Shown piece by piece: positions 1 to 34,956 of a stretch of DNA of 34,956 bases. Numbering within the stretch: the first letter of the stretch is position 1; each line of letters starts with the position of its first letter. Below the pieces are notes generated by a model. The model did no database searches. It saw only the letters and a list, made by a program, of their open reading frames with translations, and had not been told where the DNA came from. Source of the DNA: a virus; IMG/VR virus record IMGVR_UViG_3300009155_000017, positions 1 through 34,956 of that record; one strand, given 5' to 3'. The position numbers were made by a program, and so were the translations under genes.

Positions 1-123
1 AATGCGCCATATTGCAAAGCATCAGATTATGTAGTTATTTGGAACAACATTGCTGAATGGGCGGGTACGGCAGATTCATCAGAAACTAGGGCGTTAATTA
101 TTCATGGTTACAAAGATGCAATT
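1..123. repeat. Terminal direct repeat, left copy
   Basis: Bases 1-123 are identical to 34834-34956. A gene that starts at 34687 reads through the repeat and finishes at 141. The repeat is therefore the overlap of a circular map rather than a dispersed element. It could be an assembly overlap or a real terminal redundancy; the sequence alone cannot tell these apart. The unit length without the duplicate is 34,833 bp. Confidence 0.95.
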
Positions 124-141
124 GCGCGTGAAAAAAAATGA
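1..141 (+). CDS. Small secreted protein, C-terminal part (continues from 34687)
   Basis: This is the 3' part of a 95-residue protein whose start lies at 34687 on the other side of the circular join. The frame is open from base 1 to the TGA at 139-141. This portion (residues 50-95) is soluble and mixed in charge, with one cysteine, and ends in a Lys-rich tail. The stop overlaps the next start in an ATGA arrangement (ATG at 138), which suggests translational coupling to the following gene. The function is unknown; see the entry at 34687 for the signal peptide. Confidence 0.8.
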   Translation, partial: NAPYCKASDYVVIWNNIAEWAGTADSSETRALIIHGYKDAIAREKK

Positions 142-374
142 TAATCCCAAGCAAATGGTATCCAACCGTGCAAGCGCGGCATGATGTACAAACTGTAGCG
201 TTTGATAGGATGGTTAAGCGCGTACAAGAAGATTACGACAACGCGATAAAAGCGCATAAAGTTGAAACTGTTAATCACGAATTGGATGTAGAACTTTATA
301 ACAAGCGGGCGCGGGTTAACCAACTTGAATTAGAAATGTTTACTAACCGCCGTAGATTTCAGATTTTTGTTTAA
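138..374 (+). CDS. Small coiled-coil protein in the lysis cluster, unknown
   Basis: This 78-residue protein starts in an ATGA overlap with the preceding secreted protein. It is rich in charged residues and predicted helical from about residue 20 to 75, and has no membrane segment, cysteine pair or signal peptide. It ends 8 bp before the holin and so belongs to the lysis transcription unit. I do not recognise the family. A helper of lysis or a late small protein is possible, but nothing in the sequence proves it. Confidence 0.7.
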   Translation: MIIPSKWYPTVQARHDVQTVAFDRMVKRVQEDYDNAIKAHKVETVNHELDVELYNKRARVNQLELEMFTNRRRFQIFV

Positions 375-382
375 GGAACATT

Positions 383-898
383 ATGCTAACTTTACTTTCT
401 ACATTGATTTCTTTTCTGATGGGCGGCTTACCCAAGATTCTTGATTTCTTTCAAGATAAAGCCGATAAGTTACACGAACTGCAACTAGCGCGGTTGCAGA
501 TTGAACGCGAATTAGAAATGCGTAAATTGGGATTTGAAGCGCAAGAACGCGTAGAACATATTCGTAGTGAACAACTGGCAACCGAATCCGCGGCAAACAC
601 TACGCAAGCCCTGATAGGCGCACAACAAGCCGAAATGCAAGCCATTTACGCGCACGATACATTTTTAAATGAGGGTACATCGCAATGGATGCGTAACCTA
701 CGCGCATCGGTTCGCCCCGTCATTACCTATGGTTTCTTTTTCTTATTGTTGTTTGTTGATGTTGGCTTGTTTTCCTATGGTTGGCATAAGGGCGAAAACT
801 TTGAAACATTAGCCAATATGCTTTGGGATTCAGATACGCAAGCATTGTTTGCATCAATTATTGCTTTTCACTTTGGCGGCAGGGCGTTTGGAAAATGA
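383..898 (+). CDS. Holin, 3TM / GTA-type family
   Basis: This 171-residue membrane protein probably forms the holes that let the cytosolic endolysin reach the cell wall. A short hydrophobic N-terminus (about residues 2-16) is followed by a long charged helical or coiled-coil stretch (about 20-90). Two membrane segments follow at about 112-131 and 152-168, around a conserved-looking R-x-SVRPVITYGFF core and a C-terminal FHFGGRAFG. This order resembles the 'Holin of 3TMs, for gene-transfer release' family (PF11351). AAGGAA lies upstream of the ATG. The stop overlaps the ATG of the endolysin (895) by ATGA, the usual holin-endolysin pairing. The holin call rests on family resemblance plus context. 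Confidence 0.8.
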   Translation: MLTLLSTLISFLMGGLPKILDFFQDKADKLHELQLARLQIERELEMRKLGFEAQERVEHIRSEQLATESAANTTQALIGAQQAEMQAIYAHDTFLNEGTSQWMRNLRASVRPVITYGFFFLLLFVDVGLFSYGWHKGENFETLANMLWDSDTQALFASIIAFHFGGRAFGK

Positions 899-1371
899 GA
901 GTTTCCGACAAAGCAATTAAGATGATTCAGCATCATGAAGGGGTTAGGCAACGCCCGTATAGATGCCCTGCTAAACTTTGGACAATCGGGGTTGGTCATG
1001 TGATGTATCCCGAACATGGCAAACTTAAAATTGAAGAACGCGCAAGGTTGCCGTTACGCCCTGAAGATGACCGCATCTTTTCAATGGATGAAGTAAATGC
1101 AATTCTTAGAACTGACCTTGATAGATTTGAACGCGGCGTGGAAAAGTTTTGCCCCGTACCACTTACACAAGGTATGTTTGACGGGTTGGTATCTTTTTCT
1201 TTTAATGTGGGCTTGGGAACACTTCAAAGAAGTACGCTACGGCAAAAACTTTTACGCGGCGATAAAAAAGGCGCGGCAGAAGAACTAATGAAATATTGCA
1301 TGGCGGGCGGCAAAGTTTTAAAAGGACTACAAAACCGCCGCATCGATGAACGCGCATTGTTTCTAAGTTAA
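895..1371 (+). CDS. Endolysin, GH24 (T4-type) lysozyme
   Basis: This 158-residue muramidase cuts the glycan strands of peptidoglycan. The GH24 catalytic arrangement is visible: Glu15 in HHEG, Cys24 where T4 has Asp, and Thr30 in WTIGVGH, spaced E-8-C-5-T. The substrate-cleft motif GLVSFSFNVGLG lies mid-protein and a typical RR-x-DERALFL closes the sequence. There is no signal peptide or SAR helix, so export depends on the adjacent holin. The ATG at 895 is chosen over a longer in-frame extension because it gives the ATGA overlap with the holin and matches the family N-terminus. The gene meets the leftward operon tail to tail, with a 4-base overlap of the coding ends. Confidence 0.93.
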   Translation: MRVSDKAIKMIQHHEGVRQRPYRCPAKLWTIGVGHVMYPEHGKLKIEERARLPLRPEDDRIFSMDEVNAILRTDLDRFERGVEKFCPVPLTQGMFDGLVSFSFNVGLGTLQRSTLRQKLLRGDKKGAAEELMKYCMAGGKVLKGLQNRRIDERALFLS

Positions 1372-1871
1372 CTTTGTATTTGGTTAATATCGAACCTATC
1401 CGACATAACTTCTTCATAGTTAAACCGTTTGCCAAAACATTCGCTGATGTAAATTTCTTGTTCACCGTATGCCACTAAAGTACGGTTATAAACAAATGCT
1501 TTTTTAGGCAAACGCACTTTGCCGCCAATAAAATTATGCGCCTTGTTGGTAAGCCGCCAAACCCCCGCGCCTTTCTTTTCTTTATCATCATTAGGCGCAG
1601 ATTCAACCAAGCCCCAATGCCGCATTGTTGAAAATGATTTTGCCCGCATCATCCAACGCGGTGCTAATTTTGCGGTATGAATCCAACCATCGGCATCTTG
1701 TTCGTTTTTCTTCATCCAAAGAAGTGAAAGCGCGTTTGTTTCATCAAGATGAAATGTGTTTATTTTTCCCCATCTTGCACAACAAGGGCAATTGCCGCCA
1801 TCACCCTCTAAAACTTTTCTGTAATCGGCGCGTAGTTTTTTTAAATATTCTTCTTCAAATAAATCGTTCAT
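1368..1871 (-). CDS. Unknown phage protein with N-terminal CPCC motif
   Basis: A 167-residue protein, the last gene of the leftward early operon. The N-terminal third has a charged helix and a CPCCARWGK element (cysteines at about 28, 30 and 31). Next comes a stretch with many Trp and basic residues (about 50-115) that could form a winged-helix-like fold, including WRLT-x-KAHNF. I do not recognise the family with confidence. A DNA-binding or zinc-binding role is possible, but only one cysteine cluster is present and no second pair is visible to complete a site. It overlaps the endolysin stop by 4 bases and there is no room for a terminator between the converging operons. Confidence 0.75.
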   Translation of the reverse strand: MNDLFEEEYLKKLRADYRKVLEGDGGNCPCCARWGKINTFHLDETNALSLLWMKKNEQDADGWIHTAKLAPRWMMRAKSFSTMRHWGLVESAPNDDKEKKGAGVWRLTNKAHNFIGGKVRLPKKAFVYNRTLVAYGEQEIYISECFGKRFNYEEVMSDRFDINQIQS

Positions 1872-1918
1872 TTTGTAATGTCCTATAAATTGGGGTACTT
1901 AATTTCCCCCGTTATTAT

Positions 1919-2155
1919 TTAAAAGGGCGCATCGTCATCAAATACAGGCGCGGCTTGTTTTTGCAATGGGCGCGGTTCAAGCGGTGCTTTGGCGGTTAGC
2001 CAACCATCCCAATTAAGCGGCATATTGTCAATTTTAATGCTGATGCCTTGCCCTTTATCCCATAGCGTTCCCACTTTGGCAAACCGTTTTTTATTGTTGC
2101 CTTGGGCATCGGTGTATTCGCCTACTACGGCGATTAAATCTAATTTAGTTGACAT
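1919..2155 (-). CDS. Small SSB-like protein with SSB-type acidic tail
   Basis: This 78-residue protein has a compact beta-rich N-terminal part (residues 1-55), a Pro/Lys/Gln linker (56-70) and a C-terminus FDDDAPF. The end closely matches the C-terminal tip of bacterial SSB (FDDDIPF), the docking site for host repair and replication proteins. The gene overlaps the YqaJ exonuclease by 11 bases and lies two genes from the ERF annealing protein, so a single-strand DNA-binding role in the same recombination set is plausible. It is much shorter than E. coli SSB (178 residues), and I cannot confirm an OB fold by eye. Confidence 0.75.
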   Translation of the reverse strand: MSTKLDLIAVVGEYTDAQGNNKKRFAKVGTLWDKGQGISIKIDNMPLNWDGWLTAKAPLEPRPLQKQAAPVFDDDAPF

Positions 2156-2777
2156 GGTTTAATCTTTCATACAGTTTACTAATTTTGGTATCTAGTTCGG
2201 ATAAGAACTTAACCACTTCTACTTCTAGTGTTGCCACATATTCCGTATCAAGTTCAACGCGTTTAACAAATAGTTGTAACCCTTTTGGCAATCGTGGGTC
2301 AAACGATACGAAATCACACCATGCGCGACCCGTGCAAGCCATTTGCCATTGCATTTGGGTTATGTATTTTGTAGGCACTTGTTCGCTAATCAATGTATCA
2401 ATATGCGTATTTGATTGAGGTGATTTGATTTCTAATAAACCAAACAAGCCTACATAGCCATCAGGTGATGCCCCTGCATGGTCAATTCTTGGATGGGCAA
2501 TGTAGCCTACTTCATCAACCAAAACATCCGCGTAAGATTCATAAGCGGCGCGGGCAAGCGGTTCAGTTTCCGTACCCCATTGCATAGCCGCATTTGTGTA
2601 CGATTCTGCAACCGTACCCGTCATGCGTTCGCAAATTAATTGCGCCATGTAATTGTCGCGTGATGCTGAATAACCGCTTTTGGTTTTGGCGATTACATCA
2701 GCAACGCGAGATGCCGTGACATTACCCAATCGTGCGGCAAACCATTCAGGTGTACCTTGTTCAACTTTTTCAATCAT
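2145..2777 (-). CDS. YqaJ-family (lambda Exo-like) recombination exonuclease
   Basis: This 210-residue PD-(D/E)XK nuclease probably resects double-strand ends to give single strands for the ERF annealing protein. Family landmarks include GTPEWFAARLGNVTAS near the N-terminus, WGTETEPLARAAYE in the middle, and the active-site pair SPDG ... LEIKSPQ. It matches YqaJ viral recombinase (PF09588) in length and order. The start at 2777 is preferred over 2801 because AAGGGA sits at good spacing and the protein then begins just before the conserved Glu-Gln-Gly-Thr-Pro-Glu-Trp region. It lies between the annealing protein and the SSB-like protein. Confidence 0.92.
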   Translation of the reverse strand: MIEKVEQGTPEWFAARLGNVTASRVADVIAKTKSGYSASRDNYMAQLICERMTGTVAESYTNAAMQWGTETEPLARAAYESYADVLVDEVGYIAHPRIDHAGASPDGYVGLFGLLEIKSPQSNTHIDTLISEQVPTKYITQMQWQMACTGRAWCDFVSFDPRLPKGLQLFVKRVELDTEYVATLEVEVVKFLSELDTKISKLYERLNHVN

Positions 2778-2800
2778 AAGAATTTCCCTTTTACGCCACA

Positions 2801-3346
2801 TTACAGTTTTGCCTTAACTTTATCTTTAACGGCAATCACTTTCTTTTGCCAATCAGCATTGCCATTGCAAGCGGCGTATGCGGCTTTATAGGCGGCTTTT
2901 AATTGTTCTTGGTCGGTTGATGCCTCAATAGCCGCAAAGTGGTCTACAAGCGCGTTTTCATCAATCATAGGTTTACGCACCGCGGCATTGCCATCGTCAT
3001 CTTCAGGGGCTTGCCCCGTAGCCGCCATTAATGAAGCCCTGCGGATATAAGTTAAGCAAGACATAAAACCTTGCGGGTCATGCTTGGGTGCGGGGAAGAA
3101 TAGTTTGCCGCAATCTAACCGTTCGCCTGATTCATGCAAAAAACTTGTTTCGCAAATAATGCCATCGATATGTTCTGAAGTTGTTTGAAACAGGAAAATA
3201 CCGTTGTTGTTTAGCGCGTCTATAACCGCGTCAACGCAAGAAGCAAGGTCGGCATAGCGGGATTTGAAATGCGGGTTTGTAGAGGTCTTTAAAGCAGGGC
3301 CAAACGCCTTTTGTGCTTTGACCAATGCGGTGGATAGATTTTTCAT
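2801..3346 (-). CDS. erf: ERF-family single-strand annealing protein
   Basis: This 181-residue recombination mediator belongs to the ERF superfamily (PF04404, prototype P22 Erf), which anneals complementary single strands and can circularise or repair phage DNA. Signature elements are NPHFKSRYADLASCVDAV near residue 25, then DPQGFMSCLTYIRRASLMAATG and the acidic APEDDDGNA. The C-terminal 60 residues are helical and variable, as is usual. ATGA overlap couples it to the upstream small gene. With the exonuclease at 2145 it forms a two-component recombination pair like Red or RecET. Confidence 0.92.
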   Translation of the reverse strand: MKNLSTALVKAQKAFGPALKTSTNPHFKSRYADLASCVDAVIDALNNNGIFLFQTTSEHIDGIICETSFLHESGERLDCGKLFFPAPKHDPQGFMSCLTYIRRASLMAATGQAPEDDDGNAAVRKPMIDENALVDHFAAIEASTDQEQLKAAYKAAYAACNGNADWQKKVIAVKDKVKAKL

Positions 3347-3534
3347 GTTGAACTTTCTAAATAGTTGGTAAGGCGTTTGATTCGGTCGGCATGGTAATCC
3401 GACATACGGCGGGCGTATTCCATTGCTGATTGAGCATCTAAGAAACGGCGTTTTGCTTCTTCAAGTTCTTTAGCCGCCATTTCTTTTGCTGATGGCATAC
3501 GCCACAAATCTTGAAAGCGATAAATTAATTTCAT
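3343..3534 (-). CDS. Small helical protein of the early operon, unknown
   Basis: A 63-residue protein, MKLIYRFQDLWRMPSAKEM and on, rich in Ala, Glu, Lys and Arg and likely to form one long coiled-coil helix. It contains AKELEEAKRRFLDAQSAMEYA and a C-terminal YHADRIKRL. I chose the ATG at 3534 because it sits two bases after the stop of the preceding small gene, downstream of GGCGGGG; upstream ATGs would overlap that gene fully. The stop overlaps the ERF start (ATGA). Similar short Glu/Arg-rich helical proteins occur in early regions of other phages, but I cannot assign a function. Confidence 0.75.
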   Translation of the reverse strand: MKLIYRFQDLWRMPSAKEMAAKELEEAKRRFLDAQSAMEYARRMSDYHADRIKRLTNYLESST

Positions 3535-3536
3535 GC

Positions 3537-3629
3537 TTAACCCCGCCATGCCAACATTACGCCCCAACCGCCAAAGATGACAATTGCTAAAGCACATTCA
3601 ATTAAAGTGGTGATAATTTTTTGTTTCAT
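3537..3629 (-). CDS. 30-residue single-pass membrane peptide
   Basis: This short open frame encodes MKQKIITTLIECALAIVIFG followed by GWGVMLAWRG. That is one hydrophobic helix with a basic N-terminus, like a small membrane peptide. The ribosome-binding site AAAGGA lies 7 bases before the ATG, better than those of several longer neighbours. Its stop lies 2 bases before the next ATG. Good signal plus tight packing make it a likely real gene even though it is very short. The function is unknown; an inhibitor of a host membrane process or a superinfection factor is possible. Confidence 0.6.
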   Translation of the reverse strand: MKQKIITTLIECALAIVIFGGWGVMLAWRG

Positions 3630-3645
3630 TGTTTTGTCCTTTGAT

Positions 3646-3661
3646 GGGGGACTAAGCCCCC
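3646..3661. terminator. Small GC hairpin (possible attenuator)
   Basis: GGGGG-ACTAAG-CCCCC forms a 5-bp stem between the first and second genes of the leftward operon. On the + strand a T-rich run follows (gcttgtttt); in the leftward transcript no U-run follows. It may act as a weak attenuator or mRNA end-stabiliser rather than a full terminator. Confidence 0.3.
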
Positions 3662-3668
3662 GCTTGTT

Positions 3669-3854
3669 TTATTTAAAGTTAAAACCTTTAGCAATTTCTA
3701 ATGCTTCTTGTTCAGTACGACCAAAGTACAAATGACCACTTTTGCCCTCAACGGCCCAATCATTAATGCCGTATTCAATTTGTTGGGAAAGGGTCAAGTC
3801 ATTAAAACTTGGGTTGTGAACTTCGTATGCTGAAAATTGATTTACATATTTCAT
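3669..3854 (-). CDS. First gene of leftward operon, unknown
   Basis: A 61-residue protein beginning MKYVNQFSAYEVHNPSFNDL. I use the ATG at 3854 because AGGAGA sits 8 bases upstream; the other ATGs are too close to or overlap that site. There is a mixed alpha/beta pattern and no membrane segment. It has GRTEQEALEIAKGF at the C-terminus, typical of small phage proteins that end in a helix. It is the promoter-proximal gene of the recombination operon, just downstream of operator 1. Early promoter-proximal genes often encode host-takeover or regulatory proteins, but nothing here proves that. Confidence 0.75.
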   Translation of the reverse strand: MKYVNQFSAYEVHNPSFNDLTLSQQIEYGINDWAVEGKSGHLYFGRTEQEALEIAKGFNFK

Positions 3855-3899
3855 TTGCATTTCTCCTATAAGACCCCAAGAAGTTCGGGGCATGGCTAG

Positions 3900-3928
3900 A
3901 TTATAAGCGCACTAATATTGACTTTAGA
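3900..3928 (-). promoter_or_regulatory. Leftward early promoter
   Basis: On the minus strand a perfect TATAAT lies at 3905-3900. At 17-bp spacing the -35 is TCTAAA, only 3 of 6 to consensus. It would start RNA near 3893, leaving a leader of about 40 bases before the ATG at 3854. The -10 overlaps operator 1, which fits repression by the Cro-like protein. Confidence 0.55.
3902..3917. promoter_or_regulatory. Operator 1 (TATAAG-N4 palindrome)
   Basis: TATAAGCGCACTAATA is a 16-bp near-palindrome with half-sites TATAAG and CTAATA around 4 bases. It matches operator 2 (3977-3992) at 12 of 16 positions and overlaps the leftward -10. The same motif recurs at 6980 and 9577, all between genes. Confidence 0.65.
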
Positions 3929-3952
3929 AGCCCTTTTAAAAATATATTTATT

Positions 3953-3964
3953 AGGGATTTCCCT
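3953..3964. promoter_or_regulatory. Second inverted repeat in the divergent region
   Basis: AGGGA-TT-TCCCT is a short palindrome between the two divergent promoters. It is unrelated in sequence to the TATAAG operators and may bind a different regulator. Confidence 0.3.
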
Positions 3965-3976
3965 TAGTTTTAAGCC

Positions 3977-3992
3977 TATAAGTAAACTTATA
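3977..3992. promoter_or_regulatory. Operator 2 (perfect TATAAGT/ACTTATA palindrome)
   Basis: TATAAGT-AA-ACTTATA is a perfect 7+7 inverted repeat that overlaps the -10 of the Cro-like gene. Binding here would block that promoter, giving autorepression. Confidence 0.7.
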
Positions 3993-3994
3993 AT
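3989..3994 (+). promoter_or_regulatory. Rightward early promoter -10, possibly giving a leaderless mRNA
   Basis: A perfect TATAAT ends 5 bases before the ATG of the Cro-like gene at 4000, so RNA would begin at or next to that ATG. There is no Shine-Dalgarno in the gap. The -35 region is weak (AGTTTT at 17 bp). Lambda cI from PRM is a known leaderless precedent. Confidence 0.55.
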
Positions 3995-3999
3995 GTGAC

Positions 4000-4152
4000 A
4001 TGACTAAACAAGAATTGTTAACTAAGGTACGCAATCAAACCGAATTAGCGCAAATATTGGGCATCAACCAATCGGCAATTAGCCAATGGAAAGAGATACC
4101 CAAGGCGCGACTTTGGCAATTGAAGGTACTTAAACCCGAATGGTTCAAATGA
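4000..4152 (+). CDS. Cro-like helix-turn-helix repressor
   Basis: A 50-residue protein, one HTH domain and little else. The segment NQTELAQILGINQSAISQW (about residues 12-30) is a clear HTH: TELAQILG as first helix, GINQ as turn, SAISQW as recognition helix. This is the Cro/DicB-like pattern also seen in YdaS-type regulators. It is shorter than lambda Cro (66). It sits at the head of the rightward operon, behind a promoter whose -10 lies inside a perfect palindrome, the arrangement expected for autorepression. No partner CI and no integrase are present, so it probably times early expression rather than deciding lysogeny. The stop overlaps the next ATG (ATGA). Confidence 0.8.
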   Translation: MTKQELLTKVRNQTELAQILGINQSAISQWKEIPKARLWQLKVLKPEWFK

Positions 4153-4346
4153 CAAAAATAGAAAAATATTTACATCACAAATCATTGATGATGGAACACC
4201 TTGCATTTGCGTATGCAAATCAATCGATGGAAGATTCGTTGTATCAATTGATTTGCTACCATTTGCATAAAGATTACACGCAAGGGTTGTATTATTTTAT
4301 GACCCATGAAGAACGCAAAGATTTGCATACATTAATGATTCTTTGA
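4149..4346 (+). CDS. Small helical protein, unknown
   Basis: A 65-residue protein that starts at 4149 in an ATGA overlap with the Cro-like gene; an in-frame ATG 9 bases earlier is less likely. It is rich in His, Tyr, Leu and Met (YLHHKSLMMEHLAFAYANQS), and predicted helical without a membrane segment. I see no known motif. Being co-translated with the regulator, it may be an accessory early protein. Confidence 0.65.
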   Translation: MTKIEKYLHHKSLMMEHLAFAYANQSMEDSLYQLICYHLHKDYTQGLYYFMTHEERKDLHTLMIL

Positions 4347-4451
4347 TACAATTTTTTGAAACACGGCTAGGTTGGGAGTTGCTACCCAACCGAAAAGAGA
4401 ACACCCCCCTCCTGCCGCCGTTTCTTTTGGGGGAAATTTTGGGGCGTGGTC
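4347..4451 (+). other. Structured leader before the replication gene
   Basis: This 105-base gap holds a perfect 7-bp hairpin, GGTTGGG-N8-CCCAACC (4370-4391), with no U-run after it. It also has a C6 tract (4404-4409) that can pair either with G5 at 4429-4433 or with GGGG at 4441-4444, the likely ribosome-binding site. The two pairings exclude each other, so this may be a translational control leader. No gene is visible in it. Confidence 0.4.
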
Positions 4452-5234
4452 ATGCACTACTATCAGCATCATATTGGTGATTTCATCAAGGACACTTCAT
4501 TTTTAACAAATGAAGAAATTGGCGTTTATTTAAAATTGATATGGCTTTATTACGATACTGAAAAGCCATTGCCAAATAATTTATTTGAACTTGGCATGAA
4601 AACTAACACTAGGGACAATACGCCCATGTTAGAAGGTTTGTTAGAAATGTTTTTTACATTGAACGAACAACAAACGCATTGGCATCATTCACGGTGCGAT
4701 AAAGAAATTGAACATTACAAACAACAATTAAACATTGCAAGTAAAGCGGGTAAAGCATCAGCGGCTAAACGCGCAATGAACAAGAATTCAACGCCCGTTG
4801 AACAACCGTTAGACATAAATTTAACAGATGTTCAACCAACCAATAACCATAAACCAATAACCAATAACCATAAGAAAGAACAACGCGGCTCACGCCTCGC
4901 CAATGATTTGTTTTTTCCAAAAGAATGGTGCGATTTTTTAGTTGAACAACGCCCCGAACTAAACGCACAAAAAACCTTTGACCAATTTAAAGATTATTGG
5001 ATTTCACAGGCAGGGCAAAAGGGCGTTAAGTTGGATTGGTTTGCAACATGGCGCAATTGGGTAAGAAGCACTAACGCACCCAAACAAAACCCCGCCGACA
5101 TTGTGCGAATTACAGTACCAAGCAATAACTTGCCTGACCCTGCTTTAGAAAAAATTAAAGCAGATTCAAAAAATGCCGCACCAATTCCTTTAGAAGTATT
5201 GGCAAAAATGGCTAAATTGCGTTCAAAATCTTAA
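4452..5234 (+). CDS. Replication protein, DUF1376 / O-like
   Basis: A 260-residue protein. The N-terminal 90 residues (MHYYQHHIGDFIKDTSFLTN, then EEIGVYLKLIWLYY) are typical of DUF1376, found in phage replication initiators. The C-terminal part (about 155-215: FFPKEWCDFLVEQRPELN ... FKDYWISQAG ... DWFATWRNWVR) resembles the DnaT/O-type helicase-loading region. The linker is Asn/His/Lys rich and is encoded by a 7-bp tandem repeat that may be the origin. No DnaB, primase or polymerase is present in the window, so the phage must recruit the host replisome. ATG 4452 is preferred to GTG 4446 because DUF1376 begins at MHYYQ. Confidence 0.85.
   Translation: MHYYQHHIGDFIKDTSFLTNEEIGVYLKLIWLYYDTEKPLPNNLFELGMKTNTRDNTPMLEGLLEMFFTLNEQQTHWHHSRCDKEIEHYKQQLNIASKAGKASAAKRAMNKNSTPVEQPLDINLTDVQPTNNHKPITNNHKKEQRGSRLANDLFFPKEWCDFLVEQRPELNAQKTFDQFKDYWISQAGQKGVKLDWFATWRNWVRSTNAPKQNPADIVRITVPSNNLPDPALEKIKADSKNAAPIPLEVLAKMAKLRSKS
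4833..4874. repeat. 7-bp tandem iterons inside the replication gene (candidate origin)
   Basis: Five adjacent 7-mers run from 4840 to 4874: CCAATAA, CCATAAA, CCAATAA, CCAATAA, CCATAAG. A sixth, more diverged unit, CAACCAA, precedes them at 4833. The array lies in the linker of the O-like gene, exactly where lambdoid phages carry ori iterons, and encodes the peptide repeat PTNNHKP-ITNNHKK. Confidence 0.55.
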
Positions 5235-5245
5235 AGGAAAAAATC

Positions 5246-6070
5246 ATGAGCAACCCATACAAAATCATTGAACCAACTTGTATTAGTTTTTCAGGTGGTA
5301 GAACTTCTGCATATATGCTTTACAAAGTTTTAGAGGCTCACGATATGAACCTACCTGAAGATGCAGTTGTTTGTTTTGCTAATACAGGCAAAGAAGATGA
5401 AGCAACTTTGCGGTTTGTTAATAATTTTAGTAAAACTTGGAATGTTCATATAAATTGGCTTGAATGGGATTTAGTAGATGGAAAACCAACATTTAAAGTT
5501 GTCGATTTTGAATCAGCATCAAGAAATGGTGAACCGTTTGAAAAATGTATTTATTACTACAAAAAATTGCCTAATCCTGCTCAACGATGGTGTACAGGTC
5601 AATTAAAAATTAGAACAATACATCGTTACTTGCGAAGCCTTGGTTGGGAACACGATGAAAACGACAATAATGATTTTGTTGGTATTCGTGCTGATGAACC
5701 AAGACGCGCCGCAAAGATGAATAAAAGCAAATTACCACTTTATTTATCAGGAGTTACAAAAGAAACAATTAATCAATTTTGGGCTAATCAATCTTTTACT
5801 TTAGAACTGCAAATTCATCGCGGCGAATCTTTGCTTGGCAATTGTGACCTTTGTTTTTTAAAAAGCGTAGATAAAAAAGTAAACATTGCAAGATTGAATC
5901 CTGAAAAAGTTTTGTGGTGGGCAAAAATGGAGAGTGATGTTTTTCAAATGAGCAAAGAATCAACAGGATTTAACAAAGGTCATCCGTCTTATCGTGAATT
6001 GCATAATTTTTCAGCAAATCAAATGCAAATTTTTGACGACCAATCTATAGATTGTTTTTGCGGTGATTAA
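5246..6070 (+). CDS. PAPS-reductase-like PP-loop protein
   Basis: A 274-residue member of the phosphoadenosine phosphosulfate reductase family in the adenine nucleotide alpha-hydrolase fold. The PP-loop SGGRTS is at 16-21. RWCTGQLKI (Cys116), GIRADEPRR and GNCDLCFLKS (Cys200, Cys203) follow, and CFC (270-272) closes the protein. These cysteines could bind an iron-sulfur cluster, as in DndC-type relatives. The family includes sulfate assimilation CysH, DNA phosphorothioation DndC and phage versions of unknown role. No dnd or cys partner lies nearby. The gene is visibly AT-richer than its neighbours and uses AAA/AAT/TTT codons heavily, suggesting recent acquisition. AAAGGAAA precedes the ATG. 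The family call is strong; the substrate is unknown. Confidence 0.85.
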   Translation: MSNPYKIIEPTCISFSGGRTSAYMLYKVLEAHDMNLPEDAVVCFANTGKEDEATLRFVNNFSKTWNVHINWLEWDLVDGKPTFKVVDFESASRNGEPFEKCIYYYKKLPNPAQRWCTGQLKIRTIHRYLRSLGWEHDENDNNDFVGIRADEPRRAAKMNKSKLPLYLSGVTKETINQFWANQSFTLELQIHRGESLLGNCDLCFLKSVDKKVNIARLNPEKVLWWAKMESDVFQMSKESTGFNKGHPSYRELHNFSANQMQIFDDQSIDCFCGD

Positions 6071-6193
6071 ATGACATACAAAATGGCAATGCGAATATTG
6101 GACAGGGTGCGGGATGGGGTTAGTTACCCGCTATGGGTTATCCGCAAAGCCTTGGAACTAACTGGCGATATTGATGGACATGGAACACTTTAA
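6071..6193 (+). CDS. 40-residue protein, unknown
   Basis: The short frame starts directly at the stop of the PAPS-reductase-like gene and encodes MTYKMAMRILDRVRDGVSYP and a further helical segment (LWVIRKALELTGDIDGHG). The pattern of one amphipathic helix, a Tyr-Pro turn and a second helix looks like a small helix-turn-helix or winged-helix fragment. Its end overlaps the next gene by about 20 bases. Too small to assign, but the tight packing supports a real gene. Confidence 0.55.
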   Translation: MTYKMAMRILDRVRDGVSYPLWVIRKALELTGDIDGHGTL

Positions 6194-6386
6194 GGATTGT
6201 GAAGCGCGGGAATGGATTGCCCGTTACCGCAAAAAGCAATTGGAAGAAGGCAAAGGCGAAGCAATTGAATGGTGGAACAAAATTATTAAAGAAATTGCCG
6301 CCAAACGCGGGCAAAAAGCCGCCGATGATTTAAAGCGCAGAATGAATGAACAAAAGGATTTAAATGCGATACGCCGCAAGGGTTGA
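6174..6386 (+). CDS. Small basic helical protein, unknown
   Basis: A 70-residue protein, strongly charged and helical: EWIARYRKKQLEEGKGEAI, then EWWNKIIKEIAAKRG and DDLKRRMNEQ. There is no membrane segment or cysteine pair. ATG 6174 is used; TTG 6171 and ATG 6180 are alternatives. It overlaps the following nuclease by 23 bases, so the two are likely co-translated. It could be a nuclease partner, but only position suggests this. Confidence 0.65.
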   Translation: MDMEHFKDCEAREWIARYRKKQLEEGKGEAIEWWNKIIKEIAAKRGQKAADDLKRRMNEQKDLNAIRRKG

Positions 6387-6630
6387 TGCCAACCAAGAAC
6401 AAATCGTTTCTGCGCTACGCGCCGCGGGTGCTTATGTTTGGATTATTGGACTACCCGTTGACCTTTTAGTTGGCTACCGTGGGCATACATTCTTGGTAGA
6501 AATTAAAAGCACAAAGAAAGGGCGTTTAACGCCTTTACAAGCCGACTTTTTCGAGAATTGGGGCGGTGGTACTCTTTCCCGTATCGATAGCCCTGAAGCC
6601 GCATTACGAATGATTGGGGTAATTAAATGA
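6364..6630 (+). CDS. PD-(D/E)XK nuclease, VRR-NUC-like
   Basis: An 88-residue minimal nuclease. Residues visible: Gln11/Glu12 in the first helix (DANQEQIVSALRAAGA), Asp33 in GLPVDLLVGY, then Glu46 and Lys48 in LVEIKS, followed by LTPLQADFFENW. This order (E/Q ... D ... E-x-K ... LT-x-x-Q) is that of VRR-NUC and related Holliday-junction-resolvase-like phage nucleases. It probably cleaves branched or flap DNA made during recombination and replication, or processes DNA before packaging. It overlaps the next gene by ATGA. Confidence 0.82.
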   Translation: MRYAARVDANQEQIVSALRAAGAYVWIIGLPVDLLVGYRGHTFLVEIKSTKKGRLTPLQADFFENWGGGTLSRIDSPEAALRMIGVIK

Positions 6631-6959
6631 ACGCACCGTACAAAGCCATCGATTACATCATTACAAACGCGCCTAAATACGCCAAGGCTAAAAGCGAACG
6701 CATCTACCTAGAAGAATTCCGTAAAACCAAAAAGGCGTTGCTGATGAAAGTAGCAATGGAAGCGGGTTACGAAAGCGCGGCGGCACAGGAACGGGAAGCC
6801 TATGCCCATCCCGAATATCAAGAACTATTGCGTGGTTTGGCGGTGGCAATTGAGCAAGAAGAAACCCTGAAGTTCATGTTAGCCGCCGCCCAAATGCGTA
6901 GTGAGGTATGGCGCACCGAATCGGCTAACGAACGCAATGGCATAAAAGCAACAGAATAA
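6627..6959 (+). CDS. Phage protein of unknown function, helical
   Basis: A 110-residue protein starting in an ATGA overlap with the nuclease. It is almost wholly helical with many Ala, Glu and Lys (SERIYLEEFRKTKKALLMKV, AMEAGYESAAAQEREAYA) and ends in QMRSEVWRTESANERN. The layout resembles a small protein often found beside the resolvase-like nuclease in phages of aquatic proteobacteria. I have no function for it. Confidence 0.7.
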   Translation: MNAPYKAIDYIITNAPKYAKAKSERIYLEEFRKTKKALLMKVAMEAGYESAAAQEREAYAHPEYQELLRGLAVAIEQEETLKFMLAAAQMRSEVWRTESANERNGIKATE

Positions 6960-6967
6960 CCCCATAC

Positions 6968-6997
6968 TTGCGTAGGATATATAAGCCCGCTTATACT
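6968..6997 (+). promoter_or_regulatory. Middle promoter with operator 3
   Basis: TTGCGT (6968-6973) and TATACT (6992-6997) are spaced by 18 bp and lie in the 79-base gap before 7039. The -10 overlaps the right half of operator 3. RNA would start near 7004, where a 12-codon leader frame begins. Confidence 0.55.
6980..6995. promoter_or_regulatory. Operator 3 (TATAAG-CCCG-CTTATA)
   Basis: A perfect 6+6 inverted repeat with 4-base centre, the same spacing and half-sites as operators 1 and 2. It lies in one of the few gaps of this gene cluster. Confidence 0.65.
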
Positions 6998-7003
6998 GCA
7001 ACC

Positions 7004-7042
7004 ATGCCGTTGCATCACGGTCTAAACGAAAGCGCAAAATGA
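7004..7042 (+). CDS. 12-residue leader peptide
   Basis: This tiny frame MPLHHGLNESAK begins about where the promoter at 6992 should start transcription. Its TGA overlaps the ATG of the next gene (ATGA at 7039). The downstream gene has only a weak ribosome-binding site, so translation may be coupled through this leader. Confidence 0.35.
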   Translation: MPLHHGLNESAK

Positions 7043-7248
7043 AACACGCATCTACCAAGAAAAACAACCTTGTAATTATGTTGGATGAATTCAACAATGT
7101 TTGGATTGATAAAACCATTCCATCTACAGAACTGCAATGTATCCGCTATGTTTGCCACAGGAATTGGGTTCACGCAATGGACAAAGGTACAGTAAAAATT
7201 GTTACCTTGGCTCAATTTGCACAAATGCCACAGGCGGTAGCGGCATGA
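7039..7248 (+). CDS. Small protein, unknown
   Basis: A 69-residue protein, MKHASTKKNNLVIMLDEFNN and on, with alternating hydrophobic residues (NLVIMLDEFNNVWID, GTVKIVTLAQFA) that suggest a small beta-rich fold, and two cysteines (C34, C39). It is the first full gene after operator 3 and is followed by ATGA-coupled small genes. No family recognised. Confidence 0.65.
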   Translation: MKHASTKKNNLVIMLDEFNNVWIDKTIPSTELQCIRYVCHRNWVHAMDKGTVKIVTLAQFAQMPQAVAA

Positions 7249-7340
7249 ACTGGCCCTTTCCCCCGTTTCCAAACCCAAAAGATAAGGGGCGTAAAACCCC
7301 TAAGTTCAACCCCGATAATTTTGAGGATGCGCCCGTATGA
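7245..7340 (+). CDS. 31-residue Pro-rich peptide
   Basis: [20 protein letters not shown] followed by [11 protein letters not shown]. The frame is bounded on both sides by ATGA overlaps (7245 and 7337), which argues for translation. It is Pro- and Lys-rich and probably unstructured. No function is visible. Confidence 0.5.
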
Positions 7341-7582
7341 GTGATTACGAATTTACCTTTAATGCTGAAACTGGTGCGGGCGGCGAAACCGTCACTTGCA
7401 AAATGACTTACGAACGCGATGAATACGGCACATTTGCCGAAAACATTGAATCGGTTATGTTTGAGGGTGTAGAAGTTATTGCTTTGCTATCTGAAGAACA
7501 ATTTGCCGAATTGGAAATAGATGGCGTAATGAAATTGGCTACGCATTTACAAGAAGAAAAAGACAGGGCGCAAGAACCATGA
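7337..7582 (+). CDS. Small acidic protein, unknown
   Basis: An 81-residue acidic protein. The first half is beta-like ([20 protein letters not shown]) and the second helical ([20 protein letters not shown]). Strong net negative charge could suit a DNA-mimic or a nuclease inhibitor, but that is only a speculation from composition. It is ATGA-coupled to genes on both sides. Confidence 0.65.
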
Positions 7583-7761
7583 TGCCGCAAATAAACATTG
7601 GCGCACGGTTTGCCAATCACAAATTTAAACTTTGCACTAAATGCGATATTGATAAACCGCCCGAAGGCGGCATAGACATGGGGCATAAATGGATTTGCCA
7701 ATCATGTTGGAACAAACGCATTACAGGCAAACACCTAAGACAAAACAGTAAAAATGCGTAA
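7579..7761 (+). CDS. Zinc-ribbon protein
   Basis: A 60-residue protein with two CxxC pairs, CTKC (19-22) and CQSC (40-43), separated by 17 residues: a treble-clef or ribbon-type zinc site. The region between is [13 protein letters not shown]; a basic tail ([13 protein letters not shown]) follows and could contact nucleic acid. It overlaps the next gene by 8 bases. A small transcription or DNA-binding factor is the likely class; the target is unknown. Confidence 0.7.
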
Positions 7762-8212
7762 ACGCACTAAACGCAAATTTTGGGCATTGTTAGACCCAAT
7801 TGCACATGGAATTGTTGGGGCTAGTTATACACCTAGACATTTGTTAGATAAATTGCGACTAAACGAATATGCCGCTTTGGAATCAATCACCAAAGGCAAC
7901 GGCACGATACAGGATTGGCGAACCCTAGTAGATGTGCTAAACCTTTCGGAAATGATGGCTAAAAACGGCGTTGGCCCTGAAGTGTTGCCCGTATGTCAAA
8001 AAGCCCAAGAAAGCCTACACAAAGCCGCTATACGCTACCAAAGCACCATGCAAATGGGATTAGATGGGGTTGGCATCCAAGCGGTGCGGGAATTACTGGA
8101 ATATGCCGATTTGCAACAGGGAAGCGTAACCCGCGCAGAATTTGAACGCTATGTGCAAAAAACAAGAAATTACATAAAATCAAACGGTAACTTAGTGGTA
8201 GAAATTGAATGA
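7754..8212 (+). CDS. Conserved-looking phage protein, unknown
   Basis: A 152-residue, mostly helical protein with a basic N-terminus ([19 protein letters not shown]) and a long mid helix (LVDVLNLSEMMAKNGVG). Its C-terminal part ends RAEFERYVQKTRNYIKSNGN. There is no membrane segment, cysteine cluster or nucleotide-binding motif. It lies before the HNH-type gene with an ATGA overlap. It looks like a family found in phages of Proteobacteria, but I can give no function. Confidence 0.7.
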   Translation: MRKRTKRKFWALLDPIAHGIVGASYTPRHLLDKLRLNEYAALESITKGNGTIQDWRTLVDVLNLSEMMAKNGVGPEVLPVCQKAQESLHKAAIRYQSTMQMGLDGVGIQAVRELLEYADLQQGSVTRAEFERYVQKTRNYIKSNGNLVVEIE

Positions 8213-8535
8213 GATTCCCAAAACACCAATACATCCGTAGTTCTGACTTATTACGCAACGCCCGTGAAATACCATGCCAACATTGCGGCGCAGACGATGG
8301 AACGGTAGTAGCCGCCCACACTAATTGGCAAGGGGGCAAGGGCCGCGGCATTCGTGCTGATGACAACCTAATTAGCAGTTTGTGTTATTCATGCCACATG
8401 GAAATAGACCAAGGCGGCAAACTGGATAAAGCCGAACGGCAAAAGATTTGGCTTGCCGCACATTTGAAAACGGTGCGAAAATTGCAAGAATACGGCTTAT
8501 GGCCTAATGATGTACCACTACCTGAAGGATTATGA
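8209..8535 (+). CDS. HNH-type nuclease, YbcO/DUF1364-like
   Basis: A 108-residue protein. The pattern is C-x-x-CGADDGTVVAAH, GKGRGIRADDNLISSLCYSC, then HMEIDQG: a CxxC pair, a central AAH histidine, N in DDN, and CxxCH. This is the beta-beta-alpha metal fold of HNH nucleases and resembles the lambdoid YbcO (DUF1364) type in length and in the ID-GG segment after the last His. Such proteins act on DNA ends or recombination intermediates. It is coupled by ATGA at both ends. Confidence 0.75.
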   Translation: MRFPKHQYIRSSDLLRNAREIPCQHCGADDGTVVAAHTNWQGGKGRGIRADDNLISSLCYSCHMEIDQGGKLDKAERQKIWLAAHLKTVRKLQEYGLWPNDVPLPEGL

Positions 8536-8930
8536 TGGTTAAATTTCGCGCTGAAGCCGCCCAAAACGACCCCGTAATGCAGTTTGTGCAATGCCTATTG
8601 CATAGCGTCACAAACGCCCATATTCTGCATTTCCAAACGCCTAGTTTCTCCGAACACATGGCATTAGGTACTTTTTACAATGAAGTTGGCGAATTGGTCG
8701 ATAACTTTGTAGAGGCGTTCCAAGGCAAATACGGGTTACTTACCAAGTACCAAGCCGAATACGAATTGCCCGCAACAGACCCCGTTGTTTATTTAACCTA
8801 CCTGAAAGATGAAGTAGCAACCCTACGCCGTGCGCCTAACTTTCCACAGGATAGCGAACTTCAAAACGAAGTAGATAACATTGCTAACCTTATCAATAGC
8901 ACCCTTTACAAACTACGATTCCTAAGTTGA
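8532..8930 (+). CDS. Helical, ferritin-like-looking protein (DUF5856-like)
   Basis: A 132-residue protein of long helices. The segment TNAHILHFQTPSFSEHMALG, then FYNEVGELVDNFVEAFQG recalls the His/Glu-spaced helices of Dps/ferritin-like proteins and the phage family DUF5856. Possible metal ligands are the His residues in AHILHF and EH and the Glu residues in NEVGE. If right, it might sequester iron or protect DNA. The match is from memory of the pattern and should be treated as tentative. Confidence 0.6.
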   Translation: MMVKFRAEAAQNDPVMQFVQCLLHSVTNAHILHFQTPSFSEHMALGTFYNEVGELVDNFVEAFQGKYGLLTKYQAEYELPATDPVVYLTYLKDEVATLRRAPNFPQDSELQNEVDNIANLINSTLYKLRFLS

Positions 8931-8931
8931 T

Positions 8932-9108
8932 ATGCCGATACGCAAGACACAACAAGGATGGTATTGGGGCAGTAAAGGGCCATTTCCCACAAAGGCAAAG
9001 GCACTACAAGTAGCCCGTGCCGCACACGCATCAGGATACATAGACCATGCCAACGATGCCATCAAACCAAAAGTGTTCAGAGTTGGGATGCAAGAACCCA
9101 AGAACTAG
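8932..9108 (+). CDS. Small basic protein, unknown
   Basis: A 58-residue frame, MPIRKTQQGWYWGSKGPFPT then KAKALQVARAAHASGY. The WYWGSKGPF-x-TKAKA ... AIHASG-type pattern occurs in short phage proteins near packaging genes, which supports it being real. It is basic, with one beta hairpin then a helix, like a small DNA-binding domain. It overlaps the HNH gene by about 60 bases. Confidence 0.6.
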   Translation: MPIRKTQQGWYWGSKGPFPTKAKALQVARAAHASGYIDHANDAIKPKVFRVGMQEPKN

Positions 9109-9484
9109 GCTAAACACTTACTGCCTAAATCATGGCGGTTTAGACAACATGGCTACCCGTGAAACAGATAGCGCATATCAAACGCCGTTATGGAAAACAA
9201 TTAGGGCAGTACAAATAAGCAAACAACCACTATGCCAAGGTTGCCTATCACGCAACATAGTGGCATCAGCAAAGCATATAGACCATTTGTTTGCATGGAA
9301 GCACATAGGTAGCCATGCCTTTAGCCGCAACATATTCCAAAGCCTTTGCCACAATTGCCATAGCCAAAAATCAGGGCTAGAAAAGCAAGGCATCTATAGG
9401 CACTACGCCCAAGATGGTGCAAAAGATTACACAAAGCATGACTATGCGTATATGTTGCATCAATACAACACAGGGTTGGAATAA
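9047..9484 (+). CDS. HNH endonuclease beside the terminase
   Basis: A 145-residue HNH protein. The N-terminal CSELGC...CLNHG could hold a first zinc. The nuclease core has CQGC, HIDHLFAWKHIG (catalytic His in IDH), N in SRNIFQSLCHNCHS and the second CxxCH. Lying directly upstream of terminase, it corresponds to the HNH proteins that HK97-type cos phages (HK97 gp74) need with TerL for efficient cos cutting. The start could be 9047 or 9056; neither has a clear ribosome-binding site. Its 5' end overlaps the previous frame. Confidence 0.85.
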   Translation: MPTMPSNQKCSELGCKNPRTRLNTYCLNHGGLDNMATRETDSAYQTPLWKTIRAVQISKQPLCQGCLSRNIVASAKHIDHLFAWKHIGSHAFSRNIFQSLCHNCHSQKSGLEKQGIYRHYAQDGAKDYTKHDYAYMLHQYNTGLE

Positions 9485-9502
9485 TAAGCCTTTTGGTTTC
9501 AA

Positions 9503-9551
9503 AAACTAAAAAATTTTCAGTTTATTGGAAAGCAAGCGCGGTGCTTCTTTC
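9503..9551. other. Two hairpins upstream of terminase (cos / late-control candidate)
   Basis: An AT-rich imperfect palindrome (AAACT-AAAA/TTTT-AGTTT, 9503-9523) is followed by a 9-bp hairpin GAAAG(c)AAGC-GCGGT-GCTTCTTTC (9528-9551). They lie in the 134-base gap between the HNH gene and TerS. Cos and terminase-binding sites of HK97/lambda-type phages lie in this place. Neither hairpin has a U-run, so they are not clear terminators. Confidence 0.35.
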
Positions 9552-9576
9552 GCAGAAAGGCAAAGATAGGGGGGGT

Positions 9577-9592
9577 TATAAGGTTGCTAATA
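9577..9592. promoter_or_regulatory. Operator 4 (TATAAG-GTTG-CTAATA)
   Basis: A fourth copy of the 16-bp motif; its right half CTAATA is the same variant as operator 1. It lies 27 bp before the terminase small subunit, the first late gene. I cannot see a good -35, so whether it is a promoter, an operator or both is open. Confidence 0.55.
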
Positions 9593-9618
9593 CGCAACAA
9601 ACCGTTTAAGATGAAAAA

Positions 9619-9990
9619 ATGAAAAAAGCACCCAAACAAATTATTGCGTTTTTGCGTAATCCAAGCACTTGGAACGCCGATGCGTTTGAAACCGCCATCA
9701 GGAACGAAGTGGAAAATTCAACGGGTGCGTTAACTGCATCTGATGAACTGCTAATTGGTTCTTTGGTTTTGGTGGTGGAAACTTTGGTTAAGGCGCACAT
9801 TGGATTATTGGAACATGGCGCGATTTACCACTACAACGCGGGCGATGCACCTAGCCCGTATTACAAGATAAGAACCGAATCAATGGACAAAGCGATAAAG
9901 ATTCTTGCCGAACTAGCATTAGTGGCAAGGGGTCGCCCAAAGATTAAGAATAAGGCATCCGAAGTAGATGAGTTATTCGCAACTGCTTGA
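9619..9990 (+). CDS. Terminase small subunit, P27-like
   Basis: A 123-residue protein before TerL and overlapping it by 23 bases. The helical body LTASDELLIGSLVLVVETLV, then a loop with GDAPSPYY, then SMDKAIKILAELALVARGRPK follows the P27-type small terminase outline (LT-x-x-D ... G ... NP ... LG-x-x-P). It should bind the packaging start site and recruit TerL. A three-codon upstream frame (9611-9622) overlaps its ATG as ATGA. The RBS is weak. Function is inferred from position and pattern. Confidence 0.72.
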   Translation: MKKAPKQIIAFLRNPSTWNADAFETAIRNEVENSTGALTASDELLIGSLVLVVETLVKAHIGLLEHGAIYHYNAGDAPSPYYKIRTESMDKAIKILAELALVARGRPKIKNKASEVDELFATA

Positions 9991-11647
9991 ACCCGCTTTT
10001 CAATACGCTAGGGGCGTAACCCTTGGCGACATTACCGCTTGCGAAGATGTAAGGTTAGCCGCCCAACGATTCCTAGATATGGTGGAACGGCGGGATGCGC
10101 CTTATGAATTTGTACCCGAAAAAGCCGAACACATTTTAAAGTTTGCCAAGTTCTGCCGCCATGTTAAAGGTGCGGAAGCGGGCAAGCCTATCCAACTGCA
10201 ACCGTTTCAGATTTTGTTTCTAGCCGCCGTTTATGGGTTTAGGAATAGAAAAGATAAAACGATTCGTTGGGTAACTGATGTAATTTTGTTTGTGCCGCGT
10301 AAATCAGGCAAGACAACTTTGGCATCAATCATTGCACTTTACGAATTACAGTTTGGGGATGCGGGCGCGGAAGTTTTTACTTTGGCGACCAACCGCGAAC
10401 AGGCAAGTATTTGCTTTGATTCATCTAAAGCCATCATTGAAAATATGGTGCATGAGTTTCAACAAAAGTTTGTTGTTTACCGAAGCGAACTAAAGAAAGC
10501 GGGTGATTCCACTTCTACTTACCGTGCGCTATCCCGTGATAATAGAAAAACAGGCGATGGTAAAAACCCATCGTGCGCGATGATTGATGAAGCGGCGCAG
10601 ATTACCGAAAGGTCATCTATTGAAGTTTTGCATAGCGGTATGGGTGCGCGTAAGAACCCTTTGCGTATGTACCTAACTACCGCATCGTTTACCCGCGAAA
10701 CCAAGTTCTACGAAGATTTAAACCATTTACGCACGGTGCTACGCGGCACGGCAGAAGATAACTACCGATGGTTTGGTTTACTGTATTCCATCGATGCGGG
10801 TGATGAATGGTCAAACGAAGAAACTTGGGCTAAAGCCAACCCTATGCTTGGCATATCGGTTACTACCGAACACATAAGGCACATGGCGCACGAAGCGCAA
10901 TCTAAGCCCGCAAGCCTTAACGAATTTCTTTGTAAGCAACTGAACATCTATGTAAGCGCAAATAGCGCGTGGGTCGATAGAAGGTATTGGGATGATTCAG
11001 TTTTCCCTATGCCCGAAGATAAACCCGAATCAACTTTTATTGCGTTTGACTTGGCATATAGCCGCGACTTGAACGCCGTATGCACTTTGCACCGATATTC
11101 GGAAGAAAAGTTCTTTGCAGAATTTCAATTTTTCTTACCCGAAGAAAGTTTAGACCTAATCCCCAATCACTATAAATCTATCTTTCTACAAGCCCATGCA
11201 AGCGGCATATTGCGGCTAACGCAAGGCAATGTAACCGACCTTAACGAAGTGGAAACCTACATTAAGCAACAATGTATTAAGCACAATGTTAAAGAAATCG
11301 GCTACGACCCGTACAACGCCGCGTCATTGGTTGCTAATTTGTATTCCGAGGGTTTACCCGTAAAGAAGGTTGGGCAGGGAATGGCGGTTCTATCTAACCC
11401 ATCTAAAACCGCAGAACAATTGATTTTGAAAAAAGGCATTATGCACGATGGCAACCCGTTTGTTGGTTGGCAACTAGGCAACGCCGAAGTTTATACGGAT
11501 GTAAATGGAAATGTGAAAGTTCGCAAGAATGAAGCCGATACATCCGCAAAAGTTGACGGAATTATTGCAATGATTATGGCTTTGCATTGCCATCTAGACA
11601 ATGTTTTTGTTTCTGATACATTTGGGTTTAGAAGTTTTGAATGGTAA
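9968..11647 (+). CDS. terL: Terminase large subunit (HK97-type)
   Basis: This 559-residue packaging motor pumps DNA into the prohead and cuts it. The ATPase part shows Walker A VPRKSGKTT (109-117) and Walker B CAMIDEA with catalytic Glu208; SGMGARKNPLRMYLTTAS follows as the coupling motif. The nuclease part has FIAFDLAYSRDLNAV (Asp361), EIGYDPYNA (Asp447) and KVDGIIA (Asp about 527), the three acidic residues of the RNaseH-like fold. Length is normal for Terminase_1/HK97 large subunits. The HNH gene upstream suggests cos-type cutting. Confidence 0.95.
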   Translation: MSYSQLLEPAFQYARGVTLGDITACEDVRLAAQRFLDMVERRDAPYEFVPEKAEHILKFAKFCRHVKGAEAGKPIQLQPFQILFLAAVYGFRNRKDKTIRWVTDVILFVPRKSGKTTLASIIALYELQFGDAGAEVFTLATNREQASICFDSSKAIIENMVHEFQQKFVVYRSELKKAGDSTSTYRALSRDNRKTGDGKNPSCAMIDEAAQITERSSIEVLHSGMGARKNPLRMYLTTASFTRETKFYEDLNHLRTVLRGTAEDNYRWFGLLYSIDAGDEWSNEETWAKANPMLGISVTTEHIRHMAHEAQSKPASLNEFLCKQLNIYVSANSAWVDRRYWDDSVFPMPEDKPESTFIAFDLAYSRDLNAVCTLHRYSEEKFFAEFQFFLPEESLDLIPNHYKSIFLQAHASGILRLTQGNVTDLNEVETYIKQQCIKHNVKEIGYDPYNAASLVANLYSEGLPVKKVGQGMAVLSNPSKTAEQLILKKGIMHDGNPFVGWQLGNAEVYTDVNGNVKVRKNEADTSAKVDGIIAMIMALHCHLDNVFVSDTFGFRSFEW

Positions 11648-11671
11648 ACCATTAAGAAATTGGGTAAAAAC

Positions 11672-13069
11672 ATGGCTATTTTCGACATTTTCAAGCGCAA
11701 TAAAGACCAAAAAAACGAATCAAATGTATTGTTTGGTCAATCTGCGCTAGGCAATAACATCGTTTATCAGGGCAATAGTAAAAACCCTAATGTCAATACT
11801 CAAATTCTTTATGTAACCACAGGCGCGACCAATAACGCGGGTCGCCCCGTGGATATGTCATTGCTTACGCGCAATAGCACAATCATGGCTTGCGTTGCGG
11901 CTAAAGCCCGCGCCCTATCCCAATTGCCTATTCGCGTGGTTAGCCAATCGGAAGATGGTACTTATGTGGATGCCATTAAATCCGATTTGGTAGGCGCACG
12001 GGATAAGGCAAAAGCCAAGCAAGTGGCAAACCTTTTGGCGCAACCCAACCATTTCCAAAGCACCTACGAATTTTGGTATCAATGGTTAATGTGGTACGAA
12101 CTTGCGGGCGAAGCATTTACCCTTTGGTGGAGAAAAGACCAAAAGAGTACAACGGAAACCCCGTTAGAAATGTACCTTTTGGATTCAACCTTGATTGCCG
12201 TAACAATCACCCCTGCGCGTTACCCATCGTATCGTTTAAGTACGCCCGCTTACGGTTTTAACCGTGATGAACCGCTTAACTTTAACCAAGTGATGCACAT
12301 TAAGGAAATGAACTGGCAAGGTTCTGCGGGTTTCAACAAAGGCATTTTGGCGGCAGAACTGGTTTCGCTAGACCAAGATATTGACCTTTACGCCAACTAC
12401 ATCATGCAAAACGGCGCAAAGCCAAGCGGAATGTTTACTACCGAAAGTGTTATTCCTGATGGCAAATATAAGGAAATTGCCGCCCGCTTGAAAGAAGCAT
12501 GGTCGGCAATGGTTTCTAGCCGCCCAAGTGACCCAAGCAAAGCGGGTCAGGGTATGTTGCTAGACCAAGGCATGAAGTACACCCCGTTGGATATGTTGAC
12601 CCTGCAAGATACGGATGCGGCTAAGTTAAAAGAACAAACCATGAAACGGATTTGCGGTTTGTTTGGCGTTCCCGCGGCAATGATTGGTATCGGGGATTCT
12701 AAGTACAACAATACCCAAACAATGATGGATGAATTCTATAAATCCACAATGTACCCAACTTTAATTAACATTCAGCAGAAATTAAAGCAACATTTGTTTG
12801 TTGGCTATCCCAATTTGTGCATTGAATTTGATACGCGCAATTTCTTAAAAGGCGCACCGTTAGACCAAATGAATTTTGCTACCGCGGGCGTTACAAACGG
12901 GATTATGACCCCCAACGAAGCGCGTGAATATTTGGGGATGCCCAATATGGATGGGGCAGATGAATTGATTGATAAAGGCGGGAAAGATAAACCGATTGCG
13001 GGAACATCCCCCCAAGATACGGGCGGCGGGGGTGGAAATCAAACCCGCAAAATGAATATCGGCAAGTGA
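11672..13069 (+). CDS. Portal protein (HK97-type)
   Basis: A 465-residue portal, which forms the dodecameric DNA gate at the capsid vertex. Typical segments: RNSTIMACVAAKARALSQLP near 70-90, YLLDSTLIAVT, the KEMNWQG loop, QNGAKPSGMFTTE, and the conserved stretch KRICGLFGVPAAMIGIGDSK followed by NNTQTMMDEFYKST. This matches phage HK97/SPP1-like portals (PF04860). ATG 11672 is preferred to TTG 11660. The C-terminus is Gly-rich and disordered (GGGGGN). Confidence 0.95.
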   Translation: MAIFDIFKRNKDQKNESNVLFGQSALGNNIVYQGNSKNPNVNTQILYVTTGATNNAGRPVDMSLLTRNSTIMACVAAKARALSQLPIRVVSQSEDGTYVDAIKSDLVGARDKAKAKQVANLLAQPNHFQSTYEFWYQWLMWYELAGEAFTLWWRKDQKSTTETPLEMYLLDSTLIAVTITPARYPSYRLSTPAYGFNRDEPLNFNQVMHIKEMNWQGSAGFNKGILAAELVSLDQDIDLYANYIMQNGAKPSGMFTTESVIPDGKYKEIAARLKEAWSAMVSSRPSDPSKAGQGMLLDQGMKYTPLDMLTLQDTDAAKLKEQTMKRICGLFGVPAAMIGIGDSKYNNTQTMMDEFYKSTMYPTLINIQQKLKQHLFVGYPNLCIEFDTRNFLKGAPLDQMNFATAGVTNGIMTPNEAREYLGMPNMDGADELIDKGGKDKPIAGTSPQDTGGGGGNQTRKMNIGK

Positions 13070-13076
13070 AAATAAA

Positions 13077-13289
13077 TTGTCCACTATTTTTAAATTAGTG
13101 ATAGCATCCTTGGCAACATATAAGCCAAATACAGAACCGCCCCCCAAAAGAGGGCGACCCCCTAAAACAATATATGACATCGACCGAACAAAAATCGATG
13201 AGGTAATCTATGACCGTAAAAAACCTGATGATGGTTTGCGAAGCCAAATTAGTTTTGGAAAAGCAGGGCGAAAGCACAGGAAAAATTGA
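13077..13289 (+). CDS. Possible small basic protein with AT-hook-like motif
   Basis: The frame between portal and protease encodes YKPNTEPPPKRGRPPKTIYD and a basic tail. KRGRPPK has the Gly-Arg-Pro core of an AT-hook, which binds the minor groove of AT-rich DNA. Starts are only TTG (13077) or GTG (13098), and the last 80 bases overlap the protease in another frame, so it may be fortuitous. If not translated, the 140 bases after the portal hold no other gene. Confidence 0.3.
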   Translation: MSTIFKLVIASLATYKPNTEPPPKRGRPPKTIYDIDRTKIDEVIYDRKKPDDGLRSQISFGKAGRKHRKN

Positions 13290-13989
13290 AGCAACCGTAA
13301 CTACTTGGGGTGCGCGTGAAGGCGCAGATGGTAGGCGGTTCAATTATCAACCCGAAGGGTTTATGCAATGGGCAGAAGATTTTTCTAAATCAGGTCGCCC
13401 CCTACCCATGTTTGTAAATCACGATGCGGATGCAATCCCCGTTGGTCAATGGGATGCGTTTGAGTTTGACGATACAGGAATGAAAGCCGAAGGGCGTTTG
13501 TACACAAACACAACAATGGGTTCTGACCTTTACAAAGTAATGCAAGAATCACCCGCTATGTTTGGCGGCGTTTCCGTTGGTGCTTATGCCGAACAATACC
13601 AAATGGTAAATGCTGATGGCGAACCCGACCAATCTGATGAAGCATATTTTCAAATCACAAAAGGCGGCTTACGCGAAGTATCCGTAGTTATGTATCCAAA
13701 CAACCCACAAGCAGAAGTTAGCAAGTTGGAATATTTCCGCGCTGATGGTTCTGCGGATTTAAAAGTTTTAGAACAAGCCTTGCGTGAAGTTGGGCTATCT
13801 AAAAAGGATGCGGTAGCCGCCGCATCTACATTCAAAAAGGTGTTAGAACTGCGCGATGTAGTTACAACGCCTATTGAAATTGCGCCTATTCTGAGTGAAT
13901 CAGATGCGGAGGCTACCGAAGCGGAAATTCTCGCGGCTTTAGAAACCCGTGAACTTCTTAAAATTCTTGATACCAAAATTAAAGGTTAA
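13210..13989 (+). CDS. HK97-type prohead protease
   Basis: A 259-residue serine protease that trims the capsid protein during maturation. Family landmarks (U35/S78): the catalytic His in FVNHDADAIPVGQWDAFEFD, and the Ser in AMFGGVSVGAYAEQY, with LREVSVVMYPNNPQAEV after it. Residues 170-259 are helical and acidic, probably a self-targeting or scaffold-binding tail that is removed. GAGG lies 7 bases before ATG 13210. It is directly followed by the major capsid gene, 3 bases away. Confidence 0.92.
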   Translation: MTVKNLMMVCEAKLVLEKQGESTGKIEATVTTWGAREGADGRRFNYQPEGFMQWAEDFSKSGRPLPMFVNHDADAIPVGQWDAFEFDDTGMKAEGRLYTNTTMGSDLYKVMQESPAMFGGVSVGAYAEQYQMVNADGEPDQSDEAYFQITKGGLREVSVVMYPNNPQAEVSKLEYFRADGSADLKVLEQALREVGLSKKDAVAAASTFKKVLELRDVVTTPIEIAPILSESDAEATEAEILAALETRELLKILDTKIKG

Positions 13990-13992
13990 ATC

Positions 13993-15339
13993 ATGTCACA
14001 AGCAATCATTGAAAAACTGGATGCTATCGAAGCCAAGCAAAGCGAAAGCATTGCCGCCGTAGAAGCAAAAATTCCCGCCGCCGTTGAAGCGATTAAAAAC
14101 GAAATGCAAGAAACTATTGCCGCTTTGGAAGCCAAAGTAGCATCGATTCAAGCACCCGCCGTTATCAAGCCCGCTAAGACTGTTCGCCAAGATGTGAACC
14201 GTTCTGTTAAGGAACAACTTTCTTCTTTCTACAAAAGCAATTCCCGCGTAGAAAAAGAACTGCAAATTTTTGCTGACGAAAGCCAACGCGATGCGTATAT
14301 GCTTGAGGCATCAGCATTGACAGGTTCAGGTAACAATCAAGGTGGTCGCACCGCTTATGACCCCGTGTTTGCCGCTTTGCGTTTGGCTAACCCCATGCGC
14401 GGTTTGTCACGCACCGTTGCTACTGATGGTTCTTCTTATCAATTCCGTGTCAAAACTGGTAATGCGGGTGCGGCATGGGGCTACACCATTCAAAACAATG
14501 GCGCGGCTACAACTGAAGATACAACTATTTGGCAATTGGTTCTGCAAGACCTGAATGTTCAATTCCCAATCCGTACTGCGGCTTTGGATGACATTGATGG
14601 TTTGGAAGCCAATGTTGTTGACGATATGTTGATGGAGTTTTCACAAAGTGAAGCCCTTTCAATGGTTCAAAACAACGACCAAGCGGCACAATCAGCAACT
14701 AACCCCTACGGCGGTACAAATGGCTTGCGCGGTTTAGACCAATACGCGGGTGCTAACGCTACCTATGCGGGTGGTACTTGCACTACTGCGGCATTTGGTT
14801 CTAGCGGTACTGGTTCATCAAGCGGTTTGCATAGCCTTGCTACTTATGACCAATTGACCACTAACGCTAACACCGTTGGCGCAAACAATATTACTTATAA
14901 CGATGTAATCAATACGATTTATCAGTTGCCACAACAATATTGGACACCATCAACAAAGTTCATGATTAACCCAATTTTGTTGAACGCGATTCGTGCATTG
15001 AAGGATAACAACGGCGCACCTATCTTCAACCGTAACGAAGGTTTGTCAGTTGAGGGTATCGTAGGTCAATTGTTGGGCTTTGATGTTGTCGTAAACAAGT
15101 ATTGCGATACACCATCGCAAACAACGGCAGGTTCTGCGGCTACAACAAGTTTGTACCCAATGTACTTTGGTGATTTCACACGCGGTCACACAATCATTGA
15201 CCGTTTGAACATGATTATGCGTAGATACGACCAAACTGCCCCAGGCTTTATCACATTCTTTGGTGAAAAGCGTTTGGCAACATCGGTTCGTGACCCTAAC
15301 GCATTGGTGCGTTACCGTTCAACTGGAACTGCTACCTAA
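13993..15339 (+). CDS. Major capsid protein 1 (HK97 fold) with N-terminal scaffold
   Basis: A 448-residue HK97-fold capsid protein. Residues 1-100 are an acidic coiled-coil (AIEAKQSESIAAVEAKIPAA ...) acting as the delta scaffold domain that the protease would remove, probably near EASALTGSG (105). The shell part contains FAALRLANPMRGLSR, FRVKTGNAGAAWGYT, FPIRTAALDDIDGLEANVVD (E-loop/P-domain region) and a C-terminal MRRYDQTAPGFITFFGEKR. A strong terminator follows, so this gene is probably made in large excess over those downstream. It is paralogous to the next gene. Confidence 0.95.
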   Translation: MSQAIIEKLDAIEAKQSESIAAVEAKIPAAVEAIKNEMQETIAALEAKVASIQAPAVIKPAKTVRQDVNRSVKEQLSSFYKSNSRVEKELQIFADESQRDAYMLEASALTGSGNNQGGRTAYDPVFAALRLANPMRGLSRTVATDGSSYQFRVKTGNAGAAWGYTIQNNGAATTEDTTIWQLVLQDLNVQFPIRTAALDDIDGLEANVVDDMLMEFSQSEALSMVQNNDQAAQSATNPYGGTNGLRGLDQYAGANATYAGGTCTTAAFGSSGTGSSSGLHSLATYDQLTTNANTVGANNITYNDVINTIYQLPQQYWTPSTKFMINPILLNAIRALKDNNGAPIFNRNEGLSVEGIVGQLLGFDVVVNKYCDTPSQTTAGSAATTSLYPMYFGDFTRGHTIIDRLNMIMRRYDQTAPGFITFFGEKRLATSVRDPNALVRYRSTGTAT

Positions 15340-15355
15340 TAGTTGCGTTGCCATT

Positions 15356-15385
15356 AGCGGGGGGCGAAAATCCCCCGCTTTTTTT
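15356..15385 (+). terminator. Intrinsic terminator after capsid gene 1
   Basis: A perfect 8-bp GC-rich stem AGCGGGGG / CCCCCGCT with loop GCGAAAAT is followed by six more T. It lies 17 bp after the capsid stop and 16 bp before the second capsid start, inside the structural operon. It is the clearest terminator in the window. Confidence 0.9.
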
Positions 15386-15400
15386 AAACAGGAATTCAAA

Positions 15401-16417
15401 ATGACTATCACCGAAAAAATCTTGAACGGAATCAAACAAGCCATCACCGAAGGCGGCAAAGTAAACATCGATTTGCGTGAAGCAAGCGCGATTACTGGTT
15501 CGGGTTCGGGTGTCGGTGGTAATGTTGTTTTTGATGATGCGTTTGCGGCTTTGCGTCAAGCAAACCCTTTGCGTCAAGGCTCACGCCAAATCGCGGTTAA
15601 AGGCTCTGATGCCCAATTCGTTGCCAAAACTGGTAACGCCGCAAATTCTACAAACCCTTGGGGTTATACATTTACGCCTGATAGCGGTTCGCCTAATGTC
15701 AATACTTCTATTTGGCAATTACCCGTGCGCGTATTGGTTGCACAATTGCCAATCAGAACGGCGGTGCTAAGTGATGTTAATGGACTTGATGCAACACTTG
15801 TTGAAGATTTGGCACTTGAGTTTGCACAACTTGAAGGTCAATCAATGGTGCTTAACAATGACCAAGCGGGTAGCACAACTACATCAACTGGTGCTACTAG
15901 CGGTTTGCGCGGTTTGGATAGTTACACTAGCGGGGCTAGTAGTGCTTTTGGTACTAGCGGCACGGCTATCACAAATGGTATTCATACTATCGCTACGGTT
16001 AGCAATGGCGGCACTACGGTAACTTATAACAAAGTGGTCAACATGGCTAACGCCTTGCCCCCGCAATATTGGTCGCTAGATTCAACTGCTTGGCACATTA
16101 GCCCTGCTATGATTCAAACATTGCGCCAATTAAAAGATACGGCGGGTTTGCCTTTGTTTTTAGAACTAGGCGAAAAAGATGGTTGCGCGATTGGTCACAT
16201 TTTTGGTTGGCCTGTTATCCCGAACGCATACCTTTCCGCAGATTTCCCAATCTACTTGGCAAACTGGAATCGCTTTTTAACAATCGGCGACACCGAACAA
16301 ATGAGCATCCAAATGTTTGAACAAACACAGGCGGGTTTTGTAACGATGTACGCCGAAAAGCGTATGGTAAGCACCGTGCGCGACCCGTTCGCGGGTGTTC
16401 GTATGAGTGCCGCCTAA
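15401..16417 (+). CDS. Second major-capsid-like protein without scaffold domain
   Basis: A 338-residue paralogue of capsid protein 1, aligned from REASAITGSG (residue 26) onward: FAALRQANPLRQGSR, FVAKTGNA...NPWGYT, TSIWQLPVRVLVAQLPIRTA, LDATLVEDLALEFAQLEGQS, NNDQAG, SGLRGLD. It keeps the HK97-fold landmarks but its N-terminus is only about 26 residues, so it lacks the long delta coiled-coil. It may co-assemble as a minor shell component or form special vertices. AGGA precedes ATG 15401; an earlier in-frame ATG inside the first gene is not used. Confidence 0.9.
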   Translation: MTITEKILNGIKQAITEGGKVNIDLREASAITGSGSGVGGNVVFDDAFAALRQANPLRQGSRQIAVKGSDAQFVAKTGNAANSTNPWGYTFTPDSGSPNVNTSIWQLPVRVLVAQLPIRTAVLSDVNGLDATLVEDLALEFAQLEGQSMVLNNDQAGSTTTSTGATSGLRGLDSYTSGASSAFGTSGTAITNGIHTIATVSNGGTTVTYNKVVNMANALPPQYWSLDSTAWHISPAMIQTLRQLKDTAGLPLFLELGEKDGCAIGHIFGWPVIPNAYLSADFPIYLANWNRFLTIGDTEQMSIQMFEQTQAGFVTMYAEKRMVSTVRDPFAGVRMSAA

Positions 16418-16429
16418 AAGGGGGCTTAA

Positions 16430-17101
16430 ATGTCAGTAAATAGCGATTTACTAGGTGCGCCTTACGGGGCATCTACCCGCAATCCGTTCAGTTATGTAAA
16501 AACAGAACAGATAGACCGCGATGTAGTTACGCCTTGGTTAACCTTGGATGAAATCACCAATCAAATAAATTTGTTTGAAGATGAATCACAAGATGCTTAT
16601 TTGCAATCATTAGAACTTGCGGTTCGACAAGCCATTGAAGATTATTTAGGCTTATCTATTTTTTCAGTTACCTACCGTGTTTGGTACGGTGCTGAAAACC
16701 TAGCCGCATCGCCCGTATGTTTGGATTTGCCCGAAGTATCGCAAAACCAATACCCTGACATGGCGGGCGTAACAATTGAACGCGTAGCGTATTGGGATAA
16801 CAGTACACCGCCCGTTTTAACTACTGTATCTTCAACGCAATACTATTACGATGCAAGCGGCAACAAGGTAATTATTCAATCCTTGCCGACAACCATCAAT
16901 AGCCAAATGACCGCACCGATTATTTGCGAGTACACAACCGCACCTAATCCGTTGCAAACCTATCCCGTTATTAAGCAAGCGGGTTTGTTGTTGTTTACGC
17001 ACTTGTATAACAATCGTAGCAATACAACTGACAATCAGTTAAAAGACATTCCATTTGGCGTGGCTACATTGCTACGCCCATACAAACCATTGGTGATGTA
17101 A
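16430..17101 (+). CDS. Head-tail connector (gp6-like)
   Basis: A 223-residue adaptor of the HK97 gp6 / SPP1 gp15 type (PF05135), which forms a ring under the portal. The helical core TPWLTLDEITNQINLFEDES ... LELAVRQAIEDYLGLSIFSV is typical, including VRQAIEDYLG. A beta-rich insert occupies residues 85-150, and the long C-terminal helix region PVIKQAGLLLFTHLYNNRS is also typical. AGGGGG lies before ATG 16430. It is the first gene after the capsid pair. Confidence 0.85.
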   Translation: MSVNSDLLGAPYGASTRNPFSYVKTEQIDRDVVTPWLTLDEITNQINLFEDESQDAYLQSLELAVRQAIEDYLGLSIFSVTYRVWYGAENLAASPVCLDLPEVSQNQYPDMAGVTIERVAYWDNSTPPVLTTVSSTQYYYDASGNKVIIQSLPTTINSQMTAPIICEYTTAPNPLQTYPVIKQAGLLLFTHLYNNRSNTTDNQLKDIPFGVATLLRPYKPLVM

Positions 17102-17446
17102 ATGGCAATTGCACGGTTTGAACAAATTACAGTCAATAATTTGGCATTTGCTAAAAGTAGTTTTGGCGAACAAACAACCGCGCAAACTACTTGGTTTCGC
17201 ACCCGTGCGCGTGTTCAATCCGTTGCCAATAGTTTAAAGATTTCGGAAAAGTACCGCCTTTATCAAGATGTAGTCAATTTCATTTTGAACTACACGCCAA
17301 ATACAAGAACAATGGTTCGCAATCAAAACCTTTATTCAATCAATTACAACGGTTACGATTGGCGTATTGATAACATCCGTGAATCTGACGATAGGATGAC
17401 CGTGGTTATCTTGGCGTATAGAACTGACCCAGTTACGGCGGTGTAA
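17102..17446 (+). CDS. Head closure / head-tail adaptor protein
   Basis: A 114-residue protein immediately after the connector (no gap). The pattern (YRLYQDVVNFILNYTPNTRT ... YDWRIDNIRESDDRMTVVIL) matches the phage head-tail joining family (SPP1 gp16-like, PF05521), with the final strand of the small beta-barrel, W-x-I-x-N-I-R-E. It seals the portal ring and receives the tail. Confidence 0.82.
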   Translation: MAIARFEQITVNNLAFAKSSFGEQTTAQTTWFRTRARVQSVANSLKISEKYRLYQDVVNFILNYTPNTRTMVRNQNLYSINYNGYDWRIDNIRESDDRMTVVILAYRTDPVTAV

Positions 17447-17866
17447 ATGGCAACGCAACAAAATCCAGTTCAATACGGCAAAGCAATTCAGTACCAACTG
17501 CAAAGCATTGTTACGCCCGTACCCGTTTATGCGGCGTTTAACCGTAACTTTGCAACTGAACCTAAGTTTATTGTTTGGATGCTAAGAAATGTCCATCAGG
17601 ATGTTTATACAGGGCCAGTTCAATCCGTAAAAGGCATTGACCGCCCAACATTTCAGATAAGTATTTTTACGCAAGTAATAGAAGATGGTTTCACTATTTC
17701 CAATCAGATACTACAATCCTTGCACGGATATAGTGGTTTGTTTGGCGGTGCAACTAACGGTTTTCAGATTGCTAAAGCAGATGTTTTTTGGCTTTACAAC
17801 ACTTATGACAATGATGAAAAGTTAGCCCAAATTTTTCTTGATTGCACCCTAGATATTCCAACATAA
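17447..17866 (+). CDS. Tail terminator / completion protein
   Basis: A 139-residue protein abutting the head closure gene. Alternating strands, RPTFQISIFTQV followed by a helix (ISNQILQSLHGYSG) and a final strand LIFLDCTLDI-type end, match DUF3168 / gp17-type tail completion proteins. It is expected to cap the tail tube and join it to the head. Identity rests on size, order and fold pattern. Confidence 0.75.
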   Translation: MATQQNPVQYGKAIQYQLQSIVTPVPVYAAFNRNFATEPKFIVWMLRNVHQDVYTGPVQSVKGIDRPTFQISIFTQVIEDGFTISNQILQSLHGYSGLFGGATNGFQIAKADVFWLYNTYDNDEKLAQIFLDCTLDIPT

Positions 17867-17899
17867 GACAACCCTACAACTTTTGAAGGAACTTTTAAA

Positions 17900-18394
17900 A
17901 TGGCACTACCAAACAAAATAATGGCGGGTTTTAGCGCGGCGTTGTATGCCCAATCAGGCGCAACACCTACCGCACTAACACTTACCCAACTTTCAACCCT
18001 TGGCAATGTTTCAGGAATTGCGATTTCAGGCAATCTAATTCCAGTAGAAGCAGTACCCGCATTTGGTCAAGATGATGCCGTTGCTAGTTTCGGTGTAGCG
18101 GGTTCGCGTCAATCTGACAAAATCCCAACACAATCCGCACCAACATCACTTAGCGTTACCGCCGCATGGAATCCTAGCGACACAATGCTTTTGTTGATGC
18201 GCGGCGATGCGTATAGCGGCTTGATTGACCGTACTTTTGTAGTTAGTGCTACCGAAGGGTCAAACATTGTTTATTACGCCTTTAACGCCCGCGTAAGCCA
18301 GTTTACGATTGATTCAAGCCCTAGTGCTGAAGCCAAATGCAATTTCACCATTCACCCCCGTGGAAATCTCTACGGTTGGTCTAACAACGCCTAA
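17900..18394 (+). CDS. Major tail tube protein, copy 1
   Basis: A 164-residue beta-rich protein at the tail-tube position. It contains PVEAVPAFGQDDAVASFGVA and a C-terminal block VSQFTIDSSPSAEAKCNFTI followed by HPRG. GAAGGAAC precedes the ATG. It is a close paralogue of the next gene, identical over whole blocks. Tail tube proteins stack as hexamers to make the tube; which copy builds most of it cannot be told from sequence. Confidence 0.8.
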   Translation: MALPNKIMAGFSAALYAQSGATPTALTLTQLSTLGNVSGIAISGNLIPVEAVPAFGQDDAVASFGVAGSRQSDKIPTQSAPTSLSVTAAWNPSDTMLLLMRGDAYSGLIDRTFVVSATEGSNIVYYAFNARVSQFTIDSSPSAEAKCNFTIHPRGNLYGWSNNA

Positions 18395-18403
18395 AGGAAT
18401 ATC

Positions 18404-18925
18404 ATGGCTATACCAAATAAAGTTTTAGCGGGTTTTAGTGCATCGTTGTATATGCAAAGCGCGGCAACGCCTACACCACTTACAACGGCAAACCTTTCCG
18501 TATGGACAGGGCAAGTTACAACCATCGTAGGCACAGCGGCTAACGGTACTGGCGGCGCGGGTGTTTTGTTGCCCGTGGAAGCCGTACCCGCTTTTGGTCA
18601 GGATGATGCGGTTGCATCTTTTGGCGTTGCGGGTTCACGCCAAAGCGACAAAATCCCAACGCAATCTGCGCCTACATCGTTAAGCATTACCGCGGCTTGG
18701 AATCCAAGCGACACCGCGTTATTGCAAATTCGTGCTGATGCCTATAGCGGTACGGTTGACCGCACTTTTGTTGTTGCCGCGGTTGACGGTGCTAATACGG
18801 TTGCGTATGCGTTCAATGGTCGCGTTTCTCAATTCACAATTGATTCAAGCCCAAGCGCAGAAGCAAAATGCAACTTTACAATTCATCCGAGGGGCAACCA
18901 ATATGGTTGGTCTAATAACACATGA
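18404..18925 (+). CDS. Major tail tube protein, copy 2
   Basis: A 173-residue paralogue of the preceding gene. It has the same starting pattern (MAIPNKVLAGFSASLYMQS), an 8-residue Gly-rich insertion near residues 38-55, and the same C-terminal block SQFTIDSSPSAEAKCNFTIH. Over a 37-codon identical-protein block I count 19 codon changes and no amino-acid change, so the duplication is old and both copies are under strong protein-level constraint. AAAGGAAT precedes ATG. It may form a tail-tip or tail-top segment, or a mixed tube. Confidence 0.82.
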   Translation: MAIPNKVLAGFSASLYMQSAATPTPLTTANLSVWTGQVTTIVGTAANGTGGAGVLLPVEAVPAFGQDDAVASFGVAGSRQSDKIPTQSAPTSLSITAAWNPSDTALLQIRADAYSGTVDRTFVVAAVDGANTVAYAFNGRVSQFTIDSSPSAEAKCNFTIHPRGNQYGWSNNT

Positions 18926-19095
18926 TGACCGTACAAGAAGCCGTAGAAGTTCTAAGCACTACCTACCAATCACTTGATGCAATTGCACAAGGAATGGTAG
19001 TAGATGCCGAAGAACTACAAGATGCCATTGCCGCCGCTGATGCGGATTCTGTAGAAGCGGTATGTTTAAAAGTTCTAAGTAAATACAATAAATAA
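18922..19095 (+). CDS. 57-residue acidic protein, unknown
   Basis: This short frame begins in an ATGA overlap with tail tube copy 2. It is acidic and helical (TVQEAVEVLSTTYQSLDAIA, VVDAEELQDAIAAADADS). Such small acidic proteins between tube and chaperone genes are common, perhaps as assembly helpers, but I can assign no role. Confidence 0.6.
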   Translation: MMTVQEAVEVLSTTYQSLDAIAQGMVVDAEELQDAIAAADADSVEAVCLKVLSKYNK

Positions 19096-19096
19096 T

Positions 19097-19324
19097 ATGC
19101 AAACGACAATAAAAGACAGTAACGATTTGTTGAACTTCTTGGTAGCCCAATCCGATTCGCGTAAGGATTGGTTTGGGTTTACTGCACAAAAATTAACTGC
19201 AATTTCTTTGGCGCATGACATTGCCGCAAACCATGCGGATAAGTTCACGCCCGATGAAATCGTAGATTATGTACATACGCTAAATAACGCGTTGTATCAA
19301 AAGATTATTAAACCGATGGGCTAA
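19097..19324 (+). CDS. Small tail-region protein, unknown
   Basis: A 75-residue helical protein 1 base after the preceding stop: SNDLLNFLVAQSDSRKDWFG, FTAQKLTAISLAHDIAANHA, EIVDYVHTLNNALYQKII. No motif beyond a helical bundle. Its position between tail tube and HK97 gp10-like genes suggests a structural or assembly helper. Confidence 0.65.
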   Translation: MQTTIKDSNDLLNFLVAQSDSRKDWFGFTAQKLTAISLAHDIAANHADKFTPDEIVDYVHTLNNALYQKIIKPMG

Positions 19325-19326
19325 TC

Positions 19327-19875
19327 ATGGGCGTTACTTTCAAAATTGAAGGTTTGAAAGATGTGTACGCCGCATTTGAAGAATTAGCCGCGGAAATTGG
19401 CGACAAGAAAGCGCAAAGCAAAATTCTTGTACCCGCCGCACGGGAAGCAATGCAACCCGTTTTAACCCAAGCAATGTCAAACGCCCCAATGGATACTGGC
19501 GGCTTGCGCCTTTCTTTGCAAGTAGAGGCACGGCGACCAACCAAGCGCGATAGGCGTTCTAAATACATTACTTATAACGATACCGTGATAGCGGCAGTAA
19601 CTACCGCATCGGGTAAAAAGTTAAAAGCAATGAGTGAAGGAAAAGGCTTGTTAGCCGCCCGCCGCAAACTAGCCAAGATGGGCGTTGCCAATGCTGATAA
19701 ATTTATGGGTGTACAAGGTGATGCCCGCGCAATAGCACAAGAATTCGGCACGGCTAGGAATGGTGCAAAATCATACCTACGCCCTGCAATGGAATCCCAA
19801 AGCCAACAAACCGCCAAGCGGCTAGGGGAAATTTTAGGTAGGCGAATAAATCAATACAGGATGAAAAATAAATGA
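19327..19875 (+). CDS. HK97 gp10-like tail protein
   Basis: A 182-residue protein. The N-terminal part (FKIEGLKDVYAAFEELA ... AAREAMQPVLTQAMSNAPMD, then TGGLRLSL) and the end (EFGTARNGAKSYLRPAMESQ) match the HK97-gp10_like family (PF04883), a minor tail component. In HK97 this gene precedes the tail tube; here it follows both tube copies, a changed order. The basic central region (KKLKAMSEGKGLLAARRKLA) is an insertion-like stretch. Confidence 0.82.
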   Translation: MGVTFKIEGLKDVYAAFEELAAEIGDKKAQSKILVPAAREAMQPVLTQAMSNAPMDTGGLRLSLQVEARRPTKRDRRSKYITYNDTVIAAVTTASGKKLKAMSEGKGLLAARRKLAKMGVANADKFMGVQGDARAIAQEFGTARNGAKSYLRPAMESQSQQTAKRLGEILGRRINQYRMKNK

Positions 19876-20354
19876 CAAAATTTAGTTCAGCGTTTGGCGA
19901 TAAGTACCAAACAAATAGAAAAAACCTTTTAATCCGTTCATTTGAATTAGGTGGGCATACTTTTAAAGTACGCATCCCTTTAGTTGCTGAATCGGATGCC
20001 ATCTACAAAAAGGTTTCTGAACCTGATGAAGAAACAATAGAAAAGGTTTACCAAGAAATTACCAAACCTTTGCGTCAATTTGAAAACAATCAAACGGAAG
20101 AATTTAAATTTACCGATGATGACATTTTGGTAGATGGGCGTTCTATGCGCGAAGCGGCTAAAAACAAAGCCATCACCGAAGCCCGTATTACTGAATTTTT
20201 TAAGTTACTTGTTCCTGAAATGGAAGGCGTAACGCTAGAAGATTTAACCTACGCGGATATTGAAGAAGAATTCCCTATTTCCGTACAGATGCAAATTGTG
20301 GAAAAGATTGGTGAAGTAATTAGCCCAACCTACAGGGAAGCGCGGGGAAACTAA
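19872..20354 (+). CDS. Tail assembly chaperone, short form (gpG-like)
   Basis: A 160-residue protein overlapping the previous stop by ATGA. It is acidic with helical stretches (SEPDEETIEKVYQEITKPLR, FKLLVPEMEGVTLEDLTYAD) and a C-terminal REARGN. It lies directly before the tape measure, the gpG position of lambda. Its last codons carry G GGA AAC in frame, so a fraction of ribosomes shift to -1 and make the long form. The two forms together should coat the tape measure during tail assembly. Confidence 0.85.
   Translation: MTKFSSAFGDKYQTNRKNLLIRSFELGGHTFKVRIPLVAESDAIYKKVSEPDEETIEKVYQEITKPLRQFENNQTEEFKFTDDDILVDGRSMREAAKNKAITEARITEFFKLLVPEMEGVTLEDLTYADIEEEFPISVQMQIVEKIGEVISPTYREARGN
20345..20351 (+). 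promoter_or_regulatory. Programmed -1 frameshift site (G GGA AAC)
   Basis: In zero frame the bases read CGG GGA AAC TAA. Slipping back one base gives GGG AAA CTA and the frame continues to the TAA at 20714. Lambda G/GT uses GGGAAAG at the same place. The zero-frame stop follows directly, which should favour slippage. Confidence 0.88.
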
Positions 20355-20716
20355 TAGGCTCGTTGAAAAGCCAATGCCTAGCCGCAATGATTTTCAACGG
20401 GCATACCCTAGAAACAATAGCCGAATTAGACGATGTAACCTTGGCAAACATTCAAACTATGTATGCCGATGGGATGATTGGAAATTATGGCGTTCTTACT
20501 CAATTAGCAACCCTGACAAACGGGGTGTTTAATTACATGAGAACGGCAAATTCACCGCCATATAAACTAGCCAACATTTTGGGTAGTGCGTATGATTACA
20601 TCTACCCGCCTTTAAGTGATGAACATAAAAAAGCGGCAGTAAATAATAGCCTTTTAGCATTTATGCAACAGGCGCAAGGATTTGATAAAACATTGTTTGG
20701 GGTAAAAGATGGCTAA
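20351..20716 (+). CDS. Tail assembly chaperone, frameshift extension (gpT-like)
   Basis: This frame is the T part, read only after the -1 shift at 20345-20351; the full product from 19872 is 281 residues. It adds 121 residues with LKSQCLAAMIFNGHTLETIA, LTNGVFNYMRTANSPPYKLA and AVNNSLLAFMQQAQGFDK. A TTG at 20363 could in theory start it alone, but there is no ribosome-binding site and the slippery site explains it better. It ends overlapping the tape measure start. Confidence 0.82.
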   Translation, partial: LIGSLKSQCLAAMIFNGHTLETIAELDDVTLANIQTMYADGMIGNYGVLTQLATLTNGVFNYMRTANSPPYKLANILGSAYDYIYPPLSDEHKKAAVNNSLLAFMQQAQGFDKTLFGVKDG

Positions 20717-22709
20717 TATGATTGCCCGCCTTGGCGTAGTGCTAGGGCTTGATACCGCAGAATTCAATAAAGGTATTGAAAACGCGGGTAAGAAACTTGA
20801 ACAATTTAGCCAAACCGCGGAAAAGTTTGGAAAGATAGGCGCAACCGCCTTGGTTGCCGCTAGTGCCGCCGCACTTCAATACGCCGATGAATTAGCGGAT
20901 GTAGCCAAAGCCAATGATGTTGCTATTGGCACGGTTCTTAAACTATCTAATGCACTTGGTAATGCGGGCGGCAAGGCAAGTGATTCAGGCAAACTTTTAG
21001 CATCGTTTACAAAGTTTATTGATGAAGCCGCGGGCGGCTCAGTTGAAGCGCAAAAAACAACAAAGATGTTGGGCATTAGCCTACAGGATTTAGGCAAACT
21101 TTCCGAAGAAGAATTGTTAAACAAGGTTGTAAAAAATCTTGGTTCAATGGAAGATTCAGTAACGCGCAATGCCAAAGCAATGGATGTTTTTGGCAAAGCC
21201 GCCAAAGGTGTAGATTTTGTTGCCCTTGCCGAAGATATGGGCAAGACAAATAAACTTACTGATGAACAAGCAATTGGTGTTCAGCAAGCCGCGGATGCCT
21301 ACGATATGTTGGCGCAAAATGCGCGTGACACAATGTTAATTCTTAGCGCGGCACTTGGGCCAGTTCTTAAAACAACGCTAGATTACATAAAAGACATGAA
21401 AGGCGAAACTAGCCTTTTAGGTGAAATCTTTAAAACAGTATTTCAAACCGTTGCGGTTCTTGGGGCTAATGTTGCGTTTGTGTTTAAAGGTATTGCCGAT
21501 GAATTGGTACACACCTATCAGAACGCAAAAATTCTTGTTACAGAAGGCGTTGATGCGGCTATTGCCGCTAATAAAAAATATGATGCCTACCGCGCATCGC
21601 AACGCCAAAATTTAGATTTCTTTGAATCCCAAATTATGGGTACAAGTTACGGGCGTAGTGGCGTACATCCTGACCGTACCGATAACAAATCGCCCGCCGC
21701 TAGTGTGGGTAGAATTGTTACTAAAGCCCGCGATAAAGATGCAGAAGAAGCCGAACGCCGCAGATTAAAAATGATTGCGGATTTAAACCGCGAAGCACAA
21801 AGGTACGCAAAACTTCTTTTGGATATTGAAGCGCAACAAGTAGCCGCATATACAAGCGAAGCCAAGCGTATTGAAAAAGAACAACGCGGCTTAGAAATTA
21901 AAAATCAGTTGTTATTTATTGACCAAAAAACAATTGATATGAGGTCAGAAGATGCAAATTTAACACGCGATTTATATTTATCAGAACAAAAGCGTTTAGA
22001 TGCTATTCAAGAAATTAACCGCAACAATCTTTTGGATGCGGATGCAAAAGAACAATTAGTAGCAAGAGAAAACGCATTAGCCGATGCAACCGAACGCTAT
22101 CTACGCGCACAAAACCAAGCGGTTAAAGCGCAACGCGAAGGAACTGGCGAACAAGGTTTCTTAAAAGAAGGCGCAAAGTTTTTCCGCGATATGCCTACCG
22201 ATTTAGAAAACGGCGCAAAGGCGTTTCAATCCGTAATGGGCAACATGGAAAGCGCGTTAGATAACTTTGTTCGCACGGGCAAGTTATCGTTTAAGAGTTT
22301 GGCGCGTAGCATCATTCAAGATTTGATTGCTATTCAATTACGCGCATCGGCTACAGGAATATTTAAACAATTGTTTGGGATGTACGCGGGCGGCGGCTTT
22401 GGTACTGGCAACGCCTTTGGCAATCAAGACCTTGGCGGGTTCTTAGCAGAAGGCGGTTCTGCTAATGCCAATACGCCTTATGTGGTCGGGGAACGCGGGC
22501 CTGAATTGTTTGTACCCCGTTCATCAGGTACAGTAATTCCGAACCATGCTTTAGCGGGCGCGGGCGGTACTACGATGGTTACAAACAACTACATTAACGC
22601 CATTGATACCAAATCATTTGAAGAACGCCTATACGGTAGTTCTAACGCGATTTGGGCGGCAAATCAGTACGCCAATAAATCGTTGGCGGTAAATAGGGGT
22701 CGGGCATGA
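20709..22709 (+). CDS. Tape measure protein
   Basis: A 666-residue helical protein that sets tail length. The N-terminal half has NKGIENAGKKLEQFSQTAEK and repeated Ala-rich helices; a coiled-coil with many Glu and Arg covers about 340-470. The C-terminus has GGGFGTGNAFG, then PYVVGERGPELFVPRSSGTV, the usual end of lambda-type tape measures. By the usual rule of about 0.15 nm per residue the tail would be roughly 100 nm, compatible with a siphovirus. Weakly hydrophobic stretches (about 215-260) could serve in membrane passage. Confidence 0.9.
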   Translation: MANMIARLGVVLGLDTAEFNKGIENAGKKLEQFSQTAEKFGKIGATALVAASAAALQYADELADVAKANDVAIGTVLKLSNALGNAGGKASDSGKLLASFTKFIDEAAGGSVEAQKTTKMLGISLQDLGKLSEEELLNKVVKNLGSMEDSVTRNAKAMDVFGKAAKGVDFVALAEDMGKTNKLTDEQAIGVQQAADAYDMLAQNARDTMLILSAALGPVLKTTLDYIKDMKGETSLLGEIFKTVFQTVAVLGANVAFVFKGIADELVHTYQNAKILVTEGVDAAIAANKKYDAYRASQRQNLDFFESQIMGTSYGRSGVHPDRTDNKSPAASVGRIVTKARDKDAEEAERRRLKMIADLNREAQRYAKLLLDIEAQQVAAYTSEAKRIEKEQRGLEIKNQLLFIDQKTIDMRSEDANLTRDLYLSEQKRLDAIQEINRNNLLDADAKEQLVARENALADATERYLRAQNQAVKAQREGTGEQGFLKEGAKFFRDMPTDLENGAKAFQSVMGNMESALDNFVRTGKLSFKSLARSIIQDLIAIQLRASATGIFKQLFGMYAGGGFGTGNAFGNQDLGGFLAEGGSANANTPYVVGERGPELFVPRSSGTVIPNHALAGAGGTTMVTNNYINAIDTKSFEERLYGSSNAIWAANQYANKSLAVNRGRA

Positions 22710-23302
22710 GTTTCCAAACCATCTTTGAAATACAACAATCAATGACGGTAAACAACCGCCGTATGGTTGGACAACAAGTAGCGCGTTCGGGTTATATCAC
22801 CGTAGCGCAATATCTAACCGCCGTGCCTTGGGTGTTTACTATCCAACCCCATGCATACCTTTACTATCCGCAAGTTCGGGATATTATCCAAGCCATCGAT
22901 AACAAAGATAGGCAATTGCCTGAAACAATTACTTTTAATACTACTAATCTTTCTTGGTTTAATAAAATGCGCGGCACGGCTACGGCGGCTACGCTAAACG
23001 GTGCGCCCGCGGCTAATACGCAAACACTTGCTCTAACTTCTAACGGCACATTTAAAGCGGGCGACTTTATTATGATTAACGGATACACCTACAAGATAAC
23101 CGCCGATAGCGCGGGTTCATCAGTAGGCATCAATCGCCCGTTGATTGGTACGCCATCATCAGGTACAACTGTTTATGTAGGAAATGCTTGCACATTTACG
23201 GTGGTTGCAGAATCTTGCCCAACCTATACACTTAACCCAATGACGGATGGCGCGTTTGTGCAATGGGATGCCCCGTTTGTTTTCCGTGAGTACATAACAT
23301 GA
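22706..23302 (+). CDS. Tail protein, distal-tail / gpM-position
   Basis: A 198-residue protein starting in an ATGA overlap with the tape measure. N-terminal strands (MSFQTIFEIQQSMTVNNRRM, TVAQYLTAVPWVFTIQPHAY) are followed by a Thr/Ala-rich beta barrel (GDFIMINGYTYKITADSA). Gene order puts it at lambda gpM. It probably joins the tube to the tip. The pattern YLTAVPWVFTI... is familiar from phages of aquatic bacteria, but I cannot name a family. Confidence 0.7.
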   Translation: MSFQTIFEIQQSMTVNNRRMVGQQVARSGYITVAQYLTAVPWVFTIQPHAYLYYPQVRDIIQAIDNKDRQLPETITFNTTNLSWFNKMRGTATAATLNGAPAANTQTLALTSNGTFKAGDFIMINGYTYKITADSAGSSVGINRPLIGTPSSGTTVYVGNACTFTVVAESCPTYTLNPMTDGAFVQWDAPFVFREYIT

Positions 23303-23946
23303 CAACAATTAACGCCGTAACTGGTTCACAAATTAACCATGCGGAATTTGTAAAACTTACCGTAGGCAACGCGGCTACAGTTTACACATTCTGCAACGCC
23401 GCCGCACCTATCACCGTTGGCGGCATTACCTTTGCTAACCTTGGTGCTTTACTCAATGTTGGCGATGTTCAGCGCGACATTAAAGCAACTTCTGACGATA
23501 TGACCATTGCATTAACGGGGATTGACCCAACCAATGTAGGCATCATCTTAGGCAACGACATTAAAGGTTCATTGGTAGAAGTTTGGCGCGGTTTCTTTGA
23601 CAGTAACAACCAAATCATTACTACGCCTACAACCCAATTCTTTAAACGCTACCAAGGCATCATAAATAGCGTTTCAGTTACAGAAGATTTTAATTCTGAA
23701 GCCCGTACACGAATTGCAACTTGTTCTATTTCTTGTTCATCGATGCGCCGCATTTTAGAAAACAGATTGTCGGGCGTTAAAACCAATCAGAACAATTGGC
23801 AATTTATTTATGCGGGCGATACTTCAATGAATCGTGTTTCCGAAATTTCTAATACATATTTTGATTTTGGTTCACCGCCAATGACACAAACACAAGCAAG
23901 CGAAACAACCGTAACATTGGACAGTAGTTCAACTGGTGGCGACTAA
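23299..23946 (+). CDS. Tail tip protein, gpL-position (DUF2163-like)
   Basis: A 215-residue protein with a pattern like DUF2163/BR0599 tail-tip proteins: AVTGSQINHAEFVKLTVGN, YTFCNAAAPITVGGITFANL, ALTGIDPTNVGIILGND, LVEVWRGFFDSNNQI, then ATCSISCSSMRRILENRLSG (Cys residues in TCSISCS). Lambda gpL carries an iron-sulfur cluster; only two close cysteines are visible here. ATGA coupling to the previous gene. Confidence 0.72.
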   Translation: MTTINAVTGSQINHAEFVKLTVGNAATVYTFCNAAAPITVGGITFANLGALLNVGDVQRDIKATSDDMTIALTGIDPTNVGIILGNDIKGSLVEVWRGFFDSNNQIITTPTTQFFKRYQGIINSVSVTEDFNSEARTRIATCSISCSSMRRILENRLSGVKTNQNNWQFIYAGDTSMNRVSEISNTYFDFGSPPMTQTQASETTVTLDSSSTGGD

Positions 23947-23949
23947 AAA

Positions 23950-24396
23950 ATGATAAGACAAGCGACAAGATACGACATACCTAGACTGTTAGAAATCGTG
24001 GAGGCATACGCCTATGAAAACCCAATTAAAAAACTTGGCGAACCGTGTAATCACTTTCCCCGCTATGTTGAAGAACTATTGTTTAGCATTATTCAAGGGC
24101 GTGGGTTCATTTATGTGGATTCGCATTTGCGCGGCGCGATTGTGGCTTATAAAAGTTCTAACATTTGGTCGCCCAAAGTGAAAGAATTAAACGAACTATT
24201 GTGGTGGGTAGAACCTGAACATCGCAATGGAACGGTTGGCGGTAGGCTATGGAAAGCGTTTGATGAACGCGCAAAGGAAATGTTAAAAGCGGGTGATGTA
24301 GATTTTGTTTGCACTTCAATTTCTGCTAATGGGCCGTTGATTGATTACACGCGCAGGGGATACAAGGCCCTTGGCGCAACTTTTGTTAGGGAATAA
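23950..24396 (+). CDS. GNAT-type acetyltransferase-like protein
   Basis: A 148-residue GNAT-fold protein in the tail operon. The start MIRQATRYDIPRLLEIVEAY and the block LNELLWWVEPEHRNGTVGGR (acetyl-CoA loop region R-x-G-x-x-GG), ending DYTRRGYKALGATFVRE, are typical. It stands where lambda has gpK, between the tip proteins and the tip attachment protein. It may modify a phage or host protein; GNAT-like genes at this place occur in other phages of aquatic Proteobacteria. Enzymatic activity is unproved: the loop is less regular than Q/RxxGxG/A. Confidence 0.78.
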   Translation: MIRQATRYDIPRLLEIVEAYAYENPIKKLGEPCNHFPRYVEELLFSIIQGRGFIYVDSHLRGAIVAYKSSNIWSPKVKELNELLWWVEPEHRNGTVGGRLWKAFDERAKEMLKAGDVDFVCTSISANGPLIDYTRRGYKALGATFVRE

Positions 24397-24398
24397 AA

Positions 24399-27300
24399 AT
24401 GGTTAGCACATTAGTTGCATATGCGATTATGGAATTAGGCATGAGTTATGCCGTGGCAACCTTTGCCGTTAACTTTGCCTTATCGTTAATTGTTACCCGA
24501 ATCTTTGCAGAAAACCCCGAAACTCAGCAAGACATGGGCGTAAGGCAACAAGTACCGCCAAGCGCGGTTAATGCTATTCCCGTTGTTTATGGTACGGCGT
24601 ATATGGGAGGCACATTTGTTGATGCGGTATTAACCGAAGACCAAAAGACAATGTATTATGTGTTGGCTATTTCAAGCATTAGCCCTAATGGTCAATTTAC
24701 ATTTGATACCGCCGATATGTATTTTGGCGATAGAAAAATTACTTTTGGTACAGGCGCAGATTCAACAAAAGTAGTTAGCCTTACCGATGAAGCGGGAAAT
24801 GTAAACACAAAAATTAGCGGCAACCTTTACATCAATCTTTATACATCTACGGCGGGTGGAACTATTACATCTGCTAACGGTGCATCCGCACCTAGCACGG
24901 TTATGGGCGGTTCTGATATTGCCGTTGGTCAGCGTTGGACAGGAACGCGGCAAATGAATGGTTTGGGCTTTGCAATCGTTAAATTGATTTACAACCGCGA
25001 TGCTGATACTACGCAACTTTCACCCATTACATTTCATGTAAGCCATACATTAAATGGTACGGGTGTAGCCAAAGCGGGCGATGTTTGGTATGACTACATG
25101 ACCAATGCGGTTTATGGCGGTGCAGTAGATGCCGCGTTTGTTAATAGCACAAGCGCAACCGCTTTAAACACTTACGGCGACCAAACAATTACATTTACAA
25201 ATTCAAGCGGCAACCCCGCTACACAAGCGCGTTACCGAATTAACGGCGTATTAGATGCAGGGCAATCGGTTCTTTCTAATGTTGACCGCATTATGTCGGC
25301 GTGTGATTCTTGGATGACTTATAACGCCGCATTGGGTCAATGGTCGGTGGTTGTAAACAAAGCGGAATCAACTTCTTATGCGTTTAATGACAACAATATC
25401 ATTGGCGAAATCCGCGTTAGTGCAACCGACATTACTTCATCAATAAACCAAGTTGAAGCGCGATTCCCGTTTAAAGAAAACCGCGACCAAGCCGCATTTG
25501 TCAATATTGAAACACCTAGCGGTTTACTGTATCCAAATGAACCCGTTAACAAGTATTCAATTACTTATGATATGGTTAACGATTCGGTGCAAGCGCATTA
25601 CCTAGCCAATCGTTTGTTAGAACAAGCACGGGAAGATTTAATTGTAGGTTTCAGCACTACATATTACGGCATCCAAGTTGATGCGGGCGATGTAGTTAGC
25701 GTTACCAATTCTGATTATGGATGGAACGCAAAACTTTTCCGCGTGATGAAAGTTAACGAAGCATCTTTGCCCGATGGTTCGCTAGGCGCAAAATTGGAAA
25801 TGTCAGAATACAACGCGCAAGTTTATGATGACCAAGACATTACGCAATTTACGCCCGTGCCTAATTCGGGCTTGCCATCGGTAAGTTATTTTTCACCATT
25901 AGCCGCACCTACTGTTACGGGATTTCCAAGCGCAACAATTCCATATATCAATGTTCAAGTTTTTATTCCTACAACGGGTCGCGTAACATTTGGTAATTTG
26001 TTTTGGACTACAAGCGCAACGCCAACTGCCGCTGATTGGAAATTGGTTGCTAACGCATCTACAACTAATGGTCAACCCGTTACCAATGGGGCTTATTACA
26101 CTTTTGCAAACATTACGCTAAACACGGGAACTTATTACTTTGCCTACAATGTTGGCAACGATGTTACAAGTTCAATATTAAGCCCAATTAGCGCGGCATT
26201 GGTTTGGAATCCCGTAGCGGGCGCAGGGCCAACAGGACCAACAGGCACAACTGGTCCAAGTGGCCCAACAGGCACAACTGGTCCAACTGGAACTACAGGA
26301 CCAAGCGGCCCTACGGGTGTAACAGGGCCTACTGGAACGGGTGCTACAGGCGCAAATGGATTATTAGGTTTGTCATCTTTAACCGCATACAAAGTTCAAT
26401 CACAAAGCGACCCAACCCCAACATTTACAACGCCAACAACAGGGGCAACTGCGCCTAGCGGATGGTCATTAACTACGCCCGCAGTAGCAGTAGGTCAAGT
26501 TCTTTGGTATATCCAAGGGCGTTACAACGCTAATGCGGTTACTGTAGATGGCGTAGGTGCGGGACAAACCGCATGGACAGGGCCAATAGCGGCAAGCGTA
26601 TTTCAAGATATTCGTTCAGATAATTGGGATGGTGGTGTTCCAACAACCAATGCGCCTACTGGCACGGTTGGTTATTACATAAAGCAATCAAACGGCAATA
26701 TGTATTTGAATAGCATCTTTGGTCGGGGCGTTGTTCAATTTGATGGTGCTACTGCCGTTCCTAGTGGTTCAGGTGGAGGTTTTGCGGCGGCAACTTTTAA
26801 CACAAGCAATTCTGCTAAGTTTGGTGTTTATGCTGAATCAAACAATGCAACAGGCGCGGCATTATTTGGTTTTAATAACAATACAACTTCAAGTTATACC
26901 TATGGTGTTTTTGGAGAAATTTCAAATCCATATTCATCTGCCGTATATGGATATAACTATTCAACAACAGGCGGTTATGGAGTAAATGGAACGGCAAATG
27001 GAAGTTCAAGCGTTGGCGTTTTAGGCAATGGAAACATTGGTGTCAAAGGTCAAGGTTTATATGGTGCGGGTGTTAGCGGGCTTGGTTTATTAGCGGGATA
27101 TGGTATTGAATGTATTGCGGGTTTTAGATGGGGAAGTTATACATATCCGCAACCTACAGGAAGTTCTAGTGATGTAATGCTTGGAAATGGAACATGGGGA
27201 ACACCAAGTTTTGCAACAAACGCAACTTATGCTGATTATTTGGGCGGTGTTATTGCGGGTTCATGGGCTAGAATTTTTCCAACAAATTCAGGAACGGCAA

Positions 27301-27731
27301 ATGCAGGGGGTTCAGGATTAAATATTTTAGGTAGTACATCCACAGGCATTGTTGGTGCTTATGTTGCTACATCAGGCACAAGCAACATCGTAACTATTGA
27401 AGTAACGACAACAAGCCCATCAGATGTACGCCTAAAAGAAGAAATTGCCGATAGCGATTTGGGTTTAGCGTTTGTCAAACAATTGCGCCCCGTTTCGTAC
27501 AAACTTAAAGCAGACCCCAAACATCAAAAAGGTTATGGGTTTATTGCTGATGAAGTTGAAGAAATTATAGAATTAGGTTCATCATTGGTTTACCATGAAC
27601 CCGATTGGAAAGTTGGCGATGAAACAGGATTTAAAACAATCCACTATCCGTCATACATAGCGGTTCTAACTAAAGCAATTCAGGAATTGAGTGCCAAAGT
27701 AGAATCATTAGAAGCACAATTGAAAGGTTGA
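24399..27731 (+). CDS. Tip attachment / fibre protein with collagen stretch and S74 chaperone
   Basis: This 1,110-residue protein reaches out from the tail tip. The N-terminus (1-30) is hydrophobic. Residues about 45-510 form the gpJ-like tip body (PPSAVNAIPVVYGTAYMGGT, MNGLGFAIVKLIYNRDAD, LLEQAREDLIVGFSTTYYGI). Next come fibronectin-like strands and a G-x-y collagen tract (about 610-652). A Gly/Ser/Asn-rich beta domain follows, then a C-terminal S74 intramolecular chaperone: SDVRLKEEI with catalytic Ser1008 (cleavage just before it), KQLRPVSYKLK, KGYGFIADEVEE. A tip protein that carries its own fibre and chaperone is a compact fusion. Separately it could be called a tail fibre; the gpJ-position supports tip attachment. 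Confidence 0.85.
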   Translation: MVSTLVAYAIMELGMSYAVATFAVNFALSLIVTRIFAENPETQQDMGVRQQVPPSAVNAIPVVYGTAYMGGTFVDAVLTEDQKTMYYVLAISSISPNGQFTFDTADMYFGDRKITFGTGADSTKVVSLTDEAGNVNTKISGNLYINLYTSTAGGTITSANGASAPSTVMGGSDIAVGQRWTGTRQMNGLGFAIVKLIYNRDADTTQLSPITFHVSHTLNGTGVAKAGDVWYDYMTNAVYGGAVDAAFVNSTSATALNTYGDQTITFTNSSGNPATQARYRINGVLDAGQSVLSNVDRIMSACDSWMTYNAALGQWSVVVNKAESTSYAFNDNNIIGEIRVSATDITSSINQVEARFPFKENRDQAAFVNIETPSGLLYPNEPVNKYSITYDMVNDSVQAHYLANRLLEQAREDLIVGFSTTYYGIQVDAGDVVSVTNSDYGWNAKLFRVMKVNEASLPDGSLGAKLEMSEYNAQVYDDQDITQFTPVPNSGLPSVSYFSPLAAPTVTGFPSATIPYINVQVFIPTTGRVTFGNLFWTTSATPTAADWKLVANASTTNGQPVTNGAYYTFANITLNTGTYYFAYNVGNDVTSSILSPISAALVWNPVAGAGPTGPTGTTGPSGPTGTTGPTGTTGPSGPTGVTGPTGTGATGANGLLGLSSLTAYKVQSQSDPTPTFTTPTTGATAPSGWSLTTPAVAVGQVLWYIQGRYNANAVTVDGVGAGQTAWTGPIAASVFQDIRSDNWDGGVPTTNAPTGTVGYYIKQSNGNMYLNSIFGRGVVQFDGATAVPSGSGGGFAAATFNTSNSAKFGVYAESNNATGAALFGFNNNTTSSYTYGVFGEISNPYSSAVYGYNYSTTGGYGVNGTANGSSSVGVLGNGNIGVKGQGLYGAGVSGLGLLAGYGIECIAGFRWGSYTYPQPTGSSSDVMLGNGTWGTPSFATNATYADYLGGVIAGSWARIFPTNSGTANAGGSGLNILGSTSTGIVGAYVATSGTSNIVTIEVTTTSPSDVRLKEEIADSDLGLAFVKQLRPVSYKLKADPKHQKGYGFIADEVEEIIELGSSLVYHEPDWKVGDETGFKTIHYPSYIAVLTKAIQELSAKVESLEAQLKG

Positions 27732-27732
27732 T

Positions 27733-28008
27733 ATGGCAAGAGATATAACAATACCATCACAAACGGTTAAAGAAGAAATCGTAGTTGTTGAAGAATTAGT
27801 GAACCAATATGTTCGGGTTGTTGTTGGGGTTTTAAATGAAGATGGTAAAACTTTTAACACAAACATGGGCGTTAAAGAATACCGAATTGTTGGCGATAAC
27901 CTTACGGAATTGAACGGGCCGCCAACCGCGTGGGCAATCGATAAGCCAACGGGAACATATCGGAATGAAGATTTGTGGCATTTTATTGATTTATTAAATC
28001 AATCTTGA
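27733..28008 (+). CDS. Small tail-fibre-region protein, unknown
   Basis: A 91-residue protein beginning 1 base after the S74 protein stop. There is a beta pattern VVVEELVNQYVRVVVGVLNE ... GVKEYRIVGDNLTEL and a helix at the end (NEDLWHFIDLLNQS). The end of its coding region carries a promoter-like sequence and a 7-bp palindrome. Short genes after fibre genes are often fibre assembly or capping proteins, but no family is clear here. Confidence 0.65.
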   Translation: MARDITIPSQTVKEEIVVVEELVNQYVRVVVGVLNEDGKTFNTNMGVKEYRIVGDNLTELNGPPTAWAIDKPTGTYRNEDLWHFIDLLNQS

Positions 28009-28014
28009 TAAAAT
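27986..28014 (+). promoter_or_regulatory. Promoter with palindrome before the fibre genes
   Basis: TTGATT (27986-27991), 17-bp spacer, TAAAAT (28009-28014): 4 of 6 and 5 of 6 to sigma70 consensus. The palindrome TTGATTT-ATT-AAATCAA (27986-28002) covers the -35 and part of the spacer and could be an operator. It would drive the collagen-like fibre cluster from 28080. Confidence 0.6.
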
Positions 28015-28037
28015 AGACAAAAGACAATACACCATGA

Positions 28038-28052
28038 CCGCGGGATTCGCGG
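28038..28052 (+). other. Leader hairpin
   Basis: CCGCG-GGATT-CGCGG forms a perfect 5-bp stem in the leader between the promoter at 28009 and the ATG at 28080. It may stabilise the fibre mRNA. Confidence 0.35.
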
Positions 28053-28079
28053 ATGTTCTAACTAAGTTTAGGGAACGCT

Positions 28080-28568
28080 ATGGCGATTTTCAATAAGAAC
28101 ACCCTTGCACAAGTAAGCGGGTTCGACAACCCCATTCTTGCGGGTGAATTGGTATGGAATCAGAAAACCTACTGGAATCTGACATTCACCAATTCCGCTA
28201 ATGGTTTGCCCGTTGATTTAACAGGCGCAACCCTTAACGCCCAAATTGTTCGCCGCGAACTATCAAACATTATTGATACGCGTAATGGTCTAACTTTTGA
28301 CATTGCCGATTACAATCCCGCGCCCGCCGCTATTCCATTAACGATTACTAACATTGTTGCCGCCGCGGGTTCATGCACATTGGTAATTGATGCTAGTGCA
28401 TGGTCTCTAATGAGCAATGACCCCGAATTAGAAATTAACGCCGTTGACCCCGTGGGTTACTCAGGTCGCGTTAAGGTTAGTTTTCCCGTATCGGGTTCAA
28501 CCCCTGCGGATGATTCAATTATTTTTTTGTTGTTCTTGGTGCGTAGCGATGGGGTGATTGTTTTATGA
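28080..28568 (+). CDS. Baseplate/fibre-linked beta protein (BppU-like)
   Basis: A 162-residue beta-sandwich-like protein: [40 protein letters not shown] and [20 protein letters not shown]. The DLTG-x-x-x-x-A-x-I pattern followed by strand pairs resembles the N-terminal domain of BppU-type baseplate upper proteins, which anchor receptor-binding proteins. AGGGA precedes the ATG and its stop overlaps the collagen-like gene by ATGA, so the two are likely translated and assembled together. Confidence 0.65.
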
Positions 28569-30670
28569 GCAACATTAAAGTTTCCGTACAAGATGGCAAC
28601 AATGTAAACCTACAAGTAACGCCGCAACCTCGTATTGATTTGCGAATTGATAGGGCAATTAGCGGTGCTACAGGGCCTACTGGCCCGCAGGGAAATCAAG
28701 GGCCTACGGGCGCAACTGGCCCTACGGGTGCTACGGGTGCGCCAAGCACGGTGCAAGGTCCTACAGGGCCTACAGGCGCAACAGGGCCTACTGGTGCAAC
28801 TGGTGCGCCATCTACGGTTCAAGGTCCTACGGGGGCTACAGGACCTACAGGCGCACAGGGTACACAAGGTGTAGTAGGGCCAACTGGCCCGCAAGGCATA
28901 CAGGGTATCCAAGGTGTTCAGGGCATCCAAGGCGTTACAGGCCCAACAGGGGCGCAAGGTGCTACAGGCAATACTGGTGCGACAGGACCAACGGGCGCAA
29001 GCGGCGTTAACGGAAGTACAGGACCTACGGGCGCGATTGGCCCGACAGGGGCACAAGGTATTCAAGGTAATGTAGGTGCAACTGGCCCGCAAGGTTTGCA
29101 AGGCAATGTTGGCGCACAAGGCCCGACAGGCCCAACGGGAACGCAAGGTAATGTTGGCCCAACGGGAAGTAATGGCGCACAAGGCCCAACGGGTGCTACT
29201 GGTGCGGCATCTACCGTAGCAGGGCCTACTGGTCCTACAGGAACGCAGGGTATCCAAGGCAATGCAGGGCCTACAGGTCCACAAGGTATCCAAGGCGACC
29301 AAGGTATTCAGGGTGTACAAGGTATTGCAGGGCCTACGGGTTCGCAAGGTGCGGTAGGCGCGACAGGCCCAACGGGCGCACAAGGTTTAACAGGACCTAC
29401 GGGCGTTGCGGGTGCAACAGGGCCTACAGGGGCAACGGGCGCGGCATCTACAGTAGCAGGACCAACAGGACCGACAGGCGCACAAGGCGCAGATGGTCAA
29501 TCATCATCGTATTACCCATATCAAGCCGATACAAATCAAACATCAGGAACGCCTACATCGGGTCATGTGTATTGGGATAACGCTACTCAAACATCTGCAA
29601 CCAATCTTACATTTAGCCATCTGACAAGCAACGGCATTGATGTTGATTTGTTCTTGGGATTCTTGAAAACTGGCGATAGCGTCATTTTGCAAGATGCAAA
29701 TAATTCAAACAATTACCAAAAATGGATATTAACTGCTAACCCAACAGTAGTACCCAATAGTTCAATTACTTGCCCCGTTACTTTGTCAACATCTAGCGGC
29801 ACGGGTACAACTGGTTTTGCTAACAATCACAATTTAATTGCCGTTATTCAATCTATTGGCGTAGTGGGGGCAACAGGCCCAACAGGGCCAACGGGCGCGG
29901 CAAGCACCGTAGCAGGGCCTACGGGGGCGCAAGGCGCAACTGGCCCAACTGGAACGCAAGGTGCAGTAGGACCAACTGGACCTACAGGGGCGCAAGGCAA
30001 TACAGGCCCAACTGGTAGCCAAGGTGTTCAGGGCGTGGTAGGACCGACAGGGCCACAGGGCATACAGGGCGACCAAGGTATTCAAGGAATTCAGGGCGTA
30101 GCAGGGCCTACGGGCGCACAAGGCATCCAAGGCGTGACAGGCCCAACAGGTGCAGATTCAACCGTTGCAGGGCCAACAGGACCGCAAGGCAATGTAGGTA
30201 CAACTGGACCAACGGGCGCACAGGGAACGCAAGGCGTGGTTGGGCCAACAGGACCGCAGGGCATCCAAGGCGTACAGGGTATCCAAGGCCCTACAGGACC
30301 GCAAGGCGATACGGGCGCACAAGGTAATGTCGGGCCAACAGGACCTACGGGCAGTACAGGCGCACAAGGCGTTCAAGGCCCGACTGGACCAACAGGCACA
30401 CAGGGAATTCAAGGCAATGTAGGCCCGACAGGACCGCAGGGCATACAGGGAATTCAAGGTGTTCAAGGCGTTGTAGGCCCAACGGGGGCAACTGGTAATA
30501 CAGGCCCGACAGGCACGGTTGTTTACGGCGTGGTTGTTCCTAACTTGGATACTGCAACAAGCAATGTTTCAATTACTGCGGGTTACAACGCCGCATCGGT
30601 TGGGCCGATTACCGTGAACACGGGCGTTACCATTACCGTTGCAACTGGTCAACGATGGATTGTTTCTTAA
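28565..30670 (+). CDS. Collagen-like tail fibre protein
   Basis: A 701-residue protein with an N-terminal domain (1-30), a first G-x-y block (about 31-312), a globular domain (about 313-435, containing [20 protein letters not shown]) and a second G-x-y block (about 436-650). A C-terminal cap ends [11 protein letters not shown]. The repeats are mostly Gly-Pro-Thr, Gly-Ala-Thr, Gly-Ile-Gln and Gly-Val-Gln, with [13 protein letters not shown] modules recurring. The repeats should form trimeric collagen-like rods. Long near-identical DNA repeats make it a hotspot for slippage, so length may vary between isolates. ATGA-coupled to the BppU-like gene. Confidence 0.9.
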
Positions 30671-30685
30671 TTAAAGGAAAGCAAA

Positions 30686-31465
30686 ATGACAGTTATTATT
30701 AACGGAAGTAACACCCCGACCGCGGGCGCGGTAGCGGTTGGCGATGGCACAACTTTAAACTTTACTGCGGCGGGTACTGCGGGACAAGTTTTAACAAGCA
30801 ACGGCGCGGCAGTACCAACATGGACTGATAACGGTTCGGGAACTGTTACAAGCGCATCCGTTGTTTCTGCAAATGGTTTTGCGGGTACTGTAGCCACTTC
30901 AACGACAACCCCTGCAATTACGCTAACCACAAGCATTACGGGCGTTATTAAAGGTAATGGTACTGCGCTATCAGCGGCTACTGCGGGAACTGATTACCTT
31001 GCGCCCCCAAGCGGTACGGCATTGTTAAAAGCCAATTCAGGCGGTGCATTAGCAAATGCGGTTGCGGGTACAGATTATGTAACCCCTACAGGCACGGAAA
31101 CGCTAACAAACAAAACGCTAACAAATCCAACTGTTACTAATTATGTTGAAACACTTAACGCAATTGGAACTGTTACATCATCTAGCACATTGTCGTTAAC
31201 TGGTGGAACTGTACAAACCGCAACATTAACTGCTTCAACTGCTTGCACATTCACAATGCCAACTGCTACTGCGGGCAAATCGTTTGTATTGCTATTAAAA
31301 CAAGCGGCATCTACTGGCAATGGAACTGCAACATTTACAGGCGTTAAATGGGGAACATCAGGCGCACCAACAATTACGGCGGCGGCGGGCAAGATGGACA
31401 TTTTGACTTTTATTGCTGATGGAACAAATTGGTACGGAAGCATTGCCCAAGGTTATACACCATAA
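30686..31465 (+). CDS. Tail fibre / beta-helix-like protein
   Basis: A 259-residue Gly/Thr/Ala-rich beta protein. Motif GVIKGNGTALSAATAGTDYL APP, SGTALLKANSGGALANAVAG-TDYVTPTGTETLTNKTLTNPT is typical of phage tail fibres and of trimeric beta-helix tails. The C-terminal part (TMPTATAGKSFVLLLKQAAS ... ADGTNWYGSIAQGYTP) looks like a tip domain. AAAGGAAA precedes the ATG. Probably a receptor-binding fibre piece that works with the collagen-like protein. Confidence 0.78.
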   Translation: MTVIINGSNTPTAGAVAVGDGTTLNFTAAGTAGQVLTSNGAAVPTWTDNGSGTVTSASVVSANGFAGTVATSTTTPAITLTTSITGVIKGNGTALSAATAGTDYLAPPSGTALLKANSGGALANAVAGTDYVTPTGTETLTNKTLTNPTVTNYVETLNAIGTVTSSSTLSLTGGTVQTATLTASTACTFTMPTATAGKSFVLLLKQAASTGNGTATFTGVKWGTSGAPTITAAAGKMDILTFIADGTNWYGSIAQGYTP

Positions 31466-31475
31466 GGATTTCACA

Positions 31476-32297
31476 ATGTTTGCTTTTACTAAATTGATGT
31501 TGGCAATGTCGAGTGGAATTACCCTTGATTATCTTGTTGTTGCGGGTGGCGGTGGAGGTGGAACAAATCATGGCGGCGGTGCGGGTGCGGGTGGTTTTAG
31601 AACGGGGTCAACTACTGTTACTGGCTCATTTACTGTAACTGTAGGTGCGGGGGGAACTGTAAGTGCAAGTTCCCCTTACGGGCAAAATGGAAACGATTCT
31701 GTTTTTAGTTCAATTACTTCTGCGGGTGGCGGCGCAGGTGCAAACAATGTAGCAACTGGTGGCGAAGCGGGAAGCAATGGCGGTTCAGGTGGCGGAACAA
31801 GAAATAACTCTTCTGGAGGAGGTGTTGGTAACACGCCATCTACATCCCCATCTCAAGGCAATGATGGCGGTTTAGGTAGTGGTTCTAATGCGGGCGGCGG
31901 CGGCGGCGCAGGGCAAGTTGGTCAAACTGGTGCTACTGGCGCGGGCGGCAATGGAACTGCTTCAAGTATTTCAGGTTCTTCAGTAACTTATGCGGGCGGT
32001 GGCGGCGGCGGTGGAACTGGTTCAGGTACAACATCAGGTGGTTCAGGCGGCGGCGGCAATGGCTCTAAAGATAGCACTGGCTCAGCAGGAACAGCAAATC
32101 GCGGGGGCGGAGGCGGAGGCGGTTCAGCGGGCGGTAATGCTGGTGGCGCTGGTGGTTCAGGTATTGTTATTCTTGCTTATTCATCAGCACTACCTGATTT
32201 AACATCTATCGGTGGGGGCTTGACTTACGCTAAAACTACTTCGGGTGGAAAAACCATTTACACATTCACTGCGGGTACAGGAACAGTTACTGTTTAA
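31476..32297 (+). CDS. Glycine-rich receptor-binding (adhesin-like) protein
   Basis: A 273-residue protein with a short start (MFAFTKLMLAMSSGITLDYL), then VVAGGGGGG-x-NHGGGAGAGGF and repeated glycine tracts (AGGGGGAGQ, GGGGGGGTG, RGGGGGGGS) that recall the polyglycine sandwich of T4-type gp38 adhesins and the Gly-rich phage domain (PF21722). The end (GGLTYAKTTSGGKTIYTFTA) is a beta hairpin tip. TAAGGATTTCACA before ATG 31476 gives the ribosome-binding site; the longer start at 31413 lies inside the previous gene. It probably contacts the host receptor. Confidence 0.8.
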   Translation: MFAFTKLMLAMSSGITLDYLVVAGGGGGGTNHGGGAGAGGFRTGSTTVTGSFTVTVGAGGTVSASSPYGQNGNDSVFSSITSAGGGAGANNVATGGEAGSNGGSGGGTRNNSSGGGVGNTPSTSPSQGNDGGLGSGSNAGGGGGAGQVGQTGATGAGGNGTASSISGSSVTYAGGGGGGGTGSGTTSGGSGGGGNGSKDSTGSAGTANRGGGGGGGSAGGNAGGAGGSGIVILAYSSALPDLTSIGGGLTYAKTTSGGKTIYTFTAGTGTVTV

Positions 32298-32308
32298 AGG
32301 AAATCAAC

Positions 32309-32680
32309 ATGGCACATTACGCATTTTTAGACGCAAACAATATCGTTACCGAAGTTATTGTAGGTAAAGATGAAGGCGAAGGCGGTATAGATTGGGAACA
32401 ACACTACGGTGAATTTCGCGGTCAAACTTGCAAGCGTACAAGTTACAACACCTACGGCGGTGTTCATACAAACGGCGGTACACCATACAGAAAAAATTAC
32501 GCGGGTATTGGTTACGCATACGATGCAATCCGTGATGCGTTTATACCGCCTAAACCATTTGCAAGTTGGTCGCTAAACGAAACATCTTGTTATTGGGAAG
32601 CACCAACGCCTATGCCAACCGAAGAAGGTAAATTTTATTCTTGGAATGAAGACCAATTAGCATGGGTTGAATTAACTTAA
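32309..32680 (+). CDS. Phage structural protein of a widespread aquatic family
   Basis: A 123-residue protein: MAHYAFLDANNIVTEVIVGK, TSYNTYGG, PYRKNYAGIGYAYDAIRDAF and IPPKPFASWSLNETSCYWEA. This pattern (AGIGYxYD-xxRDAFIPPKP-ASW ... CxWEAP) recurs in structural proteins of marine and freshwater phages. It is probably a virion surface or tail accessory protein. AAAGGAAA precedes the ATG. The role is inferred only from family memory and position after the fibres. Confidence 0.72.
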   Translation: MAHYAFLDANNIVTEVIVGKDEGEGGIDWEQHYGEFRGQTCKRTSYNTYGGVHTNGGTPYRKNYAGIGYAYDAIRDAFIPPKPFASWSLNETSCYWEAPTPMPTEEGKFYSWNEDQLAWVELT

Positions 32681-32693
32681 CACACTACAAAAC

Positions 32694-33806
32694 ATGACAA
32701 GAAAACTCAAGATAGCAGTTTACGCAATCAGCAAAAACGAAGAAGAATTTGTAAATCGTTTTTGCGATTCGGCTAAAGATGCCGACATTATCTTAATTGC
32801 CGATACTGGTTCTACTGACAGAACGGTAGAACTTGCAATAGAAAACGGCGCGGTAGTTCACAACATTTGCATTAGCCCTTGGCGGTTTGATAAAGCGCGT
32901 GATACCGCCCTAGCCTTGTTGCCGCGTGATATTGATGTTTGCATTTCGCTAGACCTTGATGAAGTTCTGATGAATGGTTGGCGCGAAGAAATTGAACGCG
33001 TTTGGCAAGAAAACACTACGCGCCTACGATACAAATTTGATTGGGGTTGCGGCATCAGTTTTTTCTACGAAAAAATCCATCACCGTAGTGGCTACCATTG
33101 GCATCATCCCGTACACGAATATCCCCGCCCTGATGGTCGCATTACGGAAATTTACGCGCATACCGATATGCTATTGGTTAAGCATTTGCCCGACAATACA
33201 AAATCCCGCGGGCAATATATGCCTTTGCTTGATTTAGCAGTTAAAGAAGATGCAAGATGCCCGCGCAATGCGTTTTACCGTTCGCGTGAATTAACTTTCT
33301 ATGCGCGTTGGCAAGAAGCAATCGTAGCCTTAAACAATTACCTTGCAATGCCCGAAGCCACTTGGCAAAACGAACGATGCTATGCAATGCGTTTGTTAGG
33401 TAAGGCGCATGAAGAACTAGGGCAATCCGTAGAAGCGCATAAGTGGTATCGCCTAGCCATTGCTGAAGCACCTAACACCCGCGAACCTTGGTGCGAACTG
33501 GCGATGTTCTGCTACCGCCGTAGCCTTTGGGTTGAATGTTATTCTGCGGCGAAATCAGCACTTGAAATAAAAGATAAACAATTGGTGTACACAATGAACC
33601 CTGAAGTTTGGGGCGCACAACCTTGGGATTTAGGTAGCATTTCGGCATGGCATCTTGGGCTAAAAGAAGAAGCCACACAACTTTTACAAGAAGCCATAAA
33701 ATTAGCCCCCGATGACCAAAGATTGCGAAACAATATGCAATTTATGGATGCCGATTACAAAACCTTTGATAAGGTCGAAAATGCCGACACCGTTAGAAGC
33801 CCATGA
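32694..33806 (+). CDS. Family 2-type glycosyltransferase with TPR-like C-terminus
   Basis: A 370-residue protein. The N-terminal KIAVYAISKNEEEFVNRFCD ... ILIADTGSTDRTVELA ... ISLDLDEVLMNGWREEI is the GT-A fold of GT2 enzymes, with DLDEVL as the DxD-type metal site. The C-terminal half is helical repeat (HEELGQSVEAHKWYRLAIAE, LKEEATQLLQEAIKLAPDDQ) in TPR style, suitable for protein binding. It may decorate virion proteins such as the collagen-like fibre, or alter host surface sugars. The acceptor is unknown. It is the last gene of the fibre group. Confidence 0.82.
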   Translation: MTRKLKIAVYAISKNEEEFVNRFCDSAKDADIILIADTGSTDRTVELAIENGAVVHNICISPWRFDKARDTALALLPRDIDVCISLDLDEVLMNGWREEIERVWQENTTRLRYKFDWGCGISFFYEKIHHRSGYHWHHPVHEYPRPDGRITEIYAHTDMLLVKHLPDNTKSRGQYMPLLDLAVKEDARCPRNAFYRSRELTFYARWQEAIVALNNYLAMPEATWQNERCYAMRLLGKAHEELGQSVEAHKWYRLAIAEAPNTREPWCELAMFCYRRSLWVECYSAAKSALEIKDKQLVYTMNPEVWGAQPWDLGSISAWHLGLKEEATQLLQEAIKLAPDDQRLRNNMQFMDADYKTFDKVENADTVRSP

Positions 33807-33942
33807 AGAAATATGCACATTGCGTTATGAAATGCTTTGTGCGCGTATTAAGCGTTTAGAAGGCATCATTATTAAGGCTTGCGGGGCTATGTTGTTTGGC
33901 ATGGCGGGCGTTGTTTATTCATCTTTGATACACTTAAAGTAA
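33781..33942 (+). CDS. Small coiled-coil plus membrane-segment protein (XhlA-like)
   Basis: A 53-residue protein overlapping the glycosyltransferase end by 26 bases. The N-terminal half is a charged helix (LRYEMLCARIKRLEGIIIK) and the C-terminal half one membrane helix (GAMLFGMAGVVYSSLI). This arrangement resembles XhlA/haemolysin-like lysis accessories. It may anchor or modulate lysis with the 3TM holin. The call rests on topology. Confidence 0.6.
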   Translation: MPTPLEAHEEICTLRYEMLCARIKRLEGIIIKACGAMLFGMAGVVYSSLIHLK

Positions 33943-33958
33943 TGAATAAGGGCTTGGT

Positions 33959-34690
33959 ATGGTCACGGCTAAGAAAACCGCTAAAACACCCGTTAAAGCC
34001 CCTGCAAAGGTAGCCGCCGTTAAGCGTTCGACCCCAAAACCTAAACCCGCGCCTGAACCTAAACCCGAACCCAAACACGAACCTAAAAATCAAACCAATG
34101 TTGACAAAATTATTGGCTTGATTGAATGGGTTGATAACCCGTTTAAATTGTTTACGGTAATCCTTTTATCGTTTCTTTTCTTTGCGGGTTACTTTGCTTG
34201 GGATTCGCGGCAAGTAATCCTACAGGCGATTACAACGCAAGATAAGATGCCGCAACTGGCAAAGCAAGAAGATTTAATCCCGCCCGCACAATCATTGATG
34301 AAAGATGTTGATGGGTTGATTTTGTTGGTTCACAAAGCAAACTTAGCAAGCAATTCCCGCACAACCGTTTTAGCCTTAAATGCCGATGGAACGCGTGAAA
34401 AGAAAATAGAAGGCACGGTTACATCATTGTTTAACGCAAGCGCAGATAGAAATAGCGCAATGGTTGCGATGCTGAACGGCGAAGTTCTATGCGAAGAATT
34501 TAACCCGTCATCTAAGGTTGGTGAATGGGGTGTTAAGCAAGGCGTTAAGTTTATGTGCCGCGGTAGCATCCCGCCCGACATGGGTAAGTTTGCGGGTTAT
34601 GTTGCCATTGGGTTTAAAGAAAAAATAGAAGATATTGCCGCGCTTAAAACGCGAATCAATCTAGCCGCAACGGATATGGCGCATGAATGA
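33959..34690 (+). CDS. Membrane protein with Lys/Pro/Ala-rich N-terminus, unknown
   Basis: A 243-residue protein. Residues 1-45 are highly basic and Pro/Ala rich (KKTAKTPVKAPAKVAAVKRS, then repeated KPEPK), like a histone-H1-type tail. Residues about 63-80 form one membrane helix (FTVILLSFLFFAGYFAW). The rest is a soluble domain with Cys in VLCEEF and FMCRGS, a possible disulfide. A basic inside and a folded outside suggests an N-in inner-membrane protein with a periplasmic domain. AAGGG lies before the ATG. It may take part in lysis control or superinfection exclusion, but this is only a guess. Confidence 0.65.
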   Translation: MVTAKKTAKTPVKAPAKVAAVKRSTPKPKPAPEPKPEPKHEPKNQTNVDKIIGLIEWVDNPFKLFTVILLSFLFFAGYFAWDSRQVILQAITTQDKMPQLAKQEDLIPPAQSLMKDVDGLILLVHKANLASNSRTTVLALNADGTREKKIEGTVTSLFNASADRNSAMVAMLNGEVLCEEFNPSSKVGEWGVKQGVKFMCRGSIPPDMGKFAGYVAIGFKEKIEDIAALKTRINLAATDMAHE

Positions 34691-34956
34691 AGTGGCTTAT
34701 ACTTTTATTTGCGTTGGTGATTGCGGGTGCGGTCGCCAAAGATGGATGCCATGTGCGCGAATTTTACGGCATTGGTTACACAATTCACAATCCATCAGAA
34801 CGCCATCAACAAATGATTCAATGGCTAAAAAACAATGCGCCATATTGCAAAGCATCAGATTATGTAGTTATTTGGAACAACATTGCTGAATGGGCGGGTA
34901 CGGCAGATTCATCAGAAACTAGGGCGTTAATTATTCATGGTTACAAAGATGCAATT
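34687..34956 (+). CDS. Small secreted protein, N-terminal part (continues at 1-141)
   Basis: Starts in an ATGA overlap with the membrane protein gene. MKWLILLFALVIAGAVAKDG is a good signal peptide with an AVA-K cleavage site; there is no lipobox. The mature protein of about 77 residues has two cysteines (CHVREF and YCKAS) that could form a disulfide in the periplasm. It runs off the window end and is completed at 1-141, total 95 residues. Being secreted and next to holin/endolysin genes, it could be a lysis or envelope protein. No family is recognised. Confidence 0.8.
   Translation, partial: MKWLILLFALVIAGAVAKDGCHVREFYGIGYTIHNPSERHQQMIQWLKNNAPYCKASDYVVIWNNIAEWAGTADSSETRALIIHGYKDAI
34834..34956. 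repeat. Terminal direct repeat, right copy
   Basis: Identical to bases 1-123. Reading the 5' part of the secreted-protein gene into base 124 onward gives one intact frame. Confidence 0.95.

Follow-up and report, generated by a model that had tools for sequence, protein, structure and literature searches.

Phages have been known for decades to avoid restriction sites, mostly through the silent loss of single sites. Rusinov et al. (2018, PMC6286503) described the elimination of such sites from dsDNA phages. Small broad-host-range plasmids avoid 6-bp palindromes, and the reported link between avoidance and host range concerns 6-bp palindromes, not 4-bp ones (Shaw et al., 2023, PMC10359461). We analyzed a tailed-phage record related to freshwater viruses (IMGVR_UViG_3300009155_000017), whose full 34,956 nt are hereafter called the window. 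Its terminase shares 60% amino acid identity with that of Methylophilaceae phage P19250A (KX815270.1), and the head genes of both follow an identical order (terminase, portal, next gene, capsid, second capsid), which makes the window P19250A-like on both grounds. Among phages whose terminases are 97–99% identical to that of the window, the six longest records measure 36.5–38.7 kb; the window may thus lack a small stretch of the genome, and all counts cover the window itself. Its features are listed in Table 1.

Table 1. Features of the window, with their position, strand and the basis of each assignment.
Feature	Position	Strand	Basis
Whole phage record, without GATC, AGCT, ACGT and CCGG; 18 non-nested palindromic specificities eliminated	1..34956		Exact counts, codon shuffles
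Terminase large subunit; query for relatives and tree	9968..11647	+	Pfam
Major capsid protein, Phage_capsid family; retains Pro-Gly	13993..15339	+	Pfam
Sole CCNGG of the window (CCAGG), codons of the sole Pro-Gly of the proteome, motif DQTAPGFITF	15241..15245	+	Exact count
Second capsid-family protein; TQAGF at the motif, xPGF in outgroup relatives	15401..16417	+	Pfam
Collagen-like fibre protein with 57 Gly-Pro pairs; single GDGCHC site at 29049	28565..30670	+	Pfam
Glycine-rich fibre protein; residual CASTG at 32075 and 32267, RGCGCY at 32145, CCAGA at 31812	31413..32297	+	Pfam

An earlier note, made by eye, had reported GATC, AGCT, ACGT and CCGG as completely missing, and when every one of the 16 palindromic tetramers was counted exactly over the 34,956 b, each of these four gave 0. 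Base composition predicts 132, 132, 132 and 85 copies, respectively, and an order-1 Markov model 54, 87, 125 and 116, somewhat fewer than the 100–140 first estimated for each but still tens of copies. GATC occurred 55.9 ± 7.1 times in dinucleotide shuffles of the window. We then fixed both the proteins and the codon usage of 36 ORFs and shuffled synonymous codons 200 times; the ORFs were picked by length, and two out-of-frame ORFs stand in this set in place of the second capsid gene. Mean counts (lowest in brackets) were 77 (60) for GATC, 80 (59) for AGCT, 88 (65) for ACGT and 76 (56) for CCGG, with a range of 56–110 per tetramer, and zero was never reached. The depletion therefore goes beyond what the proteins and their codon usage would set. 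All 120 non-palindromic tetramer pairs were present, and the palindromes noted as present were all recovered (GGCC 56, TCGA 25, GTAC 110, CATG 103, GCGC 208, CTAG 68, TGCA 170), some of them limited by context: CATG occurs 0 times as RCATGY, and GCGC once as RGCGCY.

Four sites proved too few, as longer and degenerate ones had been missed. Elimination, defined as an observed/expected ratio below 0.1, was found for 29 of the 86 testable palindromic REBASE specificities, 18 of them non-nested; some of these 18 overlap, and they are not a count of enzymes. The same count gave 4 for T7, 3 for lambda, 5 for Mu, 6 for KHP30, 5 for Nostoc phage N1 (read for 40,000 of 64,960 b) and 7 for P19250A. The edges of the motifs are sharp and enzyme-like at both W/S and R/Y positions (observed/expected: GCWGC 0/76 vs GCSGC 200/100; CGWCG 0/37 vs CGSCG 110/79; CASTG 2/46 vs CAWTG 172/124; YGGCCR 0/48 vs RGGCCY 26/28). 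The non-palindromic words CAGCC, CGGAC, CGTCC and GCTCC were also eliminated, and since published cases of avoidance of such words are rare, their loss counts against the explanation that we favor below.

Close relatives avoid differing subsets of these sites, motif by motif. G008 lacks AGCT, ACGT and GCWGC and carries GATC at 120% and CCGG at 100% of expectation; G021 lacks GATC and ACGT, with AGCT at 112% and CCGG at 136%; in G013, all four tetramers stand at 74–95%. On a terminase tree of 50 rows (48 of the 80 fetched loci, the window and P19250A), the least number of changes was 4 for GATC, 2 for AGCT, 4 for ACGT, 3 for CCGG, 3 for GCWGC and 7 for YGGCCR. Kin with terminases 93–99% identical differ in GATC, CCGG, GCWGC, RGCGCY and YGGCCR, and most of the avoided set is common to all close kin. 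Composition or assembly does not explain such differences, which many host restriction systems could. Residual sites can be clustered, with 14 of the 15 CCGG of G001 inside 18.8–20.7 kb and 30 of the 32 CCGG of G007 inside 19.3–23.1 kb, but clustering is not universal, as residual ACGT are scattered in G001, G002 and G005. Among these relatives, G020 was fetched in part, and the counts for G012 cover 40,000 of its 40,942 b.

No methyltransferase family was recognised by a Pfam scan of the 47 window proteins (27 matched families, including DUF968 and PAPS_reduct), as had been noticed from the sequence, which gives no sign of tolerance through a methyltransferase of its own. PADLOC returned SspD and DndC hits, and another type of modification may thus be present. 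The further suggestion that avoidance replaces modification was not borne out. A Mom-like gene lies in the full records G006, G007 and G010 and the partial loci L014 and L024, an N6_N4_Mtase-like gene lies in G008, and all of these carriers avoid many sites, which leaves no simple trade-off between the two strategies. In the relatives, Pfam covered 58 proteins of G008, G010 and G013, and Mom was sought elsewhere with the Mu protein alone.

Pro-Gly must be encoded CCNGGN, so that every spelling contains CCWGG or CCGG. The window proteome (47 curated ORFs) has 1 Pro-Gly where 29.5 are expected, and as the window holds one CCNGG, against about 99 expected from dinucleotide shuffles, this single Pro-Gly is independent of gene calling. 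Close kin retain a CCNGG at the same capsid position. Relatives that avoid CCWGG only have kept Pro-Gly, with CCC or CCG codons in 139 of 142 cases, while P19250A spells it CCA or CCT in 14 of 14; the codon chosen tracks whichever half of CCNGG each phage avoids. Codon and amino acid choice are thus coupled, and Pro-Gly is the sole far outlier among 386 dipeptides, across which the number of free codon pairs was weakly linked to dipeptide loss (Spearman 0.09, p 0.07). Both the codon-choice and the 386-dipeptide tests used the length-picked ORF set, with its two out-of-frame ORFs in place of the second capsid gene, and a fixed rule kept collagen-like proteins out of the dipeptide counts in these tests. 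Site avoidance here extends to the protein level, which is new. Restriction enzymes have probably edited the phage proteome, and not codons alone: where avoidance of CCWGG and CCGG together covers Pro-Gly, the pair would become nearly forbidden and be kept only where the capsid cannot spare it, and the avoided set would read out the host restriction repertoire.

At Gly-Pro, the code forces GGNCC, and the site cannot be avoided wherever the pair is kept, as in the collagen-like fibre protein. Such pairs account for 73 of the 76 coding GGNCC sites of the window, and 49 of the 54 GGCC inside ORFs lie in Gly-Pro codon pairs. Gly-Pro was kept at 12 of 32 positions, similar to other dipeptides; this, like the weak link across the 386 dipeptides, counts against the explanation that we favor.

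We also searched for a host. The terminase alignment contained three loci at 60% identity; one of these belongs to a taxonomic order with a single strong HxlA genome, the family of which comprised one genome. The 57 genomes of the G678 family probably belong to Methylophilaceae, judging by HxlA pairs (two copies near each other in three members), genome size (1.1–3.6 Mb), fragment GC (0.35–0.52) and a methenyl-H4MPT cyclohydrolase adjoining one locus. No related terminase was found at E 1e-60 in these 57 genomes. By dinucleotide distance, genome fragments fitted P19250A (0.044) more closely than the window (0.110 at best), and composition singled out no host among 45 of the 60 fragments, those below 8 kb being dropped. 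C5 methyltransferases occur in 18 of the 57 genomes, with a maximum of 3 per genome. Among the ORFs adjoining them, 50 of 85 were run through Pfam and yielded MvaI_BcnI twice and RE_Eco47II once; for 10 of these ORFs, NCBIfam and PADLOC returned type II endonuclease hits, together with BbrUII/HgiDII-like hits that stayed below the curated cut-off. RE_NgoBV, a GGNNCC-type endonuclease, was not found in the 57 candidate genomes, where a control search was equally empty.

Extreme restriction-site avoidance under many type II systems is very probably what shaped the window; against this stands that the search turned up neither a host nor a matching restriction enzyme. Selection by type II restriction enzymes, already proposed in the earlier note, is well supported by the motif edges, the on/off switching in relatives and the codon-shuffle controls. 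The phage lineage would meet many such systems, most likely across several host strains or species, and each common specificity would select against its site until zero remain. Most sites would be removed by synonymous change; where no synonym is available, the protein would be altered, selection on CCWGG and CCGG removing Pro-Gly except at the one major-capsid position. Sister phages would meet different host repertoires, hence their different avoided subsets, and gene exchange, above all of fibre genes, may bring sites back in blocks.

A single host species with an unusually large type II set, instead of several hosts or strains with few each, would likewise give many eliminated specificities together and fits the large share of the avoided set common to all close kin. 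We consider this possible but doubtful: the five motifs in which kin at 93–99% terminase identity differ suggest a shifting repertoire, and KHP30, whose host Helicobacter is restriction-rich, has only 6 non-nested eliminations, neither point being decisive. The rival view that phage DNA disfavors palindromes or hairpins in general, with no particular enzymes, draws on the six-base palindromes, which stand at 33–72% of expectation in all 23 records; 25 of the 45 testable ones are absent from the window, vs 163 of 1916 non-palindromes. Part of the hexamer signal is accordingly a trait common to the group and not proof of single enzymes, and a general dislike may hold for that part. It is insufficient for the tetramers and very unlikely as the full cause, since GTAC, CTAG, CGCG, GCGC, GANTC and GTNAC stand at 100–137% of expectation, the motifs have sharp W/S and R/Y edges, tetramers eliminated in some relatives are present in others, and non-palindromic words are lost as well.

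That Pro-Gly was lost for a separate reason and the CCNGG count followed is suggested by the sharing of the loss within one clade, behind which there may be few events; this also counts against the explanation that we favor. This reading is highly improbable nonetheless, as CCNGG is missing in all frames, Pro-Gly codons follow the avoided half of CCNGG and no other dipeptide lies so far out. Codon usage does show bias, with the trinucleotide CTC/GAG standing at 0.24 of expectation, but the synonymous shuffles rule out codon bias or composition alone, and an assembly or library artefact is ruled out by independent IMG/VR records that share identical absences while other relatives carry the sites; we give such causes virtually no weight. 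Avoidance of type II sites remains the preferred reading, in which we infer restriction as the selecting force, several hosts as its source and a role for recombination.

About 18 non-nested specificities are eliminated together in this group without a recognised methyltransferase, and the combinatorial on/off pattern in close kin could record the restriction systems met by the host population. The amino acid cost makes a clean prediction, that elimination of CCWGG and CCGG entails loss of Pro-Gly, and elimination of GGNCC loss of Gly-Pro, so the reach of defence systems into phage proteins can be tested by counting. Like P19250A, the window lacks ACGT; P19250A also lacks GGCC and CCSGG but, unlike the window, keeps GATC at 109% and AGCT at 118%, and its GC content is 35% vs 44%. 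As in the site elimination of dsDNA phages (PMC6286503; for example, GATC in T7), palindromic type II sites fall below 0.1 of expectation with no recognised methyltransferase, but the window has 18 non-nested specificities in 35 kb vs 4 in T7, and it differs from known cases by its measurable amino acid cost and its loss of non-palindromic words. The window resembles small broad-host-range plasmids (PMC10359461), among which avoidance also occurs in small elements without methyltransferases of their own, in avoiding 6-bp palindromes, and it differs from them in eliminating 4-bp sites outright.

The window holds no copy of GATC, AGCT, ACGT or CCGG by exact count. The earlier note had reported this absence and proposed a Markov check, which confirms it: order-1 expectations are 54, 87, 125 and 116 copies, respectively. 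Synonymous-codon shuffles (n = 200, 36 ORFs), which hold protein sequences and codon usage constant, never fell below 60, 59, 65 and 56 copies, and all 120 non-palindromic tetramer pairs are present. Among 23 records, the window alone has zero counts for all four tetramers.

The avoidance extends well beyond these words. Among palindromic REBASE specificities (Biopython copy) with an expectation of at least 15, 29 of 86 are eliminated in the window, that is, found at less than one tenth of expectation, and 18 of these are non-nested. The earlier interpretation, selection by type II enzymes, is right in kind, while "four sites" understated its reach. Eliminated motifs include (observed/expected) CCNGG 1/101, GGNNCC 0/104, GCWGC 0/76, RCATGY 0/55, GDGCHC 1/56, YGGCCR 0/48, CASTG 2/46, RGCGCY 1/38, CGWCG 0/37 and GRCGYC 0/26, among others, and the non-palindromic words CAGCC (0/57), CGGAC (0/35), CGTCC (0/35) and GCTCC (0/33) are gone as well. 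The edges of the avoided sets are enzyme-like: GCWGC is absent versus 200 GCSGC (100 expected), CGWCG is absent versus 110 CGSCG (79 expected), and CASTG occurs twice versus 172 CAWTG (124 expected). Relative to codon shuffles, GCSGC is raised in two phages without GCWGC (window 173 versus 87; relative G008 253 versus 153) and not in two phages with it (G013 59 versus 59; G014 40 versus 60), as if GCSGC were written in place of GCWGC. A purely enzyme-by-enzyme reading has one observation against it, since every one of the 23 records, including those avoiding few tetramers, has six-base palindromes at 33-72% of expectation. Separately, the trinucleotide CTC/GAG stands at 0.24 of expectation in the window (101 versus 424, both strands), a level for which no known four- to six-base site accounts.

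The window, an entire virus record of 34,956 bases, carries a tailed-phage gene set (terminase, portal, prohead protease, two capsid-family proteins, tape measure), collagen-like and glycine-rich fibre proteins, a phage lysozyme, a YqaJ exonuclease, an ERF annealing protein and an HNH endonuclease; a tRNA search of it found none. A related terminase is encoded in 176 IMG/VR stretches, of which the best 80, 82-99% identical, were retained. P19250A (terminase 60% identical in amino acids), which infects a Methylophilaceae strain, is the one named phage whose DNA matches 80% or more of the terminase-portal stretch. It lacks ACGT and GGCC, CTNAG is nearly gone from it (3 versus 124 expected), and its host may carry systems for these three motifs.

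The comparison with relatives that the earlier note had called for shows that avoided motifs differ one by one. In the nine records whose terminases are 97-99% identical, GATC, AGCT, ACGT, CCGG, GCWGC, RGCGCY and GGNNCC are avoided, nearly always below 13% of expectation (exceptions: ACGT 25% in G003, CCGG 21% in G017). At 93% identity, G008 lacks AGCT, ACGT and GCWGC, with GATC at 120%, CCGG at 100% and GGCC at 89%; G019 (94%) lacks AGCT and ACGT, with GATC at 83%; G021 (83%) lacks GATC and ACGT, with AGCT at 112% and CCGG at 136%; and G013 (83%) has all four tetramers at 74-95%. On a 50-row terminase tree, the minimum changes needed are GATC 4, AGCT 2, ACGT 4, CCGG 3, GGCC 6, GCWGC 3, CCWGG 1, GGNNCC 3, RGCGCY 3, CASTG 3, YGGCCR 7, CGWCG 0 and GGYRCC 0, counts that do not distinguish gain from loss and in which partial loci leave some states uncertain. 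Residual CCGG is clustered in G001 (14 of 15 within 18.8-20.7 kb) and G007 (30 of 32 within 19.3-23.1 kb), as expected if the block came from a phage not avoiding it, and ACGT remnants in G001, G002 and G005 are scattered. Every located window remnant of CASTG, RGCGCY, CCAGA and GDGCHC falls within a fibre gene (29.0-32.3 kb).

Avoidance also reaches the proteins. With CCN coding for Pro and GGN for Gly, every Pro-Gly spells CCNGG, i.e., CCWGG or a word containing CCGG. The single CCNGG of the window therefore means a single Pro-Gly among its proteins, located in the capsid motif DQTAPGFITF, when 29.5 are expected from composition outside the collagen-like protein (47 curated ORFs; Poisson 5e-12). 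Across relatives, with collagen-like proteins excluded, spelling and number of Pro-Gly follow the motifs avoided. Phages avoiding CCWGG and keeping CCGG (G011-G016, G021) have 14-26 Pro-Gly each, 139 of 142 spelled CCC or CCG, which account for 16-32% of Pro codons elsewhere in these phages. P19250A, without CCSGG, writes 14 of 14 with CCA or CCT, as does G008 (no CCSGG, little CCWGG) for all seven of its own. Four records without CCWGG and with CCGG at 5-26% (G006, G007, G010, G019) have 2-4, each spelled CCC. In the nine closest kin, which avoid both, one Pro-Gly remains, at the capsid place where the window has it; some write it CCAGG, others CCCGG or CCGGG. In G002 and G005 it is the record's sole CCGG, and counting all ORFs adds a second Pro-Gly in G003. 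At 32 window positions, Pro-Gly is present in one or more of seven outgroup relatives; the window retains it at 1 of these, versus 288 of 763 positions for 14 other dipeptides (Fisher 1.4e-5). Ala-Gly (9) and Pro-Ser (5) replace it most often. When 386 dipeptides are compared with six outgroup relatives, none is as low as Pro-Gly (log2 -3.83, sd 0.39), the next being Ser-His (-1.55). The end of the second capsid protein reads xPGF in G008, P19250A and all seven outgroup records, and QAGF or QVGF in the window and the 12 double-avoiding kin in which the motif was found. Over all dipeptides, loss is only weakly linked to free codon pairs (Spearman 0.09, p 0.07).

The reverse pair, Gly-Pro, forces GGNCC. 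Such forced sites make up 73 of the 76 coding GGNCC in the window, with a single collagen-like fibre protein accounting for 57, and of the 54 GGCC in coding sequence 49 sit in Gly-Pro codon pairs; GGNCC, and thus GGCC, looks avoided wherever the protein permits. In four relatives whose GGNCC count is 12-15% of that expected (G001, G002, G005, G017), Gly-Pro numbers 5-10 versus 19-33 expected outside collagen-like proteins (5-12 in all ORFs). Of 32 positions in the window, 12 retain it, a share resembling that of other dipeptides, so the positional test does not show Gly-Pro loss.

Features of the window and its relatives bearing on site loss and modification
Feature	Record	Position	Strand	Remark
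PAPS-reductase-like protein (phrog_424)	window	5246-6070	+	related to lambda Nin290, matching it
Capsid-family proteins, adjoining	window	13993-15339; 15401-16417		order as in P19250A
Single CCNGG	window	15241		
Mom-like gene	G010	8198-8851		
Mom-like gene	G007	31519-32232		
Mom-like gene	G006	3224-3886		
Mom-like gene	L014, L024 (relatives)			
N6_N4_Mtase-like gene (L097)	G008	9212-10225		no other record of the set has it

Behind the observed counts, edges, switching and coupled choice of codons and amino acids, type II restriction by hosts is most likely the selecting force, with enzymes probably supplied by several hosts or strains. Fibre exchange may bring sites back, and one CCNGG may be tolerable, as EcoRII and similar enzymes require two sites. 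As the earlier note had observed, no methyltransferase is recognised among the window's proteins. PADLOC gave one protein each for SspD (1.6e-15) and DndC (8e-4), presumably from the PAPS-reductase-like protein, which hints at phosphorothioation-family chemistry. Relatives with a Mom-like gene still avoid many sites. G008, with its N6_N4_Mtase-like gene, combines normal GATC and CCGG with the lack of AGCT, ACGT and GCWGC.

A search for the window's host found none. In a family of 57 genomes, probably Methylophilaceae, 18 carry C5 methyltransferases, beside which lie MvaI/BcnI-type and Eco47II-type endonucleases, types with CCWGG/CCSGG and GGNCC specificities; no link of the window to this family was found. 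A fragment from one of its genomes (L178, genome G690) has GGCC at 5%, GTAC at 9%, GCGC at 8% and CGCG at 0% of expectation.

Site avoidance itself is established: Rusinov et al. (2018, PMC6286503) report that 7.1% of type II (phage, site) cases show elimination and that other restriction types show almost none, and two further studies tie avoidance of 6-bp palindromes to plasmid host range (Shaw et al., 2023, PMC10359461) and site number to sensitivity (BASEL study, PMC8594841). The portions available of PMC12195039 and PMC12143481 held nothing helpful on restriction. Among the titles and abstract openings of the matches listed, with most subscription journals outside their scope, no paper describes dipeptide loss through restriction avoidance, which is weak evidence for its novelty. 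The novelty lies in how broad the avoidance is, how motifs switch combinatorially and what this costs in amino acids. By the same count of non-nested eliminations, T7 has 4, lambda 3 and Mu 5 versus 18 in the window, with 6 in Helicobacter phage KHP30, 5 in Nostoc phage N1 (first 40 kb) and 7 in P19250A; G002, with 23, exceeds the window, which is therefore not the extreme of its group.
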